Source: Nereocystis luetkeana (lineage: Eukaryota; Sar; Phaeophyceae; Laminariales; Laminariaceae). Taken from it: a stretch of DNA of 64,000 nucleotides. The notes under the pieces were generated by a model. It ran no database searches. It had not been told where the DNA came from and saw nothing but the letters and a program-made list of their open reading frames with translations. Positions 1 through 64,000 of this stretch are shown in pieces. Each line of letters starts with the position of its first letter. Positions within the stretch are counted from its first letter, which is position 1. A program made the position numbers and the translations under genes. The stretch spans positions 9,086,388-9,150,387 of the forward strand of contig JARUPZ010000008.1 in NCBI GenBank assembly GCA_031213475.1, written 5' to 3'.

Positions 1-1342
1 CTCGAGTTTTAGGGGAGCGGAGTGAGTCACCTATCTATGTTGACCTTGAACCTGAGTCTAATGAGGCGGTACTATCTAGGGGGAAGGGGACCTCTGGTAC
101 CAACAGTATATAGGTAGGTGCATTTCTTTTTTGGTATTATTATATCAAGAATCGTTCGAGATCCTTCTGAAAACGTACACAGTATGTATATATAGCGTTC
201 GACACCGGTTGCTATTATGCTTGCCATCCAACAATGTGTAGTGCTCGTTGTTGTAAAAAAGACTGAAAGAACAGAAAGTCAAGAACTCGCCAAAACAAAA
301 GCTCGGCAGTATCATAGGACGAATTAAAACCGATGTGACGGACATGAAGACTACCGCAACCAACTATGATCAGGCTTGCCATCCGACAATGTATGCGGCA
401 CGAGCTCCCACGTTGATCAATCCCTGCATACACAGGAACCTATGCACAAGCTCTATCTATCCTCTCAACATATCCGTCTGGTATTACCCCCCCCCCTCCC
501 GACTTAAAACGCCGGAAGACATTGGATGTGTGCTCAATGGTCAAATGACCAAGTAAGGTAAGGAACAAAGGAGCACCCCCCCCCGCCCCCCTCCCCCCTC
601 CCCTTTAAAACGCCGCGAGAATGTTGTGATCTCTGTAGAGTCGAGTTCGTTCGAATAACGTCGCCTGCCCTGGCAAAGTCGAGCAAACTAAAAATAGATA
701 CTGCTGCGCCGGGGAGGTCCATTTCGCGATGACGAACGCGAGCAGTAGTCTACCAGGTGACCAGGTGGGCGTTTTTCTTGAAATACGAGAGCGATAGCAT
801 ACCTTCGAAAGAATGAGATTCGAAACCCAAAGGCCCGTGCCTTGTTCTTTTTTTAGGCCTCCGTCCGCACCAATCGCCGGCCCATAGTAAGCCTTGTGAC
901 TCTCTCCTCCGCCCCCCGTGAAACGGACCGAACGTACGGGTCGACGTGTGTCACCACGAGACGCGCCAGCGGTTCCAGTTTCTTGGGGATCCAGAAATAT
1001 TTTTCTGATTCTTGTCATCATGAGGGGATTCCCGTTTTTTTGTGAAAAACAAACATTTTTTTGGTGGTGGGCGTGAGTGACAGAGATCCGAACTCACGCC
1101 CGACGACCCCGTGTGCTGGCGACGACTCCATTTGTTCAGGCTTATGAGTCCGTCAGGTTAAAGGTGAAAAGCTATGGATAGCAAAATCACGTACCCCCAC
1201 CTATTATACCGTACGCCTTGCATAACATCTCTCCCCTGTTTCGTCCCGCCGACATCGCCATTCATTCGTCAAGGTCTTACGGGTCGTCCGTCGGGCACAT
1301 CAGCGGTGATGACAGGTTAACCAATCGCGCGCGTACACCCAG

Positions 1343-1382
1343 ACTACTACTACTACTACTACTACTACTGCTGCTGCTGCTG
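1343..1382. repeat. (CTA)n(CTG)n microsatellite
   Basis: About nine CTA-type units run directly into about five CTG units, a compound trinucleotide tract. Confidence 0.95.
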
Positions 1383-1788
1383 TGAGCCTTACAACAGCGG
1401 CCGACGGCGGCAGAACGAGGAGGTGTATACAGTAGTAGGGGGTTCCCCCGTAATGGGTTCTGTGCAGCTTAAGGCGGCATCCCGATGTATGGCGGTCGAA
1501 ACCGCTTGGCGCGACTGGAGAAATGGCGCTCAGAACCTGGAATGGACTGAGGCGGCTTTTACTCCTATGGTGCGGTCATATTTGGTCCCAGACACACCCC
1601 CGCCTTACCGGGGGACCTCAACCCTCTACACTGCTGCCTGGTTGCGCTGCTGTCACACATTTTGAAACCAAAGAAGGCTGACTGAAACCGCTCTCACTCA
1701 GCCCAAAAGTGAGCACTATATATATAGAGCGTGATTGGTCGCCGGGCAGTGCCCTCCCGAAAATCCCATCGAAAGAACCACCTATCTA

Positions 1789-1793
1789 TCACC

Positions 1794-1834
<41 letters not shown>

Positions 1835-1970
1835 TATTATCAGCATCATCATAATCATCATCGTCATCATCCTCCTCCTCCTCATCATCATCATCATCAT
1901 CAACATCATCAGCATCATCATCATCATCATCATCATCAGCATCAGCACCACCATCATAGCCATCGTCATC
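1789..1970. repeat. Imperfect (CAT)n tract
   Basis: About 180 bp of CAT/CAC/CCT triplets. All six frames are open through it as homopolymer-like His, Ile, Met or Asp, which is why false frames appear here. Confidence 0.95.
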
Positions 1971-2232
1971 GACGGCGTTCTGATCTCTCTCGTCGTGCCA
2001 AAACACTTTCAGCACCTGGTAGGCCCCAGACGGCGTGCATGAGGGCTTGACACCCACAACAATATCAGGGGAAAAAAAAAAACCCAAGTACATCCGTCCG
2101 CCCGTCCAGCCGTCCGTCCCGTTCACCGGCTTTTTAACGCATTTTCACCCGTGGGAAAAAAATAATAATACAACGAGCCGTTTTTTGGTTTGTCTCGTTC
2201 GCTTTAGCTTCATATTATACAGGGGAACCAAG

Positions 2233-2340
2233 TATTACGGGGGTCCATAGTTAACAGGACCAATATTTCTAGTAAAAATGGGTAAACACTTAGGTTTTTA
2301 TGTGTACCATAGGTCCTGTTAACTATGGTCCCCCGTAATA
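2233..2340. mobile_element. MITE family M1, intact
   Basis: About 108 bp, flanked by TA, with long near-perfect inverted arms: TTACGGGGGTCCATAGT at the left and ACTATGGTCCCCCGTAA at the right. The core ACCAATATTTCTAGTAAAAA is typical of the family. No coding capacity, so it must be moved by another element's transposase. Confidence 0.9.
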
Positions 2341-2614
2341 GTAATCATAACCAAATCTGCTGACTGTGTGTAAACATAGGGGGTTATTCTTGTTTGTTGT
2401 TCTCACATTAACTCACAATACAATGCAGTCCGTGGTCGCAGGACAGGCTCCAAAATCTCTGGAGTGGAAGAAATAGCTCGGTAGTAAAACAGAGGCAAAA
2501 ACAAAAAAATCAAGCATACATACGCATTCCACCACCTGCGGACACCAGGGAAGCAAAAAGGAGACTACTAGCAGCCAAAAACCACTAAAAAAAGAAGATG
2601 AAGCGAAGCAAATA

Positions 2615-2648
2615 TATATATATATATACATATATATTATATATATAT
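2615..2648. repeat. (AT)n tract
   Basis: TA dinucleotide repeat with a central CATATATATTATAT interruption. Confidence 0.9.
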
Positions 2649-2977
2649 GACTTTCCGGGTCCATTGCGGGTTCTGATTTTCTGTGCTCGAAGCCCCTCGT
2701 AACAGCGAACGTGCCCTCCACCCCAGGCGTGCCCGATCCCTCCGGACACGGCGACTCCAAGCCGCCACCTCGCCTGTCGTGGTTCACCCCCCCCAGCCAC
2801 AGTCGTCCCCTGCCACGTGATTCCCCCCCCCCCCCCCCCCCCTCTCTGCGGCAATATAGCATAGCGAGCCGCCACCTCCACGTCATGACATTTGGCATGC
2901 CGACGCAGACCGGGGGTGGGAGAATGAACCTTTGTCCCCCCAATCCGCGGGGACGAAGGCTACAGATGAGGTTACGG

Positions 2978-3075
2978 GAGAACACAGTAATCAGGACCAA
3001 ATATGCTTAGTGAAAATGCGAGAATATATAGGTTTTTGTGTGTATGATGGGTCCTCATTAATACTATGGTCCCGT
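2978..3075. mobile_element. MITE family M1, degenerate
   Basis: Keeps ATCAGGACCAAATATG, the ATATATAGGTTTTTGTGTG core and a right arm ACTATGGTCCCGTG, but both termini are worn. Similar in decay to the copy at 9453-9528, which shares the GGGAACACAGTAATCAGGACC left arm. Confidence 0.65.
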
Positions 3076-4064
3076 GCGATGGCGAGAAGAAGAGTTTGCA
3101 CTTCAGGGCGTTGGACAAAAACGCGTCAGGAGTGTATTAGCTGTTGTAGGCGATTCTTCTCGGCCAGAAAAGCCGTTACGGATTGACGATTGCCGTGCGT
3201 ACCAGCTCGTGTCATAGCCGGTGTGTACGCTGTAGGCTCGCAAGCTTGCTGATCACCCGCAAGACGCAGCCTATCTATCTATGAATGTGGGTGGTCTTTT
3301 ATGTACGAGAGCGTCGTGTTTTGAATGCAGCGACAACGGTGCTTATACTGATATGTATCATCGCTACAGCAGTAGCAAAACGTTGTCATACCCTTCTGTT
3401 GCGTGCTACAAACATATGGGGGTGTAGCATTTTGCGGCCAATCAATGTCTTTCTGACTGGCGGCGGGGGGCATTCCCAACTGACTTTGTACTGCTCAATA
3501 CACACCCAGTATCGCTCGGTTTAAAAGAAAAAATATTATCTATTCCGATGATGCTAACCTACAGGATTTCTTTTTTTTCCTTTTGCCATCTGAAAATGAG
3601 GCCCAGCGCTTGTTCCGATCAAAGGGTATACCTAGAATCCGATAACTCACCTGCGGATCATCCCTAAGCTGCTCTTTTTTTTTGTTGTTACAAAATGGAC
3701 GCTTAACCTCGGCCAACGCCGTAGGCGTTGTTCGATTTTTTTTTTTTCGTGATTCCCGTTTGTTTGCCATCCACATGCAAAGAGGGGTACAACTAGAATC
3801 CAATTACTTAAAAGCATGGAAAGTGCTGCGGATCGCGATCAGACCTGAAATACTCGACACATTTATACGCCAATGATGCAGTCCCTCTCATTTGGCGACT
3901 CTCCTTGACTCCAAAACGACGTTTATACAAGCCAACTATTTTTAGGCCATGGTTTTGTTGATTTCCTTTTCTCATCGGGGTGTACATGGTGAGTACAAGT
4001 GAGCGCGCACACTATCTTGTAGTGCTCCTCAGGCAAATGTGTGTCTTTCTTGGCACACTCCTTT

Positions 4065-4530
4065 CACCCGGGGGTGATAGCCTGCGGTATAGCATGCGTC
4101 TACTTGCGATGTTTCTATCACCCGGGGGGGGGGGGGGGGGGTAGCCTGCCGTATAGCATACTTATACCTGCGATAGTTCTGTCACCCGGGGGTGATAGCC
4201 TGCCGTATAGCATACGTCTACTTGCGATGTATCTATCACCCGGGGGTGATATCCTGCGGTAGATCATACGTCTTCTTGGCACACTCCTTTCACCCGGGGG
4301 TGATAGCCTGCCGTATGATATACGTCTACTTGCGGCATTTCTTTCACCCGGGGGGTGATAGCCTGCCGTATAGCATACGTCTACTTGCGATATTTCTTTC
4401 GCTCGGGGGTGATAGCCTGCCGTATAGCATACGTCTACTTTGCGACATTTCTTTCGCTCGGGGGTGATAGCCTGCCGTATAGCATACGTATACTTTGCGA
4501 CATTTCTTTCGCTCGGGGGGATGCGCGAAG
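4065..4530. repeat. 54-bp minisatellite, about nine units
   Basis: Units begin CACCCGGGGGTGATAGCC and recur at 4065, 4119, 4183, 4237, 4291, 4345 and then about every 55 bp. One unit is lengthened by a G-run (4123-4141). Later units change CACCCGGG to CGCTCGGG as a block, so the array grew by local amplification of the variant. 54 bp keeps frame, so an 18-residue repeat reads open by chance. Confidence 0.9.
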
Positions 4531-4573
4531 CGTTCTAGCCGCCGTTTTACTTGTTTCCCCCCCCTAAATTAGA

Positions 4574-5450
4574 CATGCTCCGTCCTGGCATTGTAGGGAT
4601 GCGAGGGTCTATGGTCAGACGACTACGGCCATGAATGAGATCGAGTACATCTCTCCTATCGAGTACACCCCCCCCCCCCCAAATTAAGAGAACTCAATTG
4701 AACCTGTCGTCCACAAGCAAGTCCGCCTCAAACGTGGGTCTTAGTACAGTAGGATGCCGCTCACCCTTCGTGCGACTCGCCAGACACCTCACGACGCGTT
4801 GCGCTTGGTGCAAGCAATGCCTGCCTGGTCGGTGGAACCCGACATGCTCCGTCCCGGCGCTGTAGGGACGCGAGGGTCTATGGTCATACGGCTAGGGTCA
4901 TGCATGAGATCGAGTACATCTCTCCTATCGAGGACACCCCCCCCTATATTACACCCCGATTATATAGAGGTTGGGTTGGCGTCGGTTGGCAACGACACCT
5001 CCGTAAACATGCCGCTCACTACGTGAGCTAGACAACCAGGGTACTGGTTTTTGTTGGTATTCTTTCTGGCGGTCGCCCGCAGCTGGTCGTCGAGCTAGAT
5101 CATTTGTGCGAGGTAAAGAACCTTTTACTCCGCACAAGGGAAATTATCGTATCAACGTAGTGTGTATGGTAAGTCACCCAAGAGGCAGTTACATAGTACT
5201 CCCTTCGCTGTCTCTGGAAGTGGCTACACCGGAAATTAAATGAACTCACCTATGCTGTCATCGATATTCAAGTCCGACTCACAAGCGGTTCTTAGTAGGA
5301 TGCAGCTCACCCTTCATGCGACTCGACGGACACCTCACGGCACTTCGCGCTTGGTGCAAGCAATGTCGGTCTGGTCGGTGAAAACCCGACATGCTCCGTT
5401 CCGTCCCGGCATTGTGGGGATGCGAAGGTCTATGGTCATACGGTTTGGAG
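4574..5450 (+). repeat. C-tailed interspersed repeat R1, three head-to-tail copies
   Basis: Two partial copies (4574-4685, 4700-4945) and one nearly full copy (4948-5450). The full unit begins GGTTGGGTTGGCGTCGGTTGG, passes through TTTACTCCGCACAAGGG, GGTTCTTAGTAGGATG and TTGGTGCAAGCAATGTC, and ends GAGATCGAGTACATCTCTCC plus a run of C. Other copies lie at 20555-20722, 46745-47272, 54560-55203 and 56775-57330. No open frame is conserved. It is probably a non-autonomous retro-element, but the class is unproven. Confidence 0.75.
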
Positions 5451-5451
5451 C

Positions 5452-5510
5452 GATCAACGTTGAAGCGAAATGCTGCACATTGTCGGATGGCAAACATGAT
5501 AATAACAATA
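5452..5510 (+). mobile_element. LINE 3' tail copy
   Basis: GATCAACGTTGAAG through TGCACATTGTCGGATGGCAA and an AT-rich ATAATAACAAT tail. It abuts the R1 copy at its left, as if the LINE tail had inserted into or been copied onto R1. Confidence 0.7.
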
Positions 5511-5780
5511 GCAACAGACCGCAATCAACATGTTTTCGTGAAGTACACATTCAGATCTGATTGGTAACAGCACCCACCTACCCTGCCTGAAGTCACTGAG
5601 TTGTGCATTCCCGTCTGCACGCCCATTGATACGACTGTCACGAGCGCTACTCGTTTTGTTTCAGCTCATCATGGCAAAAACATGGAAACATAAATCAAGT
5701 AAAAACCCCCAGCTTGCGGTGGTTTTGAGCACAGACGTATGACAGGGAGACCGACCCCTTCACTGACCGCCCCCTGCAGA

Positions 5781-6052
5781 TTCGTCCTACGATAGAGGTA
5801 GCACATGTCCGCTAAAAGGTTTGCTGAATGACGGGGGTCCGTTAACCCAGAAATCGTCGTAACTGTCAATCTTGTTTCGGAAAAAAAACTTTTTGTATAC
5901 TCGGGCCATGGGGTTATCCATCGAGATGCAGTTTGTTTTTTGCTGAAGCCAGTTTTCGCATGTCATGAGGTATGGAGCTCCTTACGTGAAGGGGCCTCAG
6001 AAAAATTAGAGCGAACCTCTATCATCGCAGAACGCCTCTACACTAAAAGTAG
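5781..6052. mobile_element. TIR element M4 (about 270 bp)
   Basis: Left end TCCTACGATAGAGGTAGC and right end GCGAACCTCTATCATCGCAG are inverted repeats. Between them are GGCCATGGGGTTATCCATCG and GAGGTATGGAGCTCCTTA, shared in order with the copy at 6943-7192. No coding capacity. Confidence 0.8.
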
Positions 6053-6207
6053 TGTGCTGTAAGACCAATAGGTGAGCGCTGTTTGACCCCCCCGCTAAAC
6101 CTAGTACACTAACACACACCACCGAGAAGGCTTCAACCGCCCGAAAAAGACCGGTCTCCTGCATTGAACCACCCGTTTGACATCATCACAAAAGGTAAAT
6201 GTTTGCT

Positions 6208-6301
6208 TTTACGGGGGACCATAGTAAATGGGACCAAATAGTGTTGGTATAAAAAAGGAAATAGATAGGTTTTTGTGTGCACCGTAGGTCCTATTTACTC
6301 C
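6208..6301. mobile_element. MITE family M1, right end missing
   Basis: Left arm TTTACGGGGGACCATAGTAA, core and GGTCCTATTTACTC, after which the next M1 copy starts at once (6302). The right terminus is replaced by the neighbouring copy. Confidence 0.75.
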
Positions 6302-6417
6302 TATTACGGGGGGCCATAGTTAACAGGACCTATGGTATACATAAAAACCTACCAGGTATATGTTTAACCATTTTTACTAACAATATTTGGTCCTGTTAAC
6401 TATGGCCCCCCGTAATA
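6302..6417. mobile_element. MITE family M1, intact, with CCAGG micro-insertion
   Basis: Complete arms, flanked by TA. At 6350-6358 the core has TACCAGGTA where sister copies (for example 8733-8841) have a plain TA, a 7-bp gain with TA duplication. Confidence 0.9.
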
Positions 6418-6481
6418 GGTCTCTCCCGTAATACATACCAGGTATATGGTATATTACAGGTATTGTACCAGGCATATATAT

Positions 6482-6820
6482 GCCGGCGTCCCCGGTGGCT
6501 TGGTAGGTCGTCCGCGTGCCTGTCAATATCAATTTCGTGGGTTCAAGTCTCACCGAGTGCATGCTCGTAGGGGTCTTTTCTTGCAAAAAAGAAATTGATT
6601 AGCCGAAAGCGCGAGAGCGTGAGTTACCTGACATTCGATGAAAATCGACGAGCAGCAGTGGGAATGAATGCTGAACCCTATCTATGCGCGACGAAAAATA
6701 AAGGCACGCACCGGGGGGGAGAAGGGTGGACACCTGTGACCACGGCTTGTCCAGAAGCCTCGTATGGGTAAAACCTCCCATGAGTAAGGCTGGAAGGTAA
6801 AAGTGATGTTGAAGAAAAAA
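6482..6820 (+). mobile_element. tRNA-derived SINE S1
   Basis: Head carries pol III box A-like GGTGGCTTGGTAGGTCGTCC and box B-like GGGTTCAAGTCTCACC. In the sister copy the box starts are 44 bp apart, as in tRNA genes. The body shares CGAAAGCGCGAGAGCGTGAG and TTCGATGAAAATCGACGAGC with that copy (52587-52912), and the end is GGAAGGTAAAAGTGATGTTG with an A-rich tail. It has ATCTAT where the sister has AT in 'CCCTATGCGCG', a TA-TC-TA micro-insertion. Confidence 0.85.
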
Positions 6821-6821
6821 T

Positions 6822-6904
6822 ATATATATACCAGGTATATATACCAGGTATATATATATACCTGGTATATACGTACTACATATATACCTGGTATATACGT
6901 ACTG
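6822..6904. repeat. AT-rich cluster of TACCAGGTA/TACCTGGTA motifs
   Basis: Four copies of TACCWGGTA in about 70 bp, in both orientations, embedded in TATATA. It forms a large imperfect palindrome. Confidence 0.8.
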
Positions 6905-6942
6905 TAGCATCTTCGGGCTTGGGTTAGTTCACCTCCCGAATT

Positions 6943-7192
6943 GCGCGTTCTACGATAGAGGTAGCGTGTTTCCGCTATTTTTTTTGTTGATGACGTGCTT
7001 CCTTAACCCTAAATCGTCGGAAAAATGACGTTTTCGAAAAATGACGTTTTCGTGTGCATTGGCCCATGGGAGTGTTCATCGAGTCGCAGTTTGATTTCCG
7101 CTGAAGTCAGTTTTCGGGTGAGGTATACGGAGCTCCTTAAGCGAGGAGCGTCAGAAACATTAGGGCGAACCTCTATCGTAGAACGCCTCTGC
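6943..7192. mobile_element. TIR element M4 (about 250 bp)
   Basis: GCGTTCTACGATAGAGGTAG at the left and GCGAACCTCTATCGTAGAAC at the right. Inside, the 15-bp string AAAATGACGTTTTCG is tandemly doubled. Same internal order as 5781-6052. Confidence 0.85.
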
Positions 7193-7432
7193 GGGGCCCG
7201 TAAATAGGTTTAAATGGTATTTTTAGTTTGGAAGTGGTTAAAAAAAGAAAAACGTACCGTACATGTCTGGTATGAATTATTCACAGCAGTGTTTTTCTCC
7301 TTTTTTTTGCTTCTGCCGGATTAGTCGTGCTTAGAGGCTTGCCAGAGGTATTTTTTCTGCCTTCTCATACTGTTTTAGTACTGGAACCACACGTGGTGCC
7401 AAGACATTTTCGCCTCTCCATACTGGATGTCC

Positions 7433-7793
7433 TATTACGGGGGGCCATAGTAAGGGTCATTCTCATCGGAGAGCTTTTTTCTCCAAATTTTCGACATTTT
7501 TTTCGCGCAATTTTTCAATCTTCCATATTTTCCTGTTTTTTTTTTTTCCAAATATTGGAATGTTAACGAACTTGATATTTTTGCTTCTGAAGAATTTCAC
7601 GAATAGTGACAGAACGCCTCCGTATATTGATACATATCTCCAATTATTTCCAAACTTTGGAATTTTTGGAAAAAACGCTCTTCGATTAGAATGAAGCCTA
7701 AATAGGACAAAATATTGTGAGTAAAAATAGGCAAATACATACCTGGTAGCTTTTAGTGCGCACCTTAGGCCCTATTTACTATGGTCCCCCGTG
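7433..7793. mobile_element. MITE family M1 split by M3
   Basis: Left arm TATTACGGGGGGCCATAGTA and right arm CCCTATTTACTATGGTCC belong to one M1 copy interrupted by an M3 element. It also carries TACCTGGTA at 7740-7748 where other copies read CATAGG or CATCG. Confidence 0.85.
7454..7698. mobile_element. MITE family M3, PIF/Harbinger-like, inserted in M1
   Basis: 245 bp; left end GGGTCATTCTCATCGGAGAG, right end CTCTTCGATTAGAATGAAGC then C. Target duplication TAA at 7451-7453 and 7699-7701; removing the element restores the M1 sequence AGTAAATAGGAC. A TWA target and GG-start termini are the known PIF/Harbinger signature. Confidence 0.85.
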
Positions 7794-8028
7794 TCAGATA
7801 TATTTCTTGGCGCGCCTCGCATAGATTAGATAGGCGGCTCGAGCGAGCACCAAAATAGGCGCACAATTCGACGCAATGAGTCGACGAGGGAGGAGGAAGA
7901 AAAGGCCGGAGATGTTTTCTATCGCAGCGATAGATACAACAGTAGCAAGGGCTATAGAAGCGTAGGGGGAGGAGGAGAGCTTCCTATGTATGTGCAACCT
8001 CGGATCTGAATTACCACCACTACGATGA

Positions 8029-8178
8029 ACCTACCATAACTCAGACTGGAAAACTGTCTGTTGTACATAGAATGCGTAAACGTATACCAGGGTACCAGAT
8101 GGATGACGTAAGCAAGTGTAATCGAGTAACGAATATAATGGTTATACTGACAAGTAAGTATCATCTCTAACGAAAAGA
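8029..8178 (+). repeat. Interspersed repeat R2 (about 150 bp)
   Basis: Starts CTACCATAACTCAGACTGG and runs through TGTCTGTTGTACATAGAATG to GACAAGTAAGTATCATCTC. The sister copy is at 40948-41065. This copy has extra CCAGGGTA after GTATA and AAGTAAGTATC where the sister has AAGTATC, again gains next to TA. Confidence 0.75.
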
Positions 8179-8303
8179 GACAGCAAAAGGACGAGGACAA
8201 AAAATGGGATGAGCGGACGAAAAAAAACAAAAAAAGTCCCCCGACGGAGGGACACGGATTTAAACGCTCTCTTCTCCCAATGATATGGCCGAAATCAGAG
8301 AAC

Positions 8304-8412
8304 TATTACGGGGGACCATAGTTAATAGGACCAAATATTGTTAGTGAAAAAGGATAAATATATAGGTTTTTATGTATACCATAGGTCCCATTAACTATGG
8401 TCCTCCGTAATA
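8304..8412. mobile_element. MITE family M1, intact
   Basis: TATTACGGGGGACCATAGTT left, AACTATGGTCCTCCGTAATA right; GTTAATAGGACC subtype. Confidence 0.9.
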
Positions 8413-8587
8413 AAAGCGAGGGAATAAGTGCGCGCTATAGAATATGGCGCTCTCGGTCGGGCGAATGACCCATGATTTTTTTTTTTGGGACAACCGTCGA
8501 TCAGGTATCGAAGCGAATCGGGTGATAGGTCAGCGCACGGGCGGCCGTATACGGTACCGACGCCCCAAAAGAACTCGCTGCTCTTAT

Positions 8588-8706
8588 TATTACGGGGGAC
8601 CATAGCAAAGAGGACAAAATGTTCTTATTAATAATAGTAGAAATAGGCAAATACATCGTTTTTTTGTGTGGGCCGCAGGGTCTATTAGCTATGGTCTCCC
8701 GTAATA
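8588..8706. mobile_element. MITE family M1
   Basis: Complete but diverged. The core is extended by TTATTAATAATAG, and the right arm reads GCTATGGTCTCCCGTAATA. Confidence 0.85.
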
Positions 8707-8732
8707 GTAATCGACCCTTTTCACCTATATAC

Positions 8733-8841
8733 TATTACGGGGGACCATAGTTAACAGGACCTATGGTATACATAAAAACCTATATGTTTAACCATTTTTA
8801 CTGACAATATTTGGTCCTGTTAACTATGGCCCCCCGTAATA
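8733..8841. mobile_element. MITE family M1, intact (reference copy)
   Basis: GTTAACAGGACC subtype with plain ACCTATATGTTTAACC core. It serves here as the empty-site reference for the TACCAGGTA gains at 6350 and 51505. Confidence 0.9.
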
Positions 8842-9064
8842 AGTAGAGGTAGAGGTATTGTTATACCTTCCCACCGCTCTCGATCGTAGAGGGGAAAGGG
8901 CAGAAACATTGTAGAGGCGACGAGGTATAACGCTACACAGTGGGTTTTGCAAGTATTTGCTTGTAAGGGAGAAATAAGTAAGTAAGCCACAATCAGATCA
9001 ACGCAGGGTGCAAACGGGTATACCGGGCAAAGGGAGCTTGCAGCGCCTTGGGTCGGTTTGTATC

Positions 9065-9174
9065 ATTACGGGGGACCATAGCGAGTGGGACCAAATATTG
9101 TCGGTAAACATAGGCAAATATATAGGTTTTTGTGTGTACCGTGTAGGACCTATTTACTATGGCCACCCGTAATA
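9065..9174. mobile_element. MITE family M1
   Basis: ATTACGGGGGACCATAGCG left and CTATGGCCACCCGTAATA right. It runs straight into an AGC microsatellite. Confidence 0.85.
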
Positions 9175-9216
9175 GCAGCAGCAGCAGCAGCAGCAGCACC
9201 AGCAGCAGCAGCTGCA
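9175..9216. repeat. (AGC)n microsatellite
   Basis: About 13 AGC/ACC triplets starting at the M1 edge. Confidence 0.9.
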
Positions 9217-9452
9217 CCAGCTTCCCTGTGTGTGACCGCACTACCCACGGGGGGCCAGAGCAAGCGCTACCGTACGACAGGTGCACGATAAGACAGATCC
9301 CCGCGTGCGAGTCGACGAGGATGGCCTCACTCCTTCGACGCATGTATGTATTGACACAAACGTACACCTATATTTTGACAACATTTATGCGTGTGTTTCC
9401 GTTTTTTTTTCCACGCAGAGCGAAAGCGCGCGCGGTATACATTGCGGGCGGG

Positions 9453-9528
9453 GGAACACAGTAATCAGGACCAGTTTTTTTGCGTAAAAATACTGTATGG
9501 GTCCTGCTTACTATGGTCACCCGTAACG
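9453..9528. mobile_element. MITE family M1, internally shortened
   Basis: Left arm GGGAACACAGTAATCAGGACC lacks the usual terminus and the core is reduced, but the right arm TTACTATGGTCACCCGTAA is clear. Confidence 0.7.
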
Positions 9529-9555
9529 GGCTCTCCTCCATGTCGGGGAACAAAC

Positions 9556-9676
9556 TATTACGGAGGGCCATAGTAAACAGGACCAAATATTGTGGGTAAA
9601 AATAGGGAAATATACTCGTATACCGGTAGGGTTTTGTGTATACCGTAGATTCTACTTACTATGGTCCTCCGAAATA
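9556..9676. mobile_element. MITE family M1
   Basis: GTAAACAGGACC subtype. It contains ACTCGTATACCGGTAGG where others read ATATAGG, a variant of the TA-flanked micro-insertion. Confidence 0.85.
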
Positions 9677-9769
9677 GTCAAATTTCAAGTAGGTTGTGCT
9701 GTAGTACAAACAAACGAGTTGCTCGTTATCGTGAATAACATAGCTTAGTTTAGCAGTCGCTAGGTAGAC

Positions 9770-9912
9770 TTTTGGGTGCATGGGTTTCCTTTTGTTTCCG
9801 AGTTTTTCTTCTTTCGGGAAAGTTATGAGTGATCCATGTTGAAGATCATGCTGCACATTGTCGGATGGCAAGAGAAATAATAATAATAATGATAATAATA
9901 ATAATAATATAT
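9770..9912 (+). mobile_element. LINE 3' tail copy
   Basis: GCATGGGTTTCCTTTTGTTTC through GGGAAAGTTATGAGTGATCC and GCACATTGTCGGATGGCAAG, then GAAATAATAATAATGATAAT. Its constant right end, simple AAT tail and ragged left end match target-primed 5'-truncated LINE copies. Confidence 0.85.
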
Positions 9913-9971
9913 AGGTTCGATGAAGTTAGTGGTATTCGACGAATTATGTCAGCTTTTTCATTTTGAATGAA

Positions 9972-10024
9972 TAACGCCCTGCACATTGTCAGAAGGCAAA
10001 TAATAAAAAATAAAATAATATATG
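9972..10024 (+). mobile_element. LINE 3' tail copy, very short
   Basis: AACGCCCTGCACATTGTCAG plus AAGGCAAATAATAAAAAATA: only the last 30 bp of the LINE with its tail. Confidence 0.65.
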
Positions 10025-10115
10025 TAGCAACTCGTGCAGCAAGCAGGAAATTTCTGGGAATTTTGTACTTGTCGTCGCGGCTTGTGTGGGTTCGTGGTGG
10101 GAGACAAATAGGAAA

Positions 10116-10510
10116 AAGAAAAAGGCGTTCTACGATGATAGAAAGAGATCTACCGTAAACGGTCTGAGGCTCCGGTGTCCCCCCACAAGGTATCTATTAC
10201 CGGGGACCATTGTTAATAGGACCTAAGTAATACATAAAAGCCTATATATTTGACAATTTTTACTAACAATATTTGGTCCTATTAACTATGGTCCCCCGTA
10301 ATAGTAGTGCAGAATCCAACGGAGACAGACACATGAATACGACTGACTGATGCTTGGGATGTGTGGGACGCGCACCTTCTAATTGTTCGGATACATCCCC
10401 ATGATCTGTGGTAAGATACCCCCTTCGAGTGCCGCACGGTAAGGATGCATGCCGTGGTCGCTCAGACAGTTTTCTTTCCTCGACATAATACCTCTATATC
10501 GTACAACGCC
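10116..10510. mobile_element. Possible M4 element split by M1
   Basis: GGCGTTCTACGATGATAGAA at the left and CCTCTATATCGTACAACGCC at the right resemble the M4 termini. Subtracting the 109-bp M1 inside leaves about 286 bp, close to the other M4 copies. The internal sequence was not matched by eye, so the call is tentative. Confidence 0.45.
10195..10303. mobile_element. MITE family M1, intact
   Basis: TATTACCGGGGACCATTGTT left, CTATGGTCCCCCGTAATA right, GTTAATAGGACC subtype. Confidence 0.88.
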
Positions 10511-12360
10511 TCCAAAAATTCAGGAACCGATCAACCATCTTCGGACAAGAGCTAAAAAAGAGATGTGCATTCCTTCGGGGAGGGCCAACGTTTCTAAAGT
10601 TGGAAACTCGAAAACGCTTCCCCCCCTCTCTCCTTTGCCCCCTGCCCCCCCCCCCCCCCCCCAAGCACGACGCAAAACAAATCTAGGTGATATACATATA
10701 TTATATATGGAAACAACGTGATCAGTAGCGCCCCAGCTGTTGTTCGAGGTGTCTCTATCGTAAGGAGTGAGCAGAAACGGTGCTAATTCTCGGAAGAAGG
10801 GAGAATCTAACAGCAAAAAAAAAAAATCACGAGATTCGCGACTTTTGGGCATGACAAAAAGATCACGATCCATGACATTTCGGTTCTTCTAACGAAAACA
10901 GCTGAAAAGCGTCATGTTTTTTCGTGATATTTCTCCCAACAACAAAAAAAAAAATCCCGACATTCAAAAGCAACGATTTTCGCCGGTGGAGCCAACTGTC
11001 GCGAGTGGGGCGCGGTCAGACGAAATCGATTTTAGCCGAATGAGCCTGTGGCCCGGCCCGTGATACGTTGGAACCACACGGGCCGAAGCCCGACGCTGCC
11101 TGCGAGATTTCCAATCTCACCGACCGTCGGCCTATACCCCGGTCCCGGGGTTCCATCTGGCAGGCCGCCTGCCGGGCCTGGCCTGTGACATTTCTCAGGT
11201 CATTTCTACTTTTGTCTCCGAAATGTGGCTCCTCCTCCTCCTCCTCCTCCTCCTCCTCCTCCTCCTCCTCCTCCTCCTCCTCCTCATTCCTCCTCGAAAT
11301 TTGGAGGCGGGTGAAGGAAGGCTCATAACCTCGAGGGTCATGACCTGAAGGAATAATGCATGTTGAGGCTCTGTCTTCTATGAGAAGAGATGCAGAGGCG
11401 GCACCGAAGTGTCTGTGAAGATCACTTGTGATGAAGAAAGAAGATGGTTTGAAATTGCCGCTTAATTGGCCATTATAGAAGGAATCTTGATCCCAGAGAT
11501 CAAGAGGAGAAGAGGAAAGGAGAAGAAGAGAGGAAAGGAAAGGAAGAAGAGGAGAAATGGAAAAAGAGTGAGCAATGTGGGGCATGCCATCACCTGATCA
11601 CGAGACAATGCCCATGCTACGGGCAGGTTTATTCTACAGCGGCCCGTCAAGGTTCCGTGAACCGTTCCTAGCAATGTCCCTGCAACGTTCTATGTAGCGT
11701 ACTCGTAACGTTCTATGGAATGCTACCTGCTACCTATTGTGGTAGACTATAGCTATACCCTGCGTTACGATCAGTATGATAGATAAGTTGAATACAGTGC
11801 GTCGGCAAGAAAGAACAAACTCAAGTTTCGCCGCACATCGTATTTCTCCGCATCTATCATAAGATACTCTTTGTAAGCTCGCGTGAAGTGACTGCACATC
11901 ACAATAGATATGGATGTCAACGTCCATATATTGGCTGACAGCGGGCGCCCAGCGGCGGTGTCTTTGGGTATAGCCGCCCGTTCGTTGTCCACAAGCGGCG
12001 TGCGAAGCAGAGTCTGCCATGCCCCCATACCCGGCCTTCGGGTACCGTTGGTCCGCGTGGGTTGCGTATAGTGCCTCGATCAGGCGTGTTTGGAGACACG
12101 ACGAATGTCACGAATCGCGATTTTGTTCTTTTTTTTTAGGGGAAATCTAGGAAAAATGGCGTCACGAATCGTGATTTTATTATGTTCGTTAGGAATGGCC
12201 CTAACACGAGCAACAAGCACATGAGTAGTACCCCCCCCCCCCCCCCGCCCCGATCTCCCCCAGCACGACAAGGAATGCGATAAATACTCCGCACACAGAA
12301 TATACTTGTAGTATATCATATATATATACATACCAGGTATGTATTTACTTCGACATAAGT
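10511..12360. other. No gene seen; TCC tract and C-runs
   Basis: Contains a C-run (10647-10662), a 60-bp TCC tract (11226-11287) and a purine-rich block (11500-11570). Around 12160-12260 a short string ACGAATCGCGATTTTGTT is repeated 55 bp apart. Open frames here are driven by these tracts. Confidence 0.5.
11226..11287. repeat. (TCC)n microsatellite
   Basis: About 20 uninterrupted CTC/TCC triplets. Confidence 0.95.
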
Positions 12361-12411
12361 ATATATAAAGACCTATCTATACCAAATGAGACGCGAAGTC
12401 CAAAAGTTTTA

Positions 12412-12598
12412 TTTCGAAGTTATTATTATTTCTCTTGCCATCCGACAATGTATGTGCAGCATGATCTTCAACATGGATCACTCATATAACTTTCCCGAAA
12501 GAAGAAAACCTCAGAAACAAAAGGAAACCCATGCACCTAGTCTACCTCCCTCCCTTCTGTGCCAAACTTTCGGCTTGTCTACTCTATTTGCTGTTATT
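12412..12598 (-). mobile_element. LINE 3' tail copy inside M5
   Basis: TTATTATTATTTCTCTTGCC through ATCCGACAATGTATGTGCAG and CGGCTTGTCTACTCTATTTG, reading 3' to 5' on plus. It is one of the longer tails and matches the 3' end of the LINE at 38866-39060 along its whole length. Confidence 0.85.
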
Positions 12599-13278
12599 GC
12601 TTTCAAAAAACAGCCGAAAATTTCCTCGTACCCCGGCGCTGTGGGAAAAAAGAGAAAAAATGTTATTGTTTTTTTTTTTTTTTTTTTTTTTTCCCCAACG
12701 GCTGTAGGCGGCGCAATTTGTTTTTTATGGTTGCAGATTTTGTCAACACGCTGAATGGAAACCAGCTCGTGCGACGATCGACGCTCGATCTCAGCAGAAA
12801 CTCACAGCCCACGGCCAGCCCGCTCGGCGTCCGGCAAGGCCACAACGACTATAGATGACGGCCTCGAAGATATCAGGTGGATCCATGGTCTAGGGGGCGA
12901 GAGCTTGCCGGCGACGTCGTACGGTATATATATCCTCCCAAAACCTGAAAAAAACTCTTATTTTTGCCATTCGAGACGGATGGAGAAGTTTTGTCTTCTG
13001 TTTTGTGCACACCGGCGCACAGTTGTATTTTTATCGCCACGTGACACCAGCCATGATGGTGTGAAGACGGTGAACCCAATAGGGTGGGGTCGGAGCCCCT
13101 AACGAGCGCACTCTGTTCAGAGTTCATGACGCAGTCGTTGGTTGTATGTCGATCGATGTCTGTCAAGGACCCTCGGAATCTCTCGCCGCTTCGAAACAAA
13201 GATCGGCCAAGTTTTTCTCGAGCCGATGTTGATCCAACATCGGCCCCACCAGGGTTTTGCCTTTATCCAGGGCTTTTC

Positions 13279-14152
13279 GTGGGTCGTGGGTCGGGTCGCG
13301 TGGTGTTCAAACTGTCACGGGTCGGGACGGGTCGGGTCGGGTCGGGTCAAGAGGTGGTGATGAAAAGCTCACGTCTATAGGGTCAGATCGTGACCCGCCG
13401 GAAGCCGGTCTCTCGCGGGTCGGGTCAGCATGATCACCCGCGAGTTGTTTTTTTCTGACCCGCGGGTCGGACCAGCGCATTCGGCTCGCGGACGACACTT
13501 CTTGGATCACTTCCCGCTCTCTCCCCCAAGGGCTTCTTCTCTCGTACAAATACAAATACTCAAGAATACTCTTTTGGCATATTACGGGGGACCCTAGTTA
13601 ACAGGACCTATGGTGTACATAAAAACCTATATATTTCGCTATTTTTACTAACAATATTTGGTCCTGTTAACTATGGCCCCCCGTAATACTATTAATACTT
13701 TAAAACACCGCCAATTCGTATACGAAGTACATACGCATGCCCACATCGATTCACACCCATCACCACATCCAGCTCATAGAACGCTGCGGGGCACTAAAAT
13801 GAACCTAACTAAATTGTTTCTGAAGTGCCGACCCACGGGCCAGGTCCGCGGGTCGAACCTTCGGGTCAAGATAAATGGTCTCGCGAGAATCAAGGTGACC
13901 CGACCCGCATGAAACCCGCGTCTCACGGGTCAATTGGAATGTGGCGGGTCGGGTCGCGGGTCAGGAGGTTTTGAATCTCGCGGGTCCGGTCGGGTCGGGT
14001 CGGGTCGTGTCGTGTCAGGAGATTTTCAAATCTCACGGGTCGGGTCAAGAGGCTTTTAAAATCTCGCAGGTCGGGTCGGGTCAAGTCAGCACACCGAATT
14101 TCTTTTCACGGGTTGAGTCATCGGGTCAACTGTGACCCGACCCGACCCGTGA
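13279..14152. repeat. GGGTC-rich inverted block inserted in M5
   Basis: Starts GTGGGTCGTGGGTCGGGTC and ends TGACCCGACCCGACCCG, so its ends are inverted GGGTC runs. Inside are units of roughly 40 bp with GGGTCGGGTC, AGGAGGTTTTGAATCTC and ATCTCACGGGTCGGGTC. The M5 copy at 62260-62290 lacks it and shows the empty site. An M1 MITE (13580-13688) is nested inside. Confidence 0.75.
13580..13688. mobile_element. MITE family M1, intact, nested in the GGGTC block
   Basis: TATTACGGGGGACCCTAGTT left and CTATGGCCCCCCGTAATA right; the core reads ACCTATATATTTCGCTATTT. Confidence 0.9.
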
Positions 14153-14312
14153 GGTTTAGATTTTTTTTTTTTCTCTAAACGTGCCCATATAGGAAGCGTG
14201 TTCTAAATATTTTCGGAGGGTATCTTTGTGAAGTTCAAGCTTTTTATGGATACTTCGCTTTCCCATTGGCATAGGGGTAACAGCTTACATATTTTTGTGT
14301 TTTGTCACATTG

Positions 14313-14352
14313 TACAATGCGCAGCACGATCTTCGACGTTGATCACTCATAC
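14313..14352 (-). mobile_element. LINE 3' tail scrap
   Basis: ACAATGCGCAGCACGATCTT then CGACGTTGATCACTCATAC, a worn piece of the LINE tail. Confidence 0.55.
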
Positions 14353-14382
14353 AAAGAAAATAGACGATGTTTTTTCTTATTA

Positions 14383-14425
14383 GTAACATAATTTGGTCCC
14401 ATTTACTTTTGGTCCACCGAAATAG
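14383..14425. mobile_element. MITE family M1, right half only
   Basis: ATTAGTAACATAATTTGGTCC then CATTTACTTTTGGTCCACCG. Confidence 0.6.
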
Positions 14426-14644
14426 ATAGGCAGACACATTCCCGATCTCTGAATCATGTTCTTCTAGCTCATCTCGTAGCTGGATGGGACCCCGTGTGTC
14501 CCGTGGAGTAATATATATCTGTGTACAGTAGTAGTATAGCACATGCATGTTTCCTGGGTTGGATCTGTACTGCACAGATATATCCTGCACATATATATCC
14601 TCACCCAACGACAAGTACAGTATAGTGAGGCATTACTACAGTGT

Positions 14645-14781
14645 TATTTCGGGGGGCCATATGAAATAGTACCTCACGGCACAGACAAACACCTACTGCC
14701 TACCAGGTATACATTTCGCTATTTTTACCAACAATATTTTGGTCCTATTTACTACTGCAGCAGTATAGGTCCCCCGTAATA
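14645..14781. mobile_element. MITE family M1 with two micro-insertions
   Basis: TATTTCGGGGGGCCATATGA left. TACCAGGTA lies at 14701-14709 in the core. The right arm reads TACTACTGCAGCAGTATAGG where the family has TACTATGG, a second TA-bounded gain of about 12 bp. Both gains are within one 137-bp element. Confidence 0.85.
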
Positions 14782-14835
14782 ATATCAACAATAATATTGG
14801 ATGATTTTCTTATTTCACAGGAAGAAAGCGATGAG

Positions 14836-14908
14836 CGATCATCAATGTTGAAGATCGTGCTGCACATTGTCGGATGGCAAGGGAAATAATAATAATGATT
14901 TCGTGTGC
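14836..14908 (+). mobile_element. LINE 3' tail copy
   Basis: GATCATCAATGTTGAAGATC and GCACATTGTCGGATGGCAAG, then GGAAATAATAATAATGAT. Confidence 0.8.
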
Positions 14909-16300
14909 CCGAAGACGGAAAATAAATAATTACCTCTATTTCCAGTACGAAATAATTTAATAGAAACCGAGATCAATTTATTTAATTGTTTTGGTCAGAT
15001 AGCAGTGGTAGGAACTCATGATGAGCTGTCTCTACGAGCCGTGTGCACAAAAACCGTTCATTGTTGTTGCGTGTGGTCTAAATCTCACGGGAATAGTTAG
15101 CGACGAAATACCTTGGCGGTGCTGGGATTCAGAGGGCATGTATTATATGCTAGCGACAGTAGTACGGCCAACGATATACCAGGTAGATAAATAGTAGTAG
15201 TAGCAGAAAATAAATTTTGTATACCAGGTATACCAGGTATAGACCTACGATAAGAAACAACAACAAACTAACTGCGGAGAGAGCGTGAACAATGCAGACA
15301 AATAAATCAGAAGTTTGTGCTTCACCGCAGAACAATAAGTAACAAGTCTAAGAAAACAAGGTTGCCGTTCTGGCTCATACAAGCAACAACGTGAGCAGCA
15401 ACCGGGGCAATAAATGGTCATTATGATTTCCCTTGCCATCCGACAATGTGCAGCATGTTCGTCACCTCACAGGCAACGGTATAGCCCAGACTGCATGTGG
15501 CAGTCTATGGATGAATGTTTCAGGTCATGTATTATTGGCCTCCAACAAGGTAAGGGCACATAAGAAGTGAGCCTCCTGCGTCACCGCTTACAACCTCAGA
15601 TGTCAAGAGGCACATGATCCACAACAGGCAATGGCACCAAAACCGGTACGTAACTGTCATTTAAAGAGACCAAACGAACACAGCATGATATAATAGTAAA
15701 ATAATGCTTCTTTGGCATTTTTTTTTTTTTTCCGCCATTCTATCATACATACAAAGTATGACAAGCCAGACAGGAAATCGAAATGGTTGAAAGCGAAACA
15801 AAGCATATGCCCGGTACCAGGGACAGCCAAGACTACTTTTCCTCGTGCCAATGTGGCCTGTGTTTCTCTCCCAATGATCGCCTCGCACGACTACAGGAGG
15901 TCTACCCAAAACTGTTCATCGTGCCGATGAAAAAAAGTGGCCGTCGGAAGCAGTCCGGTAATTCATCACCGAGGTGTCACTGGCAATCAGATCTACAAAA
16001 AATAGCAGCTGCTGTTGCTGTTGCTGGGCCAGCCAAAAGCTTGTACCCTTCCTCCCCCCCTCCCCCCTCCGCCGTGGCTACTTACTAAGTACCTCAAAAA
16101 TTCCCCCATCCCCGGAAAATACCATCACAAATTCTTCCTACACACACAGACTCTTGCGGGAAATCCACACTACTTCGTACCTGGTACGACCGATTGCAGT
16201 ACGTCTGTTCGACTGTACGTCGTACGACCGAAACACACACACCACCCACGAGGCCGGACCGTGAGTTGTTCCGCGGCAAACCGGGTTTCAGATCTCACAT
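14909..16300. other. No gene seen; one LINE-tail scrap
   Basis: A short minus-strand LINE tail is at 15425-15460 (CCCTTGCCATCCGACAATGT). Three TACCAGGTA motifs lie at 15177-15240. No convincing coding or RNA feature. Confidence 0.5.
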
Positions 16301-16319
16301 AAAAGGGTGATCGGTCCGC

Positions 16320-16620
16320 CATCGCGACAACGCGTCCCGAAGGCTGACCTCACAAGAACGACCGGCCAATTATCGCGACACAAAATGTCTCGAGGAATGA
16401 CCGCACAAGAACGACCGGCCGATCATCGCGACACAAAATGTCCCGAGGAGTGACCGCACAAGAACGACCGGCCAATCATCGCGACACAAAACGTCCCGAA
16501 AGGCTGACCTCACAGGAACGTCCGGCCAATCAACGCGACACAAAACGTCCCGAAAGGCTGACCTCACAAGAAAAAAACCGATCGGTCCGTCACCGTGACG
16601 AAACGCCCAGAGTATTGACC
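16320..16620. repeat. 53-bp minisatellite, about five units
   Basis: Unit contains ATCGCGACACAAAACGTCCC, GACCTCACAAGAACG and ACCGGCCAATC. Two variants alternate (GAGGAATGACCGCAC versus GAAAGGCTGACCTCAC). The outer units are more worn than the inner ones. Confidence 0.88.
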
Positions 16621-16767
16621 CCACAAAGGGCGCGATCGATCCATCGTTGCGGGGATTTTTTTTTCGTGTGATACAAACTGAGTACCGACCCCACACAAGC
16701 TCACAAGGAAGGGCGATTTGGTCGGTATCAGGAACCGAGTGGGGGGAGGGACACGGGCGTGGGACGG

Positions 16768-16800
16768 GTACGCTGCACTGCACTGCACTGCACTGCACTG
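16768..16800. repeat. (TGCAC)n pentanucleotide tract
   Basis: About six units of CTGCA/TGCAC. Confidence 0.9.
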
Positions 16801-17225
16801 TCGCGTTGCGCGTGGCAGACGAGGTGCGTGGGGGGTATGTCTTCCGACCCTAGCCCCCCTGCACCGCATGCCATCGGCCTCGACACATCCAAGGTGGGAC
16901 GAGGACAAGGACGAGGACGAGAGTGCAACGAGACGCACGGACGAAACAACAACGAACAAATTCAACACAAGTCAACTCGAACTCAATTTCAACTCCGACA
17001 AAACACCAGAAGGCACGGCCGGGAAACATTGCCACCAAATCAAACGGGTGGGGACGATAACAAAAAAAAAAAATGAACAACACACAAACATCATCGTTTT
17101 TGTTTCGGCCAACGCAACAAATACTATTCTTATACTAGCCGGGGATACCACGGGAACACCGAAGTCAAGGGACAGAGGACACCATTAAACAAAGGTAGGT
17201 CTAATAGGGTGTAAAACTCTCTCGA

Positions 17226-17460
17226 TGTACCCGGGTAACTACCTGGGTATGATGTACCTGGGTACCTACCCGGGTACGATGTACCCGGCTACTTACCCGG
17301 GTGTGATGTACCCGGGTGTGATGTACCCGGCTACTTACCCGGGTGTGATGTACCCGGGTGTGATGTACCCGGATATGATGTACCCGGGTATCAACCCTGG
17401 TATGATGTACCCGGCTATCTACCCAGGTATGATGCACCCGGGTATCTAACCTGGTATGAC
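17226..17460. repeat. 15-bp minisatellite in the probable 3' UTR of MC5E
   Basis: About 15 imperfect copies of a unit like GATGTACCCGGGTGT, with alternates ending GGCTACTTACCC. The array begins about 55 bp past the epimerase stop on the minus strand, so it probably lies in the transcript's 3' UTR. The unit is a multiple of three, so it reads open on the plus strand as a MYPGV-type repeat, but I see no reason to call that coding. Confidence 0.85.
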
Positions 17461-17514
17461 CCACCCGAGTATGTAAAACAATGTACTCCAAACGAATCCG
17501 TTGCAACAAGTTTT

Positions 17515-17833
17515 CTAGCAATAGTCAATGTCCCCGCCCTTGACCGTCGCATCGGTCTTGCTCTCGCCGTCCAAGCAGGCGCCGTTCGCGAGCTTAAGCC
17601 TGGTGGCGTCGAGGCCGGTGTTTCCCGACATGAAAGTCTCCTTGGCGTCGTCGAAGCGGATCGTCGTAGCATCCACGAAGGTGTTGTCGAGGAACTGGGT
17701 ACCGTCGGCCTCCTTGATCTTGAGGGTCTCCTGACCCCCGATGAAGGCGTTCTCGCGGAAAATGTTGTTCTGAGGCCGCCCGGTGTCCACCACATCGGGC
17801 GTGTCGGAGCCCAGGTACGTGTAGGCGTTGTAC
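17515..17833 (-). CDS. MC5E: MC5E exon 7 and stop
   Basis: 319 bp; the first base completes the split Lys codon, then YNAYTYLGSDTPDVVDTGRP through to GGDIDYC and TAG. The acceptor is GATCAG|GTACAAC. This is the C-terminal cap of the helix, with a conserved GRPQNNIF segment and two cysteines (GACLDG and the C-terminal Cys) that could form a disulphide in the secreted protein. Confidence 0.93.
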
Positions 17834-20800
17834 CTGATCGACCGGACCGGGGAAGGCGTTGCGGCGAAACGGCGGTCAACAAAAGAGCAGAGCAGGGGCC
17901 GTACATGGGCCCGAGAAAAAAATCCCCGATACACTAGTTAGTTTTACGTGCTACACTCGATACAGTTAGTTTGCACCCATTGCGAGCAGGCGCTGCTGTG
18001 CGCCTGATCGGAGAAGGCGGTATCAACGAGGGGCCGCGCGGGATAGAGAAACTACACGTGAAAACAAAATATGTTAACGGTTGTGTTCGATAATGCTCGA
18101 AACTCTTTCGACAGTATTTGAGGCGTTTTTTAGGAGAGCGTAAAAGCTTACGAGGCATAGCTTGGATCCTTCTGGCAATTTTGTTCATTATCGGGTAAGT
18201 ACCGTAACATTCGTTCTTTATTTTGTTTTCATCCGATGAAAAACATGCAAAAAACTGAAAACGTTAAACAGCAGAAAGAATATGAGCCTATTTCGTTAGA
18301 CTACTCAGCACAAGTAGGCGTTATACCTGAGCAGAGGAGGCGGTAGGTATATACACGCCAGGGGAGTCTAGATTTTTAACATACATTCTAGCTCTATATT
18401 TGAGAGAAGCGCCGATAAAAGAAAAAGGCTAAAACGGCTTGGCACACGAGCATGCTGCATTGCAGGAGCTACGCGATACAAATTTCATGCCCGCAGCTAT
18501 CGATAACGATAACGGGGGGACCATATAGTTAATAGGACCTATGGTAAGTAAACATAAACACCTATGTATTAACCATTTTTTACTAAAAATATTTGGTCCT
18601 ATTAACTATGGTCCCCCGAACAAATAACACCTGGTATGATTAATACTACCTTTCAAGACAAGCGGTGTTTTCTCACTTGGTAGAGTTGTCCAGGGTGTTT
18701 TTCTCGAAGAGGTTGTCGGCGCATCCCACGGACATCCTGATGCCGTACTTGTTGTTCTCGAAGACGTTGCCGGAAACGACGGCGTTCAAAGACTCCAGCA
18801 TCGCCATGCCAGCGTCGCCATTGTCGTGTACGTAATTGTCTAGTTTTGCGAAGGATAGCAAAGAAAAAAAAGAAAGAAAAAAAGAAAAGCGGGTGGCGGG
18901 GGGGGGGGGGGGGGGGGGAGTCATCGAGTGAGGGCCGATGGGATAAAAAAAGGGCGGGGGGGAAACAATAAAAGTTCATACAACACACATATATCTGACA
19001 TATGTATCAGATACTTGGTACACACATCTCGCAGATCGGATGCATACCTGACGGTTCACATGGCTGATCAGATACAACCTCTGACGGGAATGCATGCACG
19101 TCTGGCATATCAAATCAGCTCTTTCTCTTCATCTCGAGTTCTACTGTTGTAGATCGTCGTGGGGCGGTAGTGGCGCGTAGTTGCTTTGAGCAAAGGATGG
19201 AAAACAGTGGGGCGAGTGAAGGGTCAATGGGACAAAAAAAGGGGGAATGTATACATATATAATATATTTACTTCGTTATATATACTTCGTATATATAAAA
19301 GTTCACACACACATATCTACCAGATCAGATCCACGTTTCATGATCCACAGATCTGCACGGGAAGGGAGATACATACCTAGTAAATAAATAGGACCCATGG
19401 TACCACAAACACGTTGTCTAGAAAACAGTGGGGTGAGTGAAGGGTCAATGGGACAAAAAAGGAACAATATATATATATACTGGTATATGAATAAAAGTTC
19501 ACACATATCAATACATATCTACCAGATCAGATCCTCGTTTTATGACCTATATACGTGCACGGGGAGAGAGATACATACCAGGTAGTAAATAGGACCTACG
19601 GCACACTTTAAAACCTATATATTTAGCTATTTTTACCGACAATATTTGGTCCTACTTACTGTGGTCCCCCGTAATAGATGACACCCCCCCGCCTGCTCTC
19701 GCTCTTCTTAACGACACCGTAGAACGCCAAAATAGAAAGGATCTGTGGGTGATCTGCTGCTGCCGCAGAAACCTCGTCATCTGTCTGATGCCGCGTGCCG
19801 GTCGATTGGTGCCGAGGGAGACGAAGAAATCGCCACCAGTGGCCTGCTGAAAGTCAACAGCTTCACAAACGAGAGGCCGATACACTTGCACTTCTCTACC
19901 AGGTGTGCTGTCTACTTGGTGTCCGTTTGTTACGCGGGCAAAGCGTCCCGCGTAGTTGTTTGTTTGTTCGTTTGTTTCTTTGTTTTGTTTATTTTTTTCC
20001 TTGATCCGTTTGTGTAGTTTATTTTTCAAAATCTTACTCGGCAGCACAACTACTTTTAACAATCCTCGACCGGCGACCGTTGTGCCTGTCTACAGCCGCG
20101 TGAAACAGGATTTTCATCCCGTCGGAGGTGCGCTAATTTCTACCAGTAGGGCCGGTGCCCCCCAGTCTCGAAAGGGATGCATGCGTGGCCAATGGTCAAA
20201 TGACCGAGGCAAGCAAAATATGAGTACCCTCCCCCTCCCCACATACACAAAGGATACCGACGGATGTCTTAAAAAACGCCTTCCATATAGAGTGAACTCT
20301 TCTTACCCTTGACAATGGCGTCGTCGCTGCTCCGGTGGAGGAAGATGCCGGCAGACGACTCGGCACCGCCGTACACCTCGTTTCCCTGACATACATTGGA
20401 GGGTTTTCCAAGCAAACAGGCGGGTGTGAGGTGTTGTATGGTAAGGGGAGGGAGGGGACGGGTTGGGTTCAAAAGCGGTATGAGGCGGGAGCGGGGGAGG
20501 GTGGCAGGGGGTGGAAAGGGAGGGGGAGGGGGGTTTATTTTCAGGAACGTAGGGGCGGGGGGGGGGGGGGGGGGGGGGGGGGTACTCGTGCCATGCACAC
20601 CAGGGTGTTGATGTTGTGCCATGCATGGCCGTAGTCGTATGAGATCATAGATCCTGGCATCCCTGAAATGCCGGGATGGAGCGACGTCGGGTTCTCGTTG
20701 ACCAGGCAGGCATTGCTTGCACCAATAGGAGGCTGCGGACGGACGATTGCGAGGGATCATGGCGATCAGAACCCGCCGAAACGCCTCCAGGAACCATGTT

Positions 20801-21629
20801 TTTCGACCGCGTTTGACTCTCTGATTCAAGTGTTTTACCCCGTGAAAACTGCTCCAGTTTTGTACTACAGACAGTACTTCAACACTGCGTGAACGAGGAA
20901 AAAAAAAAAAAACCCTTGCCGAACAAGTCGTGCTCGTCTACCTGGATGGACACGCCGTTGCAGCGCTTGGAGGCGATGATGCCGTGGTACCCGTTGTTGT
21001 AGACGGTGTTGTCGTGGATGGTCAAGAAGTCGCTGTCGTCGTGGGGGTCGAACCCGTAGCCCGAGTTGTCGTGCATCTTGTTCCTCCTCCAGTCTCCCTT
21101 CTCGTGGCCGTACGTGTACACTCCGAAACGGTTGTGGTGAATGTCCGAGTTGTAGATGTTGCCGTACACGTTGACCTCGTCGAACACTTCCGGGTTGCTC
21201 TTGTCCTTGCAGAAGCCTCGGACCTGGACCGGTTCAGATAGGTTGAGCGCCGGTAGGATGTAGTGAAAAACACAACACAAACAAAAAAACACGGGAGAGC
21301 TGTGTGACATGACACTATCGCGGATTTCCTCTCGAAACCGTCATCCTTGCTCAAAAGAGCGGCGCATGATACCTCGATCGCGCCTTGCTCTGTTAATGGT
21401 ATCAGGAAGCGCCTTACTTACATCACATCTTGAAGGATGGACAATACATGTATGTGTATTCTGTATTTGGCGGGAACACATATCTGACAGCGGTCGAACG
21501 AAGGGGTGTGGGTGTGGGGTGCGCGTGCACGCACGTTGAGGGCACTGCCTGCGCTTTCGGCGACGGATCTCAGAGAATAGCATGAGTAATGACGGCGGAT
21601 AGAGAAAACTTGCTGAACTTACTGTAAGA

Positions 21630-21680
<51 letters not shown>

Positions 21681-24600
21681 GGGGGGGGGGGGGGGGTTGT
21701 CGGGCAGACGGCAGCAGTATAGCGAGCAACGAGGAAGAAGACCAGGAGCGTAAAATCGTTACTTACTATTCCTTTTTATTTCTCCTCCTCCCACGGGTGA
21801 GAGAAAGAGAGAGTAGGCGAACGCGGGGGGCGGGGACGATGCAAGGGTCGAGTCGAACCTCGCTGGTCGGGGCGGGTATCGGAGACCGGACTCGATCCTT
21901 CACGATAATTTGAAAAGCCTCCTGACCCAACCCGACCCGACCCGTGGGGTTGTGGGGGCCATGACCCGTAAAGAGCCCTGGATTTTTTTTCGGAGGCATT
22001 CGTGTAGACGGGCGCCGGCGGGGAACAGTGGGCATATACCCCCCCCCCCCCCCCCCCCCCCCCACTTTCCCCCGTTTTCGTTTTCGTTTTCCGGGATACA
22101 CTCTAATGACGAAGGGAAAATGCGTCATGAAGCAGAGAGTAATACACTACATACGCCCCTCTGTCGGATATGCTACGTGCTGGCTGCAGACCGGCCCACC
22201 GTGCTTGCGCCGGGCCATCCAACAGCGGGTCGGATTCAGCGCCCGAAGGCTAAACCGTGTGTTGTGTAAGAGTTGAGTGAGGCTATAAAAAGTACCATCC
22301 CTCACACACGCTGGACGAATTTTATCCGCGAGGATGCTTCCTAAAAAAATCAAAAGAAATCGGCTTCGTAATGGAAGTGGCACCCGCGGCGGAAATGGTG
22401 CCTGGTACGCAAGAGAGCTTTAGGGGGAGATATCGCCGTTGTCTATGGGAAAAAAATGCCCCCGAGGCGCTGTCCACCATTGTCATCCAAGTCAATCAAT
22501 GCAGAATCTCTGTAGCGTAGGCTTGTGGCGACATAATTCTGTCATGGAAATGGAACTTGCATCTCTTCTATATAGGATGCGAGAATCGGCACGGACAGTG
22601 GTTGTTGTGCTGGATATCGGTCGACGGGTAGAGATAACGGTTGAAACGTCAAGGACACACACAGACAAGTCGGTTATCCTCCCCTGCGGACAATCAGTAT
22701 TAGAGTCTTGGCGAGCTGTGTAATAATACTGCGCAGAAGGCATGTATATATATACTTGTATATATATATTTCTTTGACTTACCTTCCAAGTGAGCCCGTA
22801 GGCCTCGCTCCCTTGGTACCCGAGGTAAGCCATCTCGCTGTCCTCGATGTCCATCCTTGCCTCGCCCATCTCCGTCTTGGCCCTGCCTTCGCAATTCTGG
22901 GTGTCGTCGGTGATGATCTCCGAGACGGCGCTGATGTACGACCGGCCGTCGGTCTCGTCTTCGTCGGGGGCATTGGTGGAGGTGTCCCACGAGGTTACCT
23001 GACAGGCCGTCGTACGTGGACGGTGTACGCCATAGGTTAGGTGCTGCACGTAGAGGTACACATTGCTGCTGTGTAGGTTGGGTGCAGCAGCAGCTCAACG
23101 TTGACGCCGCCGAAAGCCGCCAGAAATAAGAGACACAAGAGAGGAGATAATACTATGATCGTGTATAGATAAAGCGTAGAAGGAAGCAGACATAGAAAGC
23201 ACTGCTGCTGTGGGTTTCTTTTTGTTTCCGGGGGTTTCTTCTTTCAGTCGGGAGAAATCAACGCTGAGGCTCGTGCTGCACGTTGTCGGATGCCAAGGGA
23301 AACGACAATGATAACAATAATGATATAGCTGCTGTCGCGTACATACATGTCTCTAAGCCTCATGCCTGTCTTCTCTGTCTCCTCTTCTCCATAACGGTAC
23401 TGTTATTTAGAACTCTATATGTCCCGCCCGCGTTTTTGGAGATACGTACGTAAGTCAGAACAAACGTAGGTACCGCCCTACGGCTGTAGGTTCGTGTTGA
23501 CAGCAGCAGTAGTAGTGACGCAACTCTCACCCACACCCGTCCTCGAGCAATGCAGCAATTCCGTTTCGAGGGCAAACCGCACCCTTTTAGGGAAGCAGTC
23601 CCGTATTCGTGACAATGTACTTGGAATTTGAGTGGTTTGCCCCCAAAACAAAAACTGCAGTCCTAAAAGGCTCGAGCCGTGTGCTTCGACCTACTGTCGA
23701 ATATGATGTGTACAGACAACCGGTGAGCTCTACTATTATATTATGGGGGACCACAGTAAATAGGACCAGATGCTGTTATTACGGGGGACCATATTAAATA
23801 GAGGACATACGGTACACACAAAACACCCAGATATATTTCGCAATTTTTAATATTAATTAACAATGCTTGGTCCTATTTACTATGGTTCCCCGTAATATAT
23901 AGTAAAAATAGCGAATACTCCGTATAAAGGATTTTATGTGTACCATACCTGGTAGGTCCTATTTTTTAATTTTTAATCTTCAACATCACTTTCACTTGCC
24001 AGCCCTACTCGTGGGAGGTTTTACCCATACGAGGCTTCTGGACAAGCCGTGGTCACAGATAGATGTCGTCCCATCTCCCCCCCCCGGTACGTGCCTTTAT
24101 TGTTAGTCGCGCATAGGGTTCAGCATCCCCACTGCTGCTCGTCGATTTTCATCGACCTACCAGGCCACCGGGGACCTATTTATTATGGCCCTCTGTAGTA
24201 TACCTGTGGTACATGAGTACCGGTATGCGCCAGTCAACAACACACAGCGGCAACCGGCACTATAGAGGGACCACAGCAGCAGCAGTAGCATTGGTACTCG
24301 TACACCTGAACCACACACACACGTACACGTGCAAGGGTGTATAGGTGGAAAGTGAAATTATCAAAGCGCCAATCAGTCTTTTTACCTTGGTGCCCATGAA
24401 GTCCAAGCTACCGCCGTGAGCGCGCAGGTTGATGAATCCCTCTGCCGTGCTCAGAAGGCGCAGCTCGTCCGCGTCGCCGCCGGCCGAGGTGCCGTAGACC
24501 TGGACACAGAAAGCGAGGGGGGGGGAGGGATGGGGGGGAGGGGGGGGCGAATTGATGTTGAAATGTACGGAACGACTGTCAAAATACGATGCGCTTCGAA

Positions 24601-26714
24601 GCACTAAACTGTGTAGTATCCCATTTTTCACGTATCATATACGTCCAAAATATCATGTTTGTTCGGCACATTTGATGTACAGCAGTATAGGCCCGCCAAT
24701 GAGAAAGAGTGCCCAATATTTTCCTGTTTTTTTTCTTCCAAATATTGGAATGTTATTAACGAACTTACAATTTTTTGGTTCTGGAGAACTTCACGAATAT
24801 AGGGACAGAACGCCTCCGTATATTGATACATACCTCCAATTATTTCCAAACTTTCGAAATTAATTATGGAAAAAACGCTCTACGATAAGAATGAACCTAA
24901 AAGAACGTAAGGCTCACATTTTGGAGAACGAAAATTGGGTTAGGAAAAACGGAAAAACGGCTCGGCCTCGTATGCTCAAGGTTGTTTGAAGATGGCGTCA
25001 GATTACGAGGTGTTTCTTGCTGGCGGGCTCATACTCTGTACAAGTGTTATTGCATCGCAAAGTAACCCACTTGTACTCGTACTTCATTATTTATTTTCTG
25101 AACTCGAGCAGACGAAAAAAATCATACTTCCGACGTAGTCGAACGATATATTCGTACCAGGTACACAGTTTTAGTGGGGTACTATTATTACTGTACTATG
25201 ATTATGAAATAAATAGTGCTATTAATATTGTACGAGCATGAATAATGAATATTAGTACTACCGTCCATGCAGTACTCCGGTCGATAGCCGCGCCGCCGTT
25301 CGCTCGGCAACTTGTTGGTGACCTTGGGCCGCCTTCGTCGATCGCGGGCCGCCCCCGCTCGCTCGGTTAATCGCGCGACCACCGCTCTTATCTACTACAG
25401 CAGTACATACTACTGCTGTGCCTCGTACTGCCTCGTGGTATAGCAGTGCAAGCGTACTTTTTTCGTTGTCGGTGTTGTTTTACGTACGTACGGCAGTTGT
25501 ACCGCCGTACCACCTGGCTGGCATGCCGGCGGGGGGGGGGGGGGGGGGGTGAGAGCGTATAACCCAGCTGTATACATTCAGAGAGCAGGCACAACAGCAG
25601 CAGCGGCACATTTCCTTGCCAGTCAGTGCGCGTGGCGGGCGATCGGTGTATGGGTTGTAGAGCGAGGGGTCGTGCGCGTCAATGTTGTTGCACCCTCCCT
25701 TTCAGAGAAATAAATGGGTATACAAACTGCTGGATACTCGTATCGTTAAGTATAATTTTACGAAGTTAGACGTTCCCGTCGTCCGACTTCGCATGGTGTT
25801 ACAGCAGTGGTCGAAGCTATTTCAGATAGATGTGCGTATACCTGGTACCTGCCGCAGTTCTGCTTGCTGTATATGAACTCATGTTTCGAGTGCCCCCTTT
25901 GCGGCGTGTGTGACATGAAGAACACGTCCTACGAGCAAACGTATGTACAATATCTATCTAATCGTACGCGTCAACTACTATCGTACCTCCGAAAAATATC
26001 TTCTCATGTCTTGCATGATACCCCAGGCACTACTACTACTACTGCTGTGTACAAAACAAACCCTCAACGGAAACAAGTTTGTCACACCGCTCAATAAAAT
26101 GAATACCTACTCGTACGGCGTAGACTATCGTACAGCAAAAAAAGTACTGATTGATGTGCATACTACTACTACTGCTGTCCACGCACAAACAACAAGTAAC
26201 TGTTGTTACAGCAATATACCTGGTAGGTAGTGTAGTGGTTGCCGTACGTACCAACTTCACAGACATTTTTAGCCCACCCACACACCTTGAGCGTGATGCC
26301 GTCTTCCACGTACAGCGATTCCGTGAGCAACCAGGTCCCCGTCGCGGTTTTACTGATTTCGCCACTGTTGGGGTCGACGGCGTACAACGGCGCCTTGCCT
26401 TTCCTCGCCTCCCAGATTTGCTCCAATGTGACACAGCCGCCGCGGGTGGTGCCGTCGCCCGACTCGAGGTACGCCCGCGCAGACGAGGACGAGTATCGGA
26501 TCGAGACCGTCTGGGCAGCGTCGCAGTCCGGCTTCGAGATGGGCTCGTTCGGCGACGCAGTGTCCTCCGACGCAGCCGTGGGCGCAGGAGTCGGCGTAGT
26601 CGACGTCGCCAGGGAGGCGGTGCTCCTGGCCGTCTGCCCCGCGGCCGCTCCGACGTTGACAGCGAGCACGCTCATCGCAAGGAGAGCTGCTTTTTTTCCG
26701 GCGACCTTCGGCAT
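17515..26714 (-). CDS. MC5E: Mannuronan C-5-epimerase, complete seven-exon gene
   Basis: Converts beta-D-mannuronate to alpha-L-guluronate within polymeric alginate, in the secretory route or cell wall. Exons on the minus strand are 26286-26714, 24386-24499, 22783-22998, 20942-21223, 20307-20385, 18677-18839 and 17515-17833. All introns are GT-AG, the phases agree (0,0,0,0,1,2), and the coding sequence sums to 1602 bp, 533 residues plus stop. Residues 1 to about 26 form a signal peptide (basic start, hydrophobic core, AAAG then Q), followed by a Ser/Thr/Pro linker to about residue 60. Residues about 250-430 are Asn/Gly-rich right-handed beta-helix (NosD/CASH-like) rungs. The motif YGFDPHD at about residues 309-315 matches the catalytic YG-F-DPH motif of bacterial AlgE/AlgG epimerases, and HGIIASKRC follows. 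The start is the first Met and gives a clean signal peptide. No break was seen, so the gene looks functional. It is known for brown algae that such genes form large families. The reaction is inferred from family membership. Confidence 0.93.
18509..18620. mobile_element. MITE family M1 in MC5E intron 6
   Basis: TAACGGGGGGACCATATAGTT left, ACTATGGTCCCCCGAAC right. It sits between exons 6 and 7, well away from the splice sites. Confidence 0.85.
18677..18839 (-). CDS. MC5E: MC5E exon 6
   Basis: 163 bp; two bases complete the split Asp codon from exon 5 and two bases of a Lys codon are left at the donor. It reads DNYVHDNGDAGMAMLESLNA through ENNKYGIRMSVGCADN to LDNST. The acceptor is AAACTAG|ACAATTAC and the donor CCAA|GTGAGA. 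Typical beta-helix turns with stacked Asn. Confidence 0.92.
19199..19600. repeat. Tandem duplication of about 220-240 bp in MC5E intron 5
   Basis: GAAAACAGTGGGGCGAGTGA at 19199 recurs as GAAAACAGTGGGGTGAGTGA near 19421, each followed by GGGTCAATGGGACAAAAAA, AAAGTTCACACA, ATCTACCAGATCAGATCC and AGAGATACATACC. The second copy ends in an M1 element. Confidence 0.8.
19584..19676. mobile_element. MITE family M1, left arm short, in intron 5
   Basis: Starts at GTAAATAGGACCTACGG and keeps the full right arm CTGTGGTCCCCCGTAATA. The usual left terminus is missing and CATACCAGGTA stands in its place. Confidence 0.75.
20307..20385 (-). CDS. MC5E: MC5E exon 5 (79-bp micro-exon)
   Basis: Short exon of 79 bp giving GNEVYGGAESSAGIFLHR then SSDDAIVK plus one base (phase 1). 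The acceptor is TGTATGTCAG|GGAAAC and the donor AAGG|GTAAGA. The GIFLHR rung is characteristic of brown-algal epimerases. A gene finder could easily miss it: exon 4 can read on in frame past its donor to another phase-1 GT in a T-run and still join exon 6, skipping this rung. Confidence 0.88.
20555..20722 (-). repeat. C-tailed repeat R1 fragment in MC5E intron 4
   Basis: On minus it contains TTGGTGCAAGCAATG-like sequence, CGACGTCGCTCCATCCCGG and CATGCATGGC, then the C-run (seen as the G-run 20558-20581). The homopolymer is thus the R1 tail and not an isolated run. Confidence 0.7.
20942..21223 (-). CDS. MC5E: MC5E exon 4: catalytic beta-helix rungs
   Basis: 282 bp, 94 residues, phase 0. It carries successive Asn/His-rich rungs (NIYNSDIHHNRFGVYTYGH, HDNTVYNNGYHGIIASKR) and the catalytic motif SGYGFDPHDDSD. 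In bacterial AlgE/AlgG the Tyr, Asp and His of this motif line the active site. The acceptor is GGTCCAG|GTCCGAGG and the donor CCAG|GTAGACGAG. A cryptic in-frame read-through beyond the donor is excluded because exon 5 supplies the expected next rung. Confidence 0.93.
21626..21697. repeat. (GA)n and G-run in MC5E intron 3
   Basis: About 50 bp of GA dinucleotides followed by 17 G. Confidence 0.9.
21835..21975. repeat. GGGTC-type block, short, in MC5E intron 3
   Basis: GCAAGGGTCGAGTCGAACC at the left and CCCGACCCGACCCGTGGGG at the right, with AATTTGAAAAGCCTCCTGAC inside. The inverted GGGTC/GACCC ends resemble the block at 13279-14152 but it is far shorter. Confidence 0.6.
22783..22998 (-). CDS. 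MC5E: MC5E exon 3
   Basis: 216 bp, 72 residues, phase 0 at both sides, bounded by the acceptor CTGTCAG|GTAACC and the strong donor GGAAG|GTAAGTCAAAG. The peptide runs from VTSWDTSTNAPDEDETDGRS to GSEAYGLTWK. It is rich in Asp/Glu, which fits a lid or loop region that closes over the N-terminal side of the helix in this family (inference). Confidence 0.92.
23205..23330 (+). mobile_element. LINE 3' tail copy in MC5E intron 2
   Basis: GTGGGTTTCTTTTTGTTTCC through GGGAGAAATCAACGCTGAGG and GCACGTTGTCGGATGCCAAG, then an AACAATAATGATAT tail. Confidence 0.8.
23582..23670. mobile_element. MITE family M2, piggyBac-like
   Basis: CCCTTTTAGGGAAGCAGTCC left and GCAGTCCTAAAAGG right, with the family centre TGGAATTTGAGTGGTTTGCC. 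About 89 bp, almost all inverted repeat. Confidence 0.8.
23777..23897. mobile_element. MITE family M1, nested in an older M1
   Basis: TATTACGGGGGACCATATTA left, ACTATGGTTCCCCGTAATA right. Inserted at a TA of the outer copy. Confidence 0.85.
23965..24174 (-). mobile_element. SINE S1, internally shortened, nested in M1
   Basis: On minus: TCCCCGGTGGC head, GTCGATGAAAATCGACGAGC, GAACCCTATGCGCGACT and CTTGTCCAGAAGCC, then an A-rich tail (AGATTAAAAATTAAA). Flanked by the 7-bp duplication CCTATTT (23958-23964 and 24175-24181), a retroposition hallmark. The segment between box A and the body is missing, including box B. Confidence 0.8.
24386..24499 (-). CDS. MC5E: MC5E exon 2
   Basis: 114 bp, 38 residues, phase 0 at both sides. 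The acceptor is TGTGTCCAG|GTCTACGGC and the donor AAG|GTAAAAAG. The peptide starts VYGTSAGGDADELRLLS and ends GSLDFMGTK, an early beta-helix turn region. Upstream in the intron, on the transcribed strand, is a C-rich run (24513-24548 read on minus) close to the acceptor. Confidence 0.9.
24712..24898. mobile_element. MITE family M3, left end lost, in MC5E intron 1
   Basis: CCAAATATTGGAATGTTATT, ACAGAACGCCTCCGTATATT and the right terminus CTCTACGATAAGAATGAACC. TGTTATTAACG has an extra TTA against TGTTAACG in the 7454-7698 copy. Confidence 0.75.
26286..26714 (-). CDS. MC5E: MC5E exon 1: signal peptide, linker, N-terminal region
   Basis: Encodes residues 1-143. It begins MPKVAGKK with a hydrophobic core through VNVGAAAG and a likely signal peptidase cut before QT. 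A low-complexity T/S/P/A stretch runs to about residue 60, then the conserved start of the mature enzyme with two cysteines (CDAAQ, GGCVTLEQIW). It ends ...GITLK at the donor AAG|GTGTGTGG, phase 0. The donor departs from GTAAGT but is supported by the in-phase join to exon 2. Confidence 0.92.
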
Positions 26715-28534
26715 CTTGCTCGTGATGTTGTGTGAAATCGGACGCGCCTGTAGAATATGTTCTGTTTTGGTGCGATGTGCCGGGACGAAGTTGAGAGATA
26801 TACATACATGCAGCGAGCAGTAGATCGATTAGCGCGAGATGAGCGTACAGCAGCAAGCACAAGGTAGGGGAAAAGAGCAACAGAACGCGCCGGAGGGGGG
26901 CGAGCGAGAACAACAACCAAAGGCAGCTTCAATGCTGGAGGATAGGCGGATCGGTAAAGGGAAAAATGCCCTCGATCGGGCGTACTATAATAACACGTGA
27001 AGGACCCGTTGGTTCGTGAGTAGACAGACAGAATCTATCTCAGATAGATGCTCGATCGATGTGGAATAATTATCAACAGGGGCCAAAACGCCGATTCATA
27101 CCACTGGTCCGCACATAATAAATAAACCTGATGGGCATGGTGTGCGTGAGGTGGTGTTGATGACGACGACGTCGCTCTGCTGCTGCTGCTGTTCTGCTGC
27201 TGAGGTACAACAACACGAGCGACGCCAACCCCCCCCCCCCCCCCCCCGCCCCCCCTCTCTCTCACGCTCTCGTGACCGCCTGAATGTAAACATCAGACCA
27301 AATGGCAGTACGTATCGGCATGATCCAACGATTGGATTTGCCACCAGGTGTAAATTATTCTGCTGGGTCTGGCGTCTTTTTTTGTTGGTGTGTGTGATTT
27401 ATTTATTATTTGTGGTGGTTGGAGCGAATCGCTTCGTGTGGAGGTGAGAGTTCGACCGAGCCTGCCCCTGGAAACAACACAAACAAACAAACAAACAAAC
27501 AAACCCGCAATCGTCTCGGTGGCTGAGCCCTACTGCACGAGCTGGCTCACTCACATCAACCAGGGCGCAGGGCTTGGCAGGAAAGGTCGGGCCACACGCG
27601 CGGGGACTGGGCGGGGAGGACACTCAGTCGGCGCGCAGACCAAGGTCTCGTGCGGTGGTGGTGGGGAGGTTGACGGTGAAGTGAAAGCGGAGGGGGGTTG
27701 GGAGGGAGATACCCGTACGCATCTATCCATCTGTACCAGGTACATATTTTTTCAAACGGCGATGTTCGAAAGACGGCTTATCAGCTCACATCCAATATGT
27801 GCGGAAATGTAAGGAGTGTTTCGATACTACTGTTAACGAATATATCGTCCTTAAATTTACGGACATAGCCCCGTATAATTGCGAACAGAAGATGGGGGAA
27901 ATTGGGGTCTACTCAATCGTGCGATGAAAAGAAAAATGATAGATATTTTTCCGGGAAAAATCTTCAAGATGTGGTATTCTTTCTGTATCTTTTAAAAATA
28001 AAATATGCAACGATCGTTTCTGCACTGCTGTGCAGCCAGCCTGCAGCAGCAGCTCCCACCAGTCCACAGCTGCTCGGTAGCTATTATTAGGAATAGAAGC
28101 TAGATTAGTCCTTTATCACACCATGGACCTATCTTGACAACCCTGCTTCGCTGCGTCCTCTCGATCGCGAGTCAACTGCTACAGCAGAACTGGTCCCAGG
28201 TGCCCTTCTGGACTATACGGGTACAACAAAACCCGTGTTAGTTGTTGATCTGCTGTAATTGGTCAACTTCTCCAGTAGTACGAAAAAAACACATATTTTC
28301 TCGTACCTCGATAATATAGTATCAGGTACCTGGTACTCGTATAGTTTTATTTTTAGTTTTTTCGGTTCCGCGAGCTCCGGCAGCCAGAGCTCGCACTACT
28401 TCGGGCAAACAACCTGCATGCACTACTGCTGTACCAGGTACAGTAAGTAGTAAATCAACTGCTTTCATTTGTTATTATTGCACATGTTCACAAAACCGCA
28501 GCATCAACGGCCAACTAACAGCGCGCACATACCG
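26715..28534. other. 5' flank of MC5E; no gene seen
   Basis: Holds the presumed promoter of the epimerase. A TATA-like GTATGTATATC lies on the minus strand near 26800-26810, about 90 bp before the start codon, but its use is unproven. It also has a C-run (27231-27247), a short AAAC repeat (27478-27506) and scattered TACCAGGTA motifs. No protein-like open frame or RNA gene was recognised. Confidence 0.5.
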
Positions 28535-28633
28535 CCCTTTTAGAACTACAGTCCCGTTTTGGGGACACACTACTCAAATTCCAAGTAATTTGTCCCCAAT
28601 TGTCCCCAAAACGAGACTGCGGTCCTAAAAGGG
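28535..28633. mobile_element. MITE family M2, piggyBac-like
   Basis: CCCTTTTAGAACTACAGTCC left and GACTGCGGTCCTAAAAGGG right, followed by TTAA. A duplicated AATTGTCCCC lies near the right arm. Confidence 0.85.
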
Positions 28634-28875
28634 TTAACCGACGAGTACACGACAAGTTATTTGTAAGCATAATAATATGTGATAGGTAAAGTAGTAACCC
28701 AATGCCCATACCTATCACGACCGACAAGTATCATACAGCAGTAGTACCTTGCCATTGGATGGGAGATAGATAGATGCGGTTTTTCTATTCACCACCGCCG
28801 CTGTACGTGTAGCAGTAGTAGTACTACAAGGGACCATGCACGCAGTAAATAGGACCAAATAAATAAATGTTGTTG

Positions 28876-28975
28876 TTACGGGGGACCATAGTAAAATATA
28901 GGACCAAATATTGCGAGTAAAAAAAGGTACCAGGTAGGCACATATTTATATATACCTGGTACCTTTTGGTCTGCA
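28876..28975. mobile_element. MITE family M1 fragment with two CCWGG gains
   Basis: TTACGGGGGACCATAGTAAA left and the AGGACCAAATATTGCGAGTA core. TACCAGGTA (28928-28936) and TACCTGGTA (28953-28961) both lie in the next 35 bp. The right arm is not recognisable. Confidence 0.7.
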
Positions 28976-29107
28976 GTGAATATAGAGGTGTTCGCGGGCG
29001 TTTCGTTGCAGCGTGCGCCTGCGTCTGTAATGTTTTAATACTTTCAGCAAACATTCGTTGTGCGTGTACTTGCAAGTCTGCCAGCGGGGGGTACTTTGAG
29101 TTCGAGG

Positions 29108-29805
29108 ACCTTTAACAATCTGGGAGAAGGGATCTTTAGGTTGGTAGTCTGTTCGGATGTTTTGGTTCCTGTTGGGATCAAGGCACGCGCGAAGACCCAA
29201 CCCAACCCCTGACTCTAACCCTAACCCTAACCCTAACCCAAACGCTGACCCCAAACCACAGCCGAAACGGGCCAAAACTCGCCATAGACGCGGCTACGCC
29301 GAGTTTGCATCGAACCAGGAAATTTCTCAGAAGATGCGGACGACGATTCCGAAGTGCAGACCACGCTACACACTTTTCAAGTGAAAAACATCCCTAAAGA
29401 TCCCTTCTCCCAGACTGCTAAACCTACTCTTCTTGAGTTCAAGCGTGGGGAGCGGACCTTTAAGGACCTTTAACAATCTGGGAGAAGGGATCTTTAGGTT
29501 GCTAGGCTGTTCGGATGTTTTGGTTCCTGTTGGGACCAAGGCACGGGCGCGAAGACCCAACCCAACCCCTGACTCTAACCCTAACCCTAATAACCCTAAC
29601 CCTAACCCCAAACCGCAGCCGAAACGGGCCAAAACTCGCCATAAACGCGGCTACGCCGAGTTTGCATCGAACCAGGAAATTTCTTAGATAGATAGATGCG
29701 GACGACGATTCCGAAGTAAGTGTTGCACAGACCACGCTACACATTTTTCAAGTAAAAAACACCCCTAAAGATCCCTTCTCCCAGACTGCTAAACCTACTC
29801 CATAT
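29108..29805. mobile_element. Two tandem TIR units with telomere-like CCCTAA blocks
   Basis: Units at about 29108-29430 and 29468-29805. Each starts AACAATCTGGGAGAAGGGATC and ends GATCCCTTCTCCCAGACTGC, inverted repeats of about 27 bp. Each contains four to five CCCTAA repeats (29216-29240, 29577-29607), then GCCGAAACGGGCCAAAACTC and GAACCAGGAAATTTCT. The second unit has TAGATAGATAGATG where the first has CAGAAGATG. No coding capacity. Confidence 0.8.
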
Positions 29806-30327
29806 TTTTCCGGTGGGGGTTATTTCTTCACACCTCAGAAGAGTGTCGCAGGTTTTACATCGCCTTCATCACGCTGCTAGTGCCTTGGCGAGTCCCAAGG
29901 TCTCACTGACTTTTTGCATCCTCTTTGGGTGCTTTGGAGAACGAAAGATCCTGTTTTTTCAATCTACCTTGGTGGAGGCGTTCGGCCTTATATAGTAGTG
30001 ACATTCGCGCTTGCGAGGGAATTTTTGCTACTACTCCCGTCGCTTCGAGTTTTTGCGTTTCACGCCGGCCCTGTGGGCCCACTGCTACGCTTCGTTGAAG
30101 ACGTTTTTCCTTGAGGAATTAATGGCGTAGTTGGTCTGGGCGTCCGCCAAAGGTTTCGTTCGTTGTCGAACCGTTAGGTGTCGCAGGACATGCGTCTACT
30201 GGCGCTGCGGTTCGTCGAGCAAGTAAGTGCTTACTGTCGTAGTTGCATATCACGTTCATGTCGCCTTCATATATCATATCAGCTGTAATACATAATAATT
30301 ACTAATAAAACAACTACCTGGTATTAT
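29806..30327. other. No gene seen
   Basis: GC-balanced unique-looking sequence between TIR units. No recognisable coding frame or RNA feature. Confidence 0.5.
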
Positions 30328-31735
30328 TTATGGGAAATTTTTGAAGGGGCCTCAGAACTGGCTTTTTCTGCCGAAAATCGGCGATTTATTTACTCGACTG
30401 GACTGTCAAAAACACCGGTGGACTCGTCAGGATGCTCCCGTTAGTTTTCCGAGAGCTTTCTCGAGCACTTTTCCGTTTCTCCAGAGTCGTAGTAGGACTG
30501 TTCGTCCATATTTCCAGGACATCATGGTTTTTTATCAAAAATCCTCCAAGATCCGTTATTTCTGGCCCCAGTTCTGACCAACAGCCTTATTTCTGAGCCT
30601 CCAGAGAAAACTGATTGGCTGCTCCAAAAACACAACTACGACTCCGGAGAAACGGAAAATTGTTCGTGAAAGCTGACAAAAAACTACGGGGAGCATTTTG
30701 AGGAGTCTATCGGTGTTTTTGGATTTCCCGCCGAGTAAAACGCGTATATTCGGCCTAAAAACTCAGTTCTGAGAGCTCAGAAATAATTTCCCATAATAGT
30801 TGGTCGGATCTTATTATGCAATTTTTTTTTAGGTGATTATATGACTGTTCACGGAGGCTTCGGGGTATCTGGTCCCATATCTGATCAAATTTTATCAAAA
30901 TCACGTCTTATGGGGCCTGTTTGGTGGAAAAAATGTTCCTCCGAGATTTTATCACTCCTGAAATTCCATGAAACGATTTTTTTGGCAGCCTTTTCTTATC
31001 AACTCTGAAAGTGATAAAATTTGGCTTTGCACTAGACCTCGGTGGCATTATACAATTTTGTCTAGGTTATAGACTGGGTTCATGACGGGTCACGACGCTA
31101 CATGCTTGGTTACGCTTGTACACAGCTAGCTGGGCTCCAACACTAAGTACTTGTGCGTCGGCCACCACGGAGAGGGAGGGCATCAGTACCTTGGCCACCA
31201 TCGTGTCCCTTGCGGCTGCCCAACTGCAGCTGCTCTAGGCGAAACAACTTTGGCAACGAATAGGACGAGACTACAGCAGCACTAACTATCAAAACAATCA
31301 AACGGTATTTTTCTGACTACGACCGCCGCAAGCAGCTCATCATGCTCCGCGAAGGCGAGAGCTCCTTGCTGGTCCAGCGACTAGCAAACCCCTTACGCAG
31401 CTCCCCAGGGGCTTCCACATTCCGTTGCTTCCTTCGAGGAGCTGGTGGTGAAGGTTGATCGCCCAACCCGGCGTGAGCGACTCTCGTTCGTGTCGTGGTC
31501 CACGTGGAGTTCAAAATGTCGGTTGTGTTCTGTTTTTTTAGTTCTCCCATGAAATAAAACCAAAATCACGATAAGACGGCACATGGCGCACCGATCTGGT
31601 GTGGCTTTTTGCCGGTGGAAAATCCGACTTCCTGCCTTTTTCAATCACTCAAAACAAATTGCTAAAAAGACCCAGCCTGAAAACTCAGTTCTGAGATGAG
31701 AGCTCAGAAATAATTTCCCATAAAAATAGTTGGTC
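30328..31735. mobile_element. TIR unit, about 0.47 or 1.4 kb
   Basis: Left end TATGGGAAATTTTTGAAGGG with CCTCAGAACTGGCTTTTT. The inverted right end AACTCAGTTCTGAGAGCTC plus AGAAATAATTTCCCATAA is present twice, near 30765-30797 and 31678-31722. It is either a 470-bp element with a duplicated right end or a 1.4-kb element holding an internal copy. No protein-like frame inside. Confidence 0.65.
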
Positions 31736-31830
31736 TAATATACCTGCTTCTTCGGTCATTATTAGAACTGTCTTCATGCGTCACCCTCATCTATCTGCAT
31801 GTTCCACTACTTTTCCCAATACATATTCTT

Positions 31831-32465
31831 ATGGACAGCGGGTGTTTGGTGGATGCTTCTTGGGGAGTGTTTGGGGGGGAGGACTGGGCTCTTGCGGTTG
31901 GAGGTGGCAGGGTCAGGGGTACGAGAAGTAAGAGTATAGTAACAGTGTGTGGGGGGAAGAGTTGGAGGAGGTAGAAAAGCCACAGAGAGAGCGAGACGGC
32001 AGGGACTCTCTCAGGTACAACCGATAGCAGTATAGGCCAGCAACAACACCGCACGACCTTCTGCGCGTTGAAACATGCGTGTAGCAGCAATAAACCAGCC
32101 ATTTTGATGGACAGCGGGTTTTTGGTAGATGGATGCTTCTTAGGGGATGCTTAGGAAGGAGGACTGGGCCCTTGCGGTCGGAGGTGGCAGGGTTAGGGGT
32201 ACGAGAAGTAACTGTATGTAGTAGTAGTAGTAGTAGTAGTATGTGGGGGGAAGGGTTGGAGAATAAGGTAGAAGAGCCGCAGGAAGAGTGAGGCAGCAGG
32301 GACTCTCACCTAGGCACTACCGATAATAGCAGTGTAGACCAGCAACACCGCACGACCTTCTGCGCGTTGAACCATGCGCGTAGCAGAAATAAACCAGCCA
32401 TTTCGATGGACAGCGGGTTTTTGGTAGATAGATGCTTCTTAGGGGGTGCTTAAGGAGGGGAGTGG
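31831..32465. repeat. Tandem repeat, period about 276-299 bp
   Basis: ATGGACAGCGGG recurs at 31831, 32107 and 32406, each followed by a GATGCTTCTTRGGG segment. The first two units also share GGAGGTGGCAGGGT, GGGGTACGAGAAGTAA and CCGCACGACCTTCTGCGCGT. Units two and three share a GTAGATRGATG variant against GTGGATG in unit one. Confidence 0.85.
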
Positions 32466-32607
32466 TCGTTTTTTGTTGGACGAGATGGAGGGATGTTGGT
32501 TGTAGTAGTCTTCATGAGCGTCACATCAGTTTTTATTTGTCGTGGGATACTGCCGCGCTTTTGTTCTGGAGAGTTCTTCACTTCTTTCTGTTACTCGTTT
32601 ATTAGAA

Positions 32608-32652
32608 CAACGCTACACATTGTCGGATGGCAAGCAAAATAATAATACATAT
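32608..32652 (+). mobile_element. LINE 3' tail copy, short
   Basis: AACGCTACACATTGTCGGAT then GGCAAGCAAAATAATAAT. Confidence 0.7.
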
Positions 32653-32859
32653 TTGGTTCTAACAGGTATATTTGAGCTATTGCCCCAACTGCAGGACATA
32701 TAACTGCAATTATAATTGGTGAAATAGTTCAAACCTACCCACCAAAAGCGTATTTCGGCAAGAAGAGTCTTATTAAACGCTACGCTCATGCCACTCCGAA
32801 GGGAGAAATAGTATGCTTTTGTGTAGACTAGGTCCATTAACCTATTATTAGGTATGGCG

Positions 32860-33133
32860 ATTGGCGTGTGTGCCAGCTCGTAGCTGATGTGTACGCCTGG
32901 ACTCGATTGCCGATGGCCGACAATACACAGTCAAAATGTTCGAGGCAAACACGTAGTCACTGTCAGGTGGCTTGTACGTAAAGCTTCAAAATAGAAGGGA
33001 AGAAGAAGATGGTGTGGTGACCCCAAGCCACATTGTTGATTGATTGCTCAGCTGGAAGCTGATGATGGTGAGCAAAAGTAGAGTGAGCTCAAAGGGGAGG
33101 GCGGTGCGCGTGTGCGCTCGCAGCTCGCACCAA
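32860..33133 (-). mobile_element. Copia LTR fragment, opposite orientation
   Basis: Strings such as GATTGATTGCTCAGCTGGAA and GTAGAGTGAGCTCA read as the reverse complement of the 3' part of the LTRs at 33139 and 37910, with more divergence. It is an older relic, directly beside the younger element's target site. Confidence 0.65.
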
Positions 33134-33138
33134 AGGAC

Positions 33139-33870
33139 TATTGGAGACGATACTTGTAAGTAACCATCTGTCGTTACTTGATAATACATACCTGGTAGTC
33201 ATCTGGTATACATGGCGTAACATACGCACCACAAGCAGCCTTGTTTGACGTGTATCGTATTGTTGCTGTAGTTACTTTAAGTAGTACGTACGTAGCTTGA
33301 ATGTGTGACAAACAACACTTTACAAGCTGTGTCGTTACTGATATGTGATAAAGTATATGTACTGTATCGTACGTACGGAAGTACATGTGTACATGTAGCG
33401 GGACTGTCATATCCAGTATCCCTCTTAGAACCGGTAAGGTTCGGGATTTGCCACAGGGTACTGATTTGAGCGCACCCTAGCAGTTGAGTTGTTGGAGTAA
33501 CAATGTTGGCTACCGGCTAGGGTCATGGATTGATTGGGGTGGTATCTTTTCTGTTTTTGTTATTTTTGTTGCAAGCGCAAGCACGCATCGCCCCCCCCCA
33601 CATGAGCTCACTCTACATCTGCTCATCATGATCAGCTTCCAGCTGAGCAATCAATCAACACTGGCCAGGAGTCGCCAACAACATCTCTTTATCTTACAAG
33701 GGAAGCTTACACATACAAGTTTGCTTAACGGCAGCTTAAACGTTTGCCCTCTCCAGATTGTGCCTTATCGGCCATCGATAAGCGGATCTGAGCGTATACC
33801 AGCCACGAGCTGACACACGCTACGCGTACACCAGGTTCGAGCTGACATACGCGAACCACATTGTTTAAGA
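33139..33870 (+). repeat. Left LTR of the copia element
   Basis: About 732 bp. Its ends as set by the target duplication are TATTGGAG and TTTAAGA, not the usual TG...CA. Confidence 0.85.
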
Positions 33871-35550
33871 GGTTATGAGCCTCGAACACTAAGCAAACGC
33901 GACTTACAAGCCACGGGGCACCACGGCCGCCACGACCGGCCGTTCCAAGAGCTACGAGTTCACAACTACTCCTTCTGACATCAGCTCTACGGAATTTCAG
34001 GGTTTCAAGAAGCTATCAAGATCGCTTGCTGCTGCTTCTTCTACAAGGAGTACTGCCGCCTTCCAAGGTCTACGGGCTACGAGTGCATTGGCGGTCTACT
34101 AAATCAAAGTGAGTGGGTCTAAGAGGGTCATACGCAGATAGCAGTCATTAGAATTGCGAAAACTGTGATAACGACACCCAGAGAACCACCACGCAGAACG
34201 TTGGTTGAATATAATTTCACCGCGTCAGGTCAAATTTATTTTTATTTTTGACACCCTCGACCATACTCGAGGTACACACTGCTGCTGTACGTCATTAAGA
34301 CAGCCATCTCCACCACAACGCAGTCGAACTGCTGTTGGGAGCTCTAGCTTGACGTAGTCCACGCTCTGGATCATAAGTCTCGGAAGACGTCCGAGCAACA
34401 GCTAGCTGTGTAATCCACTTCCGACAGCAAAACGCGCTGTCTATTCACCCGACCACCCTACGGAGGCAGGTCGATCGGAAGTTTCATCAAGTTTTTTTCG
34501 GAAAACATATAATCTGCGAAGATTCTGAGACCCCAAGAGGCCGTTCATACGAACAGTTCTATTTTATAGAATACTTTTGACCTGGCCTGACAGTCTCGCC
34601 ACACAGCAGTACCTGTACAACAGTGCTGCACGTATAACACACGGTGTGTGGTACTTGCCTCTGCTCTACGTACGAGTAGCAAGCAGCTGTTTGAGGACGT
34701 AGTACTGCTGCCGTCTCCTGTGGTGGCCTACTACTACTGTACCAACGACAACATCATGAGCGACAACTCCAGCAGCTTGGCCAACACAATCAAAACATTG
34801 AAGAAGTTTGATGGCAGGGACCCTGGTCTCTTTCGGGAGTGAAGAAAGAAGCTAGCTGTGGTACTTGGCGTTACGCGGCGCGATATTGCAAGCCTAATCA
34901 AAGGTCGTGCCCGGCCAACCGAAGAAACGGCAGGCACACTCAGCATTGGGGGAAGCAACACCCTTCTTGAAGATGCATGGCAAAGAGGCGGATCTATCGG
35001 GGTTGCGAGCTATTGGTTCAAGGGCCTTCGTGCATATCGAGACCCACACAACGAAACTCGGTGACAAAGCATGGGAGGGTAAACTCTGTGGCTTCAGCCA
35101 AGACAGCAGGGCTTACAGGATCTACAATCCGGCTAAAGGGACTGTTGTGGAGAGCCGCAATGTCACCTTCCTGGAGACGCCGCCATACTCCATGCCACCC
35201 GTTGGAACAGACTACTCTGTCGACGATGAGGACTACGAAAATGATGTCATCCATCTCACTTCCTTCCTGGATTTCACAATTTTTGACTCACCGGAGAAGG
35301 AGCTGGAACACCTTCGGACAAAGATACGGGGCATGCTACAGGAGAATGCCAATAAATCAATACAACCGCAAGAGGCAGCATCACTACAGCACGAGGCATC
35401 TTCTCTACCGGAGGAACTGTCACCATCACCTGAGGAACCGGCGCCATCTCCGGAGGAGGGAACGTCACAAGAGACTGGAGCATCGTCGGGGGTCGTGCCT
35501 ACAGCATCAACTGGAGAACCGGCTGCACAGCAGCCTCGAGTAACTCGTGC

Positions 35551-35659
35551 TATTACGGGGGACCATAGTTAATAGGACCAAATATTGTGAGTAAAAATGG
35601 TTAAATATATAGGTTTTTATGTGTACCATAGGTCCTATTAACTATGGTCCCCCGTAATA
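35551..35659. mobile_element. MITE family M1, intact, inserted in the copia element
   Basis: Perfect-looking arms TTACGGGGGACCATAGTTAA and mirror, flanked by TA on both sides. As it lies in a young copia copy, M1 was active recently. Confidence 0.92.
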
Positions 35660-37444
35660 GTACGAGGTCTAATCCGAACACGGATGACACTTTCGACAGC
35701 TCACTCACTCCCAACCAACTCCTCTACCTTGCAAAGGGAGAACCACGGATCAAGACCATGGGCATGCGCGAGGATTTTGCCCACATCGAGGGAGATCCAT
35801 TCCTGTCGTACAAGGCTTTTACGTGCGCCACTTCTAACCCAGACGACAAACGGTTCTCGGAGGAGGTGAAACGAGTACTTCAAACTCCTCGCACGCATAA
35901 TGATGCTATCAACTCACCGGAGCACAAGGAGTGGAAAGCCGCTATCGACAAGGAGATGAATAGTCTCAAGGAACATCAAGTGTACGAGTAGGTTCCAATC
36001 ACCAGCGTACCCAAGGACAACAAAATCATCGGATCCCGACTTGTCCTCAAGCAAAAGACGGACGGTCGGTTCAAAGCTCGGCTCGTCGTTCAAGGATATG
36101 TCCAGGAGCCAGGCATCGACTACGGGAAGTCATACGCGCCAGTGTGTCGTGTCGGAAGCATCCGCATGCTACTGGCAATCGCATGCGAACATGGATGGCC
36201 GGTATGGCAGCTGGACGCGCAAGTGGCCTTTCTACAGTCTAAGATCGAAGGGCGCGCTGTTTACGTCAAAGTCGCCCCAGGACAAGACGCCAAGGACCCC
36301 AAGACCGGTGAGCCAAAGGTCTACAAATTGAAGAGAAGTCTTTACGGCTTAGCGCTATCACCTGTCCTGTGGTACGACACGATCAACGCAGAGATGCTGA
36401 CAGTTGGCTTCACACCCACGCAATCTGATCCCTGCGTTTACACGCGCGGAAGCGGGGACACCCTTGTGATCATGACCCTGTATGTTGACGACATACTGAT
36501 CACTGGAAAGGACGAGAGCGTAGTGAGACACTTGAAAAAGGCTCTCACTGACCGCTTTGCTATGTCTGACATGGGAGAAGTCAGCCTTATTCTTGGCATG
36601 ACAGTCACTCGTGACTATGACCTAGGGACTTTGTCCATCACACAGAAAGACTACGTCGAAAACATCCTCGAGAGGTTTGGGATGGAGGAGTGCAACCCTG
36701 TACACACGCCGGGATATGGATCGGAGCTTTCGAACGAACAACCGGAGGAGACGCTGCTAGGCGCAACAGCTACGAAACTCTATCAAGCCATCGTGGGATC
36801 TGTGCTATACTTGACGCAGTGTACCCGCTACGACATGTGCTACTCGGTCAACCAGCTCACCAGGGCGTGCAGCAAGCCGGCGCAAGCACACATGACTGCA
36901 GCCAAGCATGCCCTGAGGTACCTCAAAGGTCACCCTGACTTGCCCATCACGTTCAAGAAAGGGCAATTTCGACTACATGGGTTTACAGACGCTTCCTTCG
37001 GTGCAAACCCCGACACGCGCAAGTCGACTACGGGATCGATTTCTTTCTTGAATGGAGGACCCATTGGCTTCGGTTCAAAGACTCAATCAATAGTATCCCT
37101 GTCTACCGTCGAGTCTGAACTCAACGCACTAAGCTACGGAGCCAAGGAAGCAGACAGTGTATCTGTCAAACTTCCCCAAGGAACTAACGTCCAAGAACTT
37201 CAACTCCGTACCGACCAGCTGCGACAGCACGGGAGCTCTAACGGTTGCGGGCAATTCAACCTATACGGCAAGGACTAAGCACATAGCACTACGCTTCTTC
37301 TTCATCAGGGAGCTGGTCAAGGAAGAAAGGATCACACTCCACTACGTTCCAACTGGGAAAATGCTGGCAGACTGCGCAACCAACCATCTAGCAAAGATCC
37401 AGTTCAAAAATATCCTTCTTCAAATCAAAGAATTTTCGGGATAA
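35660..37444 (+). pseudogene. Copia reverse transcriptase/RNase H remnant
   Basis: Clear Ty1/copia-type RT (region with YVDD) followed by RNase H with the copia-type TKHIALR box near its end. Fossil, not intact. Confidence 0.9.
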
Positions 37445-37909
37445 CTTGAAAAGGAGGGTTTCCTAAACATTTCAGTACGACAAGATCGGCTCACGACTGC
37501 ACGAACTTCAGGCTGATGGGAGGCGGACGCGTCACGTGGGCGCCTTCAATAGGGAAAGAGGACCATAGGTGATGTCTATCGAGCTGTAATATAATGCTGA
37601 CAGAGTCCACTGGTGTTCCTTTGTTTTGGGGAAGGTCAGGAACACTAGGCGGCTATTCATTTCTATGCTCTTTGCGAAATGAATAGATACACTGTATGAT
37701 AGACAATTACCTCGTGTAAGATACTCATTTCTGTTCATTTATTTGTTTGCCTTCTTTTGGGTATCACACAGTAGCATAATGAGTTGGCTCTGAGTAACAA
37801 ATGCAGAGCATTTTCCCCGCAACAACTATCATCGTTGTTGTGTGCATTTTTGGAATTATGGCATGTAACGCAGAAGTAGACTAAGCAGTATTACCCTAAC
37901 GAGGGGACG

Positions 37910-38643
37910 TATTGGAGACGATACTTGTAAGTAACCATCTGTCGTTACTTGATAATACATAGTCATCTGGTATACATAGCGTAACATACGCACCACAAGC
38001 AGCCTTGTTTGACGTGTATCGTATTGTTGCTGTAGTTACTTTAAGTAGTACGTACGTAGCTTGAATGTGTGACAAACAACAGTTTACAAGCTGTGCCGTT
38101 ACTGATATGTGATAAAGTGTATGTACTGTATCGTACGTACGGAAGTACATGTATGTGTACATGTAGCGGGACTGTCATATCCAGTATCCCTCTTAGAACC
38201 GGTAAGGTTCGGGATTTGCCACAGGGTACTGATTTGAGCGCACCCTAGCAGTTGAGTTGTTGGAGTAACAATATTGGCTACCGGCTAGGGTCATGGATTG
38301 ATTGGGGTGGCATCTTTTCTGTTTTTGTTATTTTTGTTGCAAGCGCAAGCACGCATCGCCCCCCCCCACATGAGCTCACTCTACATCATCTGCTCATCAT
38401 GATCAGCTTCCAGCTGAGCAATCAATCAACACTGGCCAGGAGTCGCCAACAACATCTCTTTATCTTACAAGGGATTACACAACACATACAAGTTTGCTTA
38501 ACGGCAGCTTAAGCGTTTGCCCTCTCCAGATTGTGTCTTATCGGCCATCGATAAGCGGATCTGAGCGTATACCAGCCACGAGCTGACACACGCTACGCGT
38601 ACACCAGCTTCGAGCTGACACACGCGAACCACATTGTTTAAGA
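37910..38643 (+). repeat. Right LTR of the copia element
   Basis: About 734 bp, matching the left LTR throughout. A purine-rich AAAAGGAGGG lies upstream near 37449, and about 460 bp of untranslated sequence separates RNase H from this LTR. Confidence 0.88.
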
Positions 38644-38865
38644 AGGACGACCCTTACATTTCGGTCAAACAAAAAACTAAAATGAGGCAAGACCCTTGTA
38701 TTCCGTTCAAAATAAAAACAACGAAGAGAACCTCCAGATTTACTGTAAAGAACAATATATCTTGAGGTACATGTCCATGACCCCCGTGTAGCCTATGTTG
38801 TTCCTCCAACCAGAACTACAGTAAAACTATGCTACCGGTCCCGGAGGGATACTGAAGATATTATT

Positions 38866-40788
38866 TTTTATTTTGCCATCCGACAATGTGCAGCATGATC
38901 TTCAACATGGATCACTCATAACTTTCCCGAAAGAAGAAAACCTCGGAAACAAAAGGAAACCCATGCACCAAGTCTACCTCCCTTCCGTGCCAACTTTCGG
39001 CTTGTCTACTCTATTTGCTGTATTTGCTCCTTCCTTCTCATTACGTTCTATCCTTTAATCCTAAGCTGCATCCAAGCTCCATCCCCACGCCATCGGTGTG
39101 GGTCTGTCGTCCCTCCCTCCCCTGTTCCTTCTTCCTTCCTGGCGGTCCCTAAGCTGAAGCTTGAACCTCGACACCCTCCTCGAAATGGCGACCTGAGTGG
39201 TCACCGAGACGATTTGGAGCAGGCGTTCCTTCACTACCCCCTCCCTTGCCATCGACCCACCATCCCTTCCCCCCACGACGCTAGCTGCCAGCTGGTCCAT
39301 GAAGTTGCTGCCCTCTACCCCGAGGCGCCCAAAGCTTTCCACCGCTAAGGTGGCTAGTTTGTGGCTCCGCTCGTCGAAGGACACATGTCCCGGACGCGCG
39401 TAGTGTTGGCGCTTGCACGCCTCGGAGGTAAAGGCAGCTGCTCCATCATGATCAGCGCTGCCTCCTCGCAGGTGGACCTGCGCTTGCGGGTCTGCATGGG
39501 TGACGTCCAGCAGGATGGACTTTTCCCTGTATTCCCTGTTAGGAGCGTCCCGAAGACCTCCTCTCCTGACAACGATGTCCATCCGCAGGTTCCGGTCTGC
39601 CGTGAACGGTTCGCCGCTCTCCACTTGGTGAGGGATTCCCAGCCGCTTCAGCATGCGGGAGATCGCGTGAACCAACGGTTGATGCTGGGTGTACCTGTAC
39701 CCCTGCTTTGGGACATATGCGTGCGTGGCGTGTGTCTATGTCGGCTGCGTCGCAGCAGGGGCACCTCACTGCCACGTGCTCCTCGATGCCCATGAAGCGC
39801 CTTCCCATGCCCACGCACTCCGCTGATGATATGACACGGAGCGAGTCTGCTGGCCTCGCCCGAAGGCAAGCAGTGACTCCTGCTCATTGTAGACTTCTGT
39901 AGCGAGCTTTGGCGAAGGCCTTGGTCTCGCTCCCCCCCAGCGGGTCGCCTGGTCCAGGTGGGCGTGCAATCTCCGGTAGCCCCTCCAGCGAGGCTGTATG
40001 TGCAGCGTGTCGACCCTGATTCACCAGCTTGCCCAACCTCTGTTGAGCCTTCGGGGAGTTGGTGGTTACGGCATCATGCGCCGCCAGCATGTCGGCTTCA
40101 GGGGGCCCTGGGACCAGGTCCCCCTCTGCACCCATGCTCCATTCCAGCCAGGATTCGGGGACGATGCCCTCCACCGCTTCTTTTGTCACGCCCCACGTGT
40201 CCCTGATCTCTCCCAGGCTGCCCCCGAGCTCAGCAATGATGCTCAAATGAGGGAGACCCCTCTTTACCCTGTCTCCTAGCGGGCCCGTGAGGTCTGCTAG
40301 AACCTCCGGCAGGATGCCCACCCTACTCCCAATGGAGGCAGACATCCGCCTCGCTTCCGTCGACGGCATCCCTAACCCTCCTGCTCCCGTAGAAAGGCGT
40401 GCTTGGCCTTGTTGGTAGGGTTTTTAGAGTCAGTTGGCTGGCCTGGCACCCCTCCTGGAAAAACGACTGTGCGTCCGCCGCTCCCGGTAGCTCTAGGATA
40501 TTTTCGTAGGCCCACTGAGCCCCGTTGTCGGCCCTTCGGCATGCTTCGAGTGACAGCCCCGGGTCCAGAGCCCTTTCGAGGTAGCCCGTCCGCTGCCCGA
40601 GGGATTCGACGGTGATGAGGGCCGCCGCTTGCTTGTCTGGCATGTTAGCGAGGCAGCGTGCAAGGCGGTCCGCGCCTCCGTCCCTCACTACCTCCATTGC
40701 TCGCCCCAGCACGTATTCATCCGAGCCGATCGGGACACCCACCACCGTCACCCCTCCTTCGTCTGAAGATATCCTTTCCATTATTTAC
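38866..40788 (-). pseudogene. LINE copy A, 5'-truncated (RT thumb, zinc knuckle, endonuclease, 3' tail)
   Basis: Non-LTR retrotransposon on minus, starting within the RT domain. Order: RT C-terminal/thumb (about 40320-40780; GVPIGSDEYVLGRAMEVV), connector (39880-40370; MSASIGSRVGILPEVLADLT, LVPGPPEADMLAAHD), zinc knuckle C-x2-C-x8-H-x3-C (CPCCDAADIDTRHARIC, about 39700-39760), then a restriction-like nuclease with MDIVV...ILLDVTHADP spacing (39061-39675). The 3' end is the shared tail ending in TTGCCATCC on plus. Several frameshifts divide the coding sequence. The PD-(D/E)XK reading rests on spacing with R2/REL-type elements and is inferred. Confidence 0.8.
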
Positions 40789-40947
40789 CAATGATAGCAC
40801 GTACTAAATGTGCTGTCTGCCGTAGATCATGTACGCACGTACCACAACAGTAGATCCATGGCACTACTTGTCACTGGGACTTTATTCTGTGCGTACGGGT
40901 GCACAGCAGTAGTATATGTGTAAAAAGACAGCTGCTGCTATCCTACT

Positions 40948-41065
40948 ATAACTCAGACTGGAAAACTGTCTGTTGTACATAGAATGCGGATATGTATACC
41001 AGATGACGTTCGTAAGTGTAATTGAGTAACGAATATGATGGTTACTGACAAGTATCATCTCTAAT
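40948..41065 (+). repeat. Interspersed repeat R2
   Basis: Sister of 8029-8178; CTATAACTCAGACTGGAAAA through to GACAAGTATCATCTCTAA. It carries the shorter states at the TA positions where the other copy is longer. Confidence 0.75.
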
Positions 41066-41068
41066 ATA

Positions 41069-41245
41069 ACTATGGTCCTCCGTAATGATAGTAAAAATAG
41101 CAGTATGTATTTGTTTTGTGTGTACCGCAGGTCCTTTATTCCTTTTAGGACCCCAGTGCCGTTCAGGGGACAAACTACTTATAATTAGAGTGTTTTGTCC
41201 CCACATAATATGGGAGTGCGGGTCTAGTAATATGGTCCCCCATAA
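41069..41245. mobile_element. MITE family M1 remnants, with M2 inserted
   Basis: ACTATGGTCCTCCGTAAT, then GATAGTAAAAATAGCAG and GTGTACCGCAGGTCCTTTA, an M2 copy, then TATGGTCCCCCATAAATAG. The order repeats that of the nested M1 pair at 23.74-24.2 kb. Confidence 0.6.
41141..41226. mobile_element. MITE family M2, nested
   Basis: CCTTTTAGGACCCCAGTGCC left and GGGAGTGCGGGTCTAG right; centre GACAAACTACTTATAATTAG. Confidence 0.7.
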
Positions 41246-41579
41246 ATAGTAGTACTAATAGTAGTATAATAGTAGCAAAACAGCAGCAGTTCGCACCTGC
41301 TCGGACAAATCATGACCTATATACGGTACACAGTATACTGTAGTACTAAAAAGTACTATTAATACTACTACTGTAGACCATATTCAACATCCACAACAAC
41401 AACAACAGTTAGTTATAGTACACTTCACCTGCCGTGGGAGAGGTTGTTGTGCAGGGTCTATATGCATACATACAATACATACATACCAGGGTATGTATAT
41501 ATATATGGTATGTATATATATTATATAGACATATATATAGGTACAGATCCTACAGCAGTACTATTAATACTTACTTACT

Positions 41580-41698
41580 GTTACGGGGGACCATAGTGAA
41601 TAAGACCCATCTATGGTATACATAAACACCTACCAGACATATATTTAACCAGTTTTACTATCAATATTTGGTCCTATTAACTATGGTCCCCCGTAATA
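41580..41698. mobile_element. MITE family M1
   Basis: TTACGGGGGACCATAGTGAA left, ACTATGGTCCCCCGTAATA right. The core has ACCTACCAGACATATATTT, which looks like a decayed TACCAGGTA. GACCCATCTATGG shows an extra CATC against GACCTATGG. Confidence 0.88.
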
Positions 41699-42239
41699 AT
41701 AAGGTGTTGTGTATAGATCACACCACGGAATACACTACTACTACTCGTAGTCCCACCCAACACCATCAATCATGACGATTAACTAAAAACCGCCTAAAAT
41801 GAATTAAGCCCCAACGCGTAGTAGTAGTAGGCTTGACCATGACTTACTACTGCATCGAGCGAGCCCCGCGGACAGACAGGCCAAACCATTTTTAACCTTT
41901 ACCTGTTCGGTTTTTGTTACCCAGTGAGCTCGTGCGAGCCCCACACCCCACGCTAGTACCCGGAGGAGATGTGACTACCGGTGGCTATCTCCGCCGCACG
42001 CGACCTGCCCACCTGTCGGGGGCGAGGTCGGGTCGGGTCAACATGACATGCATGTGGTCACGCGCCCGTGGTATACATAGATACCTGTATACGTACGTAC
42101 GAGGTACAGTAGCAGCGGAGACTACGGGTTCAATTGACAGGCGACACGCGTATATTCTTATGAACTAACTAACGTGGAGGTGTACGTAGGGAGAGCTTTA
42201 TTCCCCTAATCACACCCTGGACAAATTAGTCCTTATTTC

Positions 42240-43310
42240 AGTAGTCTATTTATTGTGTCTACAATTGGTTCGGGAGGCTGTATCTTAACTGATTGGACTT
42301 GTCTTGACAATAATTTAATTGGTTTTGACGGCTGCCTATTAATTGGAATTGTCGATACAATTGATTTCGGCGATTGTCCATTAAAACTGAAAATTATCCA
42401 CACAACAATTGATTTCGGCGACTCTGTCCACTCCTACCATAATTGAAATTGGCCGGACGATTGATTTCGTCGATTGTCTACGACTTGGAACTGTCTAGAC
42501 ATACATGATATTTGGTGCGTGGGTTTCCTTTTGTTTCCGAGGTTTTCTTCTTCCGGGAAAGTTATGAGTGATCAAAAATTACATGCTGCAAATTGATGGT
42601 CGGATGGCAAGAGAAATAGTAATAATTGATTTCATAGACTATACATTACATTAATTGGAATTGCGTGAGCAATTAATTGGTGTCGAGTGTTTTGTCGACG
42701 AATTGGAATTGCCGAAACAACTGATGGCGGAGACCGCTAATTAACTGGAATTATCCAGTGAATTGATTTCGAGTGCTGGCCCAAGAATTGGAATTCCCCA
42801 GACAATTATTATTATTGATTTCGGGTGTTGTCCACTGATGTTATTAAAAAAACTAAAAGAGTACGTCAGCTGCGAGTTCAACCGATCGGCAGATCGATCG
42901 ATACTCAACTTTGCAAGCTGCGTGAACCGATCGCGCGTTTTTCATTATTTCCCTAGCGCTTGGCCACTAGCCGGTGACTCCCCTGGACGTTACCAGGGTC
43001 GACGAGACGATAATACTCGTATCATTTCGTGCACTGAAACAGCAGATCGACACGCGAAGGTCGGGGTACACAAGACACTTGAAAGTTGGTTTACAACACA
43101 GGCGGGCACACCGACACCATGAAAATTGTTCAATATACTCCCTGTAAATGTTGCAGCAGATCTTGACGTCCACTGATTGAAATTTTCTAGACAATTAATT
43201 TCGGGAACTGTCTATTTATAATAATATTATAATCGGATTTGTCTGAACAATTGATTTCGGCTGCTGAGTAGCAAATAAATAGAGTTGTCCAAACAATTAA
43301 TTATAATCAT
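42240..43310. repeat. 42-bp palindrome-centred minisatellite, left block (sense)
   Basis: Degenerate units of the form TTGGAATTGTCCGGACAATT followed by GATTTCGG and a GACTGTCTATTAA-like spacer, period about 42 bp. The unit core AATTGTCCGGACAATT is self-complementary. A LINE tail (42514-42625) is inserted. Confidence 0.8.
42514..42625 (+). mobile_element. LINE 3' tail copy in the minisatellite
   Basis: GCGTGGGTTTCCTTTTGTTT through AGTTATGAGTGATCAAAAAT and GGTCGGATGGCAAGAGAAAT. Confidence 0.8.
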
Positions 43311-43312
43311 GG

Positions 43313-46300
43313 TTGCCATCCGACAATGTGCGGCATGAGCTTCAAAGTTGCTCACTCAAAATATTCCTGAAAAAGGAAAACGACGAACACAAAGAAGGAA
43401 ACCTATGCTCAGTTCTAGCTACCTTCTACGTCTACTTCCCGCTATGTTTTATCTACAATATTCCATTGTGATCCTTGCTTCCTCCTTTGTCTCGAGATGT
43501 GCTCTTTACATTATATTTGTTTTGTCCGAAACCGCCTCCAAGCTCCATCTCCATGCCATCGGTGTGGGTCTGTCACCCCCCCCCCCCCCCCTGCTCCTTC
43601 GAGCTTCCTGGCGGTCCCTAAGCTGGAATTTGAAGCGCGACATCCTCCTCGAAATGGCGACCTGTGGAGTCACCGAGACGATTTGGAGTAGGCGTTCATT
43701 CAGCAACCCTTTCCTTTTCATCGACCCACCATCCCCCCCCCCCCCCCCCCCCACGACACTAGCTGCCAGCTGGTCGATGGACTCACTGCCCTCTGCCCCG
43801 AGACGCCCAAAACTTTCCACTGCTAAAGTGGCATGTTTGTGACTCTGTTCGTCAAATGACACATGCCCCGGACGAGTGTAGTGTTGGCGCTTGCGCGCCT
43901 CGGAGGTAGAGGCAGCGGATCCATCGTGATCAGCACTGCCTCCTCGCAGGTGTATGTGCGCTTGAAGGTCAGCATGGGTGACGTCCCGCAGGATGGATTC
44001 CTCCCTAAACTCCCTGGTAGGAGCGACTCGGAGACCTCCTCTCCCGACGACAATGTCCATCCGCAGATTTCATCCTGCGGTGAACGATTCGCCGCTCTCC
44101 ACTTGGTGTTGGATTCCCAGCCGCTTCAACACATTAGGCATCGCGTGGACCAGAGGTTGGTGCTGGTTGACTTGCGCCCCTGCTCTGGAGCAGATGCGTG
44201 CGTGGCGGGTGTTCACCTTTAACTGCCTCGCAGCAGGGGCACCTTTCTGCCACATGCTCCTCTATCTCCATTAAGCGCCTTCCCATGCCCACGAACTTTG
44301 CTGGGGGTGTGACATGTAGTGAGCCCGTTGGCCTCGCCCGAAGGTATGACGTGGCTCTAGCCACCTGTAGACTCCTATAGCGAGCCTTGGCGAGGGCCTT
44401 GGTCTCGGTCCCACCCAGCGGGTCGCCAGGTACGGGGGGGCGCGCCGTCTCTGGTAGCTCCTCCAACGAAGCAGTAGGGGCAGCGTGCCGACCTTGATTC
44501 ACCAGCTTTCCCGAAACTGCTGTTGGGCTTTGCGCAAATTAGTGGTCACGGCGTCGTTTACGCTGCCAGCATGTCGGCCTTTAGGGGTCTCGGGGCCAGG
44601 TCCCCCTCTGCGCCTGGGCCCCATGCCAGCCAAGATTCGGGGACGATGCCCGTCCCCCCCCATATGTCTCGAATCCCCCGCAAGCTTCGTCTCAGATGAG
44701 CAATAATGCGCGCTTCCGGGAGCCCCCTCGTCATTTTATCTCCTAACGGGCCAGTGAGGTTTGCTAGAACCCCCGGCGAGATCCCCACCCTGCTCCAAAT
44801 GGAGGCCGACATTCTCCTCGCTTCTGTCGACGGCAGCCCTAACCCTCCCGCCCCCGTAGAAATGTATGTTTTGGCCTGCTGGTATGAAGTTTGAGAGTCA
44901 GTCGAGTACCCGGGCACCCCCGCCTGGAAAAAACGGTTGTGCCTCCGCCGCTCCCGGTAGCTCGAGCATTTTCTCGTACGGACCTCAACGCTTTCAAGGA
45001 GCGAAATCTCCTCCGCCGTCGGGGAGTCCCCTTTTGGTGGTAGTGCCACTGTTTTGGCGGCGCTGACCACAATACCGATGTCATCTAGCTCTCGCAGGAA
45101 GAAGGCGAAGGCTCTAACCGTATTGGCCGTGATCCCCGCAAGGCCGAGAGAGCCATCGTCCATCTACGCGAACGCTTCCACTCCTTTTACCTCGAAATCC
45201 TGTCGGGATCGCTTCGACCCCGGTCGCAACGCCACGCAGAGCACTGCTGGTCCAATGGAGTCCCCCCGCTGGACACCGCTGGAGCAAGCGGTCGTCCTTG
45301 TCTCCCATGAATCCATCCGGGAAAACGCGTCGGCTGCTCTTGTGTCGTAACACTTGGCCACCAACGGCGTGAGCGCTGGCACGCAGTTCGCCACCTCTTC
45401 TAGCACCGCCGTCCTTTTTACGGCGTTGAGGCGTTGGAGCAGTCCGTGAGAATGAGCCAGCTGCCCGTCTCGTGTAGCATTCTTGGCCTTCAATCCCACC
45501 TGCTCCACTCCGCCGGGTACGGCAACCCCAAACTGTTTCACCTCCCGGTTCACTTCCCCCAACCGCGGCCGCCACTGTCGCATAGCCCCTGCGGTGATGA
45601 GCCTCCTCCATGTCATGCCCACGCAAACCGGCCGGTACTCTCCCCCCAACGCAGTGAGGCTCGACTGTAAGAAGAGCTGCCAAAGCTCTGGCGGGAACGC
45701 GTCCGGCTCGTCGACGACTCTCCGCCAGAAATCTGTTATACCACTTCCGATCGCCTCTCTGCCGATGTCGGTGTGAATCATGAATTGTAGGTGAGAAAGT
45801 CGTTGACCGTAGTTTCCGGGGCCTGAGAGGGCGCTTCGGGAGCTGATAACGTCGAAGAGCACCTCGGGGGCGTACTCATCGTCAGGGCGCCACGGGCGGG
45901 CATTTTCGTCTTCCACCTCGGTGGCGGTCGCCAACACCGCAGCAGCTGTCGCCGCCGCGGACACGGCGGCGTGGTCGTGGGGGGGGGAACTTGGCCACCA
46001 ATGTGTTCCACGTCTCCTCGTCCCCCACTGATCGTGGTTCTGCCAGAAGGTGTTGCGTGCTGCCACTTTGACCCCTCCAGCGTGGCGACACGCCGACGAC
46101 GCTCGTTCAAGCTTCGCCTGCCTCCGACGCTTCCTGGGCGGCCTCCCGTTGTCTCAAGTACCCTCTCCTGGTATACGCTATCAGCCATGGGGGCAGAAGC
46201 ACTATGCCCCCTCTCTCCACGAGCGCGAAACCTGTGCCGCCTCTTGATCCGGCCGTCCGGTGAGTGGAGCAGGGCTGGCATGAGGTACCATAACTTTGTC

Positions 46301-46500
46301 GCCCGCGGGAGTGAGTTCGGCGTCGCCGAGTCCCGATTCGGCCGGTGCTCCCCCATAGCGTTGTTGAGGATGCCAATAACGTGAACGCGCGCGCGTGTCC
46401 TCCCACCAGCTGCGGCTGCACTTTTTTTGCCAGGTTGCGAAGCGTTGCCCCAGGTCATCTAAGGAAACTGCATCGAGTGGTGGCCCTGTGCCCAGGCTGT
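43313..46500 (-). pseudogene. LINE copy B, coding 3' half (RT, zinc knuckle, endonuclease, tail)
   Basis: Same family as copy A but longer. RT at about 45166-46140: YRPVCVGMTWRRLITAGAM (motif 1/2-like), FGVAVPGGVEQVGL (2a-like), GVQRGDSIGPAVL (motif B), then FA-stop-MDDGSLGLAG, where the Tyr of the catalytic Y-x-D-D box is a TAG (45164-45166). Thumb at 44558-45163, zinc knuckle at about 44185-44245, nuclease at about 43506-44150 (MDIVVGRGGL, SILRDVTHAD). The 3' end at 43313 is the family tail. Motif A is altered (LQRLNAVKR; a D-x-x-N-A-F-type box is expected). Multiple frameshifts, so it is dead. Confidence 0.82.
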
Positions 46501-46744
46501 TATGATCCCATCCGTACCAAGCCCCCGGCTGCGTAGGCGCTCCCCGTTCCGTGCTCTCCTCCCCTGCGCCCTGGGAGATCCTCTCGCCTGAGCCTCGCCG
46601 TTTGGTGTGCGGGGCCCCCTGTCGTTCGTTGCTGCCCCTCTCCCTCCACTTCTCTGACTCGCTCCTCTCCCTTCTCTTCCTTCTCCACCACTAGTTCGCG
46701 TCCCTCCGCCTTCCGCTTCTCTTCTACCGTCCCTATACCCCTAT

Positions 46745-47272
46745 TATATATCTGGTATCGATAGGTTGGGTTGGCGTCGGTCGGTAACGACACTGTAAAT
46801 AATGCCACTCACGACGTGCGCTAGACTACCAGGGTACCCTTTGTTTTTTTGCGGTGGCCCACCGCTGGTTTGTCGAGTTAGATCATTTGTGCAAGATAAA
46901 GAAACTTTACTCCGCACAAGGGAATTGATCGTATCACGTAGTGTTCATGGTAAGACACCCAAGGGGCAGTTACATAGTACTCCCATTGCTGTCTTTGGAA
47001 GTGGCTACACAGGAAACCAAATTACCTCATTGAAGCGGTCATCCATATGCAAGTCCGCCTCACCAGCGGTTCTTAGTAGGATGCAGCCCACCCCTCATGC
47101 GACTCGCCGGACACCTCACGGCGCTTGCGCTTGGTGCGAACAATGTCTGCCTGGTCGGTGAAAAAAACCGACATGGTCCGCCCCGGCTTGTAGAGATGCG
47201 AGGGTCTATGGTCATACGACTCCGGCCATGCATGAGATCGAGTACATCTCTCCTATCGAGTACCCCCCCCCC
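46745..47272 (+). repeat. C-tailed repeat R1, nearly full, inside LINE B
   Basis: GGTTGGGTTGGCGTCGGTCG start, TTTACTCCGCACAAGGGAA, GTTACATAGTACTCCCATTG, then GAGATCGAGTACATCTCTCC and a C-run. It keeps ATCACGTAGTGTTC, the empty state for the CCWGG gain at 57117. Confidence 0.8.
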
Positions 47273-47880
47273 CCTCCTCGCTAGCTTCGCTCCTTGTACC
47301 CGTTCCCACCCCTGCCGCCCCCTCTATCCCCCCCGGTCCCCCTATCCACCTTGCTCTCTCCCCAATCCCCCCGCTCCCCCTGTTCTCTTCATTACACCCG
47401 CTCCTCCGGCTCCTCCCGCTCCCCTCGTTCCCCCCGCTTCTCCTCCCCCCCCTCCCCCCCTTCCCCCTGCCCCTCCTCCGACCTACTAGCGAAGGTTCCA
47501 CTCTGTCTCTTCTCGCCGCTTCCCCCGCTCCGACCACCCCCTCCGCCCCCCCCGCCCCTCCAAATCTCCCTGGCTCCCCCGTTATCCCCGTCGTTCCCCC
47601 GGCTCTCCCCCCCCCCCCCCGTTCCCCTCGTCCCTTCCGTCCTCCACTTCTCCCCCCCCCCCCGCCCCCTTTCAGGCCTGCTACGAGAGTGCAGCACTAT
47701 CTTCTTCCCCCCTTCCCCCCGCTCTCGTCGCTTCCCCCGCTCCCTCCGCTCCCTCCGCTTCCCCCACCCTCTCCGCTCCTTCCTCCCTTCGTTCCACCCG
47801 TTCCCCCCTCTCCCCCGGCTCCCCTCACCTACTCGCCCCTTCCGTCCCTCTCTCCCCCCCGGGCCTGCTGACGAGGGTGG
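47262..47880. repeat. 600-bp polypyrimidine tract
   Basis: Almost pure C/T on plus from the R1 C-tail onward, with CGCT/CTCC-type words. Strand asymmetry this long can form triplex DNA. Open frames here (Pro/Ser-rich plus, Gly/Arg-rich minus) are compositional. Confidence 0.85.
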
Positions 47881-50390
47881 CGCACTACCCCCCTGACTGG
47901 GGTTTTGCCCCGTACCAGTATCCGTCCTTCTCCCGGCACTGCCTGCTCGTGGCCTCCTCCCAGATCCTCTCGATCTGTCTCTTCTATCCCTTGCGATCGC
48001 AACCCCCCCCCCCCCCGTTCCTAGGCATTGTCACCTCAGGTGTTGTCGACGCGATCTGTGGTCTTGTTCGGGGCATTCCGGGCTGTTCTTCTGACGTGGT
48101 ATCCCTACTTCCCTCGTTATGATGGTTCTCTGAGGAGCCCGAAGCTTCGTGATCTTGCTCCAGCGGCCCTCTCCGCCCCCGGGTCGCTCTCCATCGCCGA
48201 CCCCGTTCCTCTCGGCGAGGGCGCCGCTTGCGCCGGAAAGGGAGGGGGCGCGATACCTTTCTTCAGCGCGTCTTGAACCCCGAGGGTCCACCTTGTGAGG
48301 CACTCCTCCCACTCGGCGTCGAGGCCCGTCAAGTATCCTTGGACTTGGGCCGAAAGTAGAGCCGTCGGTTTGATAAACGGGGCCGGATGTCCTGTGGCCG
48401 GACCCCGAACGCGACGAACAGCGCACGGTAGCGGCCGACAGCCACTTTCCATTACCTCGAGCGGGGGAAATCGAGGTAGGCCACTTCGGGCAGGCCGAGA
48501 GCATCACTGAACAGCGGGCACAAGAGGAACGAAGAGATTGGGCTCCTCCCATGGGCACGTACCATAACTTCGAAACAGCTGTAAACGCCGGCTGTCAGAT
48601 AACAAACCGGGCCCGGCCCTGGGACGCCTCGATGAAAGAGGTCGGCAAGTTGTATGGTGTTCCTTAACGTCGCCCATCTTTCCCTTGGCCCGTTTGTGGG
48701 CAGGCCGCTATTCCCAGCAAGCTCTGCCGAGTGGGGAGGTCGTCTTCCCCCCGCCCACTCGCTGCTGCACGCAACGCAGGACCTCGCGTCTATATGCCTT
48801 GTCGCGGGGCGATCCTCTAAGCTTTCCAGCATGCCACTGGAGTGAGCAAGCCCTCCGTGGGGGCACAGGACGGATCCCCGCATGTGAATGTCCCCCGGCC
48901 TCGCTGTTAACCCTGCCAGAGGCCAGTCCGCGGTACGTGCACGCTGTCTCTCTCTCTTCCCTCTCCCTCCTTCCTGTCTGTTGGTTCTCTCCTCCTTCGT
49001 CGTATACCCCACTCTCCCGCGCCATCAAAACGTTGGTGTAGCCTTGGCAGCATGTCTGTCTGCGAGGCGGAGCGCTCTCCGACGGGGCGGTCCTTTTCCT
49101 TCTCGGGTGACTACCCCGAACCGATCATCTCCCTTGTCGGATCCCCCCTGTACGTTTTCCACAGCACACTCCGTGTCGGGCGAGCTAACTTTCGAAGACG
49201 AGCCTGTCACGGTCTGCAACTTGGTGCCCACAGGCCCCGCATGGCGCTCCCGCTTGTGCTTGTTCAGGGTTCGTGCCACGCCGGCCTCCCCAGATGTCCT
49301 CCTCCGCTCTCTCGGCTGCGCTCCGCGACAAATGCATCGTTCCAAATGGGGTGGTGAACCTCCTGTTGAGGCGGAGCTTCGTTGTGGCGACTCTGGCGTC
49401 TACGGCTCTCCCTCTCTCTCTGTCGTGTCCGGGGGTCCGCCGAGACCCTGGATCTGTCGGAGAAGGGGATGCTGATCCATCTCTTGGTGCACCTCTCATG
49501 AAGAGCCGGATTTCGCGCAGGTGGTCTGGTATACGTGACCTGTGCGCACCATTTGGCTCGGGGGATTGCGTCTTCAACAAAGACAAGGAGGGCAAAGGCG
49601 GTGCATCGCGCAAGAGCAGGACATTTGTACGAAGGCCATCTCTTCCACCAGACCGCGCGGCAAATGCTGCCTATCTCACTCTCCCTCCCCTCCCCTCCCC
49701 TCCCGTCCCTTGTGGCCCTGGCGGATGCCCCCCCCTCTTCCCCCAGCCGGCATCTCTCGTCGTGCGACCGCCATTTCCTCTGCCACAACCTCCGCGCTGT
49801 GCTGTTGGAGTGCTCTTCTGTCAGCTCGTCCGACTGTAGCGGCGGTTCTGCATGCCGGGCAACGCAGGTCGGTCGCCGCTCTGGCGCGGACGGCGGCGTA
49901 GCAAGACAGATTGAGTCGGTCGGGGCAAGTGCTGAGATGAACCATCGGAGCCGCCAAGGTCTCGCAGCACACTCAGAAATCTTCTGGGGGGTTCACTCGG
50001 GGCTGCCCTCCCGTGTCCTGCGATCGTCGGTGACGCTGTCCGTGGAGGCGGTGGCGGCGGTGACTCTGGAGTCGACGCTGGTCCCGAGCTTCTCCCCTGC
50101 GGCACCCCTCCGGGCGTCATCGGTGGCGCCCTGGGAAGCGGCAGCTTGCACCCCTCAGGTTGTTGACTGCGGTGACATTTTGATCGCCGGTACCGCCTCC
50201 GGTGTCAAGACTGGCGTCCCTATCGAAGGGGGGGGGGGGGGCGTCGGTAACACGACTGCCGGCGCAGTGTCACAGGTGGCGTCGCATCGGGGGTGACCTG
50301 GTCGCCTATGATGTGGTTGGTAGTGGTCGTGGCGTTGCCGACTTCGGCGGTGCGTGCATCGACCTCCCCGGTGGAGGCAGTTGATGTCGG
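47881..50390 (-). pseudogene. Probable 5' half of LINE copy B
   Basis: GC-rich, and on minus split into several protein-like stretches, for example 48452-49012 (RSCVACSSEWAGG, FHRGVPGPGPVCYLTAGVY) and 48117-48452 (VQGYLTGLDAEWEECLTRW). A C-x2-C pair (PCGACGHQV, near 49210) and RCPACRTAATVGR (near 49860) may be N-terminal zinc fingers as in R2-type LINEs. It ends where the 42-bp minisatellite resumes. Assignment to the same LINE rests on strand, composition and position, not on a recognised domain. Confidence 0.45.
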
Positions 50391-52139
50391 GTGCTGTGGA
50401 CTGAATGAGATTATCCAAACGGACTTCGGCGATAGGAAAGTAGTCGGAGTTGTCCGCACAATCCATTTCAGATGCCGCCCGAGAAATCAACTGCTCGATT
50501 AATGTCATGGTCGTAGTACCTAATAATTGTAGTATGATAGACACTCCCCAAGGAATTGATACTACTCGTAATTTGGAGCAATATCTTGGGCCTTGCAAAT
50601 GATTGGGTGTACAGAGAAGTTCTCGATCCTGTTGAAGAGGCAATACTAGTATGGCATTGTTGCGTGCTGACCAGATCGACTGCAGTTCTACAAGTAGCTG
50701 CCAGCTTTCAAATAACAAAGCCCTCTGAAAGTCGATACTCACGACAATTCTAGATCATAGTAGATCGCTTCCGAAACCAATTGTCCGGACAATTCCAAAG
50801 AATGGACGGTCTTCCAAAGCAGTTGCCCCGACAAGTCCGACCCGTGTCAATCGCCCGAAATCAATTGTTCAAGCAATTCCTTTTCATAGACAGCCTGTGA
50901 AATGATTTGACGGCACCATTTCAATCAATAGGCACTCTCCGCGATATTTTGTCAGGACACTTTTCATTTGTTCAACAGCACCAAACATCAAATGTTCAGA
51001 CAATGCCAACAAACGGGCAGTCTCTGAAATCAATTGTCAGGACAATTCCAATTGATAGAGAGGGTTCAAACGTATGTGTCCGGACAATTCCAATGGTCTG
51101 ACAGTACCAAATATTACTTGTTCCAAGCATTCCAACTAAGTGTCCCGAGTGAGTTGCCCGAACAAATCCTACTAAATTTAATAGTCAACATCCAAGTTAG
51201 TTGTCTGGACTATTTCAATTGCTATTATTAGCACTTTTTGACATCACTTGCCCGGACATCCCATTCGTAGACAGCTTCGTGACTCTGATGTAGGGGCATT
51301 AGTTTATTGATAGGTCAATTGCTCAAGGCATGAGCAAAAAGGGACGGGACGCCTCGACTTAGGTTTGTATATTATGTCCGTACCTAGGACGTGTTGATAC
51401 CGCCCAACCCGTGTGTTCAGACGTAAATCACTAAAAAAACGTTTCACGAAACAAACTATTACGGGGGACCATAGTTAACAGGACCTATGGTACACGTAAA
51501 AACCTACCAGGTATATGTTTAACCATTTTTACTAACAATATCTGGTCCTGTTAACTATGGCCCCCCGTAATAATCCGTATGCACTGATGTGTTGAAATGC
51601 ACGGGCAATCGATTTAGGAGACTGCCCACCAATGACATTGTGTGAAGAAGTGTTTTAGGAGATTTTGTATTTTGGTTGCGAATGTCCGGATGATTGATTT
51701 TGTAGACTGTCTATTAATTAATTGGAGTTGCCCGGACGACTGATTTAAAGGGCGGTTTCATGATTGAATTTGTCCGGGCAGTTGATTTTGGAAACTGTGT
51801 ACCAGGTATGGATTGGAATTGTCGGATCAGTTGATCTGGGAGACTGTCTATTAATTGGGAATGTCGGGACAATTAATTTGGCGGGAGTCTATTAACTGAA
51901 ATTGTCCGGACAATTAATTCGGGGGTCCGTTTATTAATTGGAATTATCGGGGCAATTGGTGTAGGGGACGGTCTGTTAATTTGGATAGCCGAGACAATTG
52001 ATTTAGGAGACAGTCTAATAATTCAAATTAACTGGACAGTTTATTTAGGAGAAGGTCCATTGATTGGAATTGTCCAGACCATTGACTGCCGAGACTGCCC
52101 ATAAAACGGAGTTGTCCAGACAATAGGGCCAGGTAGGGG
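50391..52139. repeat. 42-bp minisatellite, right blocks with orientation switches
   Basis: A few sense units (50395-50480), then antisense units (about 50760-51270, for example GAAATCAATTGTCAGGACAA), then sense units again (about 51600-52139). A perfect 16-bp palindrome AATTGTCCGGACAATT lies at 51900-51915. 50500-50750 and 51280-51455 do not follow the unit. Confidence 0.75.
51457..51572. mobile_element. MITE family M1 with CCAGG micro-insertion
   Basis: Complete arms; TACCAGGTA at 51505-51513 at the same core position as in 6302-6417. These two copies are therefore probably descended from one mother copy that already had the gain. Confidence 0.9.
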
Positions 52140-52243
52140 TTGTTTCCGAGTTTTTCTTCTTTCGGGAAAGTTATGAGTGATCCATGTTGAAGATCATGCT
52201 GCTACATTGTCGGATGGCAAGAGAAATATATAATAATAATAGA
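52140..52243 (+). mobile_element. LINE 3' tail copy in the minisatellite
   Basis: TTGTTTCCGAGTTTTTCTTC, AGTTATGAGTGATCCATG, CATTGTCGGATGGCAAGAG, then AAATATATAATAATAATAG. Confidence 0.82.
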
Positions 52244-52586
52244 AATTTTCCAAGATGACAGAGCTCGATGCGTTTCAAATAGCTGGAATTAGGGACCGCA
52301 ATAGACAGTCAATTTGAAACAGGAAGCTATTATTGTTAGTAGACAATTAAATGGGCTATTATTGTCACGTGTCAAGGGTGTCAATTTGTTTTTGATACCA
52401 ATCCGCGGTAGGATGAAAAAATAAAAAGAGAACACACAATCAATCGGGAGAATATCTGCCTTTTTTTGTTTGACAGACCAGGCTCCTTAAGAATAATAGC
52501 ACAATAAAAGTACGTCGTCGATCATGAATTAATTGAGAGAATCGAGACCTACCTATCCGGCGCCGCCTTGACATATATATCTATAG

Positions 52587-52912
52587 GCCGGCGTCCCCGG
52601 TGGCTCGGTAGGTGGTCCGCGTGCCTATCAAGATCAATTTCGTGGGTTCAAGTCTCACCGAGTGCATGCTCGTATGGCCTTTTTCTTGCATCAAGAAATT
52701 GATTATTAGCGGAAAGCGCGAGAGCGTGAGTCAGCCACATTCGATGAAAATCGACGAGCAGCAGTGGGAATGAATGCTGAACCCTATGCGCGACAAAAAC
52801 TAAAGGCACGTACGTACCGGGGGGGAGAAGGGACGACACCTGTGACCACAGCTTATCCAGAAGACCGAGCTAGGCTGGAAAGTAGAAGTGATGGAAAAAA
52901 AAAAAAAAAAAC
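52587..52912 (+). mobile_element. tRNA-derived SINE S1, best copy
   Basis: Head with box A-like TGGCTCGGTAGG and box B-like GGTTCAAGTCT, starts 44 bp apart as in a tRNA. Body AGCGGAAAGCGCGAGAGCG, TTCGATGAAAATCGACGAGC and GACACCTGTGACCACAGCTT; end AAGTAGAAGTGATGG plus A16-18. The clean poly(A) and intact boxes suggest this is the least decayed copy. The anticodon stem no longer pairs, so it is not a tRNA gene. Confidence 0.87.
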
Positions 52913-52957
52913 AGTATAGATCATCATCGGGTGGGCATGAATGAAATTGTAGTAACA

Positions 52958-53067
52958 GTACGGGGGGCCATATTAAACAGGACCTATGGTCTACTGATAA
53001 AAAAACTACATATTTCGCTTTTTCTAACAACAATATTTGGTCCTATTTACCATGATCCCCCGTAATA
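52958..53067. mobile_element. MITE family M1
   Basis: GTACGGGGGGCCATATTAAA left and CCATGATCCCCCGTAATA right, both slightly worn. Confidence 0.8.
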
Positions 53068-53110
53068 TGGTAGGTGTTTCTTGTTGTTGGCTAGGCCATA
53101 CTGTACAGTA

Positions 53111-53197
53111 GCCTTGTAGAACCGCAGCCCCGCTTTGGGGACAAACCACTCAAAGTTCAAGTAGTTTGTCCCCAAAACGGGACCGCGGCTCCAAATG
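53111..53197. mobile_element. MITE family M2
   Basis: GTAGAACCGCAGCCCCGCTT left and AAACGGGACCGCGGCTCC right, centre CACTCAAAGTTCAAGTAG. Confidence 0.78.
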
Positions 53198-54559
53198 AGC
53201 TCATCCGAGATTACCATTGCTGTTAAAAACACGTATCAGTTCGTAGTCTACGAGAGAGAGACCCTTGATGATGCAGAGAATGGGGGGGGGGGGGGGGGGT
53301 CGATGATAGAACACGCGCGAACGCCTCATTACCATGAAACTTATAAAAGTGGGCATTAGATCCTTGAGGGTTATAAGTACATCGTAAACCATGCACAGGC
53401 GCAGCTTGCCGAGTTGAGTACCGGTCTCAACTAGTCTATGCTGCGTGTTGGATCGCTCGAACTCGCAGCCGGTTGCGTGCAGCTCTATCAGGACAAGACG
53501 GAGGGAGAGAGGTTGCTAAACCTTACCCCGTACAGCTGGGGGCAGAGGAGCGAGCACAGGCTTGCTGTGTCGAGGCAGCAGCAGGTCGACGCGGTGTGCT
53601 GCCAAAACGAGCCGAGAATACGATGCATGTGTCTGGCAAATCCTATGTCCACTAGAGAGACTGTCAGCTCGGTTTGTTGGGGTGTATCTCTGGGAAAAAC
53701 ACGAAATCCACAACCCGGGGTGCAAACCTCTCCGGAGTCCTTCTTGCGTTTTTTTTTTTTCCTGAAGCTCATGGGAAGAACGGAATTATTGTCCATCTGG
53801 ATGTCATGGCACACACTTCCAGGCAAACGAACTAGCGGAATAACCCCTCCTATTGCGGGCATGTGTAGACTAAGGGGACTGCGACCCTCGAGCAAATCCG
53901 ACGTCCCGGCTCAAAAGCCAGTGGACCCCGGACGTTGCTTTTTCTCTAGAGGTGTAACCTCTAACCACTAACACAGTCAGCGCTGGTTGTTGGCTCATCC
54001 GTTAGGGTGTAAATACCTCTAGCAATGCTAAGGTCCTCCCGGCAATGAATGCTGGAGGCGGCTGCGGCGGCGGCGGCGGCGGCGGCCGCGGACGCGCGAG
54101 GGGGTGCCGCGCCACTGCTGCCGGATCGTCGGTGGTTCACAAATGCGGAAGGTCCCAAGGCTAGCGGCTCGTTGGGACTTGTCGCCATACCGGCAGTTAC
54201 AAAACGAGGGGGATGTACGTCTACCGCACGTACTGTGGAATACGCATGATACGTACGATGAGAGCTGCTGTAGAAAGGGTGCTATTGCACAGCAGAAGAA
54301 AGCAGGCGAGGGAAGGAGTAGCTACGCCGCCGCCATGCCGACGGGGGCGGGAGCGGTCAACCCCGATTCAGAACTGTGCCCGCATTTTTTTCGGTTCGAA
54401 GTACTTGGGATTAGTGTGGGTTCATTCTTCCCGTGGAAGAAGGGTCGCGGCGGAACCCTGAGGGAGGGCTTGGCAGGCGCAGGCGCTGTTATTGTCGTCG
54501 TCCGTAAATGGGGGGGGTCGTGGGGGAACCACGGTGTTGGAGCCCCCCTCCGCTATCAA
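53198..54559. other. No gene seen
   Basis: Includes a G-run (53282-53299), a T-run and a GCG tract (54056-54092). A possible tRNA-like promoter pair on minus near 53890-53990 is too weak to call. The open frames at 53438-53971 and 54104-54604 show no domain. Confidence 0.45.
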
Positions 54560-55203
54560 TCTATCATATGTTGGTTGGGTTGGCGTCGGTTGGCAACGGC
54601 ATAGTAAAACATGCCGCTCACTATTTGAGCTACTGCTTGAGCTACTGGAAACAACCAGCGTGCTGTTTGAATCGCTTGTTTTGTTTGTTTGTTTGATTGT
54701 TTGTTCGTATGTGTGTTCGTGTGTGTGTTTGTTTGTTTGTTTGTTTGTTTGTTCGTTTATTGTTTCGTCGGTCGGTCACGGCTGGTCGTCGAGTCATAGG
54801 CCATTTGCTCGGGGTGGAGAGCCTTTATTTACTCCGCACAAGGGGAATGATCGTAACGCGTGGTGTTTATGGTGAGGCACGCAAAAGGTGGTAGCTACAC
54901 AGTACTCCCCTTGCTTTCTTCTGGAAGTGGCCACACCGCATACTACACTAATCCACTCAAGCTGTCATCCATGTCCAAGTCCGCCTCACAAGCGGTTCTG
55001 AATAGGATGTCGCTCACCCTTCATGTGATTCGCCGGAAACCTCGCGTTTCTCTTCGCGCTTGGTGCAAGCATTGTCTGCCTGGTCTATGAAATCCCGACA
55101 TGCTCCGTCCCGGCATTGCGGGGATGTGAGGGTCTACGGTCATACGACTACGCCCATGCATGATGTCGAATACACTCCCTCCCGCCCCCCCCTCCCCCCC
55201 CCC
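54560..55203 (+). repeat. C-tailed repeat R1 with a TTTG insertion
   Basis: GGTTGGGTTGGCGTCGGTTG start to GCATGATGTCGAATACACTCC and C-run. A GTTT/TTTG microsatellite (54672-54762) lies between the ACATGCCGCTCACTA and CTGGTCGTCGAG segments and makes this copy longer. Confidence 0.78.
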
Positions 55204-55615
55204 ACCCCCGCGCACATGAGGTCGGAGCGCGCGTATTGCTGCGAGGGGTGGACGAAGTCTCGTGCGTGTTTTGGTGTCCCTTGCGAATCAAGCGCTCCTG
55301 TGCCAGCGAACGGTGTTCGTCCATCGCCGTTTTCGCCGAGCTGACGAGGCCCCGGGGTTCACGCCCCCCCCCCCCCCCCCCTCCCCCGCCATTATGGGTC
55401 AAACTTTTCTTTCAGAATGGGGTCCCTGTTTACTGAAGGCCTGCACTACAGCGTCGGGAGCACCATCATGTAGATACGTTGCATATTGTTATCGTTATTG
55501 TTTAGTGCTTTCCCCCCCGACTTCGACAATGATGTATGGTACACGTTCCATTCCGACGTGAATAGAAACATCTTCAAATATCGCAGTAGTAGATGCCCCT
55601 CTATTATCGTGCTGT

Positions 55616-55710
55616 TGTTGTACGTAGCATGAGCTTCGACGTTAATTCACTCACAAGCACTCCGAAAAAGAACGAAACACACACGCGAGAACCAAAAAGG
55701 AGCCCCACGT
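55616..55710 (-). mobile_element. LINE 3' tail copy, worn
   Basis: GTAGCATGAGCTTCGACGTT, AATTCACTCACAAGCACTCC and GAAAAAGAACGAAACACACA follow the tail of LINE B (43325-43420) with many changes. Confidence 0.55.
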
Positions 55711-55796
55711 ATACGCACAAACAAACGTCTCTTATAATATTCGTTGCGTACCTTCTACCGCGTGTAGGCAACGGGATTGCTCCAGCTCGACCTAGC

Positions 55797-55887
55797 CCTT
55801 TTAAGACCACAGTCCCGTTGTTGGGGACAAACCGGCCATATTCTAAGTAATTAGTCCCCAAAGCGGGACTGCGGCGGCCCTAAAAGT
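55797..55887. mobile_element. MITE family M2
   Basis: CCCTTTTAAGACCACAGTCC left and GCGGGACTGCGGCGGCCC then TAAAAG right. Confidence 0.8.
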
Positions 55888-56361
55888 GTTCATGTTTCCG
55901 TCAACTGTTTGTTGGGCGTGATGACAATACCGAGCTCCTCTACACTATAATCAAAATAGGAGGAACACTACTGTAAGAAAAATAGGTACTGGTAGGTGTG
56001 CCCCCCCCCTGCCGATGGGTCGCGGCAGTGCAGGCAACGACCTCGATTTTTACGAAAAGCGGCGGCGCGAACGGGGCACGGAGAGTACAGGCGAGTACGA
56101 GGGTCGCCGGTCGACTTCGCAGTGGCGAGCTGACAGCCGAAAAATCTCTTGTCGCAGTCTCTTGCTCGCAGGCGGCCAACACACAGCCGTGTGAGTTTGG
56201 GCGGGGGGGCATTTTTGCTTTCAATTTTATGTTTCCCCGTCCCGCCCCTCGTATTTTCCCCCTGCGTACTTCTCCAGCTCTCCAGCCTCCTCGGTGAGTC
56301 GGCTCCGCGGTCACGTACAGCACTACTGGGCGCCCGCAGTTAACAATGACTACGCTATTAA

Positions 56362-56453
56362 CCCTTTGAGGACCGCAGTCCCATTTCGGGGACAACACAG
56401 CTCAAACTCTAGGTTAGTTTGTCCCCCAAAACGGGGCTGCGGTCCTAGAAGGG
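56362..56453. mobile_element. MITE family M2 with TTAA on both sides
   Basis: CCCTTTGAGGACCGCAGTCC left and GGCTGCGGTCCTAGAAGGG right, with TTAA immediately outside both ends (56358-56361, 56454-56457). A TTAA target with CCCTTT termini is the known piggyBac signature. No transposase is present. Confidence 0.85.
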
Positions 56454-56774
56454 TTAAGAGCGCTGTTGATAGGCTCCGATCGGCACGACAAAAAAAGAAA
56501 ATGGGGTTTAGAAAACGCAGCTTGCCCGCGGCAACTACGAAAATAATCTTATACCAGGTACGCTATAATAGAGCCAGATCAAAAAGGTCTCGGAAATAAA
56601 ATATTTTATTCGAGAGCCTGGACACCGTCGCGGGCGGCGCCCCCTCCCCGCCCCCCCCCCCCCCCCGCCCCCTCCCCACTACATTTTTCACGCGAAAGGT
56701 TGAGCACTTTCTTCCCTGCGTACACAAGCTTTGTTAACCCTCTTTTGGCTAGCTTCAGGGTGATAATTTAGGGG

Positions 56775-57330
56775 GAGGGGTGGGTGTACTCGATAGGAGG
56801 AGAGATGTACTCGATCTCGTGCATGGGCGTAGTCGTATGACCATAGACCATCGCGTCCCTACAATGCCGGGGCGGTGGAGCATGTCGGGTTTTTACCGAC
56901 CAGGCAGACATTGCTTGCACCAAGTGCGAACCGCAATGAAGGTGTCCGGCGAGTCGCATGAAGGGTGAGCTGCATCCTACGAAGAACCGCTTGTGAGGCG
57001 GACTTGCGTATGGATGACATTTTGAATGAGTTGATTTTAATTTCCGGTGTAGGCATTTCCAGAGACAGCAATGGGAGTACTATGTAACTGCCTCTTGAGT
57101 GCCTCACCATAAACACTACCAGGTACGTGATACGATCAATTCCCTTGTGCGGAGTAAAGGTTCTCTACCTCGCACAAATGATCTAACTCGACAAACCAGC
57201 TTTGGGGCCACCGCCAAAAAAAAAACAAAAAAAAAACGGTACCCTAGTTGTCTAGCTCACGTCGTGAGCGGCATGTTTTACAGTGTCGTTGCCAACCGAC
57301 AACAACCCAAACTATATAAAACAGGGGGGA
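56775..57330 (-). repeat. C-tailed repeat R1, nearly full, with CCTGG gain
   Basis: On minus it runs from GGTTGTTGTCGGTTGGCAAC to GAGATCGAGTACATCTCTCC. At 57117-57125 it has TACCAGGTA (plus) where the 46745 copy has a plain TA. Confidence 0.8.
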
Positions 57331-57743
57331 AGGGGGGGGGGGGGGGTAGTCGCCGACAAACTGTGACGATCGCGGGAACAACAACAGCACACTGCGTGGT
57401 GGGGAGGGGGGGGGGTGCGTGGTAAACAAAATTGGTCTCTCCCATCAGTTGCAATGCAAACCGGGTCATGCGGCAACCTACGACCCTCATCACAGCCCCC
57501 CCGTAGTTCTGTGCTGCTGAAGGCTGTGCTCGTGAAAGGTTTGAGAACGCCATATTTTTTCATTTTTTCTTTAATTCCTTTTTTTGTTTTGGTGTCGTAA
57601 AACATGTCGAGGTCCCCAGAAGATGGAGAGGGATGTTCACACGCGTTTGCTGCAGTGTCATTTAAAAAAAAAACACACACACACACACACCAAAAAGTCC
57701 CTATCGGGAGGAGGGTGCGAACCCACGACATCGGCCTTACTTA

Positions 57744-58172
57744 GAGTCATTCTTATCGGAGAGCTATTTCCTCATAATTTCGACATTTTTTTCGCGCATT
57801 TTTTCAATCTTCCATAACCCCCGGCGTTTTTTTTCCAAGTATGTGAAATTTAACGGGCTTGATTTTCTTGCTTCTGGAGAATTTCACGAATAGTGACAGA
57901 ACGTTTTCCGTGTATGGAATCAGAAGGAAGGAGCAAGGGCAGCAAGTGGAGTAGACAAACCGAAAGTTGGCACGGAAGGGAGGTAGACTCGGTGCATGGG
58001 TTTCTTTTTGTTTCCGAGGTTTTCTTCTTTCGGGAAAGTTATGAGTGATCAATGTTGAAGATCATGCCGCACATTGTCGGATGGCAAAGGAAATAATATT
58101 AATTGATACCTGTCTCCAAATATTTCCAAACGTTACACAAAATATGGGGAAAAAACGCTCTCCGATAAGTAG
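57744..58172. mobile_element. MITE family M3 split by a LINE tail
   Basis: GAGTCATTCTTATCGGAGAG left, GACAGAACGTTTTCCGTGTA before the insertion, GATACCTGTCTCC after it, and GCTCTCCGATAAG at the right. Confidence 0.8.
57906..58100 (+). mobile_element. LINE 3' tail copy, longest solitary one
   Basis: Starts about TGTATGGAATCAGAAGG, includes AGTGGAGTAGACAAACCG, and ends GCACATTGTCGGATGGCAAA then GGAAATAATATTAATT. It extends further 5' than most tails and aligns to 38866-39060 reversed. Confidence 0.85.
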
Positions 58173-58561
58173 GTTGCACACGAAGATTATGATAACCCCT
58201 ATAGATCACCGGAGACGCCGTGGCGGCATTATTGGGTACATTAATCGCGACCGGAATGTGTTGCTACCGTCATCATCTGCCCGTTCCCCAGACATTCGGG
58301 GTGGCTGGCCGTGAGGTCGCGCACAGCCTCGAGCGCGCGCGGCCATGGGCGGGCGGGCCGTGTATGCCCCCGGCGAAGCGGGGGGGCGCCCCGCTCCGCC
58401 AAACAAGGAGGCAGGAACGTATTTTTTTGAAAACAAAACAGAAGAAACGCGTGCGCTATCAATGACTGATAAGACACGTGCCAAAGGTCGAGAGGTGCAC
58501 CACTATTTTTCGTTTTTTTCTGGGCTTTCCTCTCCACCATCAGCAAGGCACTGAATACTAA

Positions 58562-58670
58562 TATTACGGGGGACCATAGTTAATAGGACCTGTGGTATAC
58601 ATAAAAACCTATATATTTAACAATTTCTACTAACAATATTTGGTCCTATTAACTATGGTCCCCCGTAATA
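58562..58670. mobile_element. MITE family M1, intact
   Basis: TATTACGGGGGACCATAGTT left, AACTATGGTCCCCCGTAATA right; close to the 35551 copy in arms. Confidence 0.92.
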
Positions 58671-60821
58671 ATAGTGGGTCAAAAAGATGATATCTGCGAA
58701 ACAAAATGAATATCCAAAGATGGCTGATGACCAACGAGATATATATCGTAAAATTTAATGGCGATCCAATCGATGGGCTCAAATTTTGGCGCAAATAATG
58801 GAACCATCGATGATATCGAAAATGCCTCGGAATTTGTATCGAAACGGGGTCAGTTCTTCTTTTCGCTCCCGCAACCTCGGGAGCAGAGTTGGTCGTAACC
58901 TTCCTTCGGACCATCCATCGGATTAGTATGTTCTCATGCTTGTATACCCAGATCATTAGCAGGTACTAACCCCGCGCAGAGTACGTGATACACTAACTCG
59001 TCTACTCAGCCCGGCGCAGGAGGCCTCATCCAATCCAATACTTACATCAAAGGACCCACGGTAGAGAGACAGAATACAACAGCAACAACAACAACAACAA
59101 CAAAAGAAGCTCGCCGACCGTTCTGAGGTAACTCTCTTTAGAGCTACCGTCCCGTTTGGGGTGGCAATCCACTGTAATTATGAGTAGTTTTCCCCCAAAA
59201 CGGGACTGCACTCCTAGCAGGCCGGTCAGTCCCAGTGACGAACAGAAAAGGACAAAAAACCGCTTCCCCTATCCTGGCACGCCCTGACAGGCAGGCGTCT
59301 AACCACCGGCCACAACGCTGTGAAGGAACCAAACCGCATGGCGGTACTGCCGTAGCAATTGCACGCGAAGGAAGGACTTGGAGCACCAATATCAACTCCC
59401 CGGGGGGTGGGTACATACAGCGCGGCTATCAAGCGGCCCAAGGGTCTGCTCGCTCTCGCCGCTTGAAGATCACGCGGATTCCCCCCCAAGCACAAAGCGC
59501 GGACATCTCGTGTGGTCAAAGCATGCGCCAGTCGCCGTCAGTCGCCGTCGGCGCTACCGCTCCATCCAAACGCGCGAAACAAAATCCCGACTGCGCGATG
59601 ATGCCATCATGATCGTTTTTCCTAAGAAGAAGCTGAAAAATCAAATCGCATGTGCGCCAACCGTCCAGACTTGGCGCGAAACGAAAACAAAAAAAAAACA
59701 CTAAATTCCACATTGGATGTGGAGCCGACCGATGCCTTATAGGGGTGTTGCCTAATTAGTCCCTGATCTCCTCGTTGTATGTAAGGAGGAGCTCGATCAG
59801 AGTGTCACCCGAAACATGGACTTGGAAGAAGTTTGTTGTTCGCGGAACCCGACTAACATTCCTGCGGGACCTAGCCCTACAGATACACGGGTAAAGCATA
59901 TAGTAAGTGACCGATATGCTACAGTAGTAGGTAGTTGCTCGCCCGAGGAGGAGCTAGCTCAACCGGTCCGACAATATCGATGTTGCCTCAGAAGGCAAAC
60001 GCGAAAAAACAAAATTGGCAACCCATGCTACCGCGGGCTGAGTCCGTTACCCTTCACTTCCCAAGGCTTCTCACACGAAGCAGGGTTCACAACCAAACCA
60101 TATCACCCGAACCAGGCGACTTCCAAGCAGAACAAAATCGGGAAGAAGAAGAAGAAGAAGAAGAAGAAGAAGAAGAAGAAGAAGAAGAAGAAGAAGAAGA
60201 AGAAGAAGAAGAAGAAGAAGAAGAAGAAGAAGAAGAAGAAGAAGAAGAAGAAGAAGAAGAAGAAGAAACAATTATTTTCTTTGGCGGGACCCGACCAACA
60301 TTCCTTTATGCGCGCCCCACAATGGTCCTGCGAAAAAAACCAAAAATGTACTCGCAAAATTATCATACCAAAATCGGCAGTCGCTCACCTACAAGGAGAT
60401 CCGAAACCGAACCTACACAAAACTAATTCAGCCGAAAACCAATGTACCCCTATAATATACCGAATAACGATGCCTACCGGGGGGGGGGGGGGTAAACGTA
60501 GGCATCAGCTCCGGGGTCGCGCCATTGGGTAATTTTTCCCCCCGGCTATTTTTTGCGCGACAGCATGAATGGAGCCGCCAACAAAAGAGACGCAAACTGC
60601 TTTCCTCCCTTCACCACCCTCCTCTCTCCCCCCCCCCCTCCCCCCCCGACGCCGACTATCACGAGCCTCCTAAACGCCCGAAAGGCAAGTCATTCCCAAA
60701 AAAGGGAGCGCCGCTGGACATGCAACCATTGGCGCAACCATTGGTACAACATGCCACGAGAGGGGCCGTACACTATTCTTACGAGTAATAGTGAGCCATA
60801 AGCGCTAGTAGGCCACCCAAA
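58671..60821. other. No gene seen; worn M2 and a GAA tract
   Basis: A worn M2 copy at 59123-59223 (TTTAGAGCTACCGTCCCG, AAACGGGACTGCACTCC), a CAA tract (59083-59104), the GAA tract below, and C- and G-runs. No domain is seen in the open frames. Confidence 0.5.
60142..60268. repeat. Long uninterrupted (GAA)n, about 42 units
   Basis: 127 bp of pure GAA/AAG. Length and purity suggest recent expansion. It produces poly-Lys, poly-Glu and poly-Leu/Phe false frames. Confidence 0.97.
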
Positions 60822-60922
60822 CAACCCTGGTTAGGACCGCAGCAGTCCCGTTTTCGGGACAAACGAACGTAAAACTCGACTGGAGCTTGTGTCCTCAGAA
60901 CGGGAGTGCAGTCTTGAAAGGG
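60822..60922. mobile_element. MITE family M2
   Basis: CCCTGGTTAGGACCGCAGCAG then TCCCGTTTTCGGGACAAACG left; AACGGGAGTGCAGTCTTGAA then AGGG right. CAGCAG in the arm replaces CAG, a small gain. Confidence 0.72.
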
Positions 60923-61560
60923 TCGAAAAAAAAAAAACGAACAAAAAAAAAGGAACAATCCCATCCTAGGCCTATCTCTACAGGAGGTCTACGTCGAAAA
61001 ATATTGTCAAAAAAACAAAACAAACTCACGCACGCACGCACGCACGCACGCAAAAATAGAATGTTTTTTTGTTTTTGTTTTTTGTTAATCCTCCGGCGGA
61101 TTGGTAAAAATAGAGCTTGCGCAAGGATGCTTCGATACGAGTTCCAAGTTTAAGAATTACCAGCAGCCAAGAAATAGTTTGGGCGAAAAGTGCTATAGCA
61201 CACCCCCCTACCGGACAACACGGAAAAAGTGTCCCTTTTTGCCCAAGCTGTCACCGTGACCCTCATGGCCGAAGCGAGGTGCCGCTGAAGCGCTACGTAG
61301 ACGGGGTAGGGGGGGGGTGTGGGGGGGGGGGGGGGGGCGTGCGCCTGCAAATTGATTGTCTGAGGCTGTTCTCGCCCTAAGGACTCTATACTAATACCGA
61401 GACATTATTAGTTAGTAAGTCGCCCATATAAAAAAATGCCTTCATGGGCAAAGGGTACGCTCAATTAACCCGATGGGGGACGCCATGGTCTGCAATATAC
61501 CTGGTTGGGTCTGGGCGTAGCGAAAGCATTTGATTAATCAAAGCTTGTAAGCGATGGTAT

Positions 61561-62402
61561 TAAGACCTACTATGCCAATGGAAACGCGAAGTTGATTTTT
61601 TTTTTTTTTCAAATATATGGCTTTAAAAAAACAGCCGAAAATTTTCTCGTACCGCCGCTGTGGGGAAAAATGAGAAAAAATGTTTGATTTTTTCTTTTTT
61701 TTTTTCCCAACGGCTGCAGGCGGCGCAATTTGTGTTTTTCTGGTCGCAAATTGTCAACACGGTTATCGAAACCAGCTCGTGCGACGATCGACCCTCGATC
61801 TCGACGTAGACTCAGCCCACGGCCAACCCACTCGGTATCTGGCAAGCCCAACGAGTATAGATGACGGCCTCGAAGATATCAGGCGGATCCATGGTCTAGG
61901 GGGCGAGAGCTTGCCGGCGGCGTCGTACGGTATCCTCCCAAACCTGAAAAAAAGACTATTTTTTGCCATTCGAGACGGATGGAGAAGTTTTGTCTTCTGT
62001 TTTGTGCAAACCAGCGGACAAATGTTTTTTTACACACGCCTGGTCAGCTCCCGCCACATGACACCGGCCATGGTGTGAAGACGATGACCCTAGGGTGGGT
62101 CGGAGCCCCTAACGAGCGCACTCCTTTCAGAATTCGTGACGCAATCGTTGGTTTTGTTGATCGATGTTTGTCGAGGACTCGGAATCTCGCCGCTTCGAAC
62201 CAAAGATCGGCCCGAGTTTTTCTCAAGCCGATGTTGGCCCAACATCGGCCCCAGATTTGCTTTTTTCGGGCTTTTCCAAAAGTTAGGAACTTTTTTTTTT
62301 TTTAGGTGGCCCATAGGACGCGTGTTCTGAAAATTTTTGGCGGGTATCTTTGAAATTCAAACTTTTTATTGCAATTTCGCTGTACCATTGGCATAGGTCT
62401 AA
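61561..62402. mobile_element. TIR element M5, without the GGGTC block
   Basis: AAGACCTACTATGCCAATGG left and CCATTGGCATAGGTCT right. About 840 bp with the same internal order as 12361-14276, giving the empty-site state at about 62270-62290. No long conserved open frame. Confidence 0.82.
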
Positions 62403-62504
62403 GGGGGACCAAAGTAAATAGGACCAAATATTGTTAGCAAGCATAGGTAAATATATAGTTTTTTGGGTGTAACGTAGATCCTATTTACTAGGGCCCCCTG
62501 TAAA
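62402..62504. mobile_element. MITE family M1, worn
   Basis: AAGGGGGACCAAAGTAAATA left and TTACTAGGGCCCCCTGTAAA right, directly next to the M5 terminus. Confidence 0.75.
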
Positions 62505-63675
62505 TGTATAAACAGGGGGTACAGAGTTCTTCAGTCGAGAACATCCCTGTCGGTTCCGTTCAGAAGTAGTTTCTTGGCTAAAAAAGTTCCACACGCTGTC
62601 CCTGTCATTAATAGAGGAAACGCCTCCGAGCCCAGAGGGGGGCTCCATCGTTCCCGCCTCCAAGGCGGCCCGCTAAAATCTGACAGAGCAAAAAAATAAG
62701 AAAACGTTCACAGCGGAACGGGCGAGGGCAGAGGTAACCATCTTGGTGTACGCGAAACACAGCACTCGCATGAAAAAGCCTCCGCGAAGGGAGAGATAAG
62801 ACGGCCAGTCAAATTACACCCGAAGCACAGGAGAGAGTCGATCTCACACTACAAGCCAAGACACACGGGATAACTCATCAACATATAATATCCTAGAAGA
62901 GGAGCAGAGCTCGTCGTGATATCTATTATACGAACAAAAAAGCCATTATCTATTATCGAACCGAAGACAACCGGACGAGGGGGGTTGCCGCTCAGCAGCG
63001 CCCTTCGCATTGATATGAAATGCTGCGAAAGGAATGGGAGTTGCGCAAACCTATGACGCATGCAGACTTTCGGGTGGAAGGGGGTTGATGCTATTAATAG
63101 ACTAAAACCTAACGTACATGAGATGTAACCTTTCTCCGAAAAAAATCAGGGGTCGTCGCAAAAAACAAAAAAGCAAAAGTACACGTCGCCTTGAACGGAC
63201 TGAAACCGAAAGAGGGAGCGCTCCGCGCCCTCAGCAGCGCCCGCCGTGTCGGCGAAGAACCAGCGACAGGAAGATTTGCTGGCGCATGACATCACGCGCA
63301 TCGAAAGCGGTGCGAAGGGTGCTGATCTCCGTCGATCAGCAGTAAATCGTTGTCCCAAAGAAAGAAAACAAGAGGGCATGCCGCCTTGAAGTAAATGAAC
63401 GGAACGAGAGAGCGGCCGGGCAGCGGCACCCTCCGTGTCGATATAAAAAAAAAAAAGGAAGGAAGGGGGTAGCAGTTGGTGCGCTCTCTGACGAACGACA
63501 GTGTGTGTACACGGAGTTTTGCCGTTGCCACGAGGCGGTCGGTTTCGGCTGAAGCGACAACAGCGCACGCGGGCTGGCTTGTGCGACCAGGCATCAACGA
63601 ACGGAAGGAAGACGGCGGCTGCGCGCGTGTGCGTTTCTTCTTGATTTTACAACAAGTAGAAAAGAGGGGCATTTC
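62505..63675. other. No gene seen
   Basis: Moderately GC-rich sequence with two loosely similar stretches (63205-63250, 63405-63445) containing AGCGGC/AGCGCC and CCGTGTCG words. The open frames have no recognisable domain. Confidence 0.45.
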
Positions 63676-64000
63676 TTAAACAGAACAACCAACCAAACAA
63701 ACAAACAAACAAGCAAGCAGACAATCAAAACAAGCAAACATTATAAACAAAATAAACAGACAAACAAACAAACACACAAACAAATGAACAAACAAGCAAA
63801 CCATTAAAACAAGCAAACACAATAAACTGATAAACAAACAAACCAACAAACGAACAAACCAACCAACAAACAAACAAACAAAAAAAACGAACAAACAAAA
63901 CAAACAAATCAGCAAACAGAACAAACAATCAAAACAAACGAACGAACGAACAAACAAACAAAACGAACAAACAAACAAACAAACAAACAAACAAACAAAC
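63676..64000. repeat. (AAAC)n-rich tract to the window edge
   Basis: At least 320 bp of imperfect AAAC/AAACAAGC units, becoming pure in the last 40 bp. It continues past the window end. Confidence 0.95.

Follow-up and report, generated by a model that had tools for sequence, protein, structure and literature searches.

Within the window, by which we mean the whole stretch of 64,000 bases that was analysed and that probably comes from a brown alga, copies of the same repeat differ by a recurrent gain of exactly CCWGG plus TA at TA sites, with duplication of the TA. The 7-bp gain, the TA duplication, the recurrence and exactness of the word and a target signature in its flanks were all observed directly. 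The resulting word, TACCWGGTA, probably represents the excision footprint of a TA-targeting transposon, itself probably Tc1/mariner-like, with CCWGG ends and 5-nt overhangs; from the scars we infer this donor element, the length and polarity of its overhangs and the repair path.

Clean gains between repeat copies

Clean gains, in which the sister copy has a single TA, occurred in three unrelated repeat families (the M1 MITE, a copia LTR and the R1 repeat). They were found at 6 of the 29 sites of the word, with a single TA in the sisters at all six (features carry no strand); three in simple TA-rich sequence were set aside. In M1, the TACCAGGTA scars at 6350..6358 (copy 6301-6417) and 51505..51513 (copy 51456-51573) lie at the same TA, and the nearest copy, 8732-8842, which is 2.7% apart from the copy with the first scar, is empty there (TA 8781-8782). 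These two scars may share common descent. The TACCTGGTA scar at 7740..7748 (copy 7701-7792) corresponds to the TA at 35610-35611 of sister 35571-35655, and the TACCTGGTA scar at 23946..23954, in an M1 fragment, to the TA at 35629-35630 of sister 35606-35639, which reads CCATAGG. The copia pair carries TACCTGGTA at 33189..33197 in its 5' LTR versus a plain TA (37960-37961) in the 3' LTR, the two being 95.8% identical with 14 mismatches (33135-33870 versus 37905-38643). The word is also missing from another LTR relative (40992-41066), but this one has a different 5-bp difference there and is not a clean empty site. In R1, finally, the TACCAGGTA scar at 57117..57125 is missing from sisters 46879-47000 (TA 46939-46940) and 5096-5219 (TA 5158-5159), and a third sister (54802-54926) has CA at this position and no insert. 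The TA-versus-TACCWGGTA pairs of the initial annotation held for 6350, 51505, 7740, 23946, 33189 and 57117. The one proposed at 14701 was not clean: the exact site (14701-14709) is part of a double insert, TA-CTGCC-TA-CCAGG-TA (TACTGCCTACCAGGTA, 14694..14709), at the central TA of M1.

This central TA is a hotspot. A gain is carried there by 6 of 23 M1 copies, and for all six the nearest copy is empty at the same TA. Two of the six gains are non-canonical and a third is preceded by another insert. Comparison of the M1 copies revealed TACCAGACATA at 41631..41641 in copy 41578-41699, a degenerate or non-canonical gain, and a non-canonical TACTCGTA plus TACCGGTA at 9613..9628 where the sisters read TATA. 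Two further copies of the word, TACCAGGTA at 28928..28936 and TACCTGGTA at 28953..28961, share one diverged M1 copy. The TACCAGGTA at 19576..19584, on the edge of copy 19583-19676, is not a clean gain; its sisters read CATAG and other differences lie nearby.

A tally of indels between repeat copies took in 91 non-simple sites. Seven-base-pair indels made up 8 of the 91 and were the commonest among lengths of at least 5 bp. Listing the 7-bp gains had been suggested as a check, and the exact scar word accounted for five of the eight, although 6350 and 51505 may go back to a single event.

Abundance of the word and its target sites

An exact count of the whole window gave 29 copies of TACCWGGTA (18 TACCAGGTA and 11 TACCTGGTA), or about one scar per 2.5 kb, versus 0.42 or 0.45 expected from first-order and second-order Markov models. 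Sixty simulated windows contained 0.47 copies on average and three at most. The initial annotation had been right that more than 20 further copies exist; we counted 22 beyond the seven it named. The 50 one-mismatch variants were slightly in excess (18 versus 11.0 expected in total), and among the 16 words of the TA-XYNY'X'-TA family CCNGG reached 29, GGNCC 8 and all others at most 5 each. Shortened forms were rare in the window (TACCGGTA, TACCAGTA and TACTGGTA, two each), and of possible fill-in products the four CCWGGCCWGG forms were absent, with TACCGGTA present twice.

Apart from the sites in repeats described above, the exact count placed TACCAGGTA at 6436..6444, 12331..12339 (in TA-rich DNA), 15177..15185, 25155..25163, 27734..27742, 28432..28440, 51800..51808 (directly before a 42-bp tandem repeat, 51812-51957) and 56552..56560, and as two abutting copies at 15222..15239. 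TACCTGGTA lies at 16178..16186, 25839..25847, 26217..26225, 28327..28335 and 30315..30323. A TA-rich run at 6829..6867, partly a tandem duplication, holds three copies of the word (6829, 6842 and 6859), and the 6859 stretch recurs as a 26-bp tandem copy that holds TACCTGGTA at 6885..6893. The copy at 51505 is probably not independent of that at 6350, nor probably are those at 6842, 6885 and 15231, which lie in local repeats; with these four discounted, by our judgement about 25 of the 29 sites look independent.

The A and T forms of the word had been taken as the trace of a mismatch repaired either way. This argument is empty, since the two forms are reverse complements and their split shows orientation only.

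The flanks of the 25 collapsed sites scored 7.64 of 16 positions against an outward consensus; this consensus was derived from the scar sites themselves, to which a leave-one-out score of 7.56 is a partial answer. All TAs of the window scored 4.50 of 16 and GC-matched TAs 4.74, and none of 20,000 random sets of the former or 5,000 sets of the latter was as high as 7.64. An A at +1 beside the TA occurred in 0 of 50 cases at scar sites, versus a mean of 10.9 for GC-matched TAs. When only the 15 sites outside M1 and the TA-rich cluster were analysed, the score was 6.80 versus 4.66 (1 of 5,000 sets as high), and A was again absent from +1 (0 of 30). It counts against the footprint reading that the scars lie in AT-richer DNA (flank GC 0.386 versus 0.463). 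The scars sit in a symmetric AT-rich target in which A never adjoins the TA. Such flanks are typical for Tc1/mariner, and the footprint reading gains support from them.

Other TA-flanked words were considered and set aside. CTCG/CGAG between TAs (13 versus 1.9 expected in the window) and CWG between TAs (21 versus 8.2) both lack the flank signature of the scars, and in a strict test an empty sister was found for 0 of 13 and 1 of 21 (4745, TACAGTA versus TA), respectively. All eight GGNCC words between TAs lie in M1 copies or at most 60 bp from one.

Probable transposon exit and competing explanations

According to the footprint reading, a cut-and-paste transposon with ends beginning CCWGG, probably Tc1/mariner-like, or a MITE mobilised by such an element, would enter AT-rich palindromic TATATA-type sites and duplicate the TA. 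It would exit via staggered cuts, with five single-stranded terminal bases staying behind on either side. The overhangs, CCAGG/CCAGG or CCTGG/CCTGG, could pair at four of five positions by G-C pairs, and end joining would seal them and resolve the middle A-A or T-T mismatch to give TA-CCWGG-TA. Since four bases of such an overhang are self-complementary, the ends would anneal and sealing would be near-uniform. One end of the Mos1 mariner has a terminal repeat beginning CCAGG.

Known systems resemble this scheme in part. Sleeping Beauty and Frog Prince share the TA target and its duplication, the TA-flanked terminal overhang and the central A/T with the scars (C(A/T)GTA in Table 1 of PMC3878927). 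Their overhang has 3 nt, whereas here 5 nt lie between the TAs, and neither a CCWGG-ended element in the window nor a transposase in the frames scanned was found. Sleeping Beauty and mariner transposases are described to nick three nucleotides inside (PMC7827188), and the review puts Tc1/mariner overhangs at 2 or 3 nt (PMC3878927). A scar of 5 nt therefore either extends the analogy to Sleeping Beauty drawn in the initial annotation or is composite. At empty sites of Stowaway MITEs in grasses, too, short pieces of TIR are bracketed by TAs, but they take several forms with fragments of 1–4 bp (PMC1925063), whereas here one exact word dominates. For mPing (PIF/Harbinger), compatible sticky ends are reported to give precise, uniform NHEJ repair, as proposed here; its overhangs are its own 3-bp TSD and the site is restored (PMC4561436), whereas here five extra bases remain. 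Passer (pogo) footprints are also short, but variable at 0–4 bp (PMC9976928). A rice study reports mostly imprecise DNA-transposon excisions (8 of 94 perfect, PMC4423477). Published footprints are usually variable and our scar word is uniform, which is a point against the footprint reading, even if the M1 hotspot does hold variants. In favour of the reading, the brown alga Ectocarpus is reported to hold 17 Mariner-Tc1 families with 11,912 copies (PMC12477816).

The donor itself did not appear. A half-site search restricted to CCWGG ends detected no element with exact CCWGG ends in the 64-kb window; half-sites numbered 24 versus 15.1 expected, five in one tandem array and the rest alike at no more than 14 of 30 inner bases. 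No DDE transposase family was found in 93 of the window's 188 long frames. Both results are further points against the footprint reading. By our own arithmetic, scars exceed elements by at least about 8:1 (25 versus a 95% Poisson ceiling of 3). Thus, the claim of footprints from a TA-targeting transposon is backed by the gains and the target signature, while its A/T argument and its abundant CCWGG-ended element are not.

Wider searches added little. Rfam gave no match for the window. In scans of viral contigs, which may omit the genome the window belongs to and its close kin, the M1 22-mer gave 0 hits and the copia RT no relative, so that these zeros carry no information on that genome. The M1 pattern gave 0 hits in the genome contigs searched. 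The tandem 18-mer (7) and the TATATA-flanked 17-mer (10) did match viral contigs, which served only as control, and the copia RT profile found five bacterial-assembly loci among genome contigs at an uninformative 34–37% identity. Among the literature matches listed, titles and abstract openings made no mention of a CCWGG footprint, and of 217 papers containing the 9-mer, none of the 20 listed concerned a transposon by its title.

Two alternatives keep a TA-targeting element, and we consider each unlikely, to the same degree. CCWGG could be a composite footprint with 2–3 bases from each end (for example CCA+GG), joined after trimming or by a one-base mismatched overlap, with overhangs of 2–3 nt and ends sharing only CC or CCW. 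This would fit the published overhang norm (PMC3878927) and grass Stowaway footprints, reported to be pieced together from the two ends (for example TACTCC...AGTA, PMC1925063), and our half-site search would miss such an element; but joins should then vary, whereas the window is dominated by a single exact word with few shortened forms. Alternatively, the element could belong to another TA-duplicating superfamily (Mirage-like, ISL2EU-like or undescribed, for example). The superfamily cannot be read from the gain and the TA duplication by themselves, and 5 nt exceeds the 2–3 nt of Tc1/mariner (PMC3878927), but TA target, quasi-palindrome and central A/T match Sleeping Beauty and Frog Prince (Table 1 of the same review).

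A transposon-free enzyme acting at TATA-like sites, where it writes CCWGG plus TA (equivalently, ACCWGGT between T and A), would account for the uniform word and the many scars with no donor seen in 64 kb, but is improbable: we know of no such enzyme, a duplicated TA that encloses terminal bases is the classical transposon exit pattern, and the non-canonical M1 hotspot variants (9613, 14694 and 41631) look like end joining. Still less probable is an ancestral TACCWGGTA with precise 7-bp loss in the sisters. Several diverged M1 copies with an insert at the same TA would suit it, but all three sisters of 57117 lack the insert, every hotspot carrier has an empty nearest copy, and LTRs of one element are normally identical at insertion. 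Least credible of all is a conserved protein-binding motif or a sequencing or assembly artefact, for although the word is a short quasi-palindrome and CCWGG is the dcm methylation word, a motif would not show up as a 7-bp gain and a duplicated TA that one LTR has and its partner lacks, and no adapter or ligation junction known to us yields TACCWGGTA.

Implications of the scars

The gain is thus observed, and the jumping gene, not itself found in the window, is what we infer from it. If the footprint reading is true, the overhangs of TA-targeting transposons would reach beyond the length known so far, and self-annealing overhangs would be suggested to give uniform repair. Tentatively, and with considerable doubt, a five-base, near-self-complementary overhang system might exit so cleanly and often that identical scars outnumber copies many-fold; such a surplus could possibly stem from near-complete excision or from programming at a particular life-cycle stage of the alga. 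If the pattern is genome-wide, one transposon family would, through its excision, be a major cause of frame-shifting 7-bp insertions in this lineage, and its scars would record former element positions after departure. In brown algae, a word this short is also liable to mislead analyses of indels, homology and motifs.

Abundance and exactness of TACCWGGTA

TACCWGGTA occurs 29 times in the window, 18 times in one orientation and 11 times in the other, while first- and second-order Markov models predict 0.42 and 0.45 copies, respectively. Simulated windows (n = 60) contained 0.47 copies on average and three at most. The 50 one-mismatch variants were seen 18 times versus 11.0 expected, so the excess is nearly restricted to the exact word. 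Seven variants beyond expectation, set against 29 exact copies, correspond to a change of about 2.7% per base (our own arithmetic, small numbers), and the copies therefore look young. Among the 16 TA-XYNY'X'-TA words, the runner-up was GGNCC with eight occurrences, all of them in copies of the MITE M1 or within 60 bp of one, and all others reached at most five. Viral and bacterial loci fetched purely as a negative control (201 kb) contained the word 27 times, including the 24 anchors used in fetching; the three non-anchor copies compare with about 1.4 at the window background rate by our own arithmetic. Merging likely duplicates by judgement gives about 25 apparently independent events. We consider the observation both real and strong. 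The initial annotation had further taken the alternation of A and T at the middle base as a sign of mismatch repair. Since TACCAGGTA and TACCTGGTA are reverse complements of each other, the middle base is uninformative, and this argument should be dropped.

Repeat copies with and without the insert

The word had been proposed to arise as a 7-bp, TA-duplicating insertion. We deleted 7 bp in silico at each of the 29 sites and sought empty copies. Nine sites passed stringent criteria, namely no gap within 10 bp, a TA in place and at least 70% identity. Three of these (6842, 6859 and 12331), located in simple TA-rich sequence, were excluded. At the six clean sites (6350, 51505, 7740, 23946, 33189 and 57117), sister copies of M1, a copia LTR and the repeat R1 carry a single TA where the scar stands, which confirmed the proposal. 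The copia element (33135-38643) comprises RT/SH3 domains and two LTRs with 95.8% identity and 14 mismatches over 33135-33870 (5') and 37905-38643 (3'); only the 5' LTR contains the scar. An LTR relative at 40992-41066 is without the word, but has another 5-bp difference there. Among the best 120 of 518 matches, the copia reverse transcriptase piece has named relatives in Ectocarpus sp., the best of them at 58%; the matches that score higher are unnamed. Two R1 sisters of 57117 have a single TA and a third has CA and no insert.

M1 is about 110 bp long (TTACGGGGGACCATAGT...ACTATGGTCCCCCGTAA) with an apparent TA target duplication, and repeat alignment placed copies at 8732-8842, 6301-6417, 35551-35660 and about 20 further positions. 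The TA at its centre acts as a hotspot for insertions: after exclusion of three short pieces from the 26 aligned, 6 of 23 copies showed a gain there, and in all six carriers the nearest other copy is empty. Four gains contain the exact word (one within a double insert) and two are non-canonical (41631 and 9613); 6350 and 51505 may be one event.

Indels of at least 2 bp between repeat copies were found at 91 non-simple sites, and 7 bp was the commonest length among those of at least 5 bp (8 of the 91). A listing of these gains, as suggested in the initial annotation, yielded five exact TACCWGGTA and one degenerate form (41631); of the other two, one is part of the 14694 double insert and one is unrelated. 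The 4-bp indels at 12448, 18544, 24057, 38149, 52808 and 54824 are perfect tandem duplications (of ATGT, GTAA, AGAT, ATGT, ACGT and TTTA, respectively), which could stem from slippage or staggered-break repair. At 4745, TACAGTA stands for the TA of its sister 47029-47137, a Sleeping-Beauty-like 5-bp gain.

Target-site signature

Outward from the TA, the commonest bases on either side are T-A-T-A-T-T-T. The 25 merged sites matched this consensus at 7.64 of 16 positions (7.56 leave-one-out) versus 4.50 for all TAs, and none of 20,000 random TA sets equalled the observed mean. Because scar sites lie in AT-richer DNA, the test was rerun with TAs matched for local GC, which gave a mean of 4.74 and no set as high among 5,000. 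A at +1 was found in none of the 50 scar flanks (GC-matched mean 10.9). For the 15 sites outside M1 and the TA-rich cluster, the match was still 6.80 versus 4.66, and one of 5,000 sets scored as high. A at +1 was absent from all 30 of these flanks (2 of 5,000 sets as low). Around CTCG/CGAG or CWG between TAs, words likewise in excess, the signature was not found. By word count, TACTCGTA/TACGAGTA occurs 13 times versus 1.9 expected (9613, 24295, 25074, 26108 and nine other positions), with a strand bias of 10 to 3 and without the target signature.

Proposed excision model and putative donor element

Gain, TA duplication, recurrence, exactness and target signature support the reading of TACCWGGTA as a transposon excision footprint, which we consider likely; the element itself was not found with exact CCWGG ends in the window, and we infer the donor, its cut geometry and the repair. 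By analogy with Sleeping Beauty, where the first nick lies three nucleotides inside the element and results in 3-nt 3' overhangs that the footprints reproduce exactly (PMC7827188), excision would strand a 5-nt overhang, CCAGG facing CCAGG. These would pair at four G-C positions with one mismatch remaining, so joining should be unusually uniform. Reviewed values are 2 or 3 bp for Tc1/mariner, with C(A/T)GTA as the Sleeping Beauty footprint (PMC3878927). Matching target-duplication overhangs likewise give uniform joining in mPing (PMC4561436), whereas excisions described in rice are mostly imprecise (8 of 94 perfect, PMC4423477), Passer footprints range from 0 to 4 bp (PMC9976928) and Stowaway scars vary (PMC1925063). 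The latter join pieces from both transposon ends, and CCWGG could similarly have been assembled from two ends with ordinary 2-3 nt overhangs (CCA plus GG, for example), although the uniformity of TACCWGGTA makes such a composite less likely.

For the excision footprint, the donor search was restricted to exact CCWGG ends. Half-sites (TACCWGG lacking the second TA) numbered 24 on both strands versus 15.1 expected. Five fall within one tandem array of GATGTACCCGGGTAT-like units (17224-17476), a separate minisatellite that is only superficially scar-like, and outside it any two half-sites agreed at 14 or fewer of their 30 inner bases. After removal of low-complexity frames, no DDE transposase family was detected among 93 of the 188 frames of at least 95 residues, a search that an intron-split gene could escape. 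Over 69% of its length, a beta-helix frame (20882-21340, minus strand) is 84% identical to a protein of Laminaria digitata, with further matches in the brown algae Ascophyllum, Sphacelaria and Scytosiphon. Together with the copia relatives, these matches point to a brown alga as the probable source of the window. Telomere-like ACCCTA repeats form two nearby blocks (29194-29251 and 29555-29608). With 0 elements against about 25 scars, the scar-to-element ratio is at least about 8 (95% Poisson limit, own arithmetic). For Ectocarpus, 17 Mariner-Tc1 families with 11,912 copies are reported in a 200.2 Mb assembly (PMC12477816), and the absence of one family from 64 kb is thus easily possible. What surprises is rather how many scars there are.
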